From NCBI RefSeq assembly GCF_014195655.1, contig NZ_JACICD010000001.1:410682-474681 (forward strand): 64,000 nt of DNA, written 5' to 3'. Numbering within the stretch: position 1 is the stretch's first letter; each line of letters starts with the position of its first letter. Shown here one piece after another: positions 1-64,000 of the stretch. Made by a program: the position numbers and the translations under genes. This DNA comes from Ancylobacter tetraedralis. GTDB lineage: Bacteria; Pseudomonadota; Alphaproteobacteria; Rhizobiales; Xanthobacteraceae. Below the pieces are notes generated by a model that was not told where the DNA came from, searched no databases, and saw only the letters and a program-made list of their open reading frames with translations.

Positions 1-67
1 GCCTGTCAATGCACGGTTTTGCAGGCTGGTTATTGCCGTCGGCGCGCTCTCGGGTTAAAGAACGGCC

Positions 68-448
68 ATGAAAACGATTGATAGCTTCGAAGACCGCCGC
101 CAGAACTCCGCCGCTGCCAAGGCACGTCTGCTTGACCGCCTGAAGGCCCGGCCGAGCAAGGACGATCCGGCCGTCCTCGCCCGCATGGCCGAGCGCAAGG
201 CCGTGGAAGAGGCCCGCGAGGCGCGCCGCATCGCGCGCGCGGAAGCCGCCGCCGCCGCCGAGATCGCCGCCCGCGAGGCCGCTGCCGCCAAGGCCGCCGC
301 TGACGCGGCTGCCGAGATCGCCGCCCGCGAGGCAGCCATTGCTCACGCCGCTGCCGAGGCCGAGCGCGCCACTGCCGAGGCCGCCGCACAGAAGGCCAAG
401 CGCGACGAGCGCTACGCCGCGCGCAAGATGCGGGCCGGCGGGCGCTGA
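68..448 (+). CDS. DUF6481 family Ala/Arg/Glu-rich coiled-coil protein
   Basis: A 126-residue protein that I place in the DUF6481 family from its opening MKTIDSFEDRR and its composition. Residues 45-115 are an almost pure Ala/Glu/Arg/Lys helix, in which the unit AEIAAREAA occurs twice (about residues 63-71 and 81-89), encoded by nearly identical DNA at 256-281 and 311-336, so part of the helix looks like an internal duplication. No signal peptide and no membrane segment are visible. The function of the family is unknown; a soluble coiled coil is all the sequence supports. It is a lone gene, convergent with dcd 17 bases downstream. Confidence 0.75.
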   Translation: MKTIDSFEDRRQNSAAAKARLLDRLKARPSKDDPAVLARMAERKAVEEAREARRIARAEAAAAAEIAAREAAAAKAAADAAAEIAAREAAIAHAAAEAERATAEAAAQKAKRDERYAARKMRAGGR

Positions 449-464
449 GAGCGCACGCCCGCTC

Positions 465-1022
465 TCACTCGGCCGCGCGCTGGCCGGCGAATTGCCCGCC
501 ATAGCCGCGCTGCGGCACGCCCAGCGTCTGCTCGAGAATCAACTGGCACACCTTCATCCCGGTCCGCAGGCGGATGGGACGGGGACCCAGATTGATGATC
601 TCGAGCTGGATGCGACCCGTGGATCCGGCATGGATGGTGGGCGCGGTCAGATGGACGATGAGCCCGATTCGGGCCAGCGAACTCTTGCCCTCGACGCGCG
701 CGGCAAGCCGTGCGCCGGGATGCATGTCCACCCGCTCCAGCGTCCAGGCCAGTACCAGCCGGCCGGGATCGAGCACGAAGCCTTCCCCGCCGATCTCGAT
801 ATCGTCGGCCATTGAGGTGATGGCCTCGCGGAAGCTGTAGCCCGGCCGCGCCGGGTCGATCACCGGGTCGTCGCCCTCGGCCACGGGGCGGTAGAGCGTG
901 AGGCGGCTGTCGAGCCGTAGATCCACGCCATTCGGCGCGTAGAAATCCGCCGGCGGAACCGGATCGATGCTCAGCGCCCCGTCCTTGAGCGCGTCGAGAA
1001 TGTCGCGGTCGGTCAAGATCAA
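465..1022 (-). CDS. dcd: dCTP deaminase
   Basis: Converts dCTP to dUTP and ammonia, feeding dTTP synthesis. The family signature is plain: GKSSLARIGL (substrate loop), HLTAPTIHAG, then LEIINLGP, whose Glu is the catalytic residue of this fold, and RTGMKVCQL near the C-terminus. I chose the TTG at 1022-1020 as start because it gives the standard N-terminus M-ILTDRDILDAL, lies 10 bases after a perfect AGGAGG (cctcct at 1033-1038 on the + strand), and yields 185 residues, close to the 193 of E. coli Dcd. An in-frame ATG at 1109 would add 29 residues unlike the family. Divergent from the FMN reductase at 1270. Confidence 0.88.
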   Translation of the reverse strand: MILTDRDILDALKDGALSIDPVPPADFYAPNGVDLRLDSRLTLYRPVAEGDDPVIDPARPGYSFREAITSMADDIEIGGEGFVLDPGRLVLAWTLERVDMHPGARLAARVEGKSSLARIGLIVHLTAPTIHAGSTGRIQLEIINLGPRPIRLRTGMKVCQLILEQTLGVPQRGYGGQFAGQRAAE

Positions 1023-1269
1023 GGGCGACGGCCCTCCTGCTACGCAACGCCCCTCATCGGTAACACGCTTTGCCGCAATGCGAAACGGCGGATGCGGTCG
1101 GGGCCGCATGCAGCGCAGGATTGCAGGGCCGAGCAGGCGGGTTCAGCCATGCAGGGGAAAGATTGCAGGAATGCATGGCTTGGCGCTTGAGCGATGGGCG
1201 CGAACAGCCGAGATTTAGCGGGACGCGCAGCGCCCCCGGCGCGCGCCTGATGATCTGGAGTTTCGCGAC

Positions 1270-1839
1270 ATGACGACCCGCCCCAAGCTTCTCGGCATTT
1301 CCGGCAGCCTGCGCGCCGGCGCCAACAGCACGGCCGTGCTGTTGGCCCTGAAGGCCGCGCTCGCGCCCAAGGCCGATCTTGACGTTTTCACGCTCAACGA
1401 CGTGCCGCTGTATAATCAGGATGAGGACACGCAGACCCCGCCGGCGGGCGCGGCGGCGTTGCGCGCGGCCATCGCGGCGGCGGATGGCGTCATCTTCACC
1501 TCGCCGGAATATAATTACGGCACATCCGGCGCGCTGAAGAACGCCATCGACTGGGGTTCGCGCCCCTATGCCAAGGGCGCGCTGCGCGGCAAGCCGGTGC
1601 TGGTCGTCACCTCCTCGCCCGGCTCCACCGGCGGCATCCGCGCGCAGGCGCAGGTGCGTGAATCGCTCTCCGCCGCCGGCGGGCGCGTAATCGACTATCC
1701 GCACCTCGCCATTCCCGGCGTCGCCGACAAGATCAAGGATGGCGTGTTCGTCGACGAGAAGACCGCCGGCTTCCTGCTCGGCGGCGTCGACGCGCTGCTG
1801 GCGGAAATCCACCTACTCGCACGGCACAAGGCGGGCTGA
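1270..1839 (+). CDS. NADPH-dependent FMN reductase (flavodoxin-like fold)
   Basis: A 189-residue flavin reductase of the FMN_red/ChrR type. It has the phosphate-binding loop GISGSLRAGANSTAV near the N-terminus and TSPEYNYGTSGALKNAIDW around residues 75-95, the two FMN-contacting segments of the family. Proteins of this group move electrons from NAD(P)H through FMN to quinones, azo compounds or metal ions; the substrate here cannot be read from sequence. It is monocistronic and separated from dcd by about 250 bases that must hold both promoters. Confidence 0.85.
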   Translation: MTTRPKLLGISGSLRAGANSTAVLLALKAALAPKADLDVFTLNDVPLYNQDEDTQTPPAGAAALRAAIAAADGVIFTSPEYNYGTSGALKNAIDWGSRPYAKGALRGKPVLVVTSSPGSTGGIRAQAQVRESLSAAGGRVIDYPHLAIPGVADKIKDGVFVDEKTAGFLLGGVDALLAEIHLLARHKAG

Positions 1840-2009
1840 GGCCGGCGCGCGGCGGGCGCTTGCCCCCGCGGGCCTCGCGAGACGCAGGACGGGTCGGTCC
1901 GTGTGGGCCGTCCAGTCCTGCGCGCAGTTTCCATGCTGCGCGGAGAGACCCTTTCCCGGTGCCCGATCCCGAACGGGTGCGGCGCGGCGGGCGGGTTCGC
2001 GCGCCGCGT

Positions 2010-2507
2010 TCAATCGCCGATCTGGCGGTCGCCGGGCTGCTCTGGGGCGATGGGGGTGAACAGGCTGCGGTCGGGCTTGAGGTCGAGCAGCGGCGTGCCG
2101 TCGACGCAATCGAGCCCGCGAACCAGCAGCACGCCGTCCGGCTCCAGCCCGATGAGGCGCACGATGGCGGTGCCGATGGGGTTCGGCCGCACCGGTGCGC
2201 GCAGCGCGAAGGTGCCGTGAAGCGCGCCGTCATTGGCCGGGCTCTGCAGCACCAGATCGCGGCGCGAGAGGTGCATCCAGTAGAGCACTTCCAGACGTTC
2301 GTAGGCCTCGATACCGGCCAGCGCCGCGTGCCACGGCGCGAACAGTTCGATGCGGCAGAGCGGCCCGTCCGGCCGACCGAGGCGCGGTGTCTCCAGCCGC
2401 GAGGTCCAGGGCGTGCGAAGGCGGCCGACGAAGACGAGCCCGGCATCGGTGGGCGGCGGCGGGTCGATCGCGACCTCGCCGGCGCGAATTTCGTTGAGGC
2501 GGACGAT
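2010..2507 (-). CDS. trmO: tRNA (t6A37) methyltransferase TrmO/TsaA, apparent ATC start
   Basis: TrmO methylates N6 of the threonylcarbamoyladenosine at position 37 of some tRNAs using SAM. The family motifs are present: VGRLRTPW, IELFAPW, LEVLYWMHLSRRD, RSPVRPNPIG-like APVRPNPIGTAIVRL, and GLDCVDGTPLLDLKPD. The homologous N-terminus (VRLNEIRAGEVAIDPP) extends well past the first ATG (2288), but no ATG, GTG or TTG lies in frame before the upstream stop. The codon where relatives have ATG is ATC (2507-2505), preceded five bases earlier by GGAGG that overlaps the molbindin stop (TGAGGAGG). From ATC the protein has 165 residues, the usual length. Either a rare start codon or a base error. Third gene of the operon with the SUOX-fold protein and mop. 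Confidence 0.8.
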   Translation of the reverse strand: MVRLNEIRAGEVAIDPPPPTDAGLVFVGRLRTPWTSRLETPRLGRPDGPLCRIELFAPWHAALAGIEAYERLEVLYWMHLSRRDLVLQSPANDGALHGTFALRAPVRPNPIGTAIVRLIGLEPDGVLLVRGLDCVDGTPLLDLKPDRSLFTPIAPEQPGDRQIGD

Positions 2508-2517
2508 GGCGCCCTCC

Positions 2518-2727
2518 TCAGTCGACCGCGATGATGACGTCGGACGCCTTCACCACGGCATAGGCTTTGCCGCCCTCCTTCAGCCCCAGCTCTTCCGCCG
2601 CCTCGTTGGTGATGGAGGAGGTGATCACCTGCCCGCCGGCCACCTCGAGGCGCACATGGGTCGTGGTGGCACCCTTGATGACCGCGAGGACGGTGCCGGG
2701 AATGACATTGCGAGCGCTGAGCTTCAT
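2518..2727 (-). CDS. mop: Molbindin (single Mop/TOBE domain molybdate-binding protein)
   Basis: A 69-residue protein that is one Mop (TOBE) domain: MKLSARNVIPGTV, VIKGATTTHVRLEV, then VITSSITNEAAEELGL and YAVVKASDVIIAVD, the classic molbindin pattern. Such proteins form hexamers that store or buffer molybdate in the cytoplasm. Its ATG overlaps the stop of the upstream SUOX-fold gene (ATGA, 2727-2724), so the two are translationally coupled, and trmO follows with its ribosome site built into this gene's stop. Confidence 0.92.
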   Translation of the reverse strand: MKLSARNVIPGTVLAVIKGATTTHVRLEVAGGQVITSSITNEAAEELGLKEGGKAYAVVKASDVIIAVD

Positions 2728-3239
2728 GGGGTTTTCTCCTTTGTGGGTGCGTCCAGCAGGCGGACGTCGATGCGTGCCACGTCGAGCACGTTGCGTGCGC
2801 CGCGGGCATCGCCGGGCACGATGAGGCGCGGGCTGCGTGCGGGCTCGATCGGCACGCCGTCGCGGGCATAGGCCAGGAGGACCGGCGTGTTGCCGAGGTC
2901 CGGCGCCAGCTCGCCGGCGGACAAGACGAGCGTGTAGCCATCGCCCGCCGTGACGATGACGAGGGTGCGCAGCAGCGCGCCATGCGCCGCAGGATCGATG
3001 AGGCCGTTGGTGGTCAGGATATCCCACAGCCTCGCGCCGGTGTAGCGCCCGGTTTCCTCGCCCTTGGAGGTGCGAAACGCGACGTCGCGCGTCTGCGGCT
3101 CCAGGGCGCGCAGCGTATCGAGGCGTAGATCCCGCGTGGCACCGGGGGCCGCCAGAACCACGGGGTCGCGCGCGAAGGCGTCCCCCGACAGGAGCGCAGC
3201 TGCCACGAAAAGCGCGATGCGAAGAAGGGAGAGCGCCAT
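2724..3239 (-). CDS. Exported molybdopterin-oxidoreductase-like (SUOX-fold) protein without cysteine
   Basis: A 171-residue exported protein. Residues 1-22 form a signal peptide (MALSLLRIALFVAAALLSG, cut near DAFA-RD). The mature part matches the small stand-alone version of the sulfite-oxidase molybdopterin-binding fold: YTGARLWDIL, VIVTAGDGYTLVLSAGEL, and a C-terminal RLIVPGD. I see no cysteine anywhere, so the cysteine that binds molybdenum in catalytic members is missing and enzyme activity is doubtful. I chose the ATG at 3239, which starts right at the signal peptide. The operon with molbindin suggests a link to molybdate. Confidence 0.75.
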   Translation of the reverse strand: MALSLLRIALFVAAALLSGDAFARDPVVLAAPGATRDLRLDTLRALEPQTRDVAFRTSKGEETGRYTGARLWDILTTNGLIDPAAHGALLRTLVIVTAGDGYTLVLSAGELAPDLGNTPVLLAYARDGVPIEPARSPRLIVPGDARGARNVLDVARIDVRLLDAPTKEKTP

Positions 3240-3346
3240 GAGTCCGTACCAAGATATATCCGGTGGAATACATGATTGGGTGTCCGGCGGCAATGGACAG
3301 GAACGGCAGGGGGCAGAACATAAATCCTAATCTAGGAAAATAGTCC

Positions 3347-3375
3347 TTGACAGCGTAACGCTGGCCGGGTAGCTT
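3347..3375 (+). promoter_or_regulatory. Sigma-70-type promoter ahead of the gene transfer agent
   Basis: A perfect TTGACA (3347-3352) is followed after exactly 17 bases by TAGCTT (3370-3375), which keeps the TA...T of a -10 box. Transcription would start near 3382. This is the best promoter-like sequence around the left end of the GTA cluster. Confidence 0.55.
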
Positions 3376-3382
3376 CAGGTCA

Positions 3383-3501
3383 TGCTCCACAGTTGCGTCG
3401 GCGGGGCGGGTTGCTGACCCGTCAGGTTGCGCGGGCAATGGGCGGCCGGAGCAGGGCGCCCCGATCTTCTTTCGACAGCCGGCCGTTGGGCCGGCTTTTT
3501 T
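3383..3501 (+). ncRNA. Candidate small RNA or attenuated leader upstream of GTA gp1
   Basis: The segment between the promoter at 3347 and the intrinsic terminator at 3477-3501 would give a GC-rich RNA of about 120 nt. It does not match SRP RNA (no GGAAG-AGCA loop), tmRNA or a tRNA. A reading frame continuous with gp1 can be opened at 3393, so it could instead be a leader whose terminator must be read through to express gp1 (start 3531). Inference from promoter and terminator only. Confidence 0.4.
3477..3501 (+). terminator. Intrinsic terminator before GTA gp1
   Basis: AGCCGGCC (3477-3484), loop GTTG, GGCCGGCT (3489-3496), then a run of six T (3496-3501). A textbook factor-independent terminator, only 30 bases upstream of the gp1 start. 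Confidence 0.85.
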
Positions 3502-3530
3502 ATTGGCTTGCAGCGTGCGGCGGGGGTGGC

Positions 3531-4085
3531 ATGGCTCAGGATGAACCGGCCATCTCGCCGGCGGAGCTCAGCGAGGCGCGGCGTCTCTATGAAGAGACCG
3601 ACGCACCGGTGGCGGAGATTGCAAAGCTGCTCGGCGTCACCGGGCCGGGTGTCTATCGCCAGGCGAGCCGGCGCGGCTGGAAGCGCCGGAGGCCCGCGCG
3701 GGCGACGGCCGTTCCGCCCGCCCGTCCGGCCCCGCGCTCGCCCGCCGCCGCGGCGGGGCGCACGGCTCGCACCGGCCGCCGCCGGGCCGTGCCGCGCGGC
3801 CAGCTGATCACCCGGCTGGTCAAGCGGATCGAGAAGGAGATCGCCGCCGTGGAGCGGCTGATCGCCCGGGTGGGCCGCGAGCGTCCCTCGGACGGCGTGG
3901 CCGAGACCGAGCGGGCGGCCCGCACCCTTGCCATTCTCGTGCGTTCGTTGCGCGAACTCGCGGCGCTGGAACGCGCCGAACCTGAGGGAGACGAGGATGA
4001 CGCCGAGCTGCGCGATGCCGACGCCTTCCGACGCGAGCTTGGCGAAACACTTGAGCGCGTGCTGGCAGCAGGGAAGCCTGCCTGA
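3531..4085 (+). CDS. GTA gp1: small terminase subunit
   Basis: First structural gene of the RcGTA-like cluster. The N-terminal 45 residues form a helix-turn-helix (ELSEARRLYEETDAPVAEIAKLLG, then GVTGPGVYRQASRRGW), the DNA-binding part of TerS in RcGTA-type elements. Then come a Pro/Ala/Arg-rich linker (about 50-90) and a C-terminal helical region (RLVKRIEKEIAAVERLI) suited to oligomerisation. The ATG at 3531 opens MAQDEPAISPAEL. The end overlaps the large terminase gene by about 89 bases in another frame. Confidence 0.8.
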   Translation: MAQDEPAISPAELSEARRLYEETDAPVAEIAKLLGVTGPGVYRQASRRGWKRRRPARATAVPPARPAPRSPAAAAGRTARTGRRRAVPRGQLITRLVKRIEKEIAAVERLIARVGRERPSDGVAETERAARTLAILVRSLRELAALERAEPEGDEDDAELRDADAFRRELGETLERVLAAGKPA

Positions 4086-5373
4086 TCTGCTCGCCGCACT
4101 GGAGGCCGACACGGCGGAATGGCTGCTGCACCACTGGCCGCTGATCGGCCGGCCGGCGCAGCATCCCCCCGGCGCGGCGCAGGGTGGCGGCGACTGGCTC
4201 ACCTGGCTGGTGCTGGGCGGGCGCGGCGCCGGCAAGACCCGGGCCGGTTCCGAATGGGTGCGCGCGCTCGCGCTGGGATTGGGCGGCCCGCTGATGGGCC
4301 CGCCGGCCGGGCGCATCGCCCTGGTGGCGGAGAGCCTCGCGGATCTGCGCGAGGTGATGGTGGAAGGGGTGTCGGGCATCCTCGCCGTGCACCCGCGCCG
4401 CGAGCGTCCCAACTGGGAGCCGACGCGCCGGCGCCTGGAATGGCCGAACGGCGCGGTGGCGCAGGGCTTTTCCGCCGATGATCCCGAGAGCCTGCGCGGC
4501 CCCCAGTTCGATGCCGCCTGGTGCGACGAACTGGCCAAGTGGCGCTATGCGCAATCGACCTTCGACATGCTGCAATTCGGCCTGCGCCTCGGCCGGCGCC
4601 CGCGCCAGATGGTGACGACCACGCCCCGGCCGACCAGCCTGATCCGCGCCCTGCTGGCGGATCCGCGCACGGCGGTGACGCGGATGGGCACGGCGGAAAA
4701 CGCCGCCCATCTCGCGCCGACCTTTCTCGAAACCGTGGTCGGCCGCTATGCCGGCACGCGGCTGGGCCGGCAGGAACTGGACGGCGAACTGATCGAGGAC
4801 CGCGACGACGCCTTGTGGAATCGCGCGGCGATCGAGGCTGCGCGGGTCGCCGTGGCACCGCCGCTGGTCCGGCTGGTGGTGGCGGTCGATCCGCCGGCCT
4901 CGGCGCAGCGCCATGCCGATGCCTGCGGCATCGTCGCCGCCGGGATCGACCGCGACGGCCTCGTGCATGTGCTGGCCGACGAGAGCGCGCAGGGGCTGAC
5001 GCCGAACGGCTGGGGCGGAAGGGCGATCGGCCTGTTCCACCGGCTGGAGGCGGATCGGGTGGTGGTCGAGGTCAATCAGGGCGGGGACATGGTGCGGACC
5101 ATTCTGGCGGGCATCGATCCCGCCGTGCCGGTCACGGAAGTGCGCGCCACGCGGGGAAAATGGCTGCGCGCCGAGCCGGTAGCCGCGCTCTATGAGCAGG
5201 GCCGCGTGCGCCATGCCGGGGCCTTCCCGGCACTGGAGGACGAGATGTGCGATTTCGGCCCCGAGGGCCTGACCAGCGGCCGCTCGCCCGACCGGCTCGA
5301 CGCCCTGGTCTGGGCCATCACCGCCCTGGCGCTCGGCCCGCGCGAGGCCGCGCCGCGGGTGCGGCGGATCTAG
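3997..5373 (+). CDS. GTA gp2: large terminase (DNA-packaging ATPase/nuclease)
   Basis: Packages host DNA into GTA heads and cuts it. Walker A is VLGGRGAGKTRAGSEW (about residue 70), Walker B is FDAAWCDELAKW, and the C-terminal RNase-H-like nuclease opens with VVAVDPPAS. About 458 residues, normal for the GTA large subunit. I chose the ATG at 3997 because GAGGGAGACGAGG lies just before it; the ATG at 4015 is an alternative. In both cases translation starts inside gp1. About 205 bases of non-coding DNA follow before the portal gene, unlike the tight packing further on. Confidence 0.9.
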   Translation: MTPSCAMPTPSDASLAKHLSACWQQGSLPDLLAALEADTAEWLLHHWPLIGRPAQHPPGAAQGGGDWLTWLVLGGRGAGKTRAGSEWVRALALGLGGPLMGPPAGRIALVAESLADLREVMVEGVSGILAVHPRRERPNWEPTRRRLEWPNGAVAQGFSADDPESLRGPQFDAAWCDELAKWRYAQSTFDMLQFGLRLGRRPRQMVTTTPRPTSLIRALLADPRTAVTRMGTAENAAHLAPTFLETVVGRYAGTRLGRQELDGELIEDRDDALWNRAAIEAARVAVAPPLVRLVVAVDPPASAQRHADACGIVAAGIDRDGLVHVLADESAQGLTPNGWGGRAIGLFHRLEADRVVVEVNQGGDMVRTILAGIDPAVPVTEVRATRGKWLRAEPVAALYEQGRVRHAGAFPALEDEMCDFGPEGLTSGRSPDRLDALVWAITALALGPREAAPRVRRI

Positions 5374-5578
5374 CACGACCGCGCCGCCGTCCTCCCGCAG
5401 GACGTCGTGATGGCCGGGCTTCCCGGCTCCCATACCTTTCCATCGCGTTCTGGCAGCGGCGGGATCGCGGGACGGCGCCGCGCGGCGGACGGTTCCGGCG
5501 CGCGCTTCGCTTGGCCGGGACGACGGCGGGACAGCCGCTGCCGGCATGACAGCCTTCTTCGAATTCAGGAGCCCGTTC
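5374..5578 (+). other. Spacer between large terminase and portal
   Basis: About 205 bases without a convincing gene. It contains facing copies of a GGCCGGG/CCCGGC-type motif (ATGGCCGGGCTTCCCGGC near 5410 and TTGGCCGGGACGACGG near 5511), like the extragenic palindromic sequence common in Hyphomicrobiales. An in-frame ATG at 5546 could extend the portal by 11 residues. Confidence 0.4.
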
Positions 5579-6745
5579 ATGAAGCTCTTCTCCTTCCGGC
5601 GCCCGGTGGTTCCGCCGGAGGCCAAGGCCTCGCGCACGCAGTCGCTTGTCGCGCTCATCGGCGGGCACCGGCCGCAATGGACACCGCGCGACTATGCGGC
5701 GCTGGCGCGCGAGGGCTACCAGCGCAACGCCGTGGCGCATCGTTGCGTGCGGCTGGTCGCCGAGGCGGTGGGGCAGGTGAGCTTCACCCTGCTGGAGGGT
5801 GGGCGCGAAATCACCGCCCATCCGCTGACCGATCTCCTCGCTCGTCCCAATGCGCGCCTTTCCGGCGCCGGCCTCATGGAGGCGCTGGCGGCGCATCTGA
5901 TGATCGCCGGCAATGCCTATGTCGAGGCGGTAGCGCTCGGCGGCGAGCTGCGCGAGCTGCACGTGCTGCGCCCCGACCGCATGCGCGTCGTGCCGGGCGT
6001 GGATGGCTGGGCGGAGGCCTACGAATACAGCGTCGGCGGGCGCTCGGTGCGTTTCGTGCAGGACGGGGCGGGGGCTGGCGGTATCGCGCCGATCCTGCAT
6101 GTGGCGCTGTTCAACCCGCTCGACGACCATTACGGCGCCCCGCCGCTGGAGGCGGCGCAGGTGGCGCTGGACCTGCACAATGCCGCCGGCGCCTGGAACA
6201 AGGCGCTGCTGGACAACGCGGCCCGCCCCTCCGGGGCGCTGGTCTATGGTGGGGCGGGCAACCTCTCCGACGAGCAGTTCGAGCGGCTGAAGGAAGAGCT
6301 GGAGGCGAATTTCTCCGGCCCCGCCAATGCCGGCCGCCCGCTTCTGCTCGATGGCGGGCTCGACTGGCGCCCGCTCTCGCTCTCGCCGAAGGACATGGAC
6401 TTCCTGGAGGCCAAGAACGCCGCGGCGCGCGAGATCGCGCTCGCCTTCGGCGTGCCGCCGATGATGCTGGGCATCCCCGGGGACGCCACCTACGCCAATT
6501 ATGCCGAGGCCAGCCGCGTGCTGTGGCGCCAGACCGTGCTGCCGCTGGCGCGCCGGCTGGGCCAGGAACTGGCGGCATGGCTGGCGCCGGCCTATGGCGC
6601 CGCCCCGCTGGCCCTCGAGCCCGACCTCGATGCGATCGAGGCGCTGGGCGCGGAACGCGAGGCGCTGTGGCGGCGGGTGAACGAGGCCACCTTCCTCACC
6701 GAGGACGAGAAGCGCCGCGCGGTGGGCTATGGCGCGCGCGAGTAG
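5579..6745 (+). CDS. GTA gp3: portal protein
   Basis: A phage portal protein of the HK97/RcGTA family, 388 residues. It forms the dodecameric ring at the head vertex through which DNA enters and leaves. Recognisable stretches are AVAHRCVRLVAEAVGQ, HPLTDLLARPNARLSG, LMIAGNAYVEAVAL, DNAARPSGALVYGG and AFGVPPMMLGIPGDATYANYAEA. I use the ATG at 5579 (MKLFSFRRPV), the usual start of the family. Confidence 0.92.
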   Translation: MKLFSFRRPVVPPEAKASRTQSLVALIGGHRPQWTPRDYAALAREGYQRNAVAHRCVRLVAEAVGQVSFTLLEGGREITAHPLTDLLARPNARLSGAGLMEALAAHLMIAGNAYVEAVALGGELRELHVLRPDRMRVVPGVDGWAEAYEYSVGGRSVRFVQDGAGAGGIAPILHVALFNPLDDHYGAPPLEAAQVALDLHNAAGAWNKALLDNAARPSGALVYGGAGNLSDEQFERLKEELEANFSGPANAGRPLLLDGGLDWRPLSLSPKDMDFLEAKNAAAREIALAFGVPPMMLGIPGDATYANYAEASRVLWRQTVLPLARRLGQELAAWLAPAYGAAPLALEPDLDAIEALGAEREALWRRVNEATFLTEDEKRRAVGYGARE

Positions 6746-6770
6746 CGCCCCGCCGCGAAGGGACACGCCC

Positions 6771-6959
6771 ATGCAGACCCTGATCGAGGCCTTCGCGGCC
6801 AAGGCGGACCTCGCCCATCTCGCCTTGCTGATGTGGGCGCTCGGCGCCTCCGCGCTGGCCATGGCGGCGATGCGCGAACTCTCCCGCGCGGTGCGGCGCT
6901 TCGACGATTTCGTGCGCGAGATCGCGCGCTTCAACGCCCTGTTCGGAGACGAGAAATGA
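6771..6959 (+). CDS. Small membrane protein in the gp3.5 position
   Basis: A 62-residue protein with one likely membrane helix (HLALLMWALGASALAMAAM, residues 14-32) and a charged C-terminal helix (RELSRAVRRFDDFVREI). It is preceded by GAAGGGA and ends in an ATGA overlap with the next gene. RcGTA has a small ORF (gp3.5) between portal and protease; this matches by place and size, but I see no sequence signature that proves equivalence. Confidence 0.6.
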   Translation: MQTLIEAFAAKADLAHLALLMWALGASALAMAAMRELSRAVRRFDDFVREIARFNALFGDEK

Positions 6960-7126
6960 CATCGATGCCGCGCATCCGGGCTTTCCTGCCCAATCGTCCG
7001 CAACTGCCCGCGCCGAGCCGAGCCGGCGACGCGCCGCAGGTATTCCGCCAGTTCGGCCGCACGCTCGGCAAGCTGGAGCGCGCCGCCGCCACCCGCCGGC
7101 CCAAGGGCGAAGGGGAGGGCGCATGA
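6956..7126 (+). CDS. Small basic protein of the GTA cluster
   Basis: 56 residues (MTSMPRIRAFLPNRPQLP...), basic and proline-rich at the start with a short helix (FGRTLGKLERAAA). Its ATG overlaps the stop of the preceding gene and its stop overlaps the prohead protease start (ATGA at both ends). Unrecognised. The coupling on both sides argues that it is translated. Confidence 0.5.
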   Translation: MTSMPRIRAFLPNRPQLPAPSRAGDAPQVFRQFGRTLGKLERAAATRRPKGEGEGA

Positions 7127-7719
7127 TCGGCTCCGCACGCCTTGCGGGAGAGGGTGCCCTCCCGCCTTTGCAGACCAAGGCCCTTGCCGGCCGGCTGGCG
7201 CAGGTCGAGCCCGATGGCAGCTTCGAGGGCTATGCCGCCCTGTTCGGCCGCGTCGATCTCGGCCGCGACCTGATCCTGCCCGGAGCCTTCGCCCGCTCGC
7301 TGGCCGAGCGCGGCACCTCCGGCGTGCGCATGCTGTTCCAGCATGATCCGGCCGAGCCGATCGGCACCTGGATTTCCATGCGCGAGGATGGCGTGGGCCT
7401 CTATGTGCGCGGCCGCCTCACGCTCGATGTGGCCCGCGCCCGCGAGGTGCTGGCGTTGATGCGGGCGGGGGCGGTGGACGGGCTGTCCATCGGCTTCCGC
7501 GCGGTGGAGGGGCGCACCGACCCGCGCTCGCGGGTGCGCCGCCTCGCCCGGATCGACCTTTGGGAGGTGTCGGTCGTCACCTTTCCCATGCAGCCGGATG
7601 CGCGCATCGCCTCGGTCAAGCGCGGCGACGGGGGCCTCGGCCTCGGCCTTGCGGCCGCCATCCGCCGTGGCGCGCGTCGTCTGCGCACCCTGCCGGGGCT
7701 GAAGCCGCTGCCGGCCTGA
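7123..7719 (+). CDS. GTA gp4: HK97-family prohead protease
   Basis: Serine protease that trims the capsid protein during head maturation. The family landmarks are GYAALFGRVDLGRDLILPGAF near the N-terminus, the His in MLFQHDP, the Ser in VDGLSIGFRAVEG, and IDLWEVSVVTFPM. 198 residues. Starts with an ATGA overlap and lies directly before the capsid gene, the standard order. Confidence 0.92.
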   Translation: MIGSARLAGEGALPPLQTKALAGRLAQVEPDGSFEGYAALFGRVDLGRDLILPGAFARSLAERGTSGVRMLFQHDPAEPIGTWISMREDGVGLYVRGRLTLDVARAREVLALMRAGAVDGLSIGFRAVEGRTDPRSRVRRLARIDLWEVSVVTFPMQPDARIASVKRGDGGLGLGLAAAIRRGARRLRTLPGLKPLPA

Positions 7720-7795
7720 ACCTCTTCCTCACCAATCCTCGTTCCGGGCGCTCGCGGCCGGGATGACGCAACCATTTTGCAACAGGGACAGCACC

Positions 7796-9046
7796 ATGGA
7801 TCTCAGCAATCCCGCACCCGAAGTGAAGTCCGCCGGCCCGGAAGTCTCCGCCGCCTTCGAGGACTTCATGAGCGCCTTCGAGGCGTTCAAGGACGCCAAT
7901 GACCAGCGGCTCGGCGAGCTGGAGCGGCGGGGCGGCGATGCCCTGACGCGTGACAAGGTCGAGCGTATCAATGCCGCGCTCGACGCGCAGAAGTCGCTCA
8001 TCGACGAACTGGTGCTGAAGACCCGCCGGCCGGCGCTGGGCAGCGGCGGCGACGGCTTCGTCAGCGACCTGGCGGCGCGCGAGCACAAGGCGGCGTTCGA
8101 CGCCTATGTGCGCACCGGCGAGGCGGCGGGGCTCAAGCGGCTGGAGGCCAAGGCGCTCTCGGCCGGCGTCGCCACCGATGGCGGCTATGTCGTGCCGAAC
8201 GAGACCGAGCGGGAAATCGGCAAGCGCCTCGCGGCGCTCTCGCCGATCCGCGCCATCTCGGATGTGCGGGTGATTTCCTCCGGCACTTACAAGAAGCCGT
8301 TCATGACCTCCGGCCCGGCGGTGGGCTGGGTGGCGGAGACGGCGGCGCGCAGCCAGACCGCGAGCCCCGTGCTGGACGAACTCACCTTCCCGGCGATGGA
8401 AATCTACGCCATGCCGGCCGCGACGCAGACCCTGCTGGACGATGCGGCGGTGAATATCGACGAGTGGCTGGCCATCGAGGTCGAGGCCGCCTTCGCGGCG
8501 CAGGAGGGCACCGCCTTCGTCACCGGCGACGGCTCGGGCAAGCCGAAGGGTTTCCTCGCCTATGACACGGTGGCCGAGGGCGCCTGGACCTGGGGCAAGC
8601 TCGGCTTCGTCGCCACCGGCGAGGCGGGCGACTTTCCTTCCGCCAACCCCGCCGACCCGCTGGTCGACCTCGTCTATGCCCTGAAATCCGGCTACCGGCA
8701 GAATGGCAGCTTCGTCATGAGCCGGCGCACGCAGGGCGCCGTGCGCAAGCTGAAGGACGAGAACGGCCAGTATCTATGGGCGCCGCCCACCGCCCCGGGC
8801 GCGCCCCCTCACCTGCTCGGCTTCCCGGTCTTCGAGGCGGAAGACGTGCCGGCCATCGCCGCCAACAGCCTGTCCATCGCCTTCGGCGACTTCAAGCGCG
8901 GCTATCTCGTGGTGGATCGCGCCGGCGTGCGCGTGCTGCGCGATCCCTACTCCGCCAAGCCCTATGTACTGTTCTACATCACCAAGCGGGTGGGCGGCGG
9001 CGTGCAGGATTTCGACGCGATCAAGCTGCTGAAGTTCGCGGCGTAG
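7796..9046 (+). CDS. GTA gp5: major capsid protein (HK97 fold)
   Basis: 416 residues. The N-terminal ~110 residues form a helical scaffold-like delta domain (AFEDFMSAFEAFKDANDQRL, then LTRDKVERINAALDAQKSL) that the gp4 protease would remove. The HK97-fold body follows from about GVATDGGYVVPNETE, with ITKRVGGGVQDFDAIKLLKFAA at the end. I use the ATG at 7796 (MDLSNPAPEV) preceded by AGGGA, not the earlier in-frame ATG at 7763. Confidence 0.92.
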   Translation: MDLSNPAPEVKSAGPEVSAAFEDFMSAFEAFKDANDQRLGELERRGGDALTRDKVERINAALDAQKSLIDELVLKTRRPALGSGGDGFVSDLAAREHKAAFDAYVRTGEAAGLKRLEAKALSAGVATDGGYVVPNETEREIGKRLAALSPIRAISDVRVISSGTYKKPFMTSGPAVGWVAETAARSQTASPVLDELTFPAMEIYAMPAATQTLLDDAAVNIDEWLAIEVEAAFAAQEGTAFVTGDGSGKPKGFLAYDTVAEGAWTWGKLGFVATGEAGDFPSANPADPLVDLVYALKSGYRQNGSFVMSRRTQGAVRKLKDENGQYLWAPPTAPGAPPHLLGFPVFEAEDVPAIAANSLSIAFGDFKRGYLVVDRAGVRVLRDPYSAKPYVLFYITKRVGGGVQDFDAIKLLKFAA

Positions 9047-9087
9047 CTTCGTCTCCGTTTTCCACGGGGAAGAGGACATTCCAGTCG

Positions 9088-9831
9088 CTACTTCCCCATC
9101 GCCCGCAGCGTCGCGTCGATCCAGGGGCGCTGCGGGCCGACTAGCGTCGCGCCGGTGACGCCACCGCAGCCGCGCGCGCCGCCGGCGGCGGTCGACCAGC
9201 CGATGATGCCGGCCACCGCGCCGTCCAGCAGCACCGGCCCGCCGCTGTCGCCGGTGCAGCCGCCGGCGGCGGCCGACCCTGTTGAATTATCTGCCGAGAG
9301 GCGGACCATGATGCCGCCGGTCGTGCCGATGCTCGGCAGATCGACCATGCGCAGCGTGCCGGCCGATTTGCCATCGCCGTCCTTCACCACCCCGAAGCCG
9401 GCCAGGGTGAAGGCGGTGCGCCGCGCCGGCAGCGCGATCTCGCCGGTTAGCGTCGCCGGGCGGAAATCGCCCGGCAGCGCGGCCGAGAGCTTTACCAGCG
9501 CGAGATCGGGCGTCGGGCGTCGGGTGTCGAAGGATGCCGGATCGAAACCCGGATGCACGGCGATGCGGCTGGCCGGGATCAGCCGCGGGCCGGCCGGCTC
9601 GAACACCACGACCGCATAATCCGCCGCCGGCTGCACGCAGTGCGCGGCGGTGAGCAGGACGTTCGGCGCCAGCACCACGCCGGTGCAGGAGGCGCCGCGC
9701 GTCGAGACGATCATCGCCGTTTCCGCCTTGAGATCGGCGTCCGCCGGCCGCCCGCCAACGATGGCGAAGGCGGGGGCACTGAGAAGGCCGAAGGCGAGGG
9801 CGGCGAGGGCGAGGCTTCGAACGGGGCGCAT
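9088..9831 (-). CDS. Secreted trypsin-like serine protease inserted in the GTA cluster
   Basis: A 247-residue S1-family protease on the strand opposite to the GTA genes. Residues 1-23 are a signal peptide (MRPVRSLALAALAFGLLSAP). The mature protein begins IVGGRPAD, like activated trypsins, and carries the full triad: His in LTAAHC, Asp in PDLALVKL, Ser in GDSGGPVLLDG. Three pairs of cysteines could form disulfides. It converges on the capsid gene and has its own 130-base upstream region before gp6. RcGTA has no such gene. Codon use looks like its neighbours. Its role in particle or host is unknown. Confidence 0.88.
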   Translation of the reverse strand: MRPVRSLALAALAFGLLSAPAFAIVGGRPADADLKAETAMIVSTRGASCTGVVLAPNVLLTAAHCVQPAADYAVVVFEPAGPRLIPASRIAVHPGFDPASFDTRRPTPDLALVKLSAALPGDFRPATLTGEIALPARRTAFTLAGFGVVKDGDGKSAGTLRMVDLPSIGTTGGIMVRLSADNSTGSAAAGGCTGDSGGPVLLDGAVAGIIGWSTAAGGARGCGGVTGATLVGPQRPWIDATLRAMGK

Positions 9832-9963
9832 CGGTCATTCCGGCTGGACGGTCGGTCCGTTCTGGCGGGGCGCGCGCGCCGCGTCAATCGCCCGCGTCGT
9901 CCATGCCTTTGCCCACGCCGCGCGCCGCCCGCGTCCCTTTTGCTATGCAGCCCAGGAGCCGCC

Positions 9964-10530
9964 ATGCCCGCCCTTCTTCTCGCCGGCCCGCCGGCCGAGC
10001 CGCTCAGCCTTGCCGAGGCGAAGACCTATCTGCGCGTCGACCATGACGCGGAGGATGCGCTCATCGCCTCGCTGATCACCGCCGCGCGCGCCACGGTCGA
10101 GGCGCTGACCCGCCGCGTGCTGATCGACCAGAGCTGGCGCCTGGTGCGCGACACCTGGCCGGTTTCCGGGCTCATCGCGGTGCCGGTGAACCCGTTGCGC
10201 GAGATCGTCGCCGCGCATGTGGTGGATGCCGCCGGCGCCGAGATCGAGGTGTCGCTGGCGGCCTTCACCGCCAATATCGCGCGGCTGCCGGGGCTGATCC
10301 GGGTCGACCGCGCGGCCGTGCCGGCGCCGGGACGCGCGGTCGCCGGCATCGCCATCGACGTGATCGCCGGGCACGGGCCGGAGGTCGACCATGTGCCTTC
10401 CTCGCTGATCGAGGCGGTACGGCTGGTGCTGGCGCATTTCTACGAGCATCGCGACGTGCCGGGGCCGGGCGCGGCCTTTCCCGCGAGCCTCGACGCGCTG
10501 GTGGCGCCGTTCCGGGTGACGCGGCTATGA
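9964..10530 (+). CDS. GTA gp6: head-tail connector (adaptor) protein
   Basis: 188 residues of the phage gp6-like connector family: PLSLAEAKTYLRVDHDAEDALI at the N-terminus and helical TAARATVEALTRRVLIDQSW, ending in SLIEAVRLVLAHFYEHRD and DALVAPFRVTRL, the usual C-terminus. It docks under the portal. Preceded by CAGGAG. It restarts the plus-strand run after the protease insertion and overlaps gp7 by ATGA. Confidence 0.9.
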   Translation: MPALLLAGPPAEPLSLAEAKTYLRVDHDAEDALIASLITAARATVEALTRRVLIDQSWRLVRDTWPVSGLIAVPVNPLREIVAAHVVDAAGAEIEVSLAAFTANIARLPGLIRVDRAAVPAPGRAVAGIAIDVIAGHGPEVDHVPSSLIEAVRLVLAHFYEHRDVPGPGAAFPASLDALVAPFRVTRL

Positions 10531-10847
10531 GCGCCATCGGGCAGATGCGCCACCGGCTGGTGCACGAGACCCCGGTGGAAATGCCGGACGGGGCAGGCGG
10601 GGTGACGCGCAGCTTTCTCGCCGTCGATGCGCTGTGGGGGGCGATCGAGACCAGTGCTTCCCCCACCGAGATCGCCGACCGGCCGGGAGCGGTGCTCACC
10701 CACACGGTGACGCTGCGCGCGCCGGCGACGGTGCAGCCCGGCGACCGTCTGCGGCTCGGCGCCCGACATTTCCTCGTCGACGCCGTGAGCGACCCGGAAG
10801 GGCGCGGGCGCCGGCTGGTCTGCGACTGCCGGGAGGAAGCGCCATGA
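10527..10847 (+). CDS. GTA gp7: head-closure / head-tail adaptor protein
   Basis: 106 residues of the SPP1 gp16-like head-tail joining family: GQMRHRLVHETPVE, GAGGVTRSF, LWGAIET, and GDRLRLGARHFLVDAVSDP followed by RRLVCDCREE. It seals the connector. ATGA overlaps at both ends. Confidence 0.85.
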   Translation: MSAIGQMRHRLVHETPVEMPDGAGGVTRSFLAVDALWGAIETSASPTEIADRPGAVLTHTVTLRAPATVQPGDRLRLGARHFLVDAVSDPEGRGRRLVCDCREEAP

Positions 10848-10924
10848 GATTCGACGTGAGGCTGAAGGGACTGGCGGCGATGGTTCGCCGGCTCGCGCAG
10901 CTCGGCCCGAGGAGGCGCCGATGA
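10844..10924 (+). CDS. 26-codon ORF, probable remnant of an HK97 gp10-like tail-completion gene
   Basis: MRFDVRLKGLAAMVRRLAQL resembles the first 20 residues of HK97 gp10-family proteins (typically about 130-170 residues), which in many phages sit right after the head-closure gene. Here it stops after 26 codons, yet it keeps ATGA overlaps with gp7 and gp8, so it may serve only to pass ribosomes along. RcGTA itself lacks a full version. Confidence 0.4.
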   Translation: MRFDVRLKGLAAMVRRLAQLGPRRRR

Positions 10925-11325
10925 GCCCGGCCAATGCGCTGCGGGCGGCGGTCCACGACGCGCTCAAAGCCGATGCGCCGCTGATCGCCGCTCTCGGCGG
11001 GCCGCGCATCTATGACGTGCCGCCGAGCGCGCCGGAATTTCCCTATGTCACGCTGGGCGAGGCGCAGCTTATCGACTGGTCGACCGCCACCGAGGCGGGA
11101 CAGGAGCATCGGCTCACGCTCTTCGCCTGGTCGCGGCAGGGCGGGCATGGAGAGGCGCACGCCATCGCCCACCAGCTGCAGCAGGCGCTACACGACGCGC
11201 CGCTGGAACTCGCCGGCCATCGGCTGGTGAACCTGCGCTTCAGCAATGCCGAGATCCGCCGCGAGGCGGGCGGGCGCACCTATCGCGCGCTGGTGCGCTT
11301 TCGCGCGGTGACAGAAGCAGATTGA
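10921..11325 (+). CDS. GTA gp8: tail terminator (DUF3168)
   Basis: 134 residues matching DUF3168: LRAAVHDALKADAPLIAALGGPRIYDVPPS, FPYVTLGEAQ, EHRLTLFAWSRQGGHGEAHAI, RLVNLRFSNAEIRREAGGRTYRALVRFRAVTE. It caps the head-proximal end of the tail tube. Translationally coupled to the preceding mini-ORF. Confidence 0.88.
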   Translation: MSPANALRAAVHDALKADAPLIAALGGPRIYDVPPSAPEFPYVTLGEAQLIDWSTATEAGQEHRLTLFAWSRQGGHGEAHAIAHQLQQALHDAPLELAGHRLVNLRFSNAEIRREAGGRTYRALVRFRAVTEAD

Positions 11326-11547
11326 GAATTTCCGACCGTATCAGGAAACTGCGCCAAGGGATTCGTGGGGCTGACGAAACCCATCTCGATCTCGCTCAGA
11401 ACATGAAATCGGTTAGCCCGGTTTGCGCAAGCGATGTGTGAAGCCGCGCGGGCGCGCTTTCGGCTCCGTGTGGACGTCACCCTAGCGCACCCGCGTTAAC
11501 CGCCGCTGAACATCCCTCCCAATCGCCCGCACAGGAAAGGCCAGCCG
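11326..11547 (+). other. Non-coding spacer between tail terminator and tail tube genes
   Basis: 222 bases with no gene I can support. A short AT-richer stretch near 11395-11420 could hold a promoter for the abundant tail tube protein, but no good -35/-10 pair is visible. A ribosome site AGGAAAGG lies before gp9. Confidence 0.4.
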
Positions 11548-11955
11548 ATGGCAGCCCAGAAGGGTAAGGACCTCTTGCTGAAGATCCACGACGGCACCGG
11601 CTTCGCGACGGTGGCCGGGCTGCGCTCGCGGCAGATCGCGTTCAACACCGAGCCGGTGGACGTGACCCATGCCGAGAGCGCCGGGCGCTGGCGCGAATTG
11701 CTGGCGGGCGCCGGGGTGAAGCGCGCCTCGCTCGCCGGTTCCGGCATCTTCAAGGATGCGGCGTCCGATGCGCTGATCCGCCAGAGCTTCTTCGATGGCA
11801 TCCTGCGTACCGCGCAACTGGTGGTGCCCGATTTCGGCACCATCGAGGGTCCGTTCCAGATCACCAGCCTGGAGATCGCCGCCGAGCATGATCGCGAAGT
11901 GACCTTCGACATCGCGCTGGAGAGCGCGGGCGAACTCAGCTTCGTGGCGCTGTGA
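11548..11955 (+). CDS. GTA gp9: major tail (tube) protein
   Basis: 135 residues of the TP901-1-type major tail family: GKDLLLKIHDGTGFATVAGLRSRQI, then VDVTHAESAGRWRELLAGAGVKRASLAGSG, and an acidic beta-rich end (EVTFDIALESAGELSFVAL). It polymerises to form the tail tube. The stop overlaps a GTG, but the real next start is the ATG at 11967. Confidence 0.9.
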   Translation: MAAQKGKDLLLKIHDGTGFATVAGLRSRQIAFNTEPVDVTHAESAGRWRELLAGAGVKRASLAGSGIFKDAASDALIRQSFFDGILRTAQLVVPDFGTIEGPFQITSLEIAAEHDREVTFDIALESAGELSFVAL

Positions 11956-11966
11956 GGGAGGGTGCC

Positions 11967-12326
11967 ATGGCGAACCGCCATCGCGGCGAGATTTCCGCCG
12001 AACTCGACGGACGCGTGCGCACGCTGGTGCTGACGCTCGGCGCGCTGGCGGAACTGGAGGACGCTTTCGCCGCCGGCGACCTGGTGGCGCTGACCGAGCG
12101 CTTCGGCTCCGGCCGGCTCGCCGCGCGCGACGCCATCCGCATCATTGCGGCCGGGCTGCGCGGGGCGGGCGAGGGGGTGAGCGAGGAGGATGTGGCGCGC
12201 ATGACCACCCCGGGCGGGGCGGCCGGCTTCGCGCGCATCGTCGGCGAGCTGATCACCGCCACCTTCGGCGCCGCGGAGGGCGCGCCACCCGACCCTTTGG
12301 AACGGGCGCCCCGCGCGGCGGGGTGA
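11967..12326 (+). CDS. GTA gp10: tail assembly chaperone
   Basis: 119 residues of the GTA-gp10 family: NRHRGEISAELDGRVRTLVLTLGALAELEDAFAAGDLVAL, then LAARDAIRIIAAGLRGAG. In siphophages this pair of genes helps the tape measure guide tail assembly. ATG at 11967 chosen, preceded by GGGAGGG; an earlier GTG at 11952 would add five residues. Confidence 0.85.
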   Translation: MANRHRGEISAELDGRVRTLVLTLGALAELEDAFAAGDLVALTERFGSGRLAARDAIRIIAAGLRGAGEGVSEEDVARMTTPGGAAGFARIVGELITATFGAAEGAPPDPLERAPRAAG

Positions 12327-12328
12327 GC

Positions 12329-12520
12329 ATGGGCGCGCGCGCCTTTCCCTGGCGCGAGGCGATGGCGTTCGGCTTCGGCCGGCTGCGCCTGTCCTCGCGC
12401 GATTTCTGGGCGCTGACGCCTCGCGAATTCGCCGCGGCCGTGGAGGCGGTGGCGGGGCCCGCCCGCGCCCCGCTGGACCGGACCGGCCTGGCGGCGCTGA
12501 TGGCGCGCTTTCCCGATTGA
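12329..12520 (+). CDS. GTA gp10.1: second tail assembly chaperone
   Basis: A 63-residue protein (FPWREAMAFGFGRLRLSSRD, FWALTPREFAAAVEAV) typical of the small rcc01693-like phage tail assembly chaperones between gp10 and the tape measure. Start taken at ATG 12329; a GTG at 12323 overlapping the gp10 stop is also possible. Confidence 0.8.
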   Translation: MGARAFPWREAMAFGFGRLRLSSRDFWALTPREFAAAVEAVAGPARAPLDRTGLAALMARFPD

Positions 12521-12547
12521 CGGGGCATTGGCGGATGGAGGGCTGCG

Positions 12548-13162
12548 ATGACCGACACCTATGACGGCACGGCGGGCGAGGGCCTGACGGTGGAGATTTC
12601 CGCCGACACCAGCGCCTTTCGCCGCGAACTCTCCGAGGCCGAGCGGCTGGCTCGCGGCTTTGGCCGGGTGGTGGGCGATGCGCTCACCGGGGCGACGCTG
12701 AAGGGGAGGGCGGCAGATGACGTGTTCCGCTCGCTGGTCTCGCGCCTCTCCACCCTCGCGCTCGATGCCGCCTTCCGCCCGCTGGAGCAGGGCCTTGCCG
12801 GCCTGTTCCAGGGCGCGCTGGGTGGCGCGCTTGGTGGTGCGCTCGGCTTTGCCAAGGGCGGCGCGTTCCAGGGCGGGCGCGTGGTGCCCTTCGCGCAGGG
12901 CGGCGTGGTGGCGGCGCCGACCTATTTCCCGCTTGCCGGTGGCCAGACCGGCCTGATGGGCGAGCGCGGGGCCGAGGCGATCCTGCCGCTCCGGCGCGGG
13001 CCGGACGGGCGGCTGGGCGTCGCCGCCGATGGGGCGAGCGGGCGCGCCGTCAACGTGACGGTGAACGTGGCGACGCCCGATCCCGGCGCCTTCCGCCGCT
13101 CGGAAGCCTATCTCGCCGGCCTCGTCACCCGCGCCGTCGCACGCGGCGAAAGGAGCCTCTAG
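12548..13162 (+). CDS. GTA gp11: tail tape measure protein
   Basis: 204 residues, close to the very short RcGTA tape measure, so the tail should be short. N-terminal VEISADTSAFRRELSEAERL and a hydrophobic Gly/Ala-rich stretch (LAGLFQGALGGALGGALGFA, about residues 84-103), then FAKGGAFQGGRVVPFAQGGVV and the conserved GLMGERGAEAILPL. It fixes tail length and probably enters the recipient envelope. Confidence 0.88.
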   Translation: MTDTYDGTAGEGLTVEISADTSAFRRELSEAERLARGFGRVVGDALTGATLKGRAADDVFRSLVSRLSTLALDAAFRPLEQGLAGLFQGALGGALGGALGFAKGGAFQGGRVVPFAQGGVVAAPTYFPLAGGQTGLMGERGAEAILPLRRGPDGRLGVAADGASGRAVNVTVNVATPDPGAFRRSEAYLAGLVTRAVARGERSL

Positions 13163-13804
13163 ATGCCCGCCTTCCACGAGACGCTGTTCCCGCTCGACAT
13201 CGCGCTCGGCGCGGCGGGCGGCCCGGAACGGGCGACCGAGATCGTCACCACGCTGACCGGTCGCGAGGAGCGCAACACGCGGCTCAACCATTCGCGCCGG
13301 CGCTGGGATGCCGGCTATGGCGTCACCTCGCTGGCCCAGCTCTCCGCCGTGGTCGCCTTCTTCGAGGAGCGGCGCGGCCGGCTCTATGGCTTCCGCTGGC
13401 GCGACCGGCTCGACCATGCCTCCTCGGCGCCGGGCGCCGGCGTGACGCCGTTCGACCAGAGCCTTGGAACCGGTGACGGAGCGCGGACCGCGTTTGCGCT
13501 GGCCAAGACCTATGGCGGCGCGCACGCCCCCTATCTGCGGCCCATCGCCAAGCCGGTGGCGGGTTCGGTGCGCGTCGCGGTCGACGGGGCGGAACGGGTG
13601 GTGGGCGAGCATGTCACGCTCGATGCCACGACCGGCACCGTCACTTTTCTCGCCGGCCATGTGCCGGCCGCCGGGGCCAATGTGACGGCGGGCTTCCTGT
13701 TCGATGTGCCGGTGCGCTTCGACACCGATTTTCTCGAGGTCAACCTCACCGCCTTCGAAGCCGGCGCCATTCCGCGCATCCCGATCCTGGAGATCCGGTC
13801 GTGA
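13163..13804 (+). CDS. GTA gp12: distal tail protein (DUF2460)
   Basis: 213 residues of the DUF2460 family: FHETLFPLDIALGAAGGPE, TLTGREERNTRLNHSRRRWDAGYG, RRGRLYGFRWRDRLDH, and FDVPVRFDTDFLEVNL near the C-terminus. It begins the baseplate by closing the tail tube. Follows gp11 directly. Confidence 0.9.
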   Translation: MPAFHETLFPLDIALGAAGGPERATEIVTTLTGREERNTRLNHSRRRWDAGYGVTSLAQLSAVVAFFEERRGRLYGFRWRDRLDHASSAPGAGVTPFDQSLGTGDGARTAFALAKTYGGAHAPYLRPIAKPVAGSVRVAVDGAERVVGEHVTLDATTGTVTFLAGHVPAAGANVTAGFLFDVPVRFDTDFLEVNLTAFEAGAIPRIPILEIRS

Positions 13805-13828
13805 GCCGCGCATGTTGAGGAGCGGAAC

Positions 13829-14686
13829 ATGAGAGACCTGCCCGCCGGCCTTGCCGCCGCGCTCGCCACCGGCGCGACCACGCTCGCGCGCTGCTGGCGC
13901 ATCACCCGCCCGGATGGCGGGGTGATCGGCATCACCGAGCATGATGAGGACCTGTTCGTCGCTGGCACGATCTTTCGCGCGGCGGGCGGGGTGACGGGAA
14001 GCGAGGAGGCCGCCGCGCTCGGCTTCTCGGTCGGCGGGGGGGAAATGTCCGCCGCGCTGTCCTCCGACCTCATCGATGAAGGCGACCTCGTCGCCGGTCG
14101 GTATGACGGGGCCGAGGTCGAGCTGATGCTGGCCGACTGGTCGGCACCGTCGAATTTCCTGCGGCTGCGGCGCGGCACAATCGGCGAGGTTCGGCGTGAG
14201 GGCGGGGCCTTCACCGCCGAGCTGCGCGCGCTGTCGAGCCGGCTGAATATCGTGCGGGGCCGGCTTTTCACCGGCGGCTGCGACGCGGATCTGGGCGATG
14301 CGCGCTGCAAGGTGGCGCTGGAGGGGGCCTATCGCGGCAGCGGTACCGTTTCCGCGGTCGAGGCCGCGAGCCTGCTCGTTGCGGCGGGGCTCGACGGCTT
14401 TGCCGGCGGCTGGTTCACGCAAGGAAGGCTCATCTTCACCTCCGGCGCCAATCAGGGCTTCGCCTGCGAGGTGAAGACCCACGCGACAGCCGGCGTGGCG
14501 CGGCTGGAGCTGTGGCAGCGCCCGCCGGAGCCGCTCGGGGTGGGGGACGCCTTCACCGTCACGGCGGGCTGCGACAAGCGCTTCGAGACGTGCCGCGACC
14601 GCTTCGCCAATGCGCTCAATTTTCGCGGTTTCCCGCACATGCCGGGCAATGACGCGGTGCTGCGCGTCGCCGTGCCGGGAGGCTGA
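13829..14686 (+). CDS. GTA gp13: baseplate hub protein (DUF2163)
   Basis: 285 residues of DUF2163. It opens LPAGLAAALATGATTLARCWR and has ITEHDEDL, a first domain ending near residue 140, then a Cys-containing second domain: TGGCDADLGDARCKV and VTAGCDKRFETCRDRFANALNFRGFPHMPGND. The hub of RcGTA is reported to bind an iron-sulfur cluster through conserved cysteines; the Cys pairs here fit that, by inference. Confidence 0.9.
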   Translation: MRDLPAGLAAALATGATTLARCWRITRPDGGVIGITEHDEDLFVAGTIFRAAGGVTGSEEAAALGFSVGGGEMSAALSSDLIDEGDLVAGRYDGAEVELMLADWSAPSNFLRLRRGTIGEVRREGGAFTAELRALSSRLNIVRGRLFTGGCDADLGDARCKVALEGAYRGSGTVSAVEAASLLVAAGLDGFAGGWFTQGRLIFTSGANQGFACEVKTHATAGVARLELWQRPPEPLGVGDAFTVTAGCDKRFETCRDRFANALNFRGFPHMPGNDAVLRVAVPGG

Positions 14687-14688
14687 CC

Positions 14689-15126
14689 ATGCCGATGGAC
14701 GACACGCGCGCCCGGATTGTCGCCGAGGCGCGCCACTGGATCGGCACGCCCTATCTCCACCGCGCTTCCTGCCGGGGGCATGGCACCGACTGCCTCGGGC
14801 TGGTGCGCGGGGTGTGGCGGGCGGTGATCGGCGCGGAGCCCGAGGGTCTGCCTTCCTATGCGCCCGACTGGGCCGAGGCGACGCGCGCCGAACAGATGGC
14901 GCAGGCGGCGCTGCGGCACATGCGGGCGGTCCCGCTCGCCAATATGACGCCCGGCGACGTGCTGCTGTTCCGCTGGCGGGCGCATCTGCCGGCCAAGCAC
15001 GCGGCGATCCTGGTGAGCGCGGAACGCATGGTGCACGCCCATGACGGGGCGGCGGTGGCCGAGGTGTTCCTCGCGCCCTGGTGGCGGCGCCACCTCGCCC
15101 ACGCCTTCGCCTTTCCGGGTGCGTGA
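14689..15126 (+). CDS. GTA gp14: NlpC/P60 cell-wall peptidase
   Basis: 145 residues. The catalytic Cys is in GTDCLGLVRGVW and the His in PAKHAAILV, the NlpC/P60 arrangement. In the particle it would sit in the baseplate and cut recipient peptidoglycan peptides. Two bases separate it from gp13. Confidence 0.92.
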   Translation: MPMDDTRARIVAEARHWIGTPYLHRASCRGHGTDCLGLVRGVWRAVIGAEPEGLPSYAPDWAEATRAEQMAQAALRHMRAVPLANMTPGDVLLFRWRAHLPAKHAAILVSAERMVHAHDGAAVAEVFLAPWWRRHLAHAFAFPGA

Positions 15127-15313
15127 GAGCGGGGCGTGAGTCTGCCGCCGCGCGCAGTCTCCGCCGGTTCCGGGTCGGCGTTCCGCCTGCGGCGCCACGC
15201 GTCCGGGACCGGGGGATTTCGTCTCCCGGCCCAGCGGAGGCGCCGCCGGAGCGCGGAGCCGGGACCCAGCGCACAGCTTCGCCGCAGGCATCAAACCAAG
15301 TGACGGGATCGAC
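15127..15313 (+). other. Spacer between gp14 and gp15 with inverted repeats
   Basis: 187 bases with several GC-rich inverted pieces (for example GTCCGGGACCGGGGGA near 15202 and GGAGCCGGGACCC near 15257), similar in style to the spacer before the portal gene. No gene or clear promoter seen. Confidence 0.35.
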
Positions 15314-18300
15314 ATGGCCACTCTCATTCTCGGCACGCTCGGCGGCACGATCGGCGGGGCGTTGTTCGGGCCCCTTGGTGCTGTCGCCGGTCGGGCGCTT
15401 GGTGCGCTGGGCGGGGCGGCGCTCGATAGCCGGCTGACCGGTGGCGGCCGCCGTGTCACGGGCCCCCGCCTTACCGATCTCGGCACCATGACCTCCAGCG
15501 AGGGCGCGCCATTGCCGCGGCTCTACGGCCGCGCCCGGCTGGCGGGGCAGGTGATCTGGGCGGCGTCGGTGGAGGAGGTGGTTTCCACCCAGACCCAGTC
15601 CTCCGGCGGCAAGGGCGGCGGCGCGCGCTCCTCGACCACAACCTACAGCTACTTTGGCAGCTTCGCGGTCGGGCTCTGCGAGGGGCCGGTGAGCCGGATC
15701 GGCCGCATCTGGGTGGATGGCAAGCCGCTGGACCGGCAGGGGATCACGTTGCGCCTGCATCATGGCGGCGACGACCAGCTGCCGGACCCGCTGATCGAGG
15801 CGCGCGAGGGCGCGGCGCCCGGCTATCGCGGCCTTGCCTATGTGGTGTTCGAGCGCCTGCCGCTCGCCAATTACGGCAACCGCCTGCCGCAGGTGACGGT
15901 CGAACTGGTGCGCGTGGTGGGAGAACTGGAGGGTCGGCTCAAGGCGGTGACGCTCATCCCCGGCGCCACCGAGTTCGGCTATGACACGCAGGAAGTGAAG
16001 CGGGTCATCCGACCCGGCACCTATCAGCCGGAGAACCGGCATGTGGAGACCGCCGACAGCGATCTCGACGCCGCGCTCGATGAGTTGCAGGAACTTTGCC
16101 CCCAACTGGAGCGCGTGGCTCTCGTCGTCGCCTGGTTCGGCACGGATCTGCGCGCCGGCGAGTGCCGCATCGAGCCGGGCGTGGAGCGGCGCGACAAGGC
16201 GACCTCCGCGCTCGCGGCGCTCGCCTGGCGGGTGGCCGGGCGCACCCGCACGGATGCCTATCTCGTTACCCAGATCGACGGGCGGCCGGCCTATGGCGGA
16301 ACGCCCTCCGACGAGACGGTGCGCCGCGCGATCGAGGGACTGAGGGCGCGCGGCCTCAAGGTGAAGTTCTATCCCTTCGTGATGATGGACATCGCGCCCG
16401 GCAATACGCGGCCCGACCCGTGGAGCGGGGGCGCCTCGCAGCCGACCTATCCCTGGCGCGGGCGCATCACCTGCCATCCCGCGCCGGACCGGCCCGGCTC
16501 GCCGGACGGCACGGCGATGGCGGGCACGCAGGTGGCGGCGCTGTTCGGCAGCGCTTCCGCCGCGCATTTCACGGTGGCGGGCGGGGTGGTGAATTATGCG
16601 GGGCCGGCGGAATGGACGCTGCGCCGCATGGTGCTTCACTACGCCAAGCTCGTGGAACTCGCCGGCGGGGTGGAAGCCTTCATCATCGGCTCGGAAATGG
16701 CGGCGCTGACGCGCGTGCGCTCGGCCCCCGGCGTCTATCCCGCGGTGGCACAGTTCGCCTCGCTCGCCGGCGAAGTGCGCAGCATGCTGCGCGCCGGGAC
16801 GAAGATCGGCTACGCCGCCGACTGGACCGAATATGGCAGCCATGTGCGCGAGGGCGGGGCGGAGCTGCGCTTTCCGCTCGATCCGCTCTGGGCCTCGCCG
16901 GCGATCGATTTCATGGGCATCGACTGGTATCCGCCCATCGCCGACTGGCGCGATGGCGACGCCCATCTCGACGCGGCCGCGCATGCGAGCGGCTATGACC
17001 GGGCCTATCTCGCCGGCAATGTCCATGGCGGGGAGGGCTTCGACTGGTATTATCCGGATGATGTCGCCCGCAACGCGCAGGCGCGGCAACCCATCACCGA
17101 CGGAGCCTATGGCGAGCCCTGGGTGTTTCGCCAGAAGGACGTCGCGTCGTGGTGGAGCAACGCCCATCACGAGCGGGTCGGCGGGGTGCGGATGGCCAGC
17201 CCGACCGCCTTCATGCCGGGGTCCAAGCCGGTGCGGCTGACGGAATTCGGCTGTGCCGCCGTGGACAAGGGGGCGAACCGCCCGAGCGTGTTCCCCGATC
17301 CGAAATCGGTCGAGAACGGCCTGCCGCCCTTCTCCAACGGCCAGCGCGACGACCTGATGCAGCGCCGCCATCTTGAGGCGACGCTGGACGGCTTCGCACA
17401 GGAGGACGCCAATCCCCTCGCGTCGCTGCCGGGCGGGCGGATGATCGATCCGGCGGCGATCTATGCCTGGAGCTGGGACGCGCGGCCCTTTCCGATCTTC
17501 CCGCTCGCCCGCGACATCTGGGCGGATGGCGCCAACTGGCGCACCGGGCACTGGCTGAGCGGCCGGCTGGGCGCCGCTCCGCTCGCCGAGCTAGGCGCGC
17601 GGCTGGCGCAGGATTTCGGCGCCAGCCTCGACGCCACGCAGTTGCGCGGGGTAATCGACGGCTATGTGGTCGACCGGCCGATGACGGCCCGCGCGGCGCT
17701 GGAGCCGCTGGCGCAGGCCTTCGGCTTCGATCTGATGGAGAACGGGGAGGGGCTCGCGCTGCGCCCGCGCGGCGGACGTCTTGTGGCGACGCTTTCGGAC
17801 GAGGATGTTGTCGCCGGCGAGGACATTGCCGCGCCCAGCTTCACCCGAGCCAGCGAGGACGAACTGCCGCGCAGCGTCACCCTCGGCTTCACGGACGGTT
17901 TGAACGATTATCGCCGTGCCACCGCCGCCTCGCGCCGGCTGGCCGGCCGGGCGCGGGCCGAGACGGCGCTGGACCTCGCGATGATCGCCGATAGCGGTCT
18001 CGTCGCCGGCCTTGCCGAGATGGGGTTGCAGGATGCCTGGGCAGGCCGCGAGAGCGGGCGCCTCACCCTGCCGCCCTCGCGCCTCGCCCTGGAGCCGGGC
18101 GACGTGGTGCGGATCGACCGCGACGGTCGGCAGCTTCTGGTGGAAATCACCGCCATCGAGGATCGCGAGGCGCGCACCGTTTCCGTGCGCGGCATCGACC
18201 CGGCGGTCTTTAGCCTCGCGGTGCGAACCGAGCGCGCGCCGCCCGTCACCGTGCCGGTGAGCCACGGCCCGCCCGAACTGGCGCTGCTGGGATTGCCGGC

Positions 18301-19201
18301 GGTGCTGGACACCAGTCCGACAGCGTTGGCCTGGCTGGCCGCTTTCGCCTCTCCCTGGCCGGGCGCCATGGCGGTGTGGCGGCAGGTGGACGGGGCGAGC
18401 TTCGAGCGGGTGGCGACGCTGGCCGCGCCGGCGGTGATGGGCGAGACGCTGAACGAGCTGGCGCCTGGTGCACCCTGGCGCTGGCATCGCGGCCCGGTGC
18501 TCGAGGTTGAACTCTATGGTGGCCTGCTGGCGGCCGCGAGCGAGGAGGCGGTGTTGGGCGGAGCCAACGCGCTGGTGCTGCTCGCGCCCGACGGGAGCGT
18601 CGAACTTCTGCAGTTCGCGGAAGCGCAACTGATCGGCGAGCGACGCTGGCGGCTGTCGGGGCTGTTGCGCGGCCAGCTCGGCACCGAGGCGCAGGCCCGT
18701 GCCATCTGGCCGGCGGGCACGCGTCTCGTGCGGCTCGACGCGAACCTGACGGCGGCGGTGAGCGGGCTGGATCTGCTCGGCCGCGGCATCGCTCTGCGCG
18801 TCGGGCGGGCGGATCGCGACCATGGCGACGACGGGGTCGCCGAGATCGTGGGAAGCGTTGGGCCGGCCGCGCTGCGGCCGCTGGCGCCGGTGCAGCCGCG
18901 TGCGCGCCGTGTCGCGGAGGGCGTCGCGCTGAGCTGGATCCGGCGCACGCGGATCGGCGGCGATTCCTGGGATCTCAACGAGGTGCCGCTCGGCGAAGAG
19001 ACCGAGGCCTACCGCATCGACCTGATTGAGGCCGGTGCGGTGGTGCGCAGCGTCATCACCGCCACGCCGGCTTGGCTTTACGCGACGGCGGACGAACTGG
19101 CCGATTTCGGCGCGCCGCAGCCCTTCCTCGATGTGCGCATCGTCCAGCTCTCGGCCAGCGTCGGCCCCGGCTGGCCGCTGGAAGTGCGCCTTCCGCTCTG
19201 A
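15314..19201 (+). CDS. GTA gp15: host-specificity / megatron baseplate protein
   Basis: 1295 residues, about the size of RcGTA gp15. The N-terminus has a hydrophobic Gly/Ala helix (LGTLGGTIGGALFGPLGA) found in this family, then a phage-tail_3-like domain (LGTMTSSEGAPLPRLYGRARLAGQ). The middle, about residues 430-790, is the GTA TIM-barrel-like domain (FIIGSEMAALTRV, DFMGIDWYPPIADWRDG, TEFGCAAVDKGANRPSVF). The C-terminal part holds tail-fibre-base domains. It contacts the recipient surface and may cleave glycans. Confidence 0.93.
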   Translation: MATLILGTLGGTIGGALFGPLGAVAGRALGALGGAALDSRLTGGGRRVTGPRLTDLGTMTSSEGAPLPRLYGRARLAGQVIWAASVEEVVSTQTQSSGGKGGGARSSTTTYSYFGSFAVGLCEGPVSRIGRIWVDGKPLDRQGITLRLHHGGDDQLPDPLIEAREGAAPGYRGLAYVVFERLPLANYGNRLPQVTVELVRVVGELEGRLKAVTLIPGATEFGYDTQEVKRVIRPGTYQPENRHVETADSDLDAALDELQELCPQLERVALVVAWFGTDLRAGECRIEPGVERRDKATSALAALAWRVAGRTRTDAYLVTQIDGRPAYGGTPSDETVRRAIEGLRARGLKVKFYPFVMMDIAPGNTRPDPWSGGASQPTYPWRGRITCHPAPDRPGSPDGTAMAGTQVAALFGSASAAHFTVAGGVVNYAGPAEWTLRRMVLHYAKLVELAGGVEAFIIGSEMAALTRVRSAPGVYPAVAQFASLAGEVRSMLRAGTKIGYAADWTEYGSHVREGGAELRFPLDPLWASPAIDFMGIDWYPPIADWRDGDAHLDAAAHASGYDRAYLAGNVHGGEGFDWYYPDDVARNAQARQPITDGAYGEPWVFRQKDVASWWSNAHHERVGGVRMASPTAFMPGSKPVRLTEFGCAAVDKGANRPSVFPDPKSVENGLPPFSNGQRDDLMQRRHLEATLDGFAQEDANPLASLPGGRMIDPAAIYAWSWDARPFPIFPLARDIWADGANWRTGHWLSGRLGAAPLAELGARLAQDFGASLDATQLRGVIDGYVVDRPMTARAALEPLAQAFGFDLMENGEGLALRPRGGRLVATLSDEDVVAGEDIAAPSFTRASEDELPRSVTLGFTDGLNDYRRATAASRRLAGRARAETALDLAMIADSGLVAGLAEMGLQDAWAGRESGRLTLPPSRLALEPGDVVRIDRDGRQLLVEITAIEDREARTVSVRGIDPAVFSLAVRTERAPPVTVPVSHGPPELALLGLPAVLDTSPTALAWLAAFASPWPGAMAVWRQVDGASFERVATLAAPAVMGETLNELAPGAPWRWHRGPVLEVELYGGLLAAASEEAVLGGANALVLLAPDGSVELLQFAEAQLIGERRWRLSGLLRGQLGTEAQARAIWPAGTRLVRLDANLTAAVSGLDLLGRGIALRVGRADRDHGDDGVAEIVGSVGPAALRPLAPVQPRARRVAEGVALSWIRRTRIGGDSWDLNEVPLGEETEAYRIDLIEAGAVVRSVITATPAWLYATADELADFGAPQPFLDVRIVQLSASVGPGWPLEVRLPL

Positions 19202-19223
19202 CTTCACCCGACAGGACATCCCG

Positions 19224-19913
19224 ATGAGCGAGACGACACCGTTGCTCGCGCTGCCGCTGCTCGCGGCGGCGCAGGCGCAAAAACACGTCACCCATAACGA
19301 GGCGTTGCTGCAGCTCGACGCTCTCGCGCAGCTGGCCGTGATCGACCGGGTGCACACGACGCCGCCCGGCGGAGCGGTGGCGGGCGACCGCTACCTCATC
19401 GCGCCTGGTGCGGGCGGCGACTGGGCCGGGCGCGACGGACAGATCGCGCTGCTGGACGGAGGCTGGACCTTTCTCGTGCCGCGGGCGGGCTGGCGCCTGT
19501 TCGTCGCCGCCGAGCGCACGACGCTGGTCCATACGGGGGCGGGCTGGGCGGATCTTCTCGCCGGCACGCCCTCCGGCGGCACCGTGGCGCTGCGCGCCGT
19601 GGAGCAGGAACTGGTGCTGAGCGGGGCCTTTGTCACCTCCTCCATCGTCATTCCCGACCGCGCCATCTGCCTCGCCGTCGCCAGCCGCACGGTCCAAGCC
19701 GTCACCGGTGCCACCGCCTACGAGGTGGGCATCGCCGGTGACACCTCGAAATTCGGCGGCCTGCTGAGCGTCGCGGTCGGCGCGAGCAATGTCGGCGTGA
19801 TCGGCCCGCAGGCCTTCTACGCCGCTACGCCGCTGCGCGTGAGCGCGCTGGGCGGCGCTTTCACCGGCGGGCGCGTGCGCCTCGTCCTGTTCTTCCTCGC
19901 CTTCGGCATCTGA
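19224..19913 (+). CDS. DUF2793 tail-associated protein
   Basis: 229 residues. The DUF2793 signature is in the N-terminal half: LPLLAAAQAQKHVTHNEALLQLDALAQL, then DRYLIAPGAGGDWAGRDGQIAL and AGWRLFVAAERT. This family commonly follows gp15 in GTA and phage clusters and is thought to be part of a fibre or spike. The C-terminal ~100 residues (from about ELVLSGAFVTSSIVIPDR) look like a separate beta-rich domain. Start at ATG 19224, 22 bases after gp15. Confidence 0.88.
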   Translation: MSETTPLLALPLLAAAQAQKHVTHNEALLQLDALAQLAVIDRVHTTPPGGAVAGDRYLIAPGAGGDWAGRDGQIALLDGGWTFLVPRAGWRLFVAAERTTLVHTGAGWADLLAGTPSGGTVALRAVEQELVLSGAFVTSSIVIPDRAICLAVASRTVQAVTGATAYEVGIAGDTSKFGGLLSVAVGASNVGVIGPQAFYAATPLRVSALGGAFTGGRVRLVLFFLAFGI

Positions 19914-19929
19914 CGCCGCGGAGCCCCCA

Positions 19930-20235
19930 ATGCCCTATGATTCCGCCAAGGACCCCTGGCGCGGCAGCGCCGTCTCCCCCACCAGCCTCGGCCGCAGCGG
20001 CGAGGCGGTCGTGCCGAACGACACCGCAGATTTCCCGCGCTACGCCCGCGTCCGCGTGTTCGCGCCCACGACGTTGGACAGCGCGCAGGTCTGCATCCTT
20101 CCCGTGTGGAATGAGGATGACGAGCCCATCGTCCTGTCGCTGCCGATCGGCTTGCCCATCGTCCTCGAATTCATCGTCCGGCGCGTGCTGGCGACCGGCA
20201 CGAGCGCCGGCCTCCACATCCACACGGTGATCTGA
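19930..20235 (+). CDS. Spike-base-like protein (RcGTA Rcc01079/GhsA type)
   Basis: 101 residues, all beta by appearance. The layout GEAVVPNDTADFPRYARVRVF, a middle strand region, LPIGLPIVLEFIVRRVLATG and a final GTSAGLHIHTVI resembles the small head-spike-base proteins of which R. capsulatus Rcc01079 is the type. In RcGTA these bind the head and carry the spike for recipient capsule. In R. capsulatus the spike genes are in a locus apart from the main cluster, here they are attached to it. Assignment by pattern, not by alignment. Confidence 0.6.
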   Translation: MPYDSAKDPWRGSAVSPTSLGRSGEAVVPNDTADFPRYARVRVFAPTTLDSAQVCILPVWNEDDEPIVLSLPIGLPIVLEFIVRRVLATGTSAGLHIHTVI

Positions 20236-20274
20236 GCCCCCCCCGATTCTGAACCGGCCATCCACGGAGGTTCC

Positions 20275-20448
20275 ATGAGCGCACTCGGACCCGGCCTGTC
20301 GCCGGGCGGGTGGGGGCGCCGCGCGCTCCCACGGCTCCGTCACGGCTACGTCGTCCTCCGCGGCAAGGCGGCCGACGGCACGCATTTCCCCGTCCGCGCC
20401 CGGCGCGACGGCACCACCCTTCTCGTCCTGATAGGAAAGGTATTCTGA
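20275..20448 (+). CDS. Small hypothetical protein between spike base and SGNH hydrolase
   Basis: 57 residues, Arg/Gly-rich start, then beta-like LRHGYVVLRGKAADGTHFPV and TTLLVLIGKVF. It has a good ribosome site (GGAGG seven bases upstream) and its stop overlaps the next start (TGATG). Unrecognised; by place it may link the spike base and the hydrolase or be a chaperone. Confidence 0.5.
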   Translation: MSALGPGLSPGGWGRRALPRLRHGYVVLRGKAADGTHFPVRARRDGTTLLVLIGKVF

Positions 20449-21734
20449 TGTCCGGAGAAATCGATCTGGCCGTCCCCCGCACGCTGAGCCATGCCATCGG
20501 CCATGATGCGCAGGGCTATTTCGGCCGGCAGGCCACCGACCGGCTGGTGCGCTACGCCCAGAGCCACGCGGTGCCGTGGGAGCGGGCCGGCGCTGTCGTC
20601 GACATCGACTTCCTGAACGACAGAGCGAGCTGGTACGGGCTCAAATTCGCGTCGATCGACCGGTTCCTCGCCGCCATCGGCGGCACGGTGCTCTCGGGCA
20701 CGGGTGCGAGCCGGGTAATCCGCCTGCCGTGGACGGATAATTCGGTCTATGTGGTCGCCGAGTTCATCAACTCCGCGGATGCCTGGGCGAGCGGCTCTCG
20801 CTATCCCTACGAGTTTTATTCCAACGATAACAACCGGATGACCGCATCGCGGAACACGTCGGGGTTTCTGGGTGTGGCGGCGGTCACCGCGGGCACGACA
20901 TCGTACCTGCCGGCCGGGTTCGGCCCCATCGGCGGGCCGATCCTGCGGGTCGCGGCCTCCTATGGCGCCACCATGCGCGGCGCCTATAATGGACAGGATG
21001 CCCAATTGTCCACCAACTGGCCCGGGGCGCCGGTGGTCACCAATCTCGTTGTTGGCGGGGACCGCAACGGCGCGAATTTCGCCTCGCCGTTCCGCCGGTT
21101 TACCATCTACGCCGATGCCGTCACCGATACGGCTCGCATCAAGGCGGATAGCCTCCCGGTGTGGGACTGCTGGGTGGACGGCGACAGCTATGGCGGCGGC
21201 GCGGGCAACCCCGAAATCGGCTTCGGGCGCTCGCTCGCGCTGCTCGGCTGGACGCCGTACATGACGGCGGTCGGCGGCTCGACGCTGGAGCAGATCAAGA
21301 CGCGCATGCTGGCGGCGCCGGCCTTCGCGAAGGCCTTGCCCACCCTCTGGTGGGACGGCGACAATAACAGCTTCGACGCGACGACCGCCAATGATGTCGC
21401 CCGCCATCAGGCGATCATCGCGGCGCTGGGCCACACGAACTACCTGATCATCCCCACCGCCAAGCGTGAGGGGCAGTCGGCGTCGGCACAGACGGCCGTC
21501 ACCGCGCTCACGGCCGCGCTGCTCGCGGCCTATCCCGGCAAGGTGCTGCCGTGCATGCCCTATCTGCTCTCGCTGTCCAACGGCACCACGGATGTGACCG
21601 CCGTCGCCAACGGCAACGTGCCGCCCTCGGCGCTCATGGTCGACGGCGTGCACCTCGCCGCGCCGGCCATGACCGGGATCGCGGCCCTGGTCGACAGCGC
21701 CATGCGTGGCTTCGGGTGGGGCATGGCGGCGTGA
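20448..21734 (+). CDS. SGNH/GDSL-type hydrolase, probable spike or fibre esterase
   Basis: 428 residues. The N-terminal ~230 residues (ending near PFRRFTIYADAVTDTARIKAD) look like a beta-sandwich with no clear family. The C-terminal ~200 residues have the SGNH blocks: WDCWVDGDSYGGG (block I Ser), AVGGSTLEQI (block II Gly), WWDGDNNSFD (block III Asn) and MVDGVHLAAPA (block V Asp-x-x-His). Such esterases in phage spikes deacetylate capsule or LPS. No signal peptide, so a particle component fits better than a secreted enzyme. Coupled to the preceding gene by TGATG. Confidence 0.75.
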   Translation: MSGEIDLAVPRTLSHAIGHDAQGYFGRQATDRLVRYAQSHAVPWERAGAVVDIDFLNDRASWYGLKFASIDRFLAAIGGTVLSGTGASRVIRLPWTDNSVYVVAEFINSADAWASGSRYPYEFYSNDNNRMTASRNTSGFLGVAAVTAGTTSYLPAGFGPIGGPILRVAASYGATMRGAYNGQDAQLSTNWPGAPVVTNLVVGGDRNGANFASPFRRFTIYADAVTDTARIKADSLPVWDCWVDGDSYGGGAGNPEIGFGRSLALLGWTPYMTAVGGSTLEQIKTRMLAAPAFAKALPTLWWDGDNNSFDATTANDVARHQAIIAALGHTNYLIIPTAKREGQSASAQTAVTALTAALLAAYPGKVLPCMPYLLSLSNGTTDVTAVANGNVPPSALMVDGVHLAAPAMTGIAALVDSAMRGFGWGMAA

Positions 21735-21762
21735 TCGCCATCCCTCGAGGAAGGTAGTCAAC

Positions 21763-21808
21763 GGATGGGCCGAGCGCTGTGCCCCCCAAGGCACCGCCCG
21801 GCCCATCC
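21763..21808 (+). terminator. Large nested hairpin after the SGNH gene
   Basis: GGATGGGCCG (21763-21772) pairs perfectly with CGGCCCATCC (21799-21808), with an inner GTGCC/GGCAC stem. No T-run follows, so it may be a rho-linked or processing hairpin. It lies in a 206-base spacer (21735-21940) with no gene seen. Confidence 0.4.
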
Positions 21809-21940
21809 GGTCATCGCGCGTTGGTCCTGCACGCACGACGACACCTCAATACTACGTGGTGATCGCCTCCGCGGTAAATGCGCCGTGGGTTGAGCCTTCG
21901 CAGCTGCGTTCCGATCCTTCCCGATATCTGGAGACGGTTC

Positions 21941-22642
21941 ATGCCCCGCACGATCAATGCGGCTGGCCTCGCGCTGATTCAGCAGTGGGAGGGCAAGCGG
22001 CTTAACGCCTACAAGGACCCGGTCGGCATCTGGACGATCGGCTATGGTCATACCGATGCCGCCGGCCCGCCCCGCGTCACGCCTGGGTTCGCCATCACCG
22101 AGGAGGACGCCACCGCCATCCTGCGCCGCGACCTCGGCCAGTACGAGGCGGCGGTGCGGCAGGCGGTGACGGTCGAGATCACCGACAACCAGTTCGCCGC
22201 GCTGGTGTCGTTCTGCTTCAATGTCGGCCCGGCGAATTTCCGCAAATCGACGCTGCTGAAGAAGCTGAACGCCGGCGATCCTGCCAGCGTGCCGCGTGAA
22301 CTGATGAAGTGGAACAAGGCTGGCGGCAAGGCGCTGCCGGGCCTCACTAACCGGCGCGCGGCCGAGGCCGGGCTGTGGGCGAAGGGCGCATTCGTCGCCT
22401 CCAACTATGTCGAGCCGGCGCCCAAGCCGCGCGCCACCGGCAGCACCGAGGGCAAGGGCACGGCGACGGCGAGCGTTGGCGTGCTCGGCACGGCCGCCTC
22501 CGACGCCGCGCAGCAGCTGGCGCCGCTGACGGAGGTTTCGACCGTGCTGAAATACGCCTTCGTCGCGCTGACCGTGATCGGCATCGGCGTCGCGCTCTAT
22601 GGCGTGTGGAAGCGCAGCCGGTCGGATGTGGGGCTGGCATGA
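21941..22642 (+). CDS. GH24 endolysin (lysozyme) with C-terminal membrane anchor
   Basis: 233 residues. The T4/P21-type lysozyme core is residues 5-145: the catalytic Glu in IQQWEGKRLNAYKDPVG, then IWTIGYGHT, and NQFAALVSFCFNVGPANF. It ends with LTNRRAAEAGLW. An Ala/Thr-rich linker (about 158-190) leads to one membrane helix (YAFVALTVIGIGVALYGVW, about 203-221). There is no N-terminal signal-arrest segment, so release may need the neighbouring membrane protein. Cleaves peptidoglycan glycan chains during release of GTA particles. ATGA overlap with the next gene. Confidence 0.88.
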   Translation: MPRTINAAGLALIQQWEGKRLNAYKDPVGIWTIGYGHTDAAGPPRVTPGFAITEEDATAILRRDLGQYEAAVRQAVTVEITDNQFAALVSFCFNVGPANFRKSTLLKKLNAGDPASVPRELMKWNKAGGKALPGLTNRRAAEAGLWAKGAFVASNYVEPAPKPRATGSTEGKGTATASVGVLGTAASDAAQQLAPLTEVSTVLKYAFVALTVIGIGVALYGVWKRSRSDVGLA

Positions 22643-22968
22643 GCTGGATCCTCGACCTCATCCCCTGGTGGTTATGGGCGCTGGCGGGTGGCGCCCTGCT
22701 GGCCGCGACGTGGCAGGTCTGGCTGCCCTGGTGGCTCGCCCTGCCCAAGCCGATCCGCACCGGCCTCGCCATCCTCGCGACGGGAGGCCTCGCCTATCTC
22801 GCCGGTCGCAACAAAGGCGCGGCCGGCGCCCTCCAGCGTGCCCGGGAACAGGAGCAAGCCCATGCCGACGACATCCGCAAAAGGGGCGCTGATGCGCGCG
22901 CTCGCTCTGATCGCGACGCTGTGTCTGGCCGGCTGCGCGACGACGACGGGTTCCGGCGTGACCGGTGA
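22639..22968 (+). CDS. Membrane protein of the lysis cassette (Rz-like inner spanin or holin)
   Basis: 109 residues. Two close hydrophobic segments (LIPWWLWALAGGALLAATWQVW, written as residues 7-28 in part, and IRTGLAILATGGLAYLAG, about 40-56), then a highly charged helix (ALQRAREQEQAHADDIRKR) to the end. A membrane anchor plus coiled coil with a lipoprotein gene hidden in another frame is the Rz/Rz1 plan; two membrane segments also allow a holin. Confidence 0.6.
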   Translation: MSWILDLIPWWLWALAGGALLAATWQVWLPWWLALPKPIRTGLAILATGGLAYLAGRNKGAAGALQRAREQEQAHADDIRKRGADARARSDRDAVSGRLRDDDGFRRDR

Positions 22969-23086
22969 AGCCGTGTGCGAGACCTTTCGGCCGATCTTCT
23001 GGACGGCCGATGACTCGGACGAGACGGTCCGGCAGGCCAAGGCGCACAACGCGGTCGGCCGCGAGATCTGCGGCTGGCGCGGCTGA
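22892..23086 (+). CDS. Small lipoprotein overlapping the Rz-like gene (o-spanin candidate)
   Basis: 64 residues. MRALALIATLCLAGC is a complete lipoprotein signal with lipobox L-A-G-C; the mature part (ATTTGSGVTGEAVCETFRPI, then WTADDSDETVRQAKAHNAVG) is short and soluble. The first 77 bases overlap the preceding gene in a different frame, as Rz1 does with Rz. An ATG at 22862 is an alternative start. Not proline-rich, unlike many o-spanins. Confidence 0.6.
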   Translation: MRALALIATLCLAGCATTTGSGVTGEAVCETFRPIFWTADDSDETVRQAKAHNAVGREICGWRG

Positions 23087-23254
23087 GGGGCCGGAGTTGC
23101 CGCGCCCGCCTCGCCGGGGTTCCTGGCTCCTCGCCATGCCGGCGGCGCGGACCGCATGACGGGCGGTGCTGGGCATCCCCCCCTGACAGGGGGCGCTGGC
23201 AATGGCATTCTCCGCGCGCCGCGTGGTCGCGCGGCGCTGCCGTGAGGATCTGCC

Positions 23255-23926
23255 GTGCGCCTGCTCGTTGTCGAGGACGACCCTGATCTCAACCGCCAGC
23301 TCTATGAGGCTCTGGTCGATGCCGGCTATGCCGTGGACCGTGCCTATGATGGCGAGGAGGGCCATTATCTCGGCGAATCCGAGCCCTATGACGCCATTGT
23401 GCTCGACATCGGCCTGCCCAAGATGGACGGCCTGTCGGTGCTGGAGGCCTGGCGCCGCGATGGGCGCAAGGTGCCGGTGCTGATCCTGACCGCGCGGGAC
23501 CGCTGGAGCGACAAGGTGCAGGGCTTCGACGCCGGCGCCGACGATTATGTCGCCAAGCCCTTCCACATGGAAGAAGTGCTGGCGCGCATCCGCGCGCTGC
23601 TGCGCCGCGCCGCTGGCCACGCGGCGAGTGAACTGACCTGTGGCCCCGTGATGCTCGACACGCGCTCCGGCCGTGTGACGGTGGATGGCAAGCAGGTCAA
23701 GCTCACCTCGCACGAGCACCGGCTGCTTGCCTATCTCATGCACCATTCCGGGCGGGTCGTGTCCCGCACGGAACTGGTCGAGCATCTCTACGATCAGGAT
23801 TTCGATCGCGATTCCAACACGATCGAGGTCTTTGTCGGCCGTTTGCGCAAGAAGCTCGGCATCGAGGTGATCCAGACCGTGCGAGGGCTCGGCTATCTTC
23901 TGGCGCCGCCGGAGGCCCCGCGCTGA
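23255..23926 (+). CDS. feuP: OmpR-family response regulator, FeuP-like
   Basis: 223 residues. Receiver domain with acidic pocket LLVVEDDPDL, phosphoacceptor Asp in AIVLDIGLPKMDG, and conserved Lys in YVAKPF; winged-helix output domain from about residue 125 (LTSHEHRLLAYLMHHSG, TIEVFVGRLRKKLG, VRGLGYLL). GTG start. The kinase start overlaps its stop (TGATG). FeuPQ in rhizobia control envelope and cyclic-glucan export genes; the family assignment is by resemblance and by the conserved place near the ccm genes. Confidence 0.8.
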   Translation: MRLLVVEDDPDLNRQLYEALVDAGYAVDRAYDGEEGHYLGESEPYDAIVLDIGLPKMDGLSVLEAWRRDGRKVPVLILTARDRWSDKVQGFDAGADDYVAKPFHMEEVLARIRALLRRAAGHAASELTCGPVMLDTRSGRVTVDGKQVKLTSHEHRLLAYLMHHSGRVVSRTELVEHLYDQDFDRDSNTIEVFVGRLRKKLGIEVIQTVRGLGYLLAPPEAPR

Positions 23927-25311
23927 TGCGCGTCGGCTCGCTCGCGCTTCGGCTGTTCGCCTCGGCCACCCTCGTCAGCGTCGCCGTGCTGCTGGTCACC
24001 GGCCTGGCTCTGTCCTCGATCTACCGGGACGCGGTCGAGCGCGCCTTCGACCAGCGGCTCGACGTCTATCTCAAGACCATCGTTGCCGACGTCGCCAATT
24101 CCACCACCGGCGCCATGCCGGAGCCGACGACGCTGGGCGATCCCATCTTCAATTTCCCCATTTCCGGCTGGTACTGGCAGATTGCCCGCGTCGACCGGCC
24201 GGCGCGCGAGTTCAAGACCTCGCGCTCCCTGCCCGAGGGGCGCCTGCCGCTGCTCTACGAACAGGGCACCTCCGCCGACCTCACCGGCCTGCGCGAAGCC
24301 TATGGCAAGGGCCCCTCGAACCAGACGCTGCGCATTGTCGAGCGCACGGTCGATCTCGGCGAGGACGGCCGCTATGTGGCCGCGGTTGCCGCCGACGCCG
24401 CGGAAATCGAGGAGGAGGTCGAGGGTTTCAACCGCGCGCTGGCGATCACGCTCGCGGTCATCGGCATGGCCTTTCTGCTCACGCTCGCCTTCCAGGTGCT
24501 GTTCGGCCTGCGCCCGCTCAAGCGTCTGCTCGATGCGCTGCATCAGGTGCGGACCGGCAAGACGGACCGGCTGGAGGGCGCCTATCCGCAGGAGATCGCC
24601 CCGCTGGCCGCGGAGGTCAACGCGCTGATCGACGCCAATCGCGAGATCGTCGAGCGCGCCCGCACCCATGTCGGCAATCTCGCGCACGCGTTGAAGACGC
24701 CGCTCTCCGTGCTGCAGAACGAAGCCGCGCGAACCGCCTCGCTCCATCCCGACGACGCCCTCGCCGCCAAGGTGGCGGAGCAGGCCGCGATCATGACCGG
24801 GCAGGTTGCCCATCATCTGGAGCGCGCCCGGATGGCCGCGCGCGTCACCGTCGCCACGACGGTGGAGGAGGTCGGTCCTATCGTCGAGAAGCTGGCGGCG
24901 ACGCTCGCCAAGGTCTATCGGGCGCGTGGCATCGCGGTCGAGGCGGAGGTTGCGGCCGGCATGCGTTTCCGCGGTGAGCGGCAGGACCTTGAGGAGATTC
25001 TCGGCAATCTCGTCGACAATGGCTGCAAATGGGCCCGCTCGCTGGTGGAGGTGAGCGTGACGCCGTTGCCCGGCACCGGCGGCCAGCGCGATTTCTTCGA
25101 GATCGTCATCGACGACGATGGGCCCGGCCTCACGCCCGAGCAGCAGGCTGAGGCGCTCAAGCGCGGCCGCCGGCTCGACGAGACCAAGCCGGGTTCCGGG
25201 CTCGGCCTGTCGATCGTCGCGGAACTCGCGGCGCTGTATGGCGGCAAGCTCGCCTTTGATCGCTCGCCCTTCGGCGGCCTCAGATGCATCGTGCGCCTGC
25301 CGGCCGCGTGA
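23926..25311 (+). CDS. feuQ: Sensor histidine kinase, FeuQ/PhoQ-like
   Basis: 461 residues. Membrane helix 1 (LFASATLVSVAVLLVTGLAL, 11-30), a periplasmic sensor domain of about 140 residues, helix 2 (LAITLAVIGMAFLLTLAF, about 173-190), a HAMP-like linker, then the phosphoacceptor His in GNLAHALKTPLSV (about residue 252), N box LVDNGCKWA and G boxes DDDGPGL and GSGLGLSIV. Paired with the regulator just upstream. GNLAHALKTPL instead of SHELRTPL is typical of the PhoQ/FeuQ class. Confidence 0.82.
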   Translation: MRVGSLALRLFASATLVSVAVLLVTGLALSSIYRDAVERAFDQRLDVYLKTIVADVANSTTGAMPEPTTLGDPIFNFPISGWYWQIARVDRPAREFKTSRSLPEGRLPLLYEQGTSADLTGLREAYGKGPSNQTLRIVERTVDLGEDGRYVAAVAADAAEIEEEVEGFNRALAITLAVIGMAFLLTLAFQVLFGLRPLKRLLDALHQVRTGKTDRLEGAYPQEIAPLAAEVNALIDANREIVERARTHVGNLAHALKTPLSVLQNEAARTASLHPDDALAAKVAEQAAIMTGQVAHHLERARMAARVTVATTVEEVGPIVEKLAATLAKVYRARGIAVEAEVAAGMRFRGERQDLEEILGNLVDNGCKWARSLVEVSVTPLPGTGGQRDFFEIVIDDDGPGLTPEQQAEALKRGRRLDETKPGSGLGLSIVAELAALYGGKLAFDRSPFGGLRCIVRLPAA

Positions 25312-25401
25312 GGCGCTCATGACGGGTGACGGAGCCGCCGTTTCGCCCTATTCCTACCGCTTTCTGCCGCCCTCTGCGGCTTGATCTCGGAAGGATTCTT
25401 C

Positions 25402-25869
25402 ATGCGCGCTGTTCCTCTCGTCGCCCTTGTGCTGATCGGAGCGACCCTGGCCGGCTGTCAGGCCACCCAGGAGAACCCAAACATGGTCGGCGGTGCGGCA
25501 ACCGGCGCGGTCGCGGGCGGCATCATTGGCGCGATCGCCGGGCGGAACGTGGCGGGGGCCGCCATCGGCGCTCTCGCGGGCGGCCTGATCGGCGGCACCA
25601 TCGGCGCGGCGCTCGACGACCAGGATCGCCAGCGTGCCCAGCAGGCGGAGATGCAGGCGCTCGAATATGGCTCGCCCGGCTCGCCCGTGAGCTGGCGCGG
25701 CGATAATGGCAATTACGGCACGGTCGTTCCCGGCCCGGCCTATGCGCGCGGCGGCTCGCCCAAGTGCCGCGAATTCACCCACACGATCTATATTGACGGC
25801 CAGCCGCAGACCGCGCGCGGAACCGCCTGCCGCAATCCGGACGGCACGTGGGCGCCCGTGGCGGGCTGA
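25402..25869 (+). CDS. Glycine-zipper outer-membrane lipoprotein (17 kDa surface antigen type)
   Basis: 155 residues. Lipoprotein signal with lipobox LAGC (ALVLIGATLAGCQAT, Cys about residue 19). Residues 28-70 are a double glycine zipper (VGGAATGAVAGGIIGAIAG, AAIGALAGGLIGGTIGAAL), followed by a soluble domain with CREFTHTIYIDGQPQTARGTACRNPDGTW, the conserved C-terminus of the rickettsial 17-kDa-antigen family. Probably an outer-membrane envelope-integrity protein. Its place behind feuQ suggests envelope-stress control, by inference. Confidence 0.85.
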   Translation: MRAVPLVALVLIGATLAGCQATQENPNMVGGAATGAVAGGIIGAIAGRNVAGAAIGALAGGLIGGTIGAALDDQDRQRAQQAEMQALEYGSPGSPVSWRGDNGNYGTVVPGPAYARGGSPKCREFTHTIYIDGQPQTARGTACRNPDGTWAPVAG

Positions 25870-25998
25870 CGCCCGGCAACGGACTTCAGGTTGTCTGGCC
25901 GGCTGCCGGTCGCGCTCGTGCGAGCGTGCACCGGTCGATGCCTTTGACGGCAAGCAGGGCGCTCCGGCAGGGCGATATCCGCCGCGCGGCACGGTCGC

Positions 25999-26025
25999 CC
26001 GGCGAGCGGATCGGTCGCTCGCCGG
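25999..26025. repeat. Perfect 10-bp inverted repeat upstream of ccmI
   Basis: CCGGCGAGCG (25999-26008), 7-base loop, CGCTCGCCGG (26016-26025). It lies in the 281-base gap between the lipoprotein gene and ccmI and has no T-run. Either an end-of-transcript hairpin or a protein site. Confidence 0.45.
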
Positions 26026-26150
26026 ATCACGCTCGCGTGACATTGCCCCCCGTGATCCCGCGACTGTGAGCCTGCGTCGATCCGACTGAGGGTGTTACGG
26101 ATTGGCGAGGCCGCCAAGCTCGGCTACCTCAGCGCATTAGAGGAACGCTA

Positions 26151-27272
26151 ATGTTGCTGTGGACCGCCATCTCCCTCATGACCGGGGCCGCCATATTGGC
26201 GGTGCTGTGGCCGTTGCGCACCGGCGGCGGCACCGCGCCTGCCGCCAGCGCCGCCGATCTTGCCGTCTATCGCGACCAGCTCTCCGAGATCGAGCGCGAC
26301 CGCGTCAGCGGCCTTATCGGTGCGGCCGAGGGGGACGCCGCCCGTGCCGAGGTGGGGCGGCGCATCCTGCGCGCTTCCGCCGAGACGGCTTCCGGCGCGG
26401 CCCGCCCCTCCGGTGCGGACCGCCGTCGGCAGATCGTCGCCGTGATCGGGCTGGTCGGCCTTCCTGTCATGGCGGGCGGGCTCTATCTCAAGCTCGGCTC
26501 GCCCACACTGCCGCCGCAGCCCCTGGCGGCGCGGCTGGAATCCCGGCCCGACCAGTCGGACGTCGCCATTCTCGTGCGCAAAGTCGAGGCCCATCTCGAG
26601 GCCAATCCCGAGGACGGACGCGGCTACGAGGTTTTGGCCCCGATCTATGCCCGTATCGGCCGCACCGCCGATGCGGCGCGCGCCTGGACAAGTGCCGTCC
26701 GCCTGCTCGGCCCCAGCGCCGTGCGGGAGAACGGGCTCGGCGAGGCGCTGACGGCCGAAGCGGGCGGTGTCGTCACCGTCGAGGCGAAGGCGGCCTTCGA
26801 GGCGGCAGTCGCGGCCGACCCCAAGGACCCCAAGGCACGCTATTTCCTGGGCCTCGCGGCCGAGCAGGACGGCCGCCCCGCCGATGCCGCGCAGATCTGG
26901 GGCGCGCTGGCCGCCAGTTCCCCGCCCGACGCACCTTGGATGGGGCTGCTGCGCGCGGCGCTGGCCCGAGTCGGGGCGCCGGTGGCAACCGCGCCGGGGC
27001 CGAGCGCCGCGGATGTCGCTGCCGCGCAGGACATGACGCCGGCGGAACGCGACCAGATGGTGCGCGGCATGGTGGCGCGGCTGGAAGCGCGCCTCGCGCA
27101 GGACGGCAGCGATATCGAGGGCTGGCTCCGCCTGATGCGCGCCCGGATCGTGCTGGGCGAGGCCGACAAGGCCAAGGCAGCCGCCAGCGAGGCGCGCGCG
27201 CATTTCGCTACGGATGGCGGCGCCCTAGGGCGCATCGACGCGCTGGCGCGCGAACTCGGTTTAGGGAGTTGA
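26151..27272 (+). CDS. ccmI: Cytochrome c maturation protein CcmI
   Basis: 373 residues. CcmI delivers apocytochrome c to the haem ligation complex. The N-terminus has one membrane helix ([21 protein letters not shown]), then the conserved [17 protein letters not shown] and [10 protein letters not shown], a second membrane helix ([21 protein letters not shown], about 90-110), and a periplasmic TPR-like region to the end ([37 protein letters not shown]). First gene of the ccmIEFH operon; four bases separate it from ccmE. Confidence 0.92.
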
Positions 27273-27276
27273 CGAC

Positions 27277-27723
27277 ATGACCCGCAAAGGGCGGCGCCTT
27301 CTGCTCATCTCCTGCGCGATCGGCGTGCTCGGCGTTGCCGCGGGACTGGTGCTGTTCGCGCTCAACGACACCATCGTGTTCTTCCGCTCGCCGAGCGAGA
27401 TCGCCGCGGAGCACACCGCCCCGGGCTCGCGCCTGCGGCTGGGCGGGCTGGTCAAGGATGGCAGCGTGATGCGGCAGGACAATGCGCATGTCCGCTTCAC
27501 CGTGACAGATGGCGGGGCGGACATGGCGGTCTATTATGAGGGACTGCTGCCGGACCTGTTCCGGGAGGGACAGGGCGTGATTGCCGAGGGCGTGCTGCTG
27601 GGCGACGGCACGTTCCGCGCCGACAGCGTGCTCGCCAAGCACGACGAGAAATACATGCCCAAGGAAGTCGCCGACGCGCTGAAGAAGCAGGGCGTCTGGA
27701 AGGAAGGCGAGGCGACGCGATGA
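27277..27723 (+). CDS. ccmE: Haem chaperone CcmE
   Basis: 148 residues. N-terminal membrane anchor ([22 protein letters not shown]), then the OB-fold domain with [30 protein letters not shown], and the haem-binding His in [14 protein letters not shown]. It carries haem covalently to CcmF/H. ATGA overlap with ccmF. Confidence 0.95.
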
Positions 27724-29735
27724 ACCCGGAAATCGGCCATTTCGCGCTCGTGCTGGCGCTTGCCGTCGCGATCCTGCAGACCGTGATCCCGATATGGGGC
27801 GCGCGGGTGGGCGATGCCGCGCTGATGCGCGTCGGGCCGGCGCTGGCGGTGGCCTTCCTTGGCTTCGTCGGCCTCGCCTTCGCCGTGCTGACGGCGGCCT
27901 ATGTGCAGTCCGACTTCTCCGTGCTGAACGTGGTGGAGAATTCGCACTCGCTGAAGCCGATGCTGTTCAAGGTCACCGGCGTCTGGGGCAACCACGAGGG
28001 CTCCATGCTGCTCTGGGTGCTGGTGCTGGCCCTGTTCGGCGCGATGGTGGCGCTGTTCGGAACCAACCTGCCGGCGACGCTCAAGGCCAATGTGCTGGGC
28101 GTGCAGGGTTCGGTCGGGGTGGCGTTTCTCCTGTTCATCCTGCTGACATCGAATCCCTTCATCCGCGTCATTCCGGCGCTGGCGGAGGGGCAGGACCTCA
28201 ACCCGGTCCTTCAGGATATCGGCCTCGCCATCCATCCGCCGCTGCTCTATCTCGGCTATGTCGGCTTCTCCATCACCTTCGCCTTCGCCGTCGCCGCGCT
28301 GATCGACGGGCGCATCGATGCGGCATGGGCGCGCTGGGTGCGGCCGTGGGCGCTGGCCGCGTGGGCTTTTCTCACCGTCGGTATCGCGATGGGATCCTAC
28401 TGGGCCTATTACGAACTGGGCTGGGGCGGCTGGTGGTTCTGGGACCCGGTCGAGAACGCCTCACTCATGCCGTGGTTCGCCGGCACCGCATTGATCCATT
28501 CCGCCGTGGTGATGGAAAAGCGCGATGCGCTCAAAGTCTGGACGCTGCTGCTCGCCATCCTCGCCTTTTCGCTCTCGCTGCTCGGCACGTTCCTGGTGCG
28601 CTCGGGCGTTCTGACTTCGGTGCATGCCTTCGCCACCGATCCTTCGCGCGGCGTGTTCATCCTCGGCATTCTCGTCTTCTTCATCGGGGGATCGCTGGCG
28701 CTCTATGCGCTGCGCGCGCCGATGCTGCGCCAGGGCGGCCTCTTCGCGCCCATCTCGCGCGAGGGCGCGCTGGTGCTGAACAACCTGCTGCTTACCGCCG
28801 CCGCCGCCGCCGTGCTGGTCGGCACGCTCTATCCGCTGGCGCTGGAATCGTGGAACGGCGCCAAGATCACGGTGGGCCCGCCCTATTTCAACCTGACCGT
28901 CGGCGCGCTGATGCTGCCCGTGGTCTTCGCCATGCCGTTCGGCCCGCTGCTCGCCTGGAAGCGGGGCGACCTGGCGGGTGCGGCGCAACGGCTGATGAGC
29001 GCGCTGGCGGTGGGGATCCTGATCGCGCTTGCCGCGGCTTACCTGCAGGGCGGTGGCCCGCTGCTGGCGCCGCTCGGCATGGGGCTCGCCGCCTTCATCG
29101 TCATCGGGGCGTTGGTCGACCTTGCCGAGCGCGGCGCCGTCGGCCGGGTGCCGGTGGCCACGTCCGTCGCCCGGCTGCGCGGCCTGCCGCGCGCCTCCTA
29201 TGGCGCGGCACTCGCCCATGCCGGTGTCGGCGTCTGCCTGTTCGGCATCATTGCCGAAACCAGCTGGAACGCCGAGCGCATCACCGGCTTGAAAATCGGC
29301 CAGAGTTTCGAGGTGGGCGGCTATGAACTGACGCTCGCCCGCGTGGAGCCGCGCAACGGGCCGAATTACCGCGACCTCACCGGCATCTTCATCATTCGTC
29401 GCGGCGGCACGGAAATCGGCACCATCGAATCCTCCAAGCGGCTGTTCACCGCGCGCAACATGCCCACCACCGAGGCGGGCATCCGCACCTTCGGCTTCAG
29501 CCAGCTTTATGTGAGCTTGGGCGACGAACTGCCCGGCGGCGGCATCGGCGTGCGCGCTTATTGGAAGCCTTTCGTGACGCTGATCTGGCTCGGGGCGGTG
29601 ATCATGGCGCTGGGCGGGGCACTGTCGCTGAGCGACCGGCGGCTGCGCATCGGCGCTCCCAAGCCTGCTAAACCCAAGCCTGCTAAACCCACCCCCGAGC
29701 GCAAGCCCGACGCCGCGCCGGCGCCGGCGGAGTGA
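27720..29735 (+). CDS. ccmF: Haem lyase subunit CcmF
   Basis: 671 residues with 14 or so hydrophobic segments. The tryptophan-rich WWD motif is [18 protein letters not shown] (about residues 236-253); conserved histidines lie in [16 protein letters not shown] and [12 protein letters not shown]. It attaches haem to apocytochromes in the inner membrane. The C-terminal tail ([17 protein letters not shown]) comes from a tandem 15-base repeat near 29662-29691. Confidence 0.95.
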
Positions 29736-29737
29736 GC

Positions 29738-30226
29738 ATGATGCGCCGCGCGCTGCTTCTCGCCCTTCTCGCGCTCGGGCTGCTGGCCGGCCCGCTTCAC
29801 GCGGTGCAGCCGGATGAGATGCTGCCCGATGCGGCGCAGGAGGCGCGGGCGCGCCAGCTCTCCAAGGAGCTGCGCTGCATGGTCTGCCAGAATCAGTCGA
29901 TCGACGATTCCGATGCGCCGCTGGCCAAGGACCTGCGTCTGCTCGTGCGCGAGCGCATCAAGGCAGGCGACAGCGACGGCCAGGTGATGGATTTCCTGGT
30001 GTCGCGCTATGGCGAATTCGTGCTGCTGCGCCCCACGCTGCACGGCGCGAACATCGTGCTCTGGCTCGCGCCGTTCCTCGTGCTGGTCGTTGGCGGCGCC
30101 GGCCTCTGGCTCGCCTATCGCCGCCGCGGCAGCCGACCCGCGCCGACCGCTCCGCTGAGCTCCGAGGAGGAAGAAAAGCTCCGCCGCGTGCTCTCCGAAA
30201 ATTCCGGCGACGTTACCAAACTGTAA
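29738..30226 (+). CDS. ccmH: Cytochrome c maturation protein CcmH/CycL
   Basis: 162 residues. Signal-like N-terminus ([18 protein letters not shown]), then the redox motif [23 protein letters not shown] and a C-terminal membrane helix ([22 protein letters not shown]). It reduces apocytochrome cysteines with CcmG (not in this window). Start at ATG 29738; a GTG at 29732 overlapping the ccmF stop is possible. Confidence 0.92.
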
Positions 30227-30266
30227 CGCCACCGCCAGCCTGCGTTAAGGCGCGGACACCTATCTT

Positions 30267-30312
30267 CTCGTTCGAACCTTCCCGATGGGGAAGCGAGATC
30301 TGGTCGAACGAG
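30267..30312 (+). promoter_or_regulatory. Hairpin in the degP leader that overlaps the ribosome site
   Basis: CTCGTTCGA (30267-30275) pairs with TCGAACGAG (30304-30312), with two further G-C pairs after a one-base bulge, and an inner TTCCC/GGGAA stem. The right arm ends in the ACGAG of the GAGGAA ribosome site that precedes the degP ATG at 30322. It could be a translational control element or thermosensor; no experiment supports this here. Confidence 0.4.
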
Positions 30313-30321
30313 GAACGACAT

Positions 30322-31899
30322 ATGTCGCGCAACGCGCTTTCCGACACCACCAAGACTTCGTCCTCCACGCTGCGCCGCAGCCGTTCCCGGCTGCTCGCGG
30401 GCGTGTTCACCCTGGCCCTCGCCGGCGGTGTCGTCGGCGGTGTCGTCCTGCCCGAAATCGTGACCCCCGCCGAGGCGCAGCTCAGCACCAATCAGCCGGC
30501 CAGCACGTTCTCCTTCGCCGACATCGTCGAGAAGGTTTCGCCCGCCGTGGTGAGCGTGAAGGTCAAGAAGGATGGCGACGCCGACGTCGCGATGAACGAT
30601 GACGAGCCGGGCGCGCAGAATGTACCGCCGCAGATCGAGCGCTTCATGCGCCGCTTCGGCCTCGGCCCGAACGGCCCGCAGGGCGGCCCGGACGCCGGCC
30701 CCCGTCGCGGTGGTCCCGGCGGCGGCCATGGTCGCGTCGTCGGCCAGGGCTCCGGCTTCTTCATTTCGGCCGACGGCTATGTCGTGACCAATAATCACGT
30801 GGTCGATGGCGCCTCGGAAGTCGATGTGACGCTGACCGACGGCAAGAGCTACACCGCCAAGGTGGTGGGCACGGATCCGCGTACCGACGTGGCGCTGCTC
30901 AAGGTGGACGGCAAGGGCGATTTCCCCTGGGTGAAGCTCGCTGAAACCGCGCCGCGTGTCGGCGATTGGGTGGTCGCGGTCGGCAACCCGTTCGGTCTCG
31001 GCGGCACGGTGACGGCGGGCATCGTCTCGGCGCGCGGCCGTGACATCGGCTCGGGCCCCTATGACGACTTCCTGCAGATCGACGCGCCGATCAATCGCGG
31101 CAATTCGGGCGGCCCGACCTTCGGCCTGAACGGCGAGGTCATCGGCGTGAATACCGCCATCGTGTCCCCCTCGGGCGGCAATGTCGGCATCGCCTTCGCG
31201 ATCCCCTCGGAGACCGTCTCGCAGGTGGTCGAGGCCCTGAAGTCTGGCGGCCAGGTGGCCCGTGGCTATGTCGGCGTGCAGATCCAGCCGGTCAGCGACG
31301 AGGTAGCCGAGGCAATGGACCTCAAGGACGCCCAGGGCGCGCTGGTCGCCCAGGTGCAGCCCGGCACCCCCGGCGAGAAGGCCGGCCTCAAGCCCGGTGA
31401 TATCGTGACGGCCATTGACGGCGAGACCATCAAGGACTCCCGCGAGATGTCGCGCGACATCGCCCGCAAGAAGCCGGGCGTCACGGTCAAGCTGAGCGTG
31501 CTGCGTGACGGCAAGTCCATCACCGTGCCGGTCACGCTCGAGCAGCTGCCGACCGACGTCGCCTCGAACGACACCGGCAAGGGCGCCGAGCAGGAGAAGG
31601 GCAACCGCGACGTGCCGCGCCTCGGCCTTTCGCTGGCACCCGCCAAGGGTGTCGCCGGCGCCGGCGACCTGGGCGTGGTCATCACCGAGGTCGACCCGAA
31701 CGGTCCCGCCGCCGAGCGTGGCCTGAAGGCGGGCGACGTCATCCTCGACGTTGCCGGCAAGCCGGTGATGAAGCCCTCCGACGTGCGCGACGGCCTCGCC
31801 GCCGCGAAGAAGGACAACCGCAAGGCCGTGCTGCTGCGCGTCAAGTCCGAGCAGGGCACCCGCTTCGTGGCGATCTCGCTCGGCGACAACCGCGGCTGA
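30322..31899 (+). CDS. degP: Periplasmic serine protease/chaperone DegP (HtrA)
   Basis: 525 residues. N-terminal signal or anchor (LLAGVFTLALAGGVVGGVVL, about residues 23-42, cut near AEAQ). Trypsin-like domain with His in NNHVVDGASEV, Asp in RTDVALLKVDG and Ser in NRGNSGGPTFG, and the Q-linker rich in Gly/Pro/Arg between residues 100 and 135. Two PDZ domains follow (about 310-400 and 430-520). It degrades or refolds damaged envelope proteins. The cyc/ccm-degP order is conserved in Hyphomicrobiales. Confidence 0.95.
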   Translation: MSRNALSDTTKTSSSTLRRSRSRLLAGVFTLALAGGVVGGVVLPEIVTPAEAQLSTNQPASTFSFADIVEKVSPAVVSVKVKKDGDADVAMNDDEPGAQNVPPQIERFMRRFGLGPNGPQGGPDAGPRRGGPGGGHGRVVGQGSGFFISADGYVVTNNHVVDGASEVDVTLTDGKSYTAKVVGTDPRTDVALLKVDGKGDFPWVKLAETAPRVGDWVVAVGNPFGLGGTVTAGIVSARGRDIGSGPYDDFLQIDAPINRGNSGGPTFGLNGEVIGVNTAIVSPSGGNVGIAFAIPSETVSQVVEALKSGGQVARGYVGVQIQPVSDEVAEAMDLKDAQGALVAQVQPGTPGEKAGLKPGDIVTAIDGETIKDSREMSRDIARKKPGVTVKLSVLRDGKSITVPVTLEQLPTDVASNDTGKGAEQEKGNRDVPRLGLSLAPAKGVAGAGDLGVVITEVDPNGPAAERGLKAGDVILDVAGKPVMKPSDVRDGLAAAKKDNRKAVLLRVKSEQGTRFVAISLGDNRG

Positions 31900-32001
31900 C
31901 GCGGCGCCGGGGATCATTCCGGAGCGCCGCTCGGGCGTCCCGGGGGATCGGTTCCGTCTGCGGTCTGTCCCGTCGCCCCCTTGGACTGCAGATGGCCGGT
32001 G

Positions 32002-32041
32002 GCGCGGGGAGTCCTTCAGGACTTCCCGCGTCGTCCTTTTT
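32002..32041 (+). terminator. Intrinsic terminator after degP
   Basis: CGCGGGGAGTCCT and AGGACTTCCCGCG (within 32003-32030) form a 12-13 pair stem with a TC loop, followed by TCGTCC and TTTTT (32037-32041). It sits in the 307 bases between degP and the regulator start at 32207; the rest of that stretch holds only a possible N-terminal extension of the regulator and its promoter. Confidence 0.85.
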
Positions 32042-32206
32042 AAGTGGGCGCGATGGTGCAACCCGGCGGCTCCGATAGGCGCGAGGCTCGAAATGACGTA
32101 CATGGAGACGAATTCGAATCTTGCCGCCGCCGCCGATTCCTCTCCGGGTTCGGGCCTTCCGGCCCTCGACCCGGCGGAGGTCAGGAAATCCGCCGAAGAA
32201 TTTGCC

Positions 32207-32887
32207 ATGCGCCTGCTCGTCGTCGAAGATGATCGCGATGCCGCCGACTATCTGCGCAAGGCGTTCCGCGAAGCGGGCCATGTCGTAGATGTCGCGACCG
32301 ATGGCGAGGATGGCCTCGTCCTCGCGCTGGACGGCGGCTATGACGTGCTGGTGGTCGACCGCATGCTGCCACGCCGGGATGGCCTGTCGCTCATCGCCCA
32401 TCTGCGCGGGCGTGGCGACCAGACGCCGGCGCTCATCCTCTCCGCCCTCGGCCAGGTCGATGACCGCGTGACGGGGCTGAGGGCTGGCGGCGACGACTAT
32501 CTGCCCAAGCCCTATGCCTTTTCCGAACTGCTCGCCCGCGTCGAGGCGCTGGCGCGGCGCGGCGGCCCGCAGGCGGCGGATACGCTTTATCGCGTCGGCG
32601 ATCTCGAACTCGATCGGCTGGCGCATCGCGTCAGCCGCGCGGGCCAGGAAATCGTGCTGCAGCCGCGCGAATTCCGGCTGCTCGAATATCTCATGCGCCA
32701 TGCGGGGCAGGTGGTGACGCGCACCATGCTGCTGGAAAATGTGTGGGACTATCATTTCGATCCGCAGACCAACGTGATCGACGTGCACGTTTCGCGGCTG
32801 CGCTCCAAGATCGACAAAGGCTTCGATCCGCCATTGCTCCACACGGTACGCGGTGCGGGATACATCCTTCGTGACGGCGCTCGGTAG
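32207..32887 (+). CDS. OmpR-family response regulator (degP-glnE interval)
   Basis: 226 residues from the ATG at 32207 (MRLLVVEDDRDAADYL), the normal start for the family; an open frame back to an ATG at 32093 would add 38 residues (ETNSNLAAAADSSPGSG...) without a known domain. Receiver with phosphoacceptor Asp in VLVVDRMLPRRDG and Lys in YLPKPYAFSELL; winged helix with LQPREFRLLEYLMRHAG and VIDVHVSRLRSKID. Works with the kinase encoded next, whose start overlaps its end. Confidence 0.85.
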   Translation: MRLLVVEDDRDAADYLRKAFREAGHVVDVATDGEDGLVLALDGGYDVLVVDRMLPRRDGLSLIAHLRGRGDQTPALILSALGQVDDRVTGLRAGGDDYLPKPYAFSELLARVEALARRGGPQAADTLYRVGDLELDRLAHRVSRAGQEIVLQPREFRLLEYLMRHAGQVVTRTMLLENVWDYHFDPQTNVIDVHVSRLRSKIDKGFDPPLLHTVRGAGYILRDGAR

Positions 32888-34283
32888 GCTCATCCGGACG
32901 ACCGCGTTCAAGCTGATCGCGGCCTATCTCCTCGTCTTCGCGATCTTCGCCGGGTCGGTGATCGCCTATCTCGGGTGGCACACCCAGCGCCTCGTGACGC
33001 GGCAGGCGGTGGAGGCGATCGAGAACGACACCAGCTTCATGCAGGCCCAGTTCGAGCGCGGCGGCATTTCGCGGCTGGTACAGGTGGTGAACCGCCGCTC
33101 GCGCGCGCCCGATGCCGGGCTGCTGCTCGTCACCAGCTTCAACGGCGAGCCGCTCGCCGGCAATGTCCTGAACCTGCCGCTGAACTTCCTCGACAAGGAG
33201 GGCTGGCGCGAGATCGACTATGTGCGCTCGGAGGACCAGGCCGCCCCGCCCAGCCGGGCGCTGGTCAATGTGCTGTTCCTGCCGGGCGAGTTCCGGCTGC
33301 TGATCGGCCGCGATGTGGTCGAGCGCGAGGAACTGCGCAAGATCATCATCGGGCCGGCGCTGTGGGGGCTCGGCCTGCTGGTCGTGCTCGGCGTCGCTGG
33401 CGGGCTGTTCGTCACCCGCCGCGTGCTCAAGCGCATCGACCAGATGACGGCGATCTCCGACGGCATCATGGCCGGCGACATGTCCGGCCGCCTCGCGGTG
33501 GCCGGCACGGGCGACGAGTTCGACCGGCTCGCCTTCAGCCTCAACGCCATGCTCGATCGCATCGAGGCGCTGATGGCGGGGCTGAAGCAGGTTTCCGACA
33601 ACATTGCCCATGATTTGAAGACACCCCTCACGCGCCTGCGCAACCGCGCCGAGGACGCGCTGCGCACCGCCCGCTCGGACGAGGAGTGGCGCGCGGCCAC
33701 CGAACAGACCATCGACGAATCCGACGGGCTTATCCGCACCTTCGACGCGCTGCTGATGATCGCGCGCGCCGAAGCCGGGCAGGCGAGCGCCGCCGCCGTG
33801 CGGTTCGACCTTGCCGATACGCTGGCGAGCGTCGCCGAGCTTTATGAACCGGTGGCGGATGAGAGCGGGCTCGATCTCACTCTCGAATCTGTCGAGCCCC
33901 TTGGCGTGATCGGCGTGCGCGAGCTGCTCGCCCAGGTGCTGTCCAATCTCATCGACAACGCGATCAAATACAGCGCGCCGGACATACCCGGCGCGCGCGG
34001 GACGATCCGTCTGGCGGCGAGCCGCGTAGACGGCAAGGCGCGCATCGTGGTGGCCGATTGCGGCCCCGGTATCCCGGAGGCGGATCGCCCCCGCGTTCTG
34101 GAGCGTTTCGTGCGGCTGGAGGCGAGCCGCACGCGGCCGGGTTTCGGGCTCGGCCTGTCGCTGGTGGTGGCCGTGGTGCACCTGCATGGCGGCTCGCTGC
34201 GGCTGGAGGATAACGAGCCGGGGCTGCGCGTGATCATCGACCTGCCTCTGGCACCGGCCATGGAGGAAGTGGCTGCCGTGTGA
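32871..34283 (+). CDS. HAMP-domain sensor histidine kinase
   Basis: About 470 residues from a GTG at 32871 (a GTG at 32853 is equally possible). Two membrane helices (LIAAYLLVFAIFAGSVIAYL and IIIGPALWGLGLLVVLGVAGGLF), a periplasmic loop of about 130 residues, HAMP (RRVLKRIDQMTAISDGIMAGD), His in VSDNIAHDLKTPLTRLRNR, N box LSNLIDNAIKYS, and GFGLGLSLVVAVVHLHGG. EnvZ/QseC-like build. Signal unknown. glnE follows with a GTGA overlap. Confidence 0.85.
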   Translation: MTALGRLIRTTAFKLIAAYLLVFAIFAGSVIAYLGWHTQRLVTRQAVEAIENDTSFMQAQFERGGISRLVQVVNRRSRAPDAGLLLVTSFNGEPLAGNVLNLPLNFLDKEGWREIDYVRSEDQAAPPSRALVNVLFLPGEFRLLIGRDVVEREELRKIIIGPALWGLGLLVVLGVAGGLFVTRRVLKRIDQMTAISDGIMAGDMSGRLAVAGTGDEFDRLAFSLNAMLDRIEALMAGLKQVSDNIAHDLKTPLTRLRNRAEDALRTARSDEEWRAATEQTIDESDGLIRTFDALLMIARAEAGQASAAAVRFDLADTLASVAELYEPVADESGLDLTLESVEPLGVIGVRELLAQVLSNLIDNAIKYSAPDIPGARGTIRLAASRVDGKARIVVADCGPGIPEADRPRVLERFVRLEASRTRPGFGLGLSLVVAVVHLHGGSLRLEDNEPGLRVIIDLPLAPAMEEVAAV

Positions 34284-37200
34284 GGGACGCAGGGGCGGCA
34301 GCGATTTGGCAACCGGTCGCGGTTACGCTAGGGAGCGGTATGGAGGGTGCGGCCCTGATGGCGAGAATGCACAGCGGCACCGGAGAGGCATCCCGGCATG
34401 AGGGCGGCGGCGCGCCCGGCGCGCTGGCGGCCCGCATGCGGCTCGATCCCGGAACACGGGCGCCCGCCCGGCTGCCCGCCGCCGTGCGGCACCTGTTTGG
34501 TCCCGAACACGCGCAGGCAGACGGAGCCGAGGCCCGCCTTGCGGCGCTTGCCGCGCGATTCCCGGCCATGCGCGGCGTACTCGCGCGCGTCGCGGCGCAT
34601 TCCCCCTTCCTTACCGAATTGATGCGGGCCGACCCGGAACGCCTCGTGCGCATCCTGGAGTCCGATCCGGCCGATGGGCTGACCCGGGCGCGCGCGGCGG
34701 CAAGGGCCGTCCTCGCCGTCACGGAGGATGAGGCCGAGGCGATGACGGCGCTGCGCCGGCTGCGCGCCGAGACCGCACTAACCGTCGCGCTGGCCGATAT
34801 CGGCAATGTGCTGGACCTCGCCGAGGTGACATCCGAGCTTACCGACAGCGCCGACGGTGCCATCGCGGCCGCGACGCATTTCCTGTTCCGCGAGGCGCAG
34901 GCCGCCGGCAAGCTGCGCCGGGGGGCGGTGAAGGCTGGTGGCTCCTCCGAGCCTGCAGGCTCCGACACGCCGCCCGGCTTCACCGTGCTCGCCATGGGCA
35001 AGCATGGGGCGCGCGAGCTCAACTATTCCAGCGATGTCGACCTCATCGTGCTCTACGATCCCGAGGTCGCGCCCTTGAAGGAGGGCGTGGAGCCAACGCC
35101 CTTCTTCGTGCGGCTCACCCAGCGCCTTGTCCGGCTGATCCAGGAGCGCACCGCCGACGGCTATGTCGCGCGGGTGGACCTCAGGCTGCGGCCCGATCCG
35201 GCCTCCACACCCATCGCCCTCTCCGTGGAGGCGGCGCTCGATTATTACGAGCGCGAGGGGGCCACCTGGGAGCGCGCGGCCTATATCAAGGCGCGGCCGA
35301 TCGCCGGCGACATCGCGCTCGGCCACAGCTTCCTGCGCCGGCTTTCTCCCTTCGTCTGGCGTCGTTCGCTCGACTATGCGGCGGTGTCCGACGTCCATGC
35401 GATGAAGCAGGATATCCATGCCTTTCGCGGCCATGCGGCCATCGCGGTCGAGGGGCACAATGTGAAGCTCGGGCGCGGTGGTATCCGCGAGATCGAGTTC
35501 TTCGCGCAGACCCAGCAGCTGATCGCCGGGGGCCGGGATCCGCGCCTGCGCACCCCGCGCACGCTGGAAGCGCTCGCCTTGCTGGCCGAGACCGGGTGGA
35601 TCGGCGAGGGCGCGCGCGGCGAACTGGACGAGGCCTATCACTTCCTGCGCCGGGTGGAGCATCGCCTGCAGATGGTGGCGGACGCCCAGACCCATACGCT
35701 GCCGGAAGACGCCGAGGGCCTCGTCGCCTTCGCCCGCTTCATGGGCTATGCCCGCCGCGAGGATTTCGCGGGCGCGCTGGTCGAGCGCCTGTCGCGGGTG
35801 CAGGATCACTATTCCAAGCTGTTCGAGGACGCGCCGCCGCGCGCGCTGGTCGAAGGGCGGCTGGATTTTCCCCCGGAAAAGGACGATCGCGAGACGCTGG
35901 CGACCATGCACAAGCTCGGCTATGGCGACCCGGTTGCCGCGAGCGCCACCGTGCGCGGCTGGCTCGCCGGCGACGACTATCGCGCGCTTCGCCCGGACAT
36001 CGTTCGCACCAGCCTTGCCGCCATCCTACCGCTTCTCATCGATGCGCTGGCCCGCGGCGGCGCGGCGGACGCGGCATTGGCGGCGGCGGATCGGTTCTTC
36101 CGCGAATTGCCCATCGCGACGCGGCTTCTGCCGGCGCTGGTGCATCACCCCGATCTGGTACGTCTCATCGCCACGATTCTCGGCACCGCTCCCCGGCTCG
36201 GCGAGATGCTGGCGCATCGCCCCTCGCTGATCGACGCGCTGCTCGACCCCGCCTTTTTCGGCGCGCTGCCGGACGAACCGGCGCTGACCAGCCGGCTTGC
36301 CGCGCTGATCGAGGGGGCGGAGGGCGAAGAGGACCTGCTCGACCAGACCCGTCGCTTCCGGCAGGAGCAGCATGTGCTGATCGGCGTGCGCATTCTCTCC
36401 GGCACCCTGCCGGCCGCGCGCGCGGGGGAGGCCTTCGCCCGGCTGGCCGACGTCATCATCCGCGCGCTGGAGCGACCGGTGACGGCGCGCTTTCAGGAGG
36501 CATACGGCAGGGTCGCCGGCGCCGAGTTTGCCGTGCTGGCCATGGGCAAGCTCGGCGGGCGGGAGATGACCGCAGGCTCCGATCTCGACCTCATCGTGCT
36601 CTATGATTTCGACGAGGAGCGCCCCGAGAGCGACGGCCCCCGCCCGCTTCATGGCGCGCAATATTTCGCCCGCCTGACGCAGCGCTTCGTCAGCGCGCTG
36701 ACCACACCGACCAATGCGGGCCAGCTCTATGAGGTAGACCTGCGCCTGCGCCCCTCCGGCCGGGCCGGGCCGGTGGCGACCAGCCTGCCGCGCTTCGAGA
36801 CCTATCAGGCGGAGGAGGCGTGGACCTGGGAGCACATGGCGCTCACCCGCGCCCGCGTCGTCTCGGCCTCGCCCGGCTTTCGCGCGCGAGTGGAGGCGGC
36901 GATCGCCGAGGTGCTGCGCCGGCCGCGCGACCGGGCGCGGCTGGCTGCCGACATCGTCGACATGCGCGGCGCCATCGCCGACGAGAAGGGCGATGATGAC
37001 CCGTGGGACCTTAAATATGCCCGAGGCGGGCTGATCGATATCGAGTTCATCGCCCAGTACCTCGTGCTCGCCCATGCCCGCGCGCATCCGCAGGTCATCG
37101 ATACCGCCACCGCGCGGGTGATCGCGCAGGCGACACAGGCGGGGCTGCTCGACGCGCAGGATGGGCAGGTGCTGGGCGATGCCTGCCGGCTGATGCAGGA

Positions 37201-37402
37201 CCTGACGCAGGTTTTGCGGCTCGCGCTGACCACGCCGTTCCAAAGCGCTGAGGCGAGCCCGGCGCTGAAGCGCCTGCTGGCCCGTGCCGGCGCGATGCCG
37301 GACTTCTCCACGCTCGAAGCGCATCTGTTCGAGACGCAGGCGGCGGTGCGCGCAACTTTCGAGCGGCTGCTGACCGCCGCGCCCGCGCGCCGCCGCGCCT
37401 GA
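34280..37402 (+). CDS. glnE: Bifunctional glutamine synthetase adenylyltransferase/deadenylase
   Basis: About 1040 residues. Two nucleotidyltransferase domains, each with the GSD-x-D-type metal site: NYSSDVDLIVLYDPE in the N-terminal deadenylase half (about residue 250) and GSDLDLIVLYDFDEE in the C-terminal half (about residue 770); both followed by GlnD_UR_UTase helical parts (LGRGGIREIEFFAQTQQLI; ARGGLIDIEFIAQYLVLAH). It adenylylates GlnA when nitrogen is plentiful. The first ~55 residues from the GTG at 34280 are unlike the family; the ATG at 34340 or a later one may be the true start. Confidence 0.93.
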   Translation: MRDAGAAAIWQPVAVTLGSGMEGAALMARMHSGTGEASRHEGGGAPGALAARMRLDPGTRAPARLPAAVRHLFGPEHAQADGAEARLAALAARFPAMRGVLARVAAHSPFLTELMRADPERLVRILESDPADGLTRARAAARAVLAVTEDEAEAMTALRRLRAETALTVALADIGNVLDLAEVTSELTDSADGAIAAATHFLFREAQAAGKLRRGAVKAGGSSEPAGSDTPPGFTVLAMGKHGARELNYSSDVDLIVLYDPEVAPLKEGVEPTPFFVRLTQRLVRLIQERTADGYVARVDLRLRPDPASTPIALSVEAALDYYEREGATWERAAYIKARPIAGDIALGHSFLRRLSPFVWRRSLDYAAVSDVHAMKQDIHAFRGHAAIAVEGHNVKLGRGGIREIEFFAQTQQLIAGGRDPRLRTPRTLEALALLAETGWIGEGARGELDEAYHFLRRVEHRLQMVADAQTHTLPEDAEGLVAFARFMGYARREDFAGALVERLSRVQDHYSKLFEDAPPRALVEGRLDFPPEKDDRETLATMHKLGYGDPVAASATVRGWLAGDDYRALRPDIVRTSLAAILPLLIDALARGGAADAALAAADRFFRELPIATRLLPALVHHPDLVRLIATILGTAPRLGEMLAHRPSLIDALLDPAFFGALPDEPALTSRLAALIEGAEGEEDLLDQTRRFRQEQHVLIGVRILSGTLPAARAGEAFARLADVIIRALERPVTARFQEAYGRVAGAEFAVLAMGKLGGREMTAGSDLDLIVLYDFDEERPESDGPRPLHGAQYFARLTQRFVSALTTPTNAGQLYEVDLRLRPSGRAGPVATSLPRFETYQAEEAWTWEHMALTRARVVSASPGFRARVEAAIAEVLRRPRDRARLAADIVDMRGAIADEKGDDDPWDLKYARGGLIDIEFIAQYLVLAHARAHPQVIDTATARVIAQATQAGLLDAQDGQVLGDACRLMQDLTQVLRLALTTPFQSAEASPALKRLLARAGAMPDFSTLEAHLFETQAAVRATFERLLTAAPARRRA

Positions 37403-37414
37403 GAGAGCCGCCCC

Positions 37415-38530
37415 TCAGGAAAGCTTTTCCGCCACAAGATCGCCGATGGCGAGGCTGGAGGTGAGGCCGGGCGATTCGATGCCGAACAGCTGCGCGAGGC
37501 CCGGCACGCCGTGTTCGGCCGGCCCGTCGATGCGGAAATCGGCGGCCGGGGCGCCCGCCGGCACGATCTTCGGCCGTATGCCCGCATAGGCCGGGTTCAG
37601 CGCGCCGTCGGGTAGCGCCGGCCAATAATGGCGGATGGCGGCGTAGAACGCATTTCCGCGCAACGGGTCGACCTCGTAGTGCGGCGTGTCGATCCACTCG
37701 GTATCCGGCCCGAAGCGCGCCTGTCCGCCGAGGTCGAGCGTGAGATGCACGCCGAGGCCCGCCTGTTCCGGCACCGGGTAGATCAGCCGCGAGAACGGCG
37801 CCTTGCCGGACAGGGTGAAATAGGAGCCCTTGCAGTAATAGGCCGGCGGCACCGCTTCCGCGGGAATGCCCTCGATCGCCCGGGCCAGCGGCACGGCGCC
37901 GTGCCCGGCGGCATTGACGAACAGCCGGCAGGCGAGCGCCATCGGCTCCTCGCCCCCGACGTCGAGCGAAAAGCCGTCCGGCTCAACGCTGCCGCGCAGG
38001 ATCGGGGCGTTGAAGGCGATCATGCCGCCCGCGTCTTCGATATCGCCGCGCATGGCGAGCATGAGCGCATGGCTGTCGATGATGCCGGTGGAGGGCGACA
38101 GCAGCGCTTCGACCACATTGAGCGCCGGTTCCAGTTCGCGCGCCTGCTCGCCGGCGAGATGCTGGAGGTCGGTGACGCCGGCGGCACGGGCATGCGCGTC
38201 GATCGCCGCGAGCTTGGCGGTCTCGGCCGCGCTCGCCGCCACGATCAGCTTGCCGCAGCGCCGGTGCGGGATCGAGCGCTCGGTGCAATAGCCATAGAGC
38301 GCGTTCCGGCCGGCGACGCAGAGCTGGGCCTTCCGCGAGCCGGCGGGGTAATAGAGGCCGGAATGGATCACCTCGCTGTTGCGGGCGGAGGTCTCCGAGC
38401 CGATCAGCCCGGTCGCTTCCAGCACCAGCACCTCATGGCCCTTGAGCGCCAGCGCCCGGGCCACGGCGAGCCCCACCACCCCCGCGCCGGCCACGACGCA
38501 GTCGACAAAGGCTCGATCCGTTTCGCTCAT
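37415..38530 (-). CDS. FAD-dependent oxidoreductase, L-2-hydroxyglutarate oxidase type (LhgO-like)
   Basis: 371 residues of the DAO family. FAD-binding [28 protein letters not shown] at the N-terminus (Rossmann glycines GAGVVG), then [25 protein letters not shown], the hallmark of the L2HGDH group, and a C-terminal [20 protein letters not shown]. Likely oxidises L-2-hydroxyglutarate or a similar 2-hydroxy acid. Convergent with glnE; downstream of the PleC-like kinase by 21 bases on the same strand. Confidence 0.85.
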
Positions 38531-38551
38531 GCTTGCTTTCCAGCCCGCGTG

Positions 38552-40927
38552 TCAGTTGTCCGACATTGCCGCATGGCGATACTGCAACGCGGGGCGTCCG
38601 TGCAATGGCAGGCGCAGGATGACGGTGGTTCCCACCCCTTCGGAGGAGCGAATGCGCATGGTGCCGCCATGCAGCTCCACCAGCGACTTGGCGATGGCGA
38701 GGCCGAGGCCCGAGCCCTTGTAGGTCTTGGTGAACTGGCTTTCGACCTGCTCGAAGGGGCGGCCGATCTTGGCCAGCGCGCTCTTGGGAATGCCGATGCC
38801 GGTATCCTCGATCACCATCAGCGCGGAGCGGGCGGAGGCGCGGGTGCGCAGCGTGATGCGTCCATGCTCCGGCGTGAACTTGATGGCGTTGGAGATGAGG
38901 TTGAGCGTGATCTGCTTGAGGGCGCGCCGGTCGGCGTCGACAGTCACGTCCACGTCGCTCTCGCTGGTGACGATAAGCTGCTTCTCGTCCGCCCGCACCG
39001 ACATGACGCGGATGGCGTCCTTGATGATCTCGTCCAGCTTGGTGGGCTGCAGCGTCAGCTGCACGCGGCCAGCCTCGATGCGCGACATGTCGAGAATGTC
39101 GTTGATGACGTCGAGCAGATAGCGGCCGGAATCGCGGATATCGCGGCAATATTCGTTGTATTTCAGGTTGCCGAGAGGGCCGAACAGGCCGCTCTCCATC
39201 AGTTCGGAAAAGCCGATAATGGCATTGAGCGGCGTGCGCAGCTCATGACTCATATTGGCGAGGAATTCGGACTTGGCGCGGTTGGCGTCCTCGGCCTTGT
39301 TCTTCTCGTCGGCATAGTTCTGGGCGAGTTCGGCCAGCTGGAGGGCCTGCATCTCCAGCGTCTGCTGCGATTTGCGCAGATCCGCGACCAGCGCCATCAG
39401 CCGCTTCTCGCTCTCCATCAGCCGCTCTTCGTGGCGTTTGAGCGCGGTGATCTCGGTGCCGACCGAGACGAAGCCGCCATCCTTGGTGCGCCGCTCGGTG
39501 ACCTTCAGCCAGCGCCCGCCCTCCAGCTGCGCCTCGAAGGCGCGCGCGCCTTCCTCCGGCCGGTCCTCGGTGCGCAGCGGAATGCGCACCACGGGCTGGC
39601 GGGCGATGGCGGCGATCGCCTCGAACGGCGTGCCGGGCGCGACATTGGTGTCGCCGAACCCGTGCAGCGACTGGAATTTGGAGTTGCACAGAACCAGCCG
39701 GCTGGCGCTGTCCCACAGCACGAAGGATTCCGAAATGCTCTCGATGGCGTCGCGCAGCCGCATGTCGGCGGTGGCGGTGCGCTCGGCGAGCCGGCGCTCC
39801 TCCGTCACGTCCACCGCGATGCCGACGAGGTGCGGGGGCTCGCCATTGTCCTGCGGCACCACCTCGGCCCGCGCCCGCAGCCAGACCCAATGGCCGTCGG
39901 CATGCTTCATGCGGAAGATGCGCTCGATGATCCGGCCGGGCTTGTCGGCGATCTCCTTGGCGACATCATAAAGGTTTGTATCGTCGGGGTGGACGAGGGC
40001 GGAGACCTCGCCGAAGGAGATGAGCTCGTCGCGCGGTTCATGGCCGAGCAGTTCGAACATCGAACTCGACCAGAACATGCGCCCGCGCCCCATGTCCCAG
40101 TCCCACAGCCCGCATCGCCCGCGCGAGAGGGCGGTATCGATGCGGGCGCGCACCGTGTCGTAGATGCCGTCCGCCTCGCGCGCCCGCGTCGCCTGCCAGT
40201 GGAAGGCGAAGCCCAGGATCAGCAGCACCGCCCCGGTCGTCGACAGCAGCGTGACGGTGAGGATCGTATCCGACTGCCAGGTGGCCAGCGCGCTCGACAA
40301 GGGCTGCACGGCGACCAGTTGAAGCGGCGCGGCGCGCAGATTGTGCACCGTCGCCAGCGCGGCGGAACCGTTGGCCAGGGTCACGTCGAGCACGCCGGCA
40401 TCCTCGGCGAACACGGCGATGGCCTGCACATTGGCCAGGATGGTGCGGATGTCGTCGGCGGTCTCCGTGCCGGGCGCCTCGTCATGGATGGCGACGACCT
40501 TGCCGGCCGCGTCGATCAGCCCATAGCGGCGGCCCTCCTCGGTGGCGCGCGAGGGCAGGCCCGATTTCAGCAGATCATCGGGCGCGAGCCCGCTGCTGCC
40601 GCGTCGATCGATCTCGCTGGCAATGGCAACGGCGAACAGCGCCAGCTCGTCCTTGGCGCTGGCGACGGCGTCGGCGCGGTAGGATCGGATCTGGACGGCG
40701 GAGGCGATGGCGACGATTGCTATGAAGGCGACGATCAGGGCAGGGACTGCCCTGCGCATGAAAGGTTCGGCGTCGACAAGCCGTTGATAGGCGGGTTTCG
40801 CCACCGAACGCGCCAAGCCTCTCATGGCTTGTACGCGCACGGAAGCGCCCGCAGCGTTGGCGCGCGCCATCGCCGGCCTCCCCCGAAGTCCTAGTGCCCC
40901 GTCCGCGAAAGGAGCGATGTGCCGCAT
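38552..40927 (-). CDS. PAS-domain sensor histidine kinase of the PleC/DivJ/PdhS group
   Basis: About 791 residues. Two membrane helices (VPALIVAFIAIVAIASAVQI and TLLSTTGAVLLILGFAF) flank a periplasmic domain of about 140 residues. Two PAS-type domains follow (GRCGLWDWDMGRGRMFWSSS; DAIESISESFVLWDSASRLV), then a coiled coil and the HisKA core FLANMSHELRTPLNAIIGFSELM with the extended YCRDIRDSGRYLLDVINDILDMSRIEAG seen in PleC-like kinases, and ATPase boxes LISNAIKF and GSGLGLAIAKSL. This group usually acts on DivK in cell-cycle control. The start is uncertain; ATGs at 40870 or later are possible. Confidence 0.82.
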   Translation of the reverse strand: MRHIAPFADGALGLRGRPAMARANAAGASVRVQAMRGLARSVAKPAYQRLVDAEPFMRRAVPALIVAFIAIVAIASAVQIRSYRADAVASAKDELALFAVAIASEIDRRGSSGLAPDDLLKSGLPSRATEEGRRYGLIDAAGKVVAIHDEAPGTETADDIRTILANVQAIAVFAEDAGVLDVTLANGSAALATVHNLRAAPLQLVAVQPLSSALATWQSDTILTVTLLSTTGAVLLILGFAFHWQATRAREADGIYDTVRARIDTALSRGRCGLWDWDMGRGRMFWSSSMFELLGHEPRDELISFGEVSALVHPDDTNLYDVAKEIADKPGRIIERIFRMKHADGHWVWLRARAEVVPQDNGEPPHLVGIAVDVTEERRLAERTATADMRLRDAIESISESFVLWDSASRLVLCNSKFQSLHGFGDTNVAPGTPFEAIAAIARQPVVRIPLRTEDRPEEGARAFEAQLEGGRWLKVTERRTKDGGFVSVGTEITALKRHEERLMESEKRLMALVADLRKSQQTLEMQALQLAELAQNYADEKNKAEDANRAKSEFLANMSHELRTPLNAIIGFSELMESGLFGPLGNLKYNEYCRDIRDSGRYLLDVINDILDMSRIEAGRVQLTLQPTKLDEIIKDAIRVMSVRADEKQLIVTSESDVDVTVDADRRALKQITLNLISNAIKFTPEHGRITLRTRASARSALMVIEDTGIGIPKSALAKIGRPFEQVESQFTKTYKGSGLGLAIAKSLVELHGGTMRIRSSEGVGTTVILRLPLHGRPALQYRHAAMSDN

Positions 40928-41128
40928 CTCTCCGAATCAGGCTGATTTGAATCCAATCGACCTCGCGCGTCCAGAGTCCGCAGGAGTCAAGTTAACGAAT
41001 TAGCAACCTGTGGGTGTTTTCGGGTCGTCGCGGCGATGCATCGACCATGTCGCTGCCCGCCATGGACGAAGAGGCCGCGTCGATGCTATTCGCGATCGCT
41101 TGAAGATGCAGGCGATGGAGAATGAACA

Positions 41129-41668
41129 ATGAGCGAGATCTGGTTCCGTACCGGCGAAGCAACGGTTCTTGCGGCTGAGGGGCAGTTCACCGACGCCATG
41201 CCCGAAGTGCTGATCGGCTCGGTGCGCGGCCCGGCCGGCCAGGCCTTCGCCTCCATGATGGGGCAGGTGCAGGGTCACACCCGGATGTTCGTGGTACGCG
41301 ACCTCAACCAGCAGGTGCGCCCGGCGACCATGATGACGACCAAGGCCACCATCCACACGCTGGAATATGTCGACCTGCTCGGCGGCGTGGTGCAGGGCGC
41401 CATCGGCGATGCGATCGTCGACGCCCTGGTCGAGGGAATCCTGCCCAAGGATCAGGCCGACGAGCTCTGCATGATCGTCATGGTGTGGCTCGACCCGCGC
41501 TGCGCCGAGGATCCCAATCTCGACAAGGCCGACCTTTACCGCACCAATTACGAGGCGATGAAGATCGCGCTGGAGCGTGCCATCACCGGCAAGCCGACGG
41601 TCGACGAACTGATCGCCAACCGCAAGAGCGTGAAGCACTACGCGCTGGACGGCGTCATCGACTACTGA
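41129..41668 (+). CDS. Formaldehyde-activating enzyme (Fae) homologue, catalytic His apparently absent
   Basis: 179 residues of the Fae family: TGEATVLAAEGQF, LIGSVRGPAGQAF, VRPATMMTTKATIHTLE, AIGDAIVDALVEGILPKDQADEL, YRTNYEAMKIALERAITGKP. Canonical Fae condenses formaldehyde with H4MPT and has an N-terminal E-V-A-H-I-D segment whose His is catalytic; the matching segment here reads DAMPEVLIG, with Met where His is expected. It may be a Fae2/Fae3-type paralogue with another role. It lies away from the C1 island, divergent from the PleC-like kinase, and its stop overlaps that of the convergent diguanylate cyclase by seven bases. Confidence 0.85.
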   Translation: MSEIWFRTGEATVLAAEGQFTDAMPEVLIGSVRGPAGQAFASMMGQVQGHTRMFVVRDLNQQVRPATMMTTKATIHTLEYVDLLGGVVQGAIGDAIVDALVEGILPKDQADELCMIVMVWLDPRCAEDPNLDKADLYRTNYEAMKIALERAITGKPTVDELIANRKSVKHYALDGVIDY

Positions 41669-43134
41669 GCCGGATCAATGCGGGGTTCTCGACTGCGCGT
41701 TCGCGAGCGCGCGGTCGGCGCATTCTCCGTGACCTTCATGGTGCTCAGCGTGCCGTCATTCGAGATGCCGGCTGAAGCGATGCAGTTGCGGCCGGCCTGC
41801 TTGGCGGCATAGAGCGCGCGGTCGGCGGCGTGGATAACCACGGCCGGGATCATGTTCGTGCCCGGCGGCGAGGCCCCGTCGAACACGGAAATGCCAATGC
41901 TGACCGTGATATGGCCCAATGAACTGCCGGCATGCGGCAGCCGCAGCGCCCGTACGGCTTCCAGCATCGTGCCTGCCATGATGAGAGCGCCGGATTCGTC
42001 GCTGTCCGCCAGCACGGCCGCGAACTCCTCTCCGCCATAGCGCGTGACCAAATCGCCGGCGCGGTTCACCGACTTGCGCAGCGCGGCCGCCACCTTGCGC
42101 AGGCACTCGTCGCCTTCGAGATGGCCGTGCAGGTCATTGTAGCTCTTGAAATGATCGACATCGATCATCATAAGCGCCAGGGACGGGGGACGACGGCCGC
42201 TGCGGCGCATCTCACGCGCCAGCACCTCGTCGAACTTGCGGCGGTTGGGCAGTTCGGTGAGCGGATCCATCTCGGACAGCGCGGTGAGGCGCCGGTTGGC
42301 GTCGACAAGCTCGCGTTCCAGCTTTTCGCGCTGGCGTACCGTGGCAGCGAGTTCCTGCTCGACATGTTTCTGGCGGGTAATGTCGACGCTGGTCGCGAGC
42401 AGGCGCAACGGCTGGCCCTCGGCGTCGCGCGCGACGATGCGGCCCCGTGCCATGATCCAGATCCACCTGCCGCTCTTGTGCGACACGCGGTAGGTGGCCT
42501 CGAACAGATCGGTCCTGCCGTCGAGCAGATCCTGGTAGCGCTTCAGCACATAGGGGCGGTCTTCCGGATTCACCACGCTCCAAGCGACATCATCCGTGCC
42601 GCTCACCTCTTCGCGCGACGCGTAGCCAAGTCCATGCTTCCAGTGCGGCGAGCGCCGGACCGTGTTGCTCGGGATGTCGAGTTCCCAGATCCACTGATTG
42701 GCGTTCTCCAGCGCGAAAGTGATGCTCTGTTCCATCTCGGCCAGCGCATCGGTGGTCCGGCGCCGCTCGGTGATGTCGACAAAGGCGATAGACAGCCCAA
42801 CGACCGTCCCGCTCACGTCGCGGAACGGTTCCGCGGTGACGAGGTAGATATTGTCCCGGCCGGGAATCGACATCTCGCGTTCGTCGATCGACGCGCCGGC
42901 GATGGCCCGGGCCAGGCCACGCCTCACCAGATCGGAGGAGCCGGGAACCAGCGTGTCGACATCCTGCCCGACAATCTCCTCGAGCGGGCGGCCAAACATC
43001 GCGGCAAGACGCCGATTGCCGTTCATGCACGTGAGGTCGCGCCCGATCATGGCGAGCGCAACCGGCGCGCTTAAATAGGCCGACGACAGCGTCGTCAGCT
43101 CGATTGTCTCGGGGACCGTGCCGTCAGCCACCAT
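41662..43134 (-). CDS. PAS-PAS-GGDEF diguanylate cyclase
   Basis: 490 residues from ATG 43134 (a TTG at 43155 would add seven). PAS 1 (SAYLSAPVALAMIGRDLTCM...), PAS 2 with its C-terminal motif (WIMARGRIVARDAEGQPLRL), a coiled coil, and a C-terminal GGDEF domain whose active site is RYGGEEFAAVL. The RAGD five residues before it is a complete RxxD inhibitory site, so the enzyme should make c-di-GMP and be product-inhibited. No membrane segment, so a cytoplasmic signal is sensed. Confidence 0.9.
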   Translation of the reverse strand: MVADGTVPETIELTTLSSAYLSAPVALAMIGRDLTCMNGNRRLAAMFGRPLEEIVGQDVDTLVPGSSDLVRRGLARAIAGASIDEREMSIPGRDNIYLVTAEPFRDVSGTVVGLSIAFVDITERRRTTDALAEMEQSITFALENANQWIWELDIPSNTVRRSPHWKHGLGYASREEVSGTDDVAWSVVNPEDRPYVLKRYQDLLDGRTDLFEATYRVSHKSGRWIWIMARGRIVARDAEGQPLRLLATSVDITRQKHVEQELAATVRQREKLERELVDANRRLTALSEMDPLTELPNRRKFDEVLAREMRRSGRRPPSLALMMIDVDHFKSYNDLHGHLEGDECLRKVAAALRKSVNRAGDLVTRYGGEEFAAVLADSDESGALIMAGTMLEAVRALRLPHAGSSLGHITVSIGISVFDGASPPGTNMIPAVVIHAADRALYAAKQAGRNCIASAGISNDGTLSTMKVTENAPTARSRTRSREPRIDPAQ

Positions 43135-43233
43135 GGACCGCCATGTGTCCTGCAATCAATCTTGCAGGGCACCGACTCTAGCGCCAATCCGTACCGACCG
43201 GAATGACGAATACTGCGCTTTTTATACGCTCGC

Positions 43234-45879
43234 TTAGCTGAGAGAACGGGCAGCGATGTCGGCGACATCGGGCGAGAGGCCGGGCGTGTCGGCTACCCTC
43301 CTCACTTCAGCCTCGGCGAGGGAGCGGCGCTGGGGCTCCAGCGCCCGCCAGCTCTTGAAGGCGGAGAGCAAACGCGCGGCAACCTGCGGGTTCCGGCCGT
43401 CGAGCGCCAGCACGGTATCGGCAATGAAACGGTAGCCGGCTCCGTCTGCACGGTTGAATTGCGTCGGGTTGGCGCTGGAATAGGAGCCGATCAGCGCGCG
43501 CACCCGGTTGGGGTTGCTCATGGCGAAGGCAGGGTGGTTGGTGAGCGTGCGCACGCGCTCCAGCGTCTCGGGCTCGGCGATCTGCGCCTGCAGGGCGAAC
43601 CACTTGTCGATCACCAGCGGATCGTCGCGGAAGCGCGCGTAAAAGGCGGCGAGGGCCGGCTCGCGCTGCTGCGGTGCGCCATGCGCCAGCACGGATAACG
43701 CGAAGAGGCGATCCGTCATGTTGTCGGCGGCTTCGAAATGCGCCACCGCCCGGGCGATGTCGGCGGGTGCCGCCGTGGCGGCCAGCAGATCCAGGCAGGC
43801 ATTGCGCAGCGCCCGGCGCCCGGCCGAGCCCGCGTCCGGCGCATAGGTGCCGAAGGGCGCGAGGCGGGGATAGGTCGCCTCCAGCAGCGGGCGCAGCGCG
43901 TCGCCCAGCGTGCGGCGCAGGTCCCCGCGCGCTGCATGGATCGCGTCGGGGTCGACGTCACGGCCGATTTCGCGTGCCACATCGGTTTCCGAAGGCAGCG
44001 ACAGCGCCTGCGCGACGAAGGCGGGGTCGAGCGCGGCATCCTCCAGCGTCGCGCCCAGCGCCTCCACCAGCGGCGTCGCCGAAGGGGCGGGGCTGGCGCC
44101 CCGTGCCCGCGTCGCCGCGACGAGATGGGCGAGGGCCAACGTCTGCGCCGCGTCGAAGCGGTTGAACGGGTCGCTGTCGTGCCCGGCCAGAAAGACCAGA
44201 TCGTCGGTCGACAGGTTCGAAGTCAGCTTGACCGGCGCCGAGAAGCCGCGATTGAGCGAGGCGACCGGCCGCGTCGCCACCTCGCGAAACACGAAGCTCT
44301 GCCGGGGCTGGTCGATTAGCAGCACGCCGCGTTGGGCATTGCCGCCATCGTCCAGCACCAGCGGCATATCCTCGCCCTCCGGCCCGACCAGGCCGAGCGC
44401 GAGCGGGATCACCATCGGCGCCTTGTCCTCCTGCCCGGGCGTTGCCGGCAGATGCTGGGCGATGTCGAGGCGGTAGCTGCGCGTGGCCGCGTCCCAGCTG
44501 CCCACCACCTCGAGTTCCGGCGTGCCGGACTGCGCATACCACAGCGCGAACTGGGTGAGGTCGATGCCGTTGGCCTCGGCGAAGCAGGAAAGGAAGTCCT
44601 CGACCGTGGCGGCGTCGCCGTCATGGCGGTCGAAATAGAGGTCCATCCCGGCGCGGAAGCCCTCCTCGCCCAGCAGCGTCTTGAGCATGCGCACGACTTC
44701 GGCGCCCTTCTCGTAGACGGTTGCCGTGTAGAAATTGTTGATCTCGCGATAGGTGGAAGGACGCACCGGATGGGCCAGCGGCCCGGCATCCTCGGCGAAC
44801 TGGTGGCTCTTGAGCAGGCGCACGTCGGCGATGCGCTTCACCGGGCGCGAGCGCTGGTCGGAGGAGAATTCCTGGTCGCGGAAGACCGTCAGCCCTTCCT
44901 TGAGGCACAGCTGGAACCAGTCGCGGCAGGTGATGCGGTTGCCGGTCCAGTTATGAAAATACTCATGGGCGATGATCGCCTCGATATTGGCATAGTCGGC
45001 GTCGGTCGCGGTCTCGGGGCTGGCGAGCACGTATTTGTCGTTGAAGATGTTGAGGCCCTTGTTCTCCATGGCCCCCATGTTGAAATCGGCGACGGCGACG
45101 ATGTTGAAGACATCGAGGTCATATTCGCAGCCGAACACTTCCTCGTCCCACCGCATCGAGCGCTTCAGCGCATCCATGGCGTAGCCGGCCCGGTCGGCCT
45201 TGCCGGGTTCGACATAGATGCCGAGTTCGACCCGCCGGCCGGTGGCCGTGAGGAAATCATCGGAAACCTTGTCCAGCCGGCCCCCCACCAGCGCGAAGAG
45301 ATAGGAGGGCTTCGGCCACGGGTCGTGCCAGATGGCGTAATGGCGGCTCGTGCCGTCGATCTCGCCGGCCTCGACACGGTTGCCGTTGCCGAGCAGGATC
45401 GGCGCCTCCTCCCGCTCGGCCTCGACGCGGGTGGTGTAGACGGAGAGCACGTCCGGCCGGTCGGGAAAATAGGTGATGCGGCGGAAGCCCTCCGCCTCGC
45501 ATTGCGTGCAGTAGACGCCGCTCGACCGGAACAGCCCCATCAGCTTCGTGTTGGCGGACGGATCGAGCCAGGTCTCGATCTCCACCGTCACCGGCTGCTG
45601 CGGCGGGGCGAACAGCGTCAGCCCCGAGGGCGTCGCGCTATAGGCCGTGCCCGCCAGTGGCGTGCCGTCGAGGCTGACCGCCTTCAGCACCAGTTCGTCG
45701 CCGTCGAGCACGATGGGCGAGCCCTCGCGTCCGTCCGGGTTCGGCCGCATGGCCAGCCGGGCAATGACGCGGGTGGCATGGGGGTCGAGGCGGATGTCGA
45801 GATGGACGGTGTCCACCAGCCAGTCCGGCGGCCGGTAGTCGCTGAGGCGGACGGGCTGGGGTTCGGCATCACGCGACAT
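43234..45879 (-). CDS. pepN: Aminopeptidase N (M1 metallopeptidase)
   Basis: 881 residues, the bacterial PepN length. Exopeptidase motif GAMENKGLNIFN and zinc site HEYFHNWTGNRITCRDWFQL with the distal Glu in KEGLTVFRDQEF. The C-terminal helical domain continues to the end. Cuts amino acids from peptide N-termini in the cytoplasm. It is 80 bases downstream of folB on the same strand and might be co-transcribed with the C1 genes, probably by chance. Confidence 0.95.
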   Translation of the reverse strand: MSRDAEPQPVRLSDYRPPDWLVDTVHLDIRLDPHATRVIARLAMRPNPDGREGSPIVLDGDELVLKAVSLDGTPLAGTAYSATPSGLTLFAPPQQPVTVEIETWLDPSANTKLMGLFRSSGVYCTQCEAEGFRRITYFPDRPDVLSVYTTRVEAEREEAPILLGNGNRVEAGEIDGTSRHYAIWHDPWPKPSYLFALVGGRLDKVSDDFLTATGRRVELGIYVEPGKADRAGYAMDALKRSMRWDEEVFGCEYDLDVFNIVAVADFNMGAMENKGLNIFNDKYVLASPETATDADYANIEAIIAHEYFHNWTGNRITCRDWFQLCLKEGLTVFRDQEFSSDQRSRPVKRIADVRLLKSHQFAEDAGPLAHPVRPSTYREINNFYTATVYEKGAEVVRMLKTLLGEEGFRAGMDLYFDRHDGDAATVEDFLSCFAEANGIDLTQFALWYAQSGTPELEVVGSWDAATRSYRLDIAQHLPATPGQEDKAPMVIPLALGLVGPEGEDMPLVLDDGGNAQRGVLLIDQPRQSFVFREVATRPVASLNRGFSAPVKLTSNLSTDDLVFLAGHDSDPFNRFDAAQTLALAHLVAATRARGASPAPSATPLVEALGATLEDAALDPAFVAQALSLPSETDVAREIGRDVDPDAIHAARGDLRRTLGDALRPLLEATYPRLAPFGTYAPDAGSAGRRALRNACLDLLAATAAPADIARAVAHFEAADNMTDRLFALSVLAHGAPQQREPALAAFYARFRDDPLVIDKWFALQAQIAEPETLERVRTLTNHPAFAMSNPNRVRALIGSYSSANPTQFNRADGAGYRFIADTVLALDGRNPQVAARLLSAFKSWRALEPQRRSLAEAEVRRVADTPGLSPDVADIAARSLS

Positions 45880-45959
45880 GGCTAGGCTCCGGAACGCTCA
45901 TTTTCCCAAGAAGTAGGACCTCGGCACGGGAACCGGAAGCCCCTGCCATGCGCAATCGC

Positions 45960-46334
45960 TCACCGCGTGCGGATGATCTCGACGCCGACATCGCGGAAGA
46001 TGCCGGGAATGGGCGCAGCCGGCTTGTGCACCTCCACCCGCACCTTGTCGACCCGCGGATAGCGCGCCAGCACCGCGCCGGCGATCGCTTCGGCCAGCGC
46101 CTCGATGATTTGGAAACGGTGCCCGGCGGAGACTTCGTGCACGAGCGCGAACACTTTGTCGTAGCCGACCGTCTCTTCATAATCGTCATGGATGGCAGCC
46201 GGCGCGGCGTCGAGCCACCAGTCGACATCGATGACGAAGCGCTGGCCGAGCCGGGCCTCCTCCTCATACAGGCCGTGATGGGCGTGAAGCTCGATGCCAC
46301 GAAGGAAGATGCGGTCGGCGGTGGAGGCGGCCAT
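45960..46334 (-). CDS. folB: Dihydroneopterin aldolase
   Basis: 124 residues. Family pattern: RIFLRGIELHAHHGLYEEEARLGQRFVIDV, YDKVFALVHEVSAGHRFQIIEALAEAIA (the E-x-LAE of FolB) and VEVHKPAAPIPGIFRDVGVEI. It removes the side chain of dihydroneopterin. Being last in the mfnD-mfnF-folB operon, it probably serves the H4MPT pterin rather than folate only. Fifteen bases separate it from the mfnF-like gene. Confidence 0.88.
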   Translation of the reverse strand: MAASTADRIFLRGIELHAHHGLYEEEARLGQRFVIDVDWWLDAAPAAIHDDYEETVGYDKVFALVHEVSAGHRFQIIEALAEAIAGAVLARYPRVDKVRVEVHKPAAPIPGIFRDVGVEIIRTR

Positions 46335-46349
46335 GCGGAGTTTTCCCGG

Positions 46350-47408
46350 TCAGTCTTCGGTGAGGGCGGCGGCGAGCAGGCCGACGGCGACGGCGGGCGC
46401 GCAATCGGCGGCCTCGCGCGCGAGGTTTTCGTCGTCCGTCAGCACCTGGGCGAGGTCGAGATAGGCGAGGTTCCGACGTTCGGCGAGCCGGGCGGCGAGG
46501 AAGCGCCCGACGCCGGCACCGACGATGAGGTCGGTTTCCTCCGGGCCGGCGGAGGCGACGCCGTCGAAGGCGCGGCTGAGCCGGTGCAGCTGCTCCTCGG
46601 CAAAATAGCGGGCCAGCGCCCGGGCGGCCGGCAACACCTGCGGGGTGAAATCCTGCCCCACCATGCGCAGCAGCCGGCGGGCGCTGGCCTCTTCGCTCTT
46701 GGCACCGCCATCGGCGCTGGGGTGGAGATCGGCCATCTCGCTCAGTTCGCCGGTGAGCCGATGCACATCCGCCGTGGTGGCATAGTGCTCCGCCATCAGC
46801 GGCAGCCAGCGCCCGCCCCATGGCGCGGCCTCCGCCAGCGCCATCACCGGCGTGCGCACGACACCGGCATAGACGAGTTCGTTATTGGCGAGGCGCTGGG
46901 CATCGGTGAAGCCGCGCGCGGCGACCCGGCTGGCGCTGAACGGGATGAGGTCGCTGGTGGTCGAGCCGATGTCGATCAGCACGCCCCCCGGCAGCAGATG
47001 GGCCAGCACGGCGGCGGTGGCGTACCAATTGGCCGAGCCGATCATGTCGGCATGCGCCGCCGCTTCCGTCGCCGGCACGAAGCCTTCCGGGCCAGCGAAC
47101 AGCGCGAGCGGCGCGGTGCCAAGTTCCTCGATCAGGATCGCCGCCGTGCCGACCACCCCGGCGCGGCGATCAGGCCACAGGTCCGCGACTTCCGCCGTCA
47201 TGGTAACGGCGGAGGCGGCGTCACCGGGGAATTCGGCGCGCAGCGTGCGGATCGCCTCGTGCAGATGCGTGGCGCCCTTCCACACCGGGCAGGCAGCGAT
47301 GCGTACTGCCTTGAGGCGGCCGTCGCGGCCGAAGGCGGCGAGCTTCACATGCGCGCCGCCGACGTCCCAGCCGAGGCGGACGACGTTGCGCAGGGTTTCG
47401 GATGTCAA
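46350..47408 (-). CDS. mfnF: H4MPT-linked C1 pathway protein, hydantoinase/oxoprolinase fold (MfnF-like)
   Basis: 352 residues of the family labelled H4MPT-linked C1 transfer pathway protein (orf19 in M. extorquens), whose archaeal member MfnF joins the aminomethylfuran phosphate to glutamyl-tyramine in methanofuran synthesis. ASKHA-type motifs: LGWDVGGAHVKLAAF (phosphate 1), IDIGSTTSDLIPF (phosphate 2), LIVGAGVGRFLA. I set the start at TTG 47408, which overlaps the upstream stop as TTGA and fits the family N-terminus; no closer ATG exists. Confidence 0.85.
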   Translation of the reverse strand: MTSETLRNVVRLGWDVGGAHVKLAAFGRDGRLKAVRIAACPVWKGATHLHEAIRTLRAEFPGDAASAVTMTAEVADLWPDRRAGVVGTAAILIEELGTAPLALFAGPEGFVPATEAAAHADMIGSANWYATAAVLAHLLPGGVLIDIGSTTSDLIPFSASRVAARGFTDAQRLANNELVYAGVVRTPVMALAEAAPWGGRWLPLMAEHYATTADVHRLTGELSEMADLHPSADGGAKSEEASARRLLRMVGQDFTPQVLPAARALARYFAEEQLHRLSRAFDGVASAGPEETDLIVGAGVGRFLAARLAERRNLAYLDLAQVLTDDENLAREAADCAPAVAVGLLAAALTED

Positions 47409-48382
47409 AGGTTGATCTCCACGGGTCGGGCAGGCGGCAGATACGGCAGGTTCGGGACGTCGCCCTCGGGAACCTCGCCGTCGCGGATCAGTTCGGCGAC
47501 GAAGGCGAGCGGATTGACCGCAAGCGCGTGTCGCAGGCCGACATAGGATGTGGTGAGGCGCGGATTGACCTCGATCACCACCGGCCCCGCCGCGGTGGCG
47601 AGGTAGTCGACGCCGACCAGCCCGCGCAGCCCCGGCAGCGCCGCGCCGATACGCTCCGCCAGCGTGCGCAGCGTGTCGTCCACCGGAAAGGCACCGACCG
47701 TCACGCCGCTGAACCGGAATCGGCCCTCCACGATCGCGACATGCTGCCGGTTGGCCGAGAGAACATGGGTGCGGCCCTGCTGGCACAACAGGCTGAGGCT
47801 GGCGGCGGTTCCCGCGACCAGCGGCTGGATGACGGCGCCCGGTGCGATAGGTTCCGTGGGCAGCCTCGGAACAAGGATCACATCGAGCGCCCCGGCGCCG
47901 TCATCCGGCTTGATCACGAACGGGCCCTTCTGGCCCTGCGGAACCATGCCGGGCGGCCAGGTGGGAATGACCGGCACGCCGGCACGGGTCAGCACTTCGG
48001 CCGTTTCCCGCTTGCTGGCGCAGATGCGCAACGTGGCGTCGTCCGGGGCGATGACCCGGCTGTTGCGGGTGCGCAGCCGCGCCACCAGCCGCGCGAGGAT
48101 GCCCTCGCATTCCGGTGCGATCGGCCAGCAGCACTGCGCCTCTGCCGCCAGTTTGTCCCAGAGCGCGCCGGCATCGTCGCCCGGTCCGACGGGACGGCTG
48201 GTCCCGCGCGGCGGCTGCGGCAGGCGCGCATCATGCGTCGTGACGACGCGGATGCCGGGCAGGTCCTCGAGATCGCCGATCAGCGCGTCGCGCATCCGCG
48301 CGCCTTCGTCTATCAGATCCTCCGGCAGCGCCGCGCCGGCATAAAAGCCGCCCGTGACCGTTTCGCACACGAAGACCTGCAT
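47405..48382 (-). CDS. mfnD: ATP-grasp ligase, tyramine/tyrosine-glutamate ligase type (MfnD-like, OrfY)
   Basis: 325 residues. The ATP-grasp core is clear: ICASKRETAEVLTRAGVPVIPTW, FVIKPDDGAGALDV, then the metal/ATP site GLVGVDYLATAAGPVVIEVNPRLTTSY. MfnD in methanogens attaches glutamate to tyramine for methanofuran; methylotroph methylofuran has tyrosine with polyglutamate, so this enzyme probably starts that chain. 44 bases separate it from the divergent HisA-like gene. Confidence 0.78.
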   Translation of the reverse strand: MQVFVCETVTGGFYAGAALPEDLIDEGARMRDALIGDLEDLPGIRVVTTHDARLPQPPRGTSRPVGPGDDAGALWDKLAAEAQCCWPIAPECEGILARLVARLRTRNSRVIAPDDATLRICASKRETAEVLTRAGVPVIPTWPPGMVPQGQKGPFVIKPDDGAGALDVILVPRLPTEPIAPGAVIQPLVAGTAASLSLLCQQGRTHVLSANRQHVAIVEGRFRFSGVTVGAFPVDDTLRTLAERIGAALPGLRGLVGVDYLATAAGPVVIEVNPRLTTSYVGLRHALAVNPLAFVAELIRDGEVPEGDVPNLPYLPPARPVEINL

Positions 48383-48426
48383 TAGGCACGCCCGATCTGA
48401 ATAGGCGGGAAGGGAGAGGCCGCGAG

Positions 48427-49125
48427 GTGGAACTTATACCCGTCCTGGACCTCATGGGAGGTGCGGTGGTCCACGCCCGGCGCGGCGCGCGGGACGCCTA
48501 CCGCCCGATTGAGACCCCGCTCTGCGCGGGATCGGCGCCCCACGACGTGGCCGACGCCTTGTTGCGGCTCGCGCCGTTTCGCACGCTTTACGTGGCCGAC
48601 CTCGATGCCATTGCCGGCCGGGACGGGCATGATGAGGTGCTGGGCGAACTCGCGTCCCGGCATCCGGGCCTCGCGCTGTGGGTCGATGCCGGCGAGGCCG
48701 AGGCCGACAGGGTGGCGCGCCGCGCGGTGCATGGCCCGGGCCGGCCGGTGGTCGGCAGCGAGACGATGGCGGATCTCGAACAGGGGCGGGCGGCGCTCGC
48801 CGTCGCGGGTGCCGTCTTCTCGCTCGACTTCGGCCCGGAAGGGCCGCGCGGGCCCACCGTGCTGCATGCTGATTCGCATCTCTGGCCGGAGGCTGTGATC
48901 GTGATGACGCTGGCGCGGGTCGGGGCAGGGGAGGGCCCGGACTATGCGCGGCTCGGCGCGGTCATCGCCCGTGCCGGCGCGCGGCGGGTCTATGCGGCGG
49001 GCGGGGTGCGCCATGCCGAGGACCTTGCCCGGCTCGCCGATCTCGGCTGCGCCGGCGTCCTGCTGGCCAGCGCCCTTCACGATGGCCGCCTCGCGCGACG
49101 CGAGATCGAGGCCTGGCTGCGCTGA
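48427..49125 (+). CDS. HisA/HisF-like TIM-barrel protein of the C1 island
   Basis: 232 residues. TIM barrel of the hisAF-related group: MELIPVLDLMGGAVVHARRG, LYVADLDAIAGRDG, LWVDAGEAE, VVGSETM, FSLDFGPEGP, and VYAAGGVRHAEDLARLADLGCAGVLLASAL. The histidine phosphate-binding glycines are kept, but it is far from a his operon; relatives sit with H4MPT/methanofuran genes in archaea and methylotrophs. Function unknown to me, probably an isomerase or aldolase-like step in cofactor synthesis. GTG start, divergent from mfnD. Confidence 0.75.
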   Translation: MELIPVLDLMGGAVVHARRGARDAYRPIETPLCAGSAPHDVADALLRLAPFRTLYVADLDAIAGRDGHDEVLGELASRHPGLALWVDAGEAEADRVARRAVHGPGRPVVGSETMADLEQGRAALAVAGAVFSLDFGPEGPRGPTVLHADSHLWPEAVIVMTLARVGAGEGPDYARLGAVIARAGARRVYAAGGVRHAEDLARLADLGCAGVLLASALHDGRLARREIEAWLR

Positions 49126-49130
49126 CCCGC

Positions 49131-49967
49131 TCATGCGTCCGCCGGTTCTGCGGCGAGGGCGGCGGCGAACAGCGTCGCCACGGTGAGATCGGCGCTGGTG
49201 CCGGGATTGAGGCCGCGTTCTTTCAGCGAGCGGTCGAAGGCGAGAAGCGGCGGATGGCGCGTGGCCGCCGGCGCGTGAAGATCGACCGTGCCGGACACGC
49301 GAACGGCCTCAAGCCGCACCTCTTCCGCCACCGCTGTCCCGAATTTGCGGGCGATATGGCTGTCGGGGAAAGCGGTGAGATAGGCGAGGTAGACCGCCTC
49401 CGTGCGGGCCTCGGGCGCGGCCTGCGCGAAGGCGGCAAAGCGGTTGAGGCCAATGTCGAACACGTCCTCGAAGCCGCGCGCATATTGCCGGGCGATGCGG
49501 TCTCGCCCCGCCGCCAGTACCATCGCCTCCACGAGGCCGATGCGGGCGGGGGCGGCCACATCGTGTGCCGCCACCTGCCCCAGCCCGCCGGGATTGGCGG
49601 CGGCGATGGCGCGGAAGGCAGCCTGCGCATCGCCTGCGTCGAGCCCTTTCAGCACGGTGGCGAGACGGGTGCGCAACGGCCCCGCCGCTTCCGCCGCCGC
49701 CGCGAGCGGGGCGCAGAGCAGCACGATGCCCAGATTGCTGTTGAGCCCGGTGACCTTGAGCGAAGCCGCCACCGCCGTCTCGATGCGCGCGCCTACCCTC
49801 GCGCCTGGTGCCGCGATGCAGGGCGCGGCGGCGGCCGCCGCCCGCTCGAAATGGGCGACCTCCATGCCGTGGCCGGCGCTGAAGTGGTGCACATTGCCCG
49901 GCTTGAGCGCATCGAGTTCGGCCAGGCAGGCGCTGCGGAAGGCGCGCGCGATCGCGTCCGGCGTCAT
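49131..49967 (-). CDS. CitG-like protein of the H4MPT pathway (Orf7)
   Basis: 278 residues related to triphosphoribosyl-dephospho-CoA synthase (CitG/MdcB): LDALKPGNVHHFSAGHGMEV is the family motif, with NLGIVLLCAPLAAAA and GLNPGTSADLTVATLFAAAL at the C-terminus. In methylotrophs it is the gene orf7, needed for C1 transfer by H4MPT, with unknown chemistry. ATGA overlap with the upstream orf5. Convergent with the HisA-like gene five bases away. Confidence 0.85.
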   Translation of the reverse strand: MTPDAIARAFRSACLAELDALKPGNVHHFSAGHGMEVAHFERAAAAAAPCIAAPGARVGARIETAVAASLKVTGLNSNLGIVLLCAPLAAAAEAAGPLRTRLATVLKGLDAGDAQAAFRAIAAANPGGLGQVAAHDVAAPARIGLVEAMVLAAGRDRIARQYARGFEDVFDIGLNRFAAFAQAAPEARTEAVYLAYLTAFPDSHIARKFGTAVAEEVRLEAVRVSGTVDLHAPAATRHPPLLAFDRSLKERGLNPGTSADLTVATLFAAALAAEPADA

Positions 49968-50896
49968 CGAGCGGGCATCGGCTCGGGCACGGGCTTGAGC
50001 ACGCCCGCGAGATAGGCGGCGAGCCGGCCGGCAATGTCCACCTCGGTGGTCTTCTGCAAGCCCTTCCAGGCCGGCATGGAATTGACCTCCAGCACCTGAA
50101 ATCCGCCGCGCGCATCCTCGATCAGGTCGACGCCGGCATAGTCGGCACCCACCGCCGCTGTGGCGCGGATGGCGAAGTCGAAGGCCTGCGGATCCTGCGG
50201 CGCGCGCTCGCCCACAGCGCCCTGATGGATGTTGGTGATCCAGCGCCGCGAGCGGCGGATCATCGCCGCCGCGACCTCGCCGCCGATCACGAACACCCGC
50301 CAGTCGCGAAAATCGGGACCGCTCGGCTGGGTGACGAAGTCCTGCAGATAGTAGAGGCCGCCAACCGTCTCCGGTTCCGGAAGGGCGGTGCGCGGGGGGA
50401 TGCGGCGGATGCCCTTGCCCTGCGCACCGAATAGCGGCTTCAGCACCATGTCGCCCGGGGCCTCGTCGACCAGCGCCTGCATCGCCGCGCGGTCCTCGCC
50501 CACGAGGGTACGCGGCGTCGGCAGGCCGGCCTTCGCGATGAGGAAGCTGGTCATGCTCTTGTCGACGCAGCGTTCCACCGCGCGCGCATCGTTCATCACC
50601 GTCACACCCAGCTCGCGCAGGGCGTGAAGCAGGCCGAGCCGGGCGGTGATCTGCTCGGTCGTGCCCTTGGCGATGAGGCGCACGAAGGCGGCGGCGGGCA
50701 ATTCGTCGCCGAAGCCCGGCAGCATCAGCCCATGCGCCGTCTCGCCGATGGCGAAGCCGCAATCATTGAGCGAGAGCACGATCACCCGGAGCCCCGTCCG
50801 CTCGATCGCGGCCTTGAGGTTGCGCGTGTGCCAGTCGGCATCCTCGGTGAAGATGACGACCGTGTCGCCCGCCCGCGCGCTCATGCGCAGGCTCAC
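49964..50896 (-). CDS. RimK-family ATP-grasp ligase (Orf5)
   Basis: 310 residues from the GTG at 50896 that overlaps the mch stop (GTGA); an ATG at 50884 is possible. ATP-grasp core: DKSMTSFLIAKAGLPTPRTLV, DMVLKPLFGAQGKGIRRI, LQDFVTQPSGPDFRDWRVFVIGG, and GVDLIEDARGGFQVLEVNSMPAWKGL. It is the glutamate-ligase-like protein Orf5 of the methylotroph gene set. Probably adds glutamyl residues to the cofactor side chain, by analogy with MptN/RimK. Confidence 0.85.
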   Translation of the reverse strand: MSLRMSARAGDTVVIFTEDADWHTRNLKAAIERTGLRVIVLSLNDCGFAIGETAHGLMLPGFGDELPAAAFVRLIAKGTTEQITARLGLLHALRELGVTVMNDARAVERCVDKSMTSFLIAKAGLPTPRTLVGEDRAAMQALVDEAPGDMVLKPLFGAQGKGIRRIPPRTALPEPETVGGLYYLQDFVTQPSGPDFRDWRVFVIGGEVAAAMIRRSRRWITNIHQGAVGERAPQDPQAFDFAIRATAAVGADYAGVDLIEDARGGFQVLEVNSMPAWKGLQKTTEVDIAGRLAAYLAGVLKPVPEPMPAR

Positions 50897-51861
50897 GCGA
50901 AGGAGCGGTCGATCACCGCCTCGTCGAAAGCCCCATGGGTGAAGCTGCGCCCGGTCGACAGCGCCGTGACGGTGACGCGCGCCGGGCTGAACAGCATCGG
51001 GTCCATGGCGTAGAAGTCGCCATTATAGGCGGTGAAGATCTCACCGAAGGCGCGGCCATAATCGCGCGAGGTGGAGCTGGGCAGGCCGGCCGCCAGTGCG
51101 GCGGCTTCCTCCTCCGGCCCCTCGACGAAGAGGTGCACGTCGCCGCCGTAAAGGCTCGCGTCGTTGGTGCGGCCCATGGCGGTGATGAAATCCGGAGCGG
51201 GCGGGGGCAGCGGCGCGCTGGCGAGCCCGTCGACGATGCGCTCCAGCGGAAAATGCAGCGCATGCGCCTTGTGCAGCGCCACTTCCAGCACGCGCGCCAC
51301 CACCTGCACGGTGCCGGCAAGGCTCATGGTGGGGGTGAGGATGAGGGTGAGCCGATCCGGGGCGACGCCGCAGCCGGCCGCGATGCGCTCCACCAGAACC
51401 TCGGGGGGGAAACGGTCCACCTCCAGCACCAGCACGGCGCTCGAAGCCTGGTCGCGATAGCCGAGTTCGCCGAACAGTTCCTCCTTGGCGTGCAGCGCCC
51501 GCCCGGGGCCGGAGCCGAGCGCGAAGAACTCGCCCTCGGCAAGGCTCCAGCCGGCATATTGGCTGGCAAGGCAGGCGGTGACCGGATCGGCGGTGCGCAC
51601 GCCGATGAGCGTGCCCCAGCGTTTGAAGCGCGCGGCCGGCACGATATCCACCGCGCCGAGGCCGCCGAGGCAGATCTCGGCGATCAGCCGCCCGGCCTCG
51701 ATGCCCCCGCGCGCCGTGATGCCGGCGTCGACGATGCGGGCGCCTGCGGCGCTGCGGGTGACGGCGAGCCGCAGCTGCGGCGCCCGGGCGATCAGGTTTT
51801 CGACAAGCGGCTCCGTCAGCGTCGAGACGCTCGGGCGCGTGGGGCGGGAAAGGTCGTCCAT
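50893..51861 (-). CDS. mch: Methenyl-tetrahydromethanopterin cyclohydrolase
   Basis: 322 residues of the Mch family: LAVTRSAAGARIVDAGI, GGIEAGRLIAEICLGGLG, DPVTACLASQYAGWSL, FFALGSGPGRALHAKEELF, and AMGRTNDASLYGGDVHLFVEG. It hydrolyses methenyl-H4MPT to formyl-H4MPT, between MtdB and the Fhc complex. Two bases separate it from orf17 and it overlaps orf5. Confidence 0.95.
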   Translation of the reverse strand: MDDLSRPTRPSVSTLTEPLVENLIARAPQLRLAVTRSAAGARIVDAGITARGGIEAGRLIAEICLGGLGAVDIVPAARFKRWGTLIGVRTADPVTACLASQYAGWSLAEGEFFALGSGPGRALHAKEELFGELGYRDQASSAVLVLEVDRFPPEVLVERIAAGCGVAPDRLTLILTPTMSLAGTVQVVARVLEVALHKAHALHFPLERIVDGLASAPLPPPAPDFITAMGRTNDASLYGGDVHLFVEGPEEEAAALAAGLPSSTSRDYGRAFGEIFTAYNGDFYAMDPMLFSPARVTVTALSTGRSFTHGAFDEAVIDRSFA

Positions 51862-51863
51862 GG

Positions 51864-53045
51864 TCAGTTACTCCGCCGCGTTGCGGCTGGCCGGTTCAGG
51901 TCACGCCAGAGATGGTCGGTACGGGTGTCGATCTGCGCGCGCGCCTGCGCCACGTCGCGGCCGCGCGCAAGGACGGTGCAAATGGGTTCGCCTTTCGCGA
52001 TGCGCGCGCCGGCGGGCGGTCGGTCGGCCACCCAGTCGGGCAGGGCGGCGTGCGGCATCGCGACATCGGCCGGGGCGTAGAGGATGGCGGCGGCACGAAC
52101 CGCTTCCGCCTCGGCCGGCATCTCCGCCGGGTCCAGCGGCGCGCGCTCGGGCAGATCGCCATCGCACGCCGCGATATGCAGCCCCAGCAGAGGCGGCAGC
52201 GGCACGTGGTCGAAGATGTCGAGCGTCGCGCCCGGGCGCGGGTTGATCTCGATGAGATGCCAGGCCTCATCGCTCACGATCAGGTCGGCGCTGGCCAGCC
52301 CGACCAGGCCGGTGGCCGCGACGATGGCATCCAGCGCCACGGCGATTTCGGTCTCCATTCCGGCCTCCAGCCGGATCGGGCCGGCGGCCCCGCCATAGCG
52401 GAACGGGGCCTCCAAGGTCGGCGCGCACCATTGCTCGGAAAAGCCGAGGAGGCGCGCCTGCCGGCCATTGCCGAGGAACAGGGCCGAAACCGTGCGGCCC
52501 GCGACGCGTTCCTGCAGGTACCAGCCCTCACCGCGCGCCCGCGCCGCCGGCCGCACATGCTGGCCGCCGGAGCCGCCGATACGCTTCTCCAGCGTCGCCA
52601 CGCCGGCCAGCGCGCGATCGAACAGGCGCGGATGGGGGACGCCGATATCGCTCAGCAGCCGGTCCATCATCCGCGGCTCCTTGAGCGCGACCAGCGTGCG
52701 CCCGCTATTGCCGAGCAGGCGGAACCGCGCGCCGAGCCGCTCGACAAGCTCGGGCGTGGCCTCGAAGCCGGTGCCGAGCACGAGGGGGAGATCGGGGGCG
52801 GCATGGCGGGCCAACTGCTCGAACAGGTCCTGCGGGTCGATGGCGAAGCCGGGAAGGCGGCGCAGCGCGAGGGCCTCCACCGCCAGTTCGCGCGTGTCCT
52901 CATCGGCGAACAGGTCGAGGACGAGCGCGCGCCGTCCGGCGCGGCGGGCGGCGGCGGCAAGGCCGCGTGCCGCGACAGCGACGACGACGACATCGACATC
53001 GACATCATTTCGGTGCGGCAAGGGAGCGGGCCAGCGCGAAGGCAT
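51864..53045 (-). CDS. ATP-grasp protein of the H4MPT gene set (Orf17)
   Basis: 393 residues from ATG 53045, which would overlap mtdB by 41 bases; a TTG at 53021 just before HRNDVDVDVVVVAV is an alternative. N-terminal Rossmann-like region, then ATP-grasp: LGNSGRTLVALKEPRMMDRLL, WYLQERVAGRTVSALFLGNG, and LASADLIVSDEAWHLIEINPRPGATLDI. Matches the orf17 gene of methylotrophs by its place between mtdB and mch. Substrate unknown. Confidence 0.8.
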   Translation of the reverse strand: MPSRWPAPLPHRNDVDVDVVVVAVAARGLAAAARRAGRRALVLDLFADEDTRELAVEALALRRLPGFAIDPQDLFEQLARHAAPDLPLVLGTGFEATPELVERLGARFRLLGNSGRTLVALKEPRMMDRLLSDIGVPHPRLFDRALAGVATLEKRIGGSGGQHVRPAARARGEGWYLQERVAGRTVSALFLGNGRQARLLGFSEQWCAPTLEAPFRYGGAAGPIRLEAGMETEIAVALDAIVAATGLVGLASADLIVSDEAWHLIEINPRPGATLDIFDHVPLPPLLGLHIAACDGDLPERAPLDPAEMPAEAEAVRAAAILYAPADVAMPHAALPDWVADRPPAGARIAKGEPICTVLARGRDVAQARAQIDTRTDHLWRDLNRPAATRRSN

Positions 53046-53907
53046 CCTCGAACCCGATGGTCAGCGCCTGCGTCGCCACGCGCATGCGCGCCAGAAGCTC
53101 GTGCTGCACGCGGTATTTGAGGTGACCAATGGTCAGCGCGCCGATGCCGACCGCCCCGCCCGCGAGCGGCTTGGCGTCCGCATGGGCGTCGATGCCGGCA
53201 ATGCCGGCGGGTGGCACGGCGTTGACGTCGGCGGCGACGAGAAGATCGCGGGCGGCGGCAAGGGCATCGGCGGAGAGGATTTCCACCCCGGCCCGGCCGC
53301 AGGCCAGCACGACCTGCGTGCCGGGCAGCAGGGCGCGCTTCTCGTCCTCGCTGCTGGCGCTGGCGCTGGCGAGATCCACCCCGAAGCGCTGCTTGAAGTC
53401 GCGCGCCTTGGCGGCCACGGCCTCCACGTCGCGGTGACTGACCAGCGTCACCTCGGCTCCCGCCTGCGCGGCGATCACCCCGGCAATGCCGCCGACCACG
53501 CCGGTCGCGCCATAGACCTGCACCTTCACGCCCTTGATGCCCTCAGGATGGGTCGGGCGCAGCCGGCGCTCGACTTCGGCCACCATGGCGGCCGCGGTCG
53601 TGAACGAGCCGGCCGGATCGACGAAGATGGAAATCTCGAACGGGGCGAACAGCACGCTCTTCGCCTTCGCCGCCATGTCGAGGGCGAGGCTCGCATCCTT
53701 GCCGCCGATGAACAGTCCGGTGCGCGGAGCCGCCTCGGGGCTGCGCGAGAACATCATGTCCTGGGTGAGGTCGGCCATCTCGTCGAGCGTCACGCCCGAA
53801 TAGGGCAGGATGGTCGCGTAGCCGGCATCCACCGCCATGTTCACGTCGAAGGGCGAGACGTGGCGCAGCGGGGAGACGATGTGGAGAATCGGGGCGATGT
53901 CCGCCAT
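53005..53907 (-). CDS. mtdB: Methylene-tetrahydromethanopterin dehydrogenase MtdB
   Basis: 300 residues from ATG 53907. Oxidises methylene-H4MPT to methenyl-H4MPT with NAD(P). Characteristic pieces: SPFDVNMAVDAGY, LTQDMMFSRSP, GLFIGGKDASLALDM, FVDPAGSFTTAAAMVAEVE, the nucleotide-binding VYGATGVVGGIAGVIAAQAG, and AADVNAVPPAGIAGID near the end. First gene of the mtdB-orf17-mch-orf5-orf7 operon. Confidence 0.95.
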   Translation of the reverse strand: MADIAPILHIVSPLRHVSPFDVNMAVDAGYATILPYSGVTLDEMADLTQDMMFSRSPEAAPRTGLFIGGKDASLALDMAAKAKSVLFAPFEISIFVDPAGSFTTAAAMVAEVERRLRPTHPEGIKGVKVQVYGATGVVGGIAGVIAAQAGAEVTLVSHRDVEAVAAKARDFKQRFGVDLASASASSEDEKRALLPGTQVVLACGRAGVEILSADALAAARDLLVAADVNAVPPAGIAGIDAHADAKPLAGGAVGIGALTIGHLKYRVQHELLARMRVATQALTIGFEDAFALARSLAAPK

Positions 53908-53997
53908 GTCGTTTCGGTCCCTGGGCAAAATGGGCCTTACGGCCTCTGGTCGAGGAGGATCGGAAGAGCGACGCGGGCGTTTACGCCAAAACCGCCG

Positions 53998-55038
53998 CTA
54001 GCACTGCTCGAGGCAGGCAAGCCATTCGATCCGTGCCCCGGCATTGGCGCCGCGCACACAGTCGAAAGCCAGAGCGGGCCGGTCGCCGAAACGGGCGCGG
54101 GCCTCGCTGAGAATCGTTTCCGCTTCCTCGGGGCTGCCCAGCACGGCAAAGCCGGTGGGGCCCCAGGAACTCTGGCCAAGGCCGCGCAGCCCGCGGCTCT
54201 CCAGCCAGTCCATCACCTCGGCGACGGATGAGCTTGTATAGCGGCCGCCCTGGGCACTCGCATAGTGGTCTCCGAGCAGACGCTGCATTTCGCCGATGGC
54301 TGCGGCGAAATAATCCACATCCCCCTCGGCCAGCGCGGGCAGCGCCACCATCACCGCCAGCCGCGCCATGTGGCCCGCCAGCGTGTCGGCGAAGGGCGGC
54401 AGGCCTTCCATGGCGGCCGTTTCCTCGCTGCCGCTAAGCCCCTGATGGCTGTTGTCATATACCAGCAGCAGCCGCCAGTTCTCGGGGAAGGGCAGGCGCG
54501 AGAGGATGGGCGGCGGGGCGTCCGAGCCGCGCTTCTTGCCGCCGTCGAGGATCACGCCGCCCTCGGTAAAGGCGCCGATGCCGATGGACGAGCGCGCCCC
54601 GCGACCCAACGCCGCCCCCACCTCGCGCGGGGAGAGCGACAGACCGTTCAAGAGGCACAGGCCGGTGGCCACGGCGAGGCCGAGCTGGGTGCCCGAGCCG
54701 AGGCCGGAATGGGGTGGCAGCGCCGTCTCGACCGTGATCTCCACCGCCTTGTCGATGCCGAAGCGTTCGGCCGCCTTCACGGCTGCGGCGAGTGCCCGGC
54801 CGGCATCCGGCCCGGTGGCCGAAAGCGACGGCGCGCGCCGCATCCGCACGATGGTCGAGGGCCGGTCCAGCGTGATGCCGAGGCTACCGAAGCGGCGCCC
54901 GAGCGTGCCGGCGAGATCGAGGAATCCGAGATGCAGCCGGCCCGGCGCGGTGATGCGCACCACGTTGCTGCCGTCCGGCCTGTGCGCCGTCTGCGGGTTG
55001 GGCGTCGTCTTGTTCACGGGCGTTTCCTCGATCGCCAT
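53998..55038 (-). CDS. Beta-ribofuranosylaminobenzene 5'-phosphate synthase
   Basis: 346 residues of the GHMP-kinase-fold beta-RFAP synthase: APGRLHLGFLDLAGTLGRRFGSLGI, LPPHSGLGSGTQLGLAVATGL (the glycine-rich GHMP motif 2), IGAFTEGGVILDGG, and QSSWGPTGFAVLGS. It condenses PRPP with 4-hydroxy- or 4-aminobenzoate, the first committed step of H4MPT synthesis and a marker gene of the pathway. ATG at 55038. Divergent from the pterin dehydratase; 90 bases upstream of mtdB on the same strand. Confidence 0.93.
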   Translation of the reverse strand: MAIEETPVNKTTPNPQTAHRPDGSNVVRITAPGRLHLGFLDLAGTLGRRFGSLGITLDRPSTIVRMRRAPSLSATGPDAGRALAAAVKAAERFGIDKAVEITVETALPPHSGLGSGTQLGLAVATGLCLLNGLSLSPREVGAALGRGARSSIGIGAFTEGGVILDGGKKRGSDAPPPILSRLPFPENWRLLLVYDNSHQGLSGSEETAAMEGLPPFADTLAGHMARLAVMVALPALAEGDVDYFAAAIGEMQRLLGDHYASAQGGRYTSSSVAEVMDWLESRGLRGLGQSSWGPTGFAVLGSPEEAETILSEARARFGDRPALAFDCVRGANAGARIEWLACLEQC

Positions 55039-55197
55039 CGTAAGGCGGGCGGGGCGGCAAGGACAAGCGCCCCGGGCAAATGAGCTGCGAGGGGGGATTT
55101 GCGGCCTGCCCCTGCCGCGTGCTACCGAATCGGGGGAAGCCACCCGCGACAGAACGGGGGCCCGCCGCCTAGAGGACGCACCACGAGGACGCCGCTT

Positions 55198-55578
55198 ATG
55201 GCGCTGGATCCGAAAAAGACCTTCACCGACAACGAGGTGAAGGAACGGCTTGCTGCCGACCTGCCGCACTGGAGCTTCCAGGATGGCTGGATCCGGCGCA
55301 CCTATCGCACGTCCAGCTGGAAGGGAACGCTGATGGTGATCAACGCCGTCGGCCATCTGGCGGAAGCGGCGTGGCACCATCCCGATATCACGGCGTCCTA
55401 TGCCTGGGTCGAGGTGCGGCTGATGTCGCATGACGCCAAGGGCATTACGGAACGCGATTTTCAGCTGGCTAAGAAGATCGAGGACGTGGTCGGCTGGCAG
55501 CCGGGCACCGAGGCGGACAGCGCGCTGGAAGGCACGCCGCGCGGCGATCTGCGCTTCGCCTACATCAAATATGACTGA
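55198..55578 (+). CDS. phhB: Pterin-4a-carbinolamine dehydratase
   Basis: 126 residues with the PCD active-site pattern: AEAAWHHPDITASYAWVEVRL and SHDAKGITERDFQLAKKIEDV. Known PCDs dehydrate 4a-hydroxytetrahydropterin. No phenylalanine hydroxylase is next to it; it leads the fhc genes by 13 bases, so a role with the H4MPT pterin is likely. The C-terminal tail of about 25 residues is longer than in the minimal family. Confidence 0.85.
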   Translation: MALDPKKTFTDNEVKERLAADLPHWSFQDGWIRRTYRTSSWKGTLMVINAVGHLAEAAWHHPDITASYAWVEVRLMSHDAKGITERDFQLAKKIEDVVGWQPGTEADSALEGTPRGDLRFAYIKYD

Positions 55579-55591
55579 CCGGGCAGGAACG

Positions 55592-56833
55592 ATGGCCGAC
55601 GTTGCGATTGAGACGATCGAGGATGTGGTCTGCGGCTTCTGCGGGCTGGGCTGCGATGATCTGCGCGTCGAGGTCGAGGGGCGCGAGCTGCGCGCCGCCG
55701 GCACGGTCTGCGCGGAGGCGGCGCGGCTGATCCGCCGGCTCGACGTCGCCGACCGGCCGGCCAGCGTGGCGGGCGCGGCGGTCGATCTCGACACGGCGGC
55801 CGAGGCGGCGCGCCACATCCTGCTGGGCGCGCGCGCCACGCTGATCGGCGGGCTCGGAACCGACATGGCCGGCGCCGGCGCTCTCACCGACCTCGCCATC
55901 CGCTTCGGCGGCGTGCTCGATCACCATGCCTCGGACGGGCTGTTCCGCAATTACGCCAGCGCCCAGCGCACCGGCTGGCTCGCCACCACGCTGGCGGAGG
56001 TGCGCAATCGCTGCGATCTGCTGCTGGTCATCGGCGAGGATCCCGCCGGCCAGTGGGGTCGGCTGTTCGAGAGGCTGTTTCCCGAGGCGCCGCTTTTCGC
56101 CGAAGGTCGTCGCCGGGTGGTCTTCATCGGCGGCGCGCCGGGCGAGACGGCGCAGCGCCAGCTGGGGCATGCCGACATTTCCCATCTCGCCACGGATGAT
56201 CCCGTCGCCGTGCTGGAGGCGCTCAGTGTGCTGAGCGACGGCCGTATGCCGCCGGGCGAGGCATTCGGCGGCGTGCCCGCCGCCGAGCTGGCGGCGCTGG
56301 CCGAGGCGATGGGCGCCGCGCATTACGTGGTCGCGACCTGGAACGCTGCCGCCCTCGACGACGGCGACCTCGTCGCCGAGCGGGCGACGGCGCTGGTCGA
56401 CCGGCTCAACGTCACCACGCGTGCGGGCGTGTTCCCGCTCGGCGGACGCGACAACATCATCGGGGTGAACCAGCTTCTGCTGTGGCGGCTCGGCTATCCC
56501 TTGCGCACCGCGGTGCGCGGGCAGGCGAGCACGCATGACGGTGCGCTCTATGCCACCGAGGCGGCGCTGGCGGATGCGGATGTGCTGCTGTGGGTTTCGG
56601 CCTTCCGGCCGGAGCCGCCGCCTTCCTTCGCGGGCAAGATCATTGCTCTTGCCCATCCCGAAACAGTATTCGAGAACGAACCGGATGTTCTTATCCCGGT
56701 GGGCACGCCCGGCGTCGATCATGCCGGCACCGTGTTCCGCATGGATTCCATCGTAAGCCTGCCGCTCGGCGCCTTGCGCGTCGCGACGCTGCCCAGCGTC
56801 GCCGAGGCTGTGCGTTGCATAGCGGAGGGGTAG
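55592..56833 (+). CDS. fhcB: Formyltransferase/hydrolase complex subunit B
   Basis: 413 residues, related to tungsten formylmethanofuran dehydrogenase subunit FwdB. The N-terminus keeps the CX2CX3CX18C iron-sulfur motif (CGFCGLGCDD, then TVCAEAARLI). The region matching the FwdB tungsten-ligating Cys reads DHHASDGLFRNYASAQRTGW, with no Cys, which fits a complex that hydrolyses rather than reduces. Start at ATG 55592 after GGCAGGAA; ATG 55571 is possible. fhcA follows without a gap. Confidence 0.93.
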   Translation: MADVAIETIEDVVCGFCGLGCDDLRVEVEGRELRAAGTVCAEAARLIRRLDVADRPASVAGAAVDLDTAAEAARHILLGARATLIGGLGTDMAGAGALTDLAIRFGGVLDHHASDGLFRNYASAQRTGWLATTLAEVRNRCDLLLVIGEDPAGQWGRLFERLFPEAPLFAEGRRRVVFIGGAPGETAQRQLGHADISHLATDDPVAVLEALSVLSDGRMPPGEAFGGVPAAELAALAEAMGAAHYVVATWNAAALDDGDLVAERATALVDRLNVTTRAGVFPLGGRDNIIGVNQLLLWRLGYPLRTAVRGQASTHDGALYATEAALADADVLLWVSAFRPEPPPSFAGKIIALAHPETVFENEPDVLIPVGTPGVDHAGTVFRMDSIVSLPLGALRVATLPSVAEAVRCIAEG

Positions 56834-58501
56834 ATGAGACTGCGGCTCAAGGGCGGGCGCGTGCTCGATCCGGCCAATGGCGAGAACGGCGTCGCCACCG
56901 GCGCGGTGCGCGACATCGAGATCGAGGACGGGCGCATCGTCGCGCCGACCGACAGCAAGGCGGATGCCGAGTATGATCTCGGCGGCGATGTCGTGCTGGC
57001 GGGCGGCATCGACCTGCACAGCCACATCGCCGGCGGCAAGATGAACCTGGCGCGCCTGCTGATGCAGGAGGACCGCCGGACCTATCCCGAAATGCCCGGC
57101 AATTTCTGCGGCTGCGGCGGCGGGCGGGCGGTGCCGACCGCCCATGCCACCGGCTGCCGCTATGCCGAGCTCGGCTACACCACGGTGTTCGAGCCGGCCA
57201 TGGTCGGCGCCAATGCGCGCGGCGCGCATCTGGAAATGGCGGACATCCCCAATCTCGACACCGGCGCCTATCTGGTGCTGGGCAACGATGATTTCTTCCA
57301 GCGCCTGCTGGCGGCGGGGGCGCATCAGGAGACCGTCAACGCCTATGTCGGCTGGATGATCGAGGCGACGCAGGCCTTCGCCATCAAGATCGTCAATCCC
57401 GGCGGCATCAACGCCTTCAAGTTCAACGCCCGCAAGCTCGATCTCGACGAGGCCAACCCGCATTACGGCGTCTCGCCGCGCCGGGTGCTGACCACGCTGA
57501 TCCGCGCGGTGACGGAACTGGGCCTGCCGCACCCGATCCACCTCCACGGCTGCAATCTCGGCGTGCCGGGCAATGACGAGACCACGCTCGCCACCATCGC
57601 CGCCGCCGAGGGGCGGCGCCTGCATTTGACGCATCTGCAGTTTCATTCCTACGGCACCGAGGGCGACAAGCGCTTCTCCTCTTCCGCCGCGCGCATCGCG
57701 GAGATGGTGAACGCCAACCCGAACATCTCGGTCGATGTCGGGCAGGTGATGTTCGGCCAGACGGTGACGGCCTCGGCCGATTACATGTCGCAATACCGCA
57801 ACCGCGCCATTGCCAGCCCGAACAAGTCCATCGGCATGGATATCGAACTGGACGCGGCCTGCGGCGTGGTGCCGTTCGAGTATCGCGACCGCAATTTCGT
57901 CAACGCGCTGCAATGGGCGATCGGGCTGGAGCTGTTCCTGCTGGTGGAGGACCCGTGGCGGATCTTCCTCACCACCGACCACCCCAATGGCGGCCCGTTC
58001 ACCACCTATCCCCACCTCATCCGCCTCTTGATGGACCGCGACTTCCGCAACGCGCAGCTGGCGACCCTCAACAAGGCGGCGCAGGCCCACACCCTGCTGG
58101 GCCAGATCACCCGCGAATATTCGCTGGAAGAGGTCGCCATTCTCACCCGCGCCGCGCCCGCCCGCATCCTCGGGCTGAAGGAAAAGGGCCATCTGGGCGT
58201 GGGGGCGGTGGCCGACATCGCCGTGCACACCGAGGACGCCGATCGCGAGGCCATGTTCTCCACCACGCGCTACGTGTTCAAGAACGGCCGGCTGATCGTC
58301 AAGGACGGGCTGGTGGTGGAATTGGCGCAGGGCACCACCCATGTGGCGCGGCCGGAGTTCGACCGGGCGATCGACAAGGACATGCAGCGCTGGTTCGACG
58401 AATCGGTGGGGCTGAAATCGAAGCATTTCCGCGTCGCCGACGGCGAGCTGCGCGGCGGCGCCGGCCCGACCATCCTCAAATGCGAGGGAGTGGCGCCATG
58501 A
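56834..58501 (+). CDS. fhcA: Formyltransferase/hydrolase complex subunit A (formylmethylofuran hydrolase)
   Basis: 555 residues, amidohydrolase fold. Metal site DLHSHIAGGKMNLARLL, Lys/His pieces in AFAIKIVNPGGINAFKFNARK and PIHLHGCNLGVPGND, and HLTHLQFHSYGTEGDKRFSS. It releases formate from formyl-methylofuran and is the catalytic subunit of the complex. ATG immediately follows the fhcB stop; ribosome site GGAGGGG lies in fhcB. Confidence 0.95.
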   Translation: MRLRLKGGRVLDPANGENGVATGAVRDIEIEDGRIVAPTDSKADAEYDLGGDVVLAGGIDLHSHIAGGKMNLARLLMQEDRRTYPEMPGNFCGCGGGRAVPTAHATGCRYAELGYTTVFEPAMVGANARGAHLEMADIPNLDTGAYLVLGNDDFFQRLLAAGAHQETVNAYVGWMIEATQAFAIKIVNPGGINAFKFNARKLDLDEANPHYGVSPRRVLTTLIRAVTELGLPHPIHLHGCNLGVPGNDETTLATIAAAEGRRLHLTHLQFHSYGTEGDKRFSSSAARIAEMVNANPNISVDVGQVMFGQTVTASADYMSQYRNRAIASPNKSIGMDIELDAACGVVPFEYRDRNFVNALQWAIGLELFLLVEDPWRIFLTTDHPNGGPFTTYPHLIRLLMDRDFRNAQLATLNKAAQAHTLLGQITREYSLEEVAILTRAAPARILGLKEKGHLGVGAVADIAVHTEDADREAMFSTTRYVFKNGRLIVKDGLVVELAQGTTHVARPEFDRAIDKDMQRWFDESVGLKSKHFRVADGELRGGAGPTILKCEGVAP

Positions 58502-59412
58502 TCATCAACGGCGTGGAGATCCGCGACACTTTCGCGGAAGCCTTCCCCATGGTCGGCACCCGTCTCATCGTCACCGCCGATACGCCCGAATGGGCGCTGA
58601 TCGCCGGGCGGACGACGACGGGATTCGCCACCTCGGTCATCGGCTGCGGCTGCGAGGCGGCGATCGAGCGCACGCTCAGCGCGGAGGAGACGCCGGATGG
58701 GCGGCCGGGTGTGTCGCTGCTTATCTTCGCGATGGATTTCGGCTCGCTGAAGAAGGTGGTGCCGCTGCGCCTCGGCCAGTGCGTGCTCACCTGTCCGACC
58801 ACCGCCTGCTATGCCGGCATCGAGACTGGCAAGCGCGTGCCGCTGGCCAAGACCATCCGCTATTTCGCCGATGGGCACCAGATCTCCAAGAAGATCGGCA
58901 ACAAGCGCTTCTGGCGCCTGCCGGTTATGGAGGGCGAGTTCGTCTGCGACGAGGATACCGGCTCGGTCGAGGGCGTGGGCGGCGGCAATTTCCTCATCCT
59001 CGCCCGCTCGCGCGGCGCCGCTCTGAAGGCGGCAGAGGCGGCGGTGGCCGCGATGGGCAAGGTGGAGGGCATCATCCTGCCCTTCCCCGGTGGCGTGGTA
59101 CGCTCGGGCTCCAAGGTCGGCTCCAAATACAAGGGCCTGTTCGCTTCCAGCAACGACGCCTATTGCCCCACCCTGCGCGGCACGCGGCCGAGCGCCCTGC
59201 CGCCGGAGGTGGGCTCGGTGCTGGAAATCGTCATTGACGGGGTGAGCTTCGCGGCGGTGGCGGAGGCGACGCGTGTCGGCATCCAGGCCGCCTGCGCCGT
59301 CGGCCAGGAGGGCGGCGTCGTGGCGATCGATGCCGGCAATTACGGCGGCAATCTCGGCCCCTTCCACTTCAAGCTGCGTGAGATCATGGGCACCGAGGGA
59401 GGCGCGGCATGA
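58498..59412 (+). CDS. fhcD: Formylmethylofuran:H4MPT formyltransferase
   Basis: 304 residues of the Ftr family: INGVEIRDTFAEAFPMVGTRLIVTA, GFATSVIGCGCEAAIER, IRYFADGHQISKKIGNKRFWRLPVMEGEF, and GLFASSNDAYCPTLRG. Moves formyl from H4MPT to methylofuran within the Fhc complex. ATGA overlaps on both sides. Confidence 0.95.
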   Translation: MIINGVEIRDTFAEAFPMVGTRLIVTADTPEWALIAGRTTTGFATSVIGCGCEAAIERTLSAEETPDGRPGVSLLIFAMDFGSLKKVVPLRLGQCVLTCPTTACYAGIETGKRVPLAKTIRYFADGHQISKKIGNKRFWRLPVMEGEFVCDEDTGSVEGVGGGNFLILARSRGAALKAAEAAVAAMGKVEGIILPFPGGVVRSGSKVGSKYKGLFASSNDAYCPTLRGTRPSALPPEVGSVLEIVIDGVSFAAVAEATRVGIQAACAVGQEGGVVAIDAGNYGGNLGPFHFKLREIMGTEGGAA

Positions 59413-60206
59413 GCGGGGTTTCGCTGAAGCCACGCGCGCCGTTCGAGGCGCGGGTCGATTTTTCCGGCATCACGCCGGCGGTGACCGGTCCGCTCACCCT
59501 GCGCGAGCTGGAGCATCTCGCCGTGCCCCACGGCACGCGCAGCGTGCCGCTGGCGGAATTGTTCTTCATCGAGGGCGCGCCGGATGGCGTTCTCCTGATC
59601 GAGATCGGCGATGCGCGGCTGGATGGCGTGGGCGCCGGCATGCTGGAGGGCGAGCTGATCGTCGACGGCCCGGTCGGCGCCTGGGCCGGGCGGGGCATGG
59701 CGGGCGGCATTCTGCGCATTGCCGGCACGGCCGGTGACTTCCTCGGGGCGGAGCTTTCCGGTGGGCGGATCGAACTCGCCGGCGATGCCGGCGCGCATGC
59801 GGGCGCGGCCTCCTCCGGCTCGCGGCGAGGCATGTCGGGCGGCGTGATCAAGATCAGCGGCCATGCCGGCGCACGCGCGGCCGAGCGCCAGCGCGGCGGC
59901 CTGATCCTCATCGACGGCGATGCCGGCGAAGGGCTGGCGACCGACATGATCGCGGGCACGGTGAGCGTCGGCGGTGCCATCGGCCCGCTCGCGGGTCGGG
60001 GCATGAAGCGCGGTACCATTCTTGCGACATCGGTCCCCGCGCTCCCCGCCGGCTTCGTCGACACCGGGGCGCATGAACTTGTGGCGCTCGCCCTTCTCGC
60101 TCGGCGCGTGCCGGAACTCGCGCGCCTGAAGGATTGGGGCAGCGCCCGCCGTCTGGTGGGCGATACGCTGCTCGGAGGGCAGGGCGAAGTGCTGGCGCCG
60201 GGCTGA
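59409..60206 (+). CDS. fhcC: Formyltransferase/hydrolase complex subunit C
   Basis: 265 residues. Right-handed beta-helix like the C-terminal domain of glutamate synthase, with repeated G-x-x-G-x-x-M/A-x-x-G units: GRGMAGGILRIAGTAGDFLGA, ARAAERQRGGLILIDGDAGEG, GPLAGRGMKRGTILA. It is the structural subunit that packs against FhcA and FhcB. Last gene of the fhcBADC operon. Confidence 0.93.
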   Translation: MSGVSLKPRAPFEARVDFSGITPAVTGPLTLRELEHLAVPHGTRSVPLAELFFIEGAPDGVLLIEIGDARLDGVGAGMLEGELIVDGPVGAWAGRGMAGGILRIAGTAGDFLGAELSGGRIELAGDAGAHAGAASSGSRRGMSGGVIKISGHAGARAAERQRGGLILIDGDAGEGLATDMIAGTVSVGGAIGPLAGRGMKRGTILATSVPALPAGFVDTGAHELVALALLARRVPELARLKDWGSARRLVGDTLLGGQGEVLAPG

Positions 60207-60345
60207 CGCTCCCGGCTCGAATGGTGCCGGCTCGCGTCGGCCCGGCCGCTGGAGCCGGGGTCGGTCAGGTTGAACCAAACGGACCGATCCACGCGCTTCT
60301 GGACGATTGATGGAGAATGCGTGACCCCATCTGATCGCGCTGCAT

Positions 60346-60367
60346 CTGTAGGGCGGGTGCCCTACAG
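60346..60367. repeat. Perfect 9-bp inverted repeat at the mgtE stop
   Basis: CTGTAGGGC (60346-60354), loop GGGT, GCCCTACAG (60359-60367). It covers the stop codon of mgtE and lies between the convergent fhcC and mgtE. No T-run on either strand, so it may act as a weak bidirectional terminator. Confidence 0.45.
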
Positions 60368-61765
60368 CAACGTGCCGCGCAATATGATCAGGGCGACGGT
60401 GAAGTAGATCACAAGACCCGTCACATCGACGAAGGTGGCCACGAACGGCGCCGAGGCGCTGGCCGGGTCGAAGCCGAGGCGGCGCAGCACGAAGGGCAGC
60501 ATCGAGCCGGTCATCGAGCCGAACGTGACGATCGCTATCAGCGCGGTGCCGACGGTCGCCGCGACCAGCACCCAGTGCTCGCCATAATCATGGAAGCCGG
60601 CGATCTGCCAGACGGTGATGCGGGTGACGCCGAGCACGGCGAGGATGGAGCCGAGCACGAGGCCGGAAGGCAGTTCGCGCAGCGCGACGCGCCACCAGTC
60701 CTTCAGCTTGATCTCGCCCAGCGCCAGCGCACGGATGATGAGCGAAGTCGCCTGCGAGCCGGAATTGCCGCCCGAGCTCATGATCAGCGGGATGAACAGG
60801 GTCAGCACGATGGCGCGCTCCAGTTCGTCCTCGAAATGCTGCATGGCGTTGGCGGTCAGCATTTCGCCGAGGAACAGGATGGAGAGCCAGCCGGCGCGCT
60901 TCTTCAGCATGGCGACGAAGCCCATCTCCATATAGGGCTCGTCCAGCGCCTCCATGCCGCCGAACTTCTGCGCGTCCTCGGTGCCCTCCTCTATGATGGC
61001 GTCGATCATGTCGTCGACCGTGACGATGCCGAGCACATGCTCGTGCTCGTCCACGACAGGCACGGCGAGCAGGTCATATTTCGAGATGAGTCGCGCCACG
61101 TCCTCGCGGTCCATCAGTGGAGCGCAGGTGATCGGATCGTGCTTGGGCGCCACCGAGAGGATCGGCTGGCCGCTCTCGCCGGTGATAAGCCTACGCAGGC
61201 TCACCGCCTGCTCCAGCTTGTGGGTGACGGGATCGAGCACGTAAATCGCGTAGACCGTCTCGCGCGTGCGCTCGGTTTCGCGGATGTGCCGAAGCGTCTC
61301 GCCCACCGTCCACGTGGAGGGAACGGTGACGAACTCCGTCGTCATCAGGCTGCCGGCCGTGTGCTCGGGCCAGGACAGCAGGCGGTTCAGCTCGGCTTGT
61401 GTTTCCGGCGGCAGCCGGGCGAACAGGTGCGAGCGCGCCGGCTCCTCCATCCAGCGGAACAGGTCGGCGGCGCGGTCGGCGGACATGGCCGAGACGAGAC
61501 GCACGGCTTCCTCGACAGGCAGCGCCTCGATGAGGTCGCTGGACAGGTCGAAGTCCGACTGGTCGAGCACCTCCACCTGCTGCTCGCGCGACAGGCTGGC
61601 GAGCACGGCGGAGGCAACTTCCGGCTCTTCCTCATCGAGAGCCTCTGCAATGTCGGCAGGGTGTTCTTCGGCCAGCTCGGCGGCTAGCGCAGCCGTGTCG
61701 ATGAACGGATCGTCACGCCGGTCTTCGTCACGGCGATTGGGCGCCGGGTCGCGGATCTCTTCCAT
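60362..61765 (-). CDS. mgtE: Magnesium transporter MgtE
   Basis: 467 residues. N-terminal helical MgtE_N domain (LAEEHPADIAEALDEEEPEVASAVLASL; LFARLPPETQAELNRLL), a CBS pair (ITCAPLMDREDVARLISKYDLLAVPVVDEHEHVLGIVTVDDMID), a plug helix and five membrane segments with the family motif SSGGNSGSQATSLIIRALALGEI. A Mg-gated channel. It faces the fhc operon and is not known to belong to C1 metabolism. Confidence 0.95.
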   Translation of the reverse strand: MEEIRDPAPNRRDEDRRDDPFIDTAALAAELAEEHPADIAEALDEEEPEVASAVLASLSREQQVEVLDQSDFDLSSDLIEALPVEEAVRLVSAMSADRAADLFRWMEEPARSHLFARLPPETQAELNRLLSWPEHTAGSLMTTEFVTVPSTWTVGETLRHIRETERTRETVYAIYVLDPVTHKLEQAVSLRRLITGESGQPILSVAPKHDPITCAPLMDREDVARLISKYDLLAVPVVDEHEHVLGIVTVDDMIDAIIEEGTEDAQKFGGMEALDEPYMEMGFVAMLKKRAGWLSILFLGEMLTANAMQHFEDELERAIVLTLFIPLIMSSGGNSGSQATSLIIRALALGEIKLKDWWRVALRELPSGLVLGSILAVLGVTRITVWQIAGFHDYGEHWVLVAATVGTALIAIVTFGSMTGSMLPFVLRRLGFDPASASAPFVATFVDVTGLVIYFTVALIILRGTLL

Positions 61766-61851
61766 TTCGGCTCTCTTTTCCGACGTCCGTCCCTCGGACG
61801 GCCGGCGCAGGGAGCCAAAACCCAGATCAGTTCTGCGGTCGGCTCACGGCG

Positions 61852-61869
61852 CCGGCCGCCGACGGCCGG
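61852..61869. repeat. Inverted repeat upstream of mgtE
   Basis: CCGGCCG (61852-61858), loop CCGA, CGGCCGG (61863-61869), in the 235-base gap between mgtE and mfnB, about 90 bases before the mgtE start. It would fold in the mgtE leader. I see no known magnesium riboswitch. Confidence 0.35.
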
Positions 61870-62000
61870 ACAATCGACTGTAACTGTCGCTGGGCATGGG
61901 TAAGGGGGTCCGATTGCGCCACCATGACAGGCGGCGCGAGGGGAATGGACCTCGTCGGAATGGAAGTCAAGCGCGGATGCGCACGCTCTTGTGCGGTGCG

Positions 62001-62729
62001 TCAGACCCGCCGGAAGCCGCTCGACAGGCCCAGCTTTTCGCGCGCCAGCGCCAGCCGCGCGGGGTCGAGCGTGCCGGTGCGCCCGCCCGCGCAGAGCGCG
62101 CCGCGAAAGCCGAGATAGTCCGGCCCGACCGGTGCGAGAGTCGCGATGTCGGACAGCTTGAGCGAGCCGGCAAGCCCGGTCATCAGCCCGTGCCGGCGCG
62201 CCTCGCCGACAAACTGACCGAGGGTCAGCGGGTCGAGATGCTCGGTGAGCGAGCCGGACCGCTTGTCCGCTGTGTCGATCATCACCCCGGCGAAGCCGCA
62301 GCGCCCGAGCGTGGCGATGAGGCCGAAATCGGGGTTCTCGTCGGCGAACAGCACGCCGATCAGGCGCGTGCGAGCGGCTAGCGGCGCGAGCGCCTCGATG
62401 CAGGCGCCCGCATGCGGGGAGGCGAACAGCCCCACCTTGACGATGGGTACGCCCGTGCCGGCGATCCGCGTGGCGGCGGCGAGGATGAGGGCGGGCACCA
62501 TCGGCTGGTCGCCCGCCGTGGCGCTGAGGGCGGGGCGATGCCCGGGCCCGGCCCCATCCCAGGCGTTCCACAGCATCACCGCGGCGGTCAGAGCCGTTGG
62601 GCTCCAGGCGCCGAGCGCGCCGAAGGCCGGCTGCTTAAGGTCGACGATATCGGCGCCGCCCGCCCGCGCCAGCTCCATCTCGTGGAGGTCGGCGACGGAA
62701 GCCAGCAGGCCCGGCGGTCTTTCGATCAT
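62001..62729 (-). CDS. mfnB: (5-formylfuran-3-yl)methyl phosphate synthase (MfnB, Orf9)
   Basis: 242 residues of the former DUF556 family. TIM barrel with GLLASVADLHEMELARAGGADIVDLKQPAFGALGAW at the N-terminus (catalytic Lys region), IVKVGLF, and DYLGFRGALCAGGRTGTLDP at the end. It makes the furan of methano- or methylofuran from glyceraldehyde-3-phosphate. First functional step of that cofactor in this window. Confidence 0.9.
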   Translation of the reverse strand: MIERPPGLLASVADLHEMELARAGGADIVDLKQPAFGALGAWSPTALTAAVMLWNAWDGAGPGHRPALSATAGDQPMVPALILAAATRIAGTGVPIVKVGLFASPHAGACIEALAPLAARTRLIGVLFADENPDFGLIATLGRCGFAGVMIDTADKRSGSLTEHLDPLTLGQFVGEARRHGLMTGLAGSLKLSDIATLAPVGPDYLGFRGALCAGGRTGTLDPARLALAREKLGLSSGFRRV

Positions 62730-62765
62730 GATGCGCTCGCGGGCGGATGCAGGGGGTGGGTTCGC

Positions 62766-63332
62766 TCAGGACGCGCGCTTGCGGCGGAACTCGGCGACAG
62801 CCTCCAGCATCCAGTCCCACGCCTCCTGCTCCTGCGGCCCGGCGGTTTTTTCCACCGCGATGGCGAGATAGGCCATTTCCTGGTCGATCTTCTCGTCGGG
62901 CAGGAAGTTGAGCCGGCTCACCAGCACGGCGGCCTCCAGCACGGCAGCCTTGGCGCGGTTCAGTCCCTCGAAGCGGCTGTGCCCTTCCGAATGGTAGGTC
63001 TTGCAGAAGAACTTCGGGCGCTGCGGATCGTCCTCCACCCGCTCGACGGTGATCTCGTCATGGGAGAGCGCGTCGGCGAGGCGCGGGCAGTCGATATAGG
63101 TCGCCTTCTTCACGTCGACCGGCACGCGCTTGCCGACTACGCAGCCCGCGAAGATGCGCACGTCATCGGTGAAGTTGACCACCGCGATGCGGGTCGTCGC
63201 CAGATTGTCCAGCGTGCGCGAGGGGCGGAACGGCTGCAGCAGGTAGCCACCCTCGATCACGCTGGCCCCCATCGGCGCCAGATGCGGCTCACCCGCGAGC
63301 GAACGGGTGGTGACGATGACTTCACGGATCAC
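62766..63332 (-). CDS. DUF447 family protein of the C1 island
   Basis: 188 residues. Flavin-reductase-like split barrel of DUF447: IREVIVTTRSLAGEPHLAPMGASV, YLLQPFRPSRTLDNLATTRIAVVNFTDDVRIFAG, and FFCKTYHSEGHSRFEGLNRAKAAVLEAAVLVSRL. The family is shared by methanogens and H4MPT-using bacteria; role unknown. The GTG start overlaps the stop of the DHPS-like gene (GTGA). Confidence 0.82.
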   Translation of the reverse strand: MIREVIVTTRSLAGEPHLAPMGASVIEGGYLLQPFRPSRTLDNLATTRIAVVNFTDDVRIFAGCVVGKRVPVDVKKATYIDCPRLADALSHDEITVERVEDDPQRPKFFCKTYHSEGHSRFEGLNRAKAAVLEAAVLVSRLNFLPDEKIDQEMAYLAIAVEKTAGPQEQEAWDWMLEAVAEFRRKRAS

Positions 63333-64000
63333 GGCGGCGTCTCACCTGTTTGCGGCTTTCCGGCGGTCGACTGCCGGTCGGCCTTGGCCTGCAGGGTCGT
63401 GCCGGCCTGCTTGAATGTCAAACGATGGGCCTCCTCGGGGCTGCCGGCAATGTCTCCGGCGACGCCCCATTTCAGGCCCTCATCCTGCGCATAGCGCTTG
63501 CCGAGCTTGAAGGCGATCTCCGCTCGCGCGGTTTCCACGCCGAGATAGAAGGCGTGGGCGCCATCCTCCTCCACCTTGAGATGGGGGAACAGCGCGAAGG
63601 GCTCGTCGGCGATGTGGTGGCCGTCGCGGTTATAGATGTGGATGCCCGCCTCGCTCACCTCGATGCGGAAATTGCCGTCGCGCACCTGGCCCGCAAGATA
63701 CGCGACCTCCTCCGGCGTGGACGCGTGCGGCTTGCGGTCGCGCAGCGCCATGAGGCCGCCACCGAAGCCCTGCGGCAGCGCGCCGGCCTGCCGCGCGGCA
63801 AAGAACTCGCGCCGGGCGCGGTCGAATTCGCGCACCGCCGTGCGGCAATGCGGGCTCACCTGCACCGCCAGGACGGCACCGATATACAGTTCCGAGATCA
63901 TCCCCATCAGGATGGCATTGATCCCGGTTGTGTCGGCATCCGTCAGCTCAGTGACATTGCCGATGCCCATGAGGATGGGAATGTGCGGGTAGCGTCGGCG
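63329..64000 (-). CDS. Dihydropteroate-synthase-like protein, C-terminal part (runs off the window)
   Basis: Partial: the reading frame is still open at base 64000 (upstream residues RRRYPHIPIL precede MGIGNVTELTDAD). At least 223 residues are visible. MGIGNVTELTDADTTGINAIL is the DHPS-like pteridine-binding segment; the C-terminal half (DGAHAFYLGVETARAEIAFKLGKRY; QDEGLKWGVA) is the extension of the methylotroph/archaeal family. It likely couples the pterin to beta-RFA-phosphate in H4MPT synthesis. Confidence 0.8.
   Translation of the reverse strand, partial: RRRYPHIPILMGIGNVTELTDADTTGINAILMGMISELYIGAVLAVQVSPHCRTAVREFDRARREFFAARQAGALPQGFGGGLMALRDRKPHASTPEEVAYLAGQVRDGNFRIEVSEAGIHIYNRDGHHIADEPFALFPHLKVEEDGAHAFYLGVETARAEIAFKLGKRYAQDEGLKWGVAGDIAGSPEEAHRLTFKQAGTTLQAKADRQSTAGKPQTGETPP

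Follow-up and report, generated by a model that had tools for sequence, protein, structure and literature searches.

A probable RcGTA-type gene transfer agent at a fixed chromosomal site in Ancylobacter tetraedralis, with a proposed exchange slot for fibre and lysis genes behind gp15

Results

Gene content and order

The window, that is, the whole 64,000-nucleotide stretch analysed, carries at positions 3531-23086 a gene transfer agent (GTA) cluster of the RcGTA type, comprising gp1 to gp15 and the genes downstream of them:

3531..4085, +, gp1, putative small terminase, by position and a weak match to PHROG 1206 (E 0.0048); conserved in the genus
3928..5373, +, gp2, large terminase (Terminase_6N/6C); start codon uncertain, overlaps gp1
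5546..6745, +, gp3, portal (Pfam; PDB RcGTA portal, E 2.8e-121)
6729..6959, +, small conserved ORF in the portal-protease gap, also in the genus and several other families; one predicted transmembrane segment, no family match in Pfam, NCBIfam or PHROG
7123..7719, +, gp4, prohead protease S78 (Pfam)
7763..9046, +, gp5, major capsid (Pfam; PDB RcGTA capsid, E 4.9e-101)
9088..9831, -, trypsin-family gene, antisense (PF00089, E 2.5e-22)
9652..10530, +, gp6, head-tail connector (TIGR02215, 164.8 bits); conserved part from about 9964
10527..10847, +, gp7, head completion/stopper (Phage_HCP)
10921..11325, +, gp8, tail terminator (Tail_completion_gp17)
11548..11955, +, gp9, tail tube (Phage_tail_2)
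11952..12326, +, gp10, GTA-gp10 family (Phage_TAC_11)
12323..12520, +, gp10.1, tail assembly chaperone (Phage_TAC_6)
12548..13162, +, gp11, short tape measure, 204 aa (best model RcGTA_tape, 175.5 bits, cut-off 220)
13163..13804, +, gp12, distal tail protein (DUF2460; TIGR02217)
13829..14686, +, gp13, hub (Phage_phiJL001_Gp84_N, Phage_BR0599)
14689..15126, +, gp14, NlpC/P60 peptidase (NlpC/P60 family match)
15314..19201, +, gp15, megatron (GTA_TIM; GTA_megatron, 1736.6 bits, cut-off 800)
19224..19913, +, DUF2793 gene (PF10983; some PHROG tail-fibre families)
19930..20235, +, probable head-spike base, Rcc01079-like (NCBIfam Rcc01079 model; genus profile)
20448..21734, +, putative SGNH-like receptor-binding/esterase fibre (motif blocks; DNA shared with the resident prophage)
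21941..22642, +, GH24 endolysin (PF00959); predicted C-terminal transmembrane segment
22639..22968, +, i-spanin-like protein (PHROG 1026, E 0.0087, weak; DNA 86.8% identical to the prophage)
22892..23086, +, o-spanin-like protein (PHROG 1275, E 4.7e-14; lipobox by eye); overlaps the i-spanin-like gene
23255..25311, +, response regulator and histidine kinase, host genes of constant position that delimit the slot

Pfam and NCBIfam models place terminase, portal, S78 protease, HK97 capsid, connector, head completion protein, gp17-type terminator and tail tube in succession, followed by GTA-gp10, TAC_6, a short tape measure, DUF2460, phiJL001_Gp84/BR0599, NlpC/P60 and the GTA_TIM megatron, so that gp2 to gp15 stand in the gene order characteristic of an RcGTA-type GTA. 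This order had been read by the earlier note, and the family matches bear it out together with those of capsid, portal and megatron to their RcGTA counterparts in the PDB (E 1.2e-296 for the megatron). The note had also seen no integrase in the locus, which agrees with our search for tyrosine integrases (PF00589), whose 20 matches genome-wide come no nearer to the cluster than 73 kb; no tRNA was found in the 64-kb window or in two flanking stretches of 20 kb. Two genes that the note had missed are the DUF2793 gene and the trypsin-family gene, which runs antisense between the capsid and connector genes; both are kept in 22 of 22 GTA loci of the genus, and the DUF2793 protein is perhaps a tail-fibre adaptor.

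A core at one host site

The cluster is present in 22 of the 25 genus genomes searched, and one more (G013) holds a relic at the same chromosomal site, where the GTA has decayed in place. Two genomes (G020 and G022) have no GTA gene at the site and carry the trypsin gene alone; a candidate gp6 relic in them was rejected, since that match came from a spurious reading frame across the trypsin gene. Throughout the genus and 8 other families the core occupies one chromosomal site, with the response regulator and kinase downstream in 21 of 22 genus loci and the same downstream neighbours in 9 of 11 loci from other families. Core distances follow those of neighbouring host genes, with a Mantel r of 0.98 for 27 loci and of 0.94 for 21 within the genus; these flank genes adjoin the cluster, such that joint transfer of the whole region could give the same correlation. 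Relative to the sister genome (G016), whose GTA is broken as assembled, omega lies at 0.09-0.20 for all but one of the 9 complete structural genes tested, the exception being gp10 (0.37); for part of gp15 it is 0.18. Judged by the adjacent host markers, the core appears to have descended vertically at a constant site.

One might instead take the cluster for a functional or recently defective prophage, given that every structural gene is phage-derived and that IMG/VR counts among its viral entries a 13-kb contig carrying this fibre. We reject this reading on account of the fixed site shared across families, the divergence that follows the flank and the distance to the nearest tyrosine integrase; the megatron score far over its cut-off and the in-place decay in G013 also speak against it, and we regard it as highly improbable. 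The fixed site and the divergence following adjacent host genes likewise leave the earlier suggestion of a GTA still close to a phage unsupported, and they sustain the identification of the locus as an RcGTA-type GTA.

A probable exchange slot behind gp15

Directly behind gp15 come the DUF2793 gene, the probable head-spike base, the SGNH-like fibre, the GH24 endolysin and the overlapping spanin-like pair, and the interval from gp15 to the response regulator behaves as an exchange slot. An endolysin sits in the slot of all 22 genus loci (15 GH108, 7 GH24), these two unrelated types having been swapped at least 3 times within the genus, and the fibre has changed type at least 5 times; the spike base is retained in 18 of the 22 loci, and spanins were not found in 6. 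Values of omega against the sister genome are 0.14-0.16 for fibre and endolysin, and those of the spike base and spanins are 0.46-0.48.

An endolysin linked to the GTA is not peculiar to this genome. Of 109 genomes with GTA_TIM sampled from the order, 35, from 18 families, have one behind gp15, and 74 have no GH24 or GH108 gene within 9 kb. All 37 endolysin-TIM pairs lying within -6 to +9 kb share a strand, 36 of them with the enzyme downstream and 1 with it upstream; strand serves as the control for the linkage count, from which two below-cut-off GTA_TIM rows were left out. A GH108 tree was built from 54 of 55 matches (the partial G290 was left out), 14 further loci of the genus and the relic in G013. 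Linked and free enzymes intermix in it, with 11 changes, at least 5 of which are forced by starred branches; these counts are approximate, the tree being a quick one in which 29 of the 66 inner branches stay below 80, and the free class includes three genomes of one family (f151) whose enzyme lies about 16 kb from the TIM domain as well as one (G037) with the enzyme on another contig. The same tree contains a 13-row clade of linked enzymes, which suggests long vertical retention in some families.

These data bear on the possibility of an ancestral single-locus GTA, which the earlier note had raised; on this reading, spike and lysis genes would have been clustered in the ancestor and scattered later in the Rhodobacterales. 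Linkage as such may be old, given how often genomes of the order have an endolysin behind gp15 (35/109); the 13-row GH108 clade and a further family (f148) with a spike-base match and then a fibre behind gp15 also favour the proposal. Against it stand the turnover of the present slot genes and the outcome of a search with profile A1, in which 4 of the 109 GTA_TIM genomes have a linked spike base and 5 an unlinked one; in two class-sample genomes of other orders the base and GTA_TIM lie far apart. The notion of an ancestral cassette as a whole is further weakened by the intermixed GH108 tree and by the genes shared with a prophage (see below), and we consider the single ancestral locus rather unlikely.

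A different alternative would restrict the GTA to the core and regard the genes from spike base to spanins as a separate, adjoining phage remnant devoid of function. Their high turnover, the weaker constraint on the spike base and the two spanin genes, and the DNA common to slot and prophage would fit such a remnant, but the endolysin holds the same place in every genus locus and is linked on the same strand in 18 families, fibre and endolysin retain low omega, and most genus loci (18/22) keep the spike base, which together make this alternative improbable.

Spike base, fibre and spanins

The gene at 19930..20235 probably encodes the head-spike base. It scores 27.8 bits (E 2.3e-6) against the NCBIfam Rcc01079 family, the cut-off of which is 28; on its own the sequence matches no solved spike base, and an 18-row genus profile gives weak matches to two solved bases, at E 0.004 and 0.028 (Rcc01079). 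Inclusion of the resident prophage's base brings the match to Rcc01079 to E 6.2e-6, a gain that leans on the prophage row. Owing to the borderline model score and the weak profile matches, we call the base probable and not proven; its AlphaFold model is poor (pLDDT 54.6), and a class-wide spike_base search returned 5 matches in 144 with a model that scores this genus's base below cut-off.

The SGNH label of the fibre derives from four motif blocks (GDS, G, DNN and DGVH) that are invariant in 5 relatives, the protein having no match in Pfam or in the phage collection and a poor AlphaFold model (pLDDT 40.6). The RcGTA head fibre is described as docking through an alternating-leucine peptide (PMC7296036). 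By eye, the SGNH fibre lacks such a peptide at its N-terminus, and most of the 11 N-termini examined of the genus's other fibre type have one. N-termini related to that of the SGNH fibre occur in three loci (G004, G007 and G024) in which no spike base was detected. On both counts a place on the head spike was not taken as certain, and the fibre may sit on the tail.

The N-terminal half of the i-spanin-like protein is hydrophobic by eye, with no transmembrane segment above the prediction threshold. In the run of spike, SGNH and lysis genes that the earlier note had described, the GH24 endolysin is clear, the spike base is probable, the i-spanin match is weak and the SGNH protein is without a Pfam match.

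DNA shared with a resident prophage

A contractile-tailed prophage resides in the same genome (G000 contig C3), and its spike base, SGNH fibre, endolysin and spanin-like genes follow the same order as in the GTA slot. It differs from the GTA in its contractile-tail genes (the sheath match is below cut-off), in its capsid-E/GpA-terminase genes and in its endolysin, which is GH108 whereas that of the slot is GH24; since the enzymes differ, exchange did not involve the whole cassette at once. Fibre DNA is 88.5% identical between slot and prophage, and spanin DNA 86.8%. Over fibre codons 1-100, dS to the prophage is 0.65 and dS to the sister GTA 0.20; over codons 301-428 the two values are 0.14 and 0.31, and the final block of the gene is again closer to the sister GTA. 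None of 2000 permutations reached the maximum chi-square of the fibre gene. This pattern along the gene points to homologous recombination between the slot and the resident prophage, which may have run in either direction.

Discussion

We conclude that the locus is probably a vertically inherited RcGTA-type GTA consisting of a fixed core and a slot of repeatedly replaced outward-facing genes. Judging from homology, gp1 to gp15 would build a small head and a siphovirus-like tail that package pieces of the chromosome, and the slot would hold a probable adaptor, a probable spike base, a receptor-binding fibre, and an endolysin and spanins that would lyse the producer cell. Core and slot position would remain constant while slot contents are replaced time and again, most likely from temperate phages; here the partner in homologous recombination would be the contractile-tailed prophage of the same genome, which bears a spike base of its own and has the SGNH fibre and the spanins in common with the slot. 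The fibre would bind or deacetylate a surface polysaccharide of the recipient, and if it does recognise that surface, exchange would allow the GTA to stay in step with the surfaces recognised by local phages.

The GTA of Bartonella, BaGTA, is of a type other than RcGTA, unlike the core described here; the endolysin resembles its BgtA at 240 bits, below the model's cut-off of 315, and is accordingly classed as GH24 only. A reference cited in PMC13236601 describes BaGTA in its title as chimeric, with loci of diverse phage origin. CcGTA of Caulobacter crescentus shares the RcGTA-type core cluster and is reported to have no canonical holin-endolysin genes, its lysis needing LypABC (PMC13236601). 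RcGTA of Rhodobacter capsulatus shares the head-tail gene order, has closely related capsid, portal and megatron proteins and probably a homologous spike base, but its tail fibre, endolysin/holin, head spikes and GafA are reported from four other regions (PMC8601537, PMC11409702), whereas here spike base, fibre, endolysin and spanins lie directly behind gp15. Among the titles and abstract openings that our searches of open-licence literature returned, none describes a slot with endolysin and fibre turnover and prophage-shared DNA. What is new is the plasticity of the interval between gp15 and the response regulator, the linked endolysin itself being widespread in the order.

Lysis and recipient choice by GTAs outside Rhodobacter and Caulobacter are a largely open field, and a slot with turnover and phage-shared DNA offers a testable route for the evolution of release and recipient range. 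It would also demonstrate that genes pass between active phages and a domesticated relative. More tentatively, and as a possibility on which we would not yet lean, alphaproteobacterial GTAs in general may be half domesticated, in that the host owns a frozen core and co-resident temperate phages renew the receptor-binding and lysis slot by homologous recombination, so that the choice of recipient would track the battle between host and phage over the cell surface.

Results

Gene order and setting

Family-model searches place head-tail genes of RcGTA type at 3531-19201 of the window (G000:C1:410682-474681, in a genome of 5.03 Mb), arranged in the RcGTA order that the earlier note had claimed, and cluster proteins directly match three solved RcGTA structures, those of the capsid, the portal and the megatron. 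In its best segment the megatron is 93% identical to that of Ancylobacter amanitiformis and 68% to that of Ancylobacter sp. Lp-2. The attached run of spike, SGNH hydrolase and lysis genes holds with refinements: gp15 is followed by a DUF2793 gene, a spike base that is only probable, an SGNH-like fibre gene, a GH24 endolysin gene whose product carries a transmembrane segment at its C-terminal end, and an overlapping spanin-like pair; beyond these lie a response regulator and kinase, then a glycine-zipper gene and, farther on, ccmF, while a dcd-like gene stands upstream. Tyrosine integrases, whose linkage the earlier note had treated as decisive against a GTA, were searched genome-wide, and none of the 20 matches falls inside the cluster (contig positions about 414,200-433,800), the nearest being at 340,911 and 692,724. 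Since the 13-kb IMG/VR contig IMGVR_UViG_2827996806_000001 holds the fibre gene of the window at 100% identity, this GTA has probably been counted as a virus in that collection.

The window spike-base protein scores 27.8 bits against the family model of Rcc01079, the RcGTA head-spike base (cut-off 28), and, as sole query, matched no solved spike base. An 18-row genus profile reaches E 0.004 for one solved spike base and 0.028 for Rcc01079, the latter improving to 6.2e-6 once the row of a resident prophage is added; the prophage protein alone matches Rcc01079 at E 3.5e-7. Among 150 sampled genomes of the order, the 19-row profile finds a spike base in 12: 4 linked to GTA_TIM, the TIM-barrel domain of gp15, 5 unlinked and 3 without GTA_TIM.

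A fixed site and probable vertical descent

The cluster is present in 22 of 25 genus genomes searched. The response regulator and kinase lie 3' of it in 21 of 22 cases (in G006 the contig ends first), and in 16 of 22 the dcd-like gene was detected on the 5' side. The same pair lies downstream in 9 of 11 loci examined from other families (8 families), the two without it being G026, on a short contig, and G028. One antisense gene is common to all 22 genus GTA loci:

9088-9831, minus strand: trypsin-family gene, between the capsid and connector genes

It had no match in the nine other-family loci compared. In G013 it survives within a cluster relic that occupies this position (gp1, gp2, gp6-gp9, fibre, GH108 endolysin and o-spanin). 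The cluster site of G020 and G022 yielded no GTA gene: from the dcd-like gene to the response regulator there is this trypsin gene alone; because elsewhere it sits within the cluster, its standing alone suggests, without proving, that the cluster was lost there.

Distances computed from five core proteins correlate with those from the flanking regulator and kinase (r 0.98 across 27 loci and 0.94 across 21 from the genus; as high in 0 of 5000 permutations), although this pair adjoins the core, so that the correlation is also compatible with joint transfer of the whole region. Against the sister genome G016, dN/dS is 0.09-0.20 in eight of nine complete structural genes tested (gp10, 0.37), 0.18 over the last 915 codons of gp15 and 0.46-0.48 for the spike base and spanins. 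The closeness to a phage that had been proposed is not borne out: fixed site, core-flank tracking and low dN/dS favour a host-owned, vertically inherited element as the best reading. Such an element would presumably produce particles.

The GTA of G016 looks broken as assembled, a deletion of about 1.39 kb fusing gp14 to the interior of gp15. In G008 the 20 kb on the upstream side yielded only 47 aa of gp2 and no gp1, perhaps owing to an insertion in gp2. In G017a, G021b and G013, a second or sole copy of GTA_TIM is accompanied only by gp12-gp15 (G021b also gp11) and DUF2793; these copies are probably prophage relatives of the GTA tail.

Turnover of the slot

In all 22 genus clusters the interval from gp15 to the response regulator contains an endolysin gene, of GH108 type in 15 and of GH24 type in 7; G008 has an additional GH24 gene, about 18 kb 5' of its TIM domain. 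DUF2793 occurs in 22/22, the spike base in 18/22 and an o-spanin in 16/22. One fibre family serves 13 of the 22 (in G001 it matches the catalytic domain of an arabinofuranosidase, E 7.5e-8) and an SGNH-type fibre 7; G011 has a different pair, one member with a weak GDSL match, and no fibre gene was found in the G021a slot. On a core and flank protein tree of 21 genus loci (G006 left out) and 2 outgroups, there were 3 or more switches of endolysin type and 5 or more of fibre label, with absence counted as a label. Replacements in other species are probably of phage origin.

By eye, an alternating hydrophobic peptide can be seen in most of 11 N-terminal sequences from the fibre family that prevails in the genus, and also in those of fibres 3' of gp15 in two genomes of family f148; it resembles the peptide by which the RcGTA head fibre docks (PMC7296036). 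By eye it is absent from the SGNH fibre of G000. This SGNH fibre would bind or deacetylate a polysaccharide on recipient surfaces, and it may sit on the tail.

Probable exchange with a resident prophage

The same genome carries, on contig C3, a prophage with genes for baseplate J, capsid E and a GpA terminase and with a sheath match below cut-off; this prophage ends in a spike base, SGNH fibre, GH108 endolysin and spanin-like genes, in that order. GTA and prophage are 88.5% identical at nucleotide level in the fibre gene and 86.8% in the spanin region, and the intervening endolysin is not common to them. From 5' to 3' in the fibre gene, the prophage becomes more similar (identity about 0.7 rising to 1.0) as the sister GTA of G016 becomes less so (0.97 falling to 0.80 close to the 3' end); in the final block the values are 0.88 and 0.91, respectively. 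Synonymous divergence follows suit (codons 1-100: dS 0.65 to prophage, 0.20 to sister; codons 301-428: 0.14 and 0.31), and the observed maximum chi-square (190 informative sites) was reached in 0 of 2000 permutations. In the spanin region both G000 and G016 resemble the prophage (86.8% and 86.9%) more than they resemble one another (82.0%). The simplest reading of these alignments is that GTA and prophage recombined, in either direction. Contig C4 holds another fibre copy, with two integrase matches 8-10 kb away:

L121 9666-10952, minus strand: SGNH fibre copy, 64% identical, with a different N-terminus

Linked endolysins across the order

GTA_TIM occurs in 109 of 150 sampled genomes of the order. 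Because 35 of these 109 (18 families) have a GH108 or GH24 gene at most 9 kb downstream on the same strand, linkage to a lysis gene is common across the order and not a distinguishing feature of the A. tetraedralis genome; the same 9-kb test found none in 74. All 37 pairs in the range -6 to +9 kb have both genes on one strand, and in one of them the enzyme gene is upstream. A quick tree built from 69 GH108 domains, 40 of them linked and 29 free, groups linked enzymes together, one clade having 13 rows, and needs 11 linked/free changes (shuffled mean 22.3), at least 5 of them forced by starred branches; linked enzymes thus seem to have arisen several times. In this tree the GH108 of the resident prophage seems to fall beside the linked GH108 enzymes of the genus (fork support 86).

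Discussion

RcGTA-like clusters are described as widespread in Alphaproteobacteria (PMC6821227). R. capsulatus keeps fibre, spike and lysis functions in separate regions (PMC8601537, PMC11409702), whereas in G000 they lie 3' of gp15; C. crescentus is without canonical holin-endolysin genes (PMC13236601). Searches of the open-licence literature turned up no paper on gene transfer agents that also names Ancylobacter, for Xanthobacteraceae only one on desalination, and no description of GTA slot exchange, which is weak evidence that the exchange is novel.

Gene order, fixed site, turnover and the DNA common to the prophage are direct results of computation. The endolysin and spanins would act in lysis, and selection may favour exchange of the slot genes. 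The element is an RcGTA-type GTA whose adhesion-and-lysis end is exchangeable.
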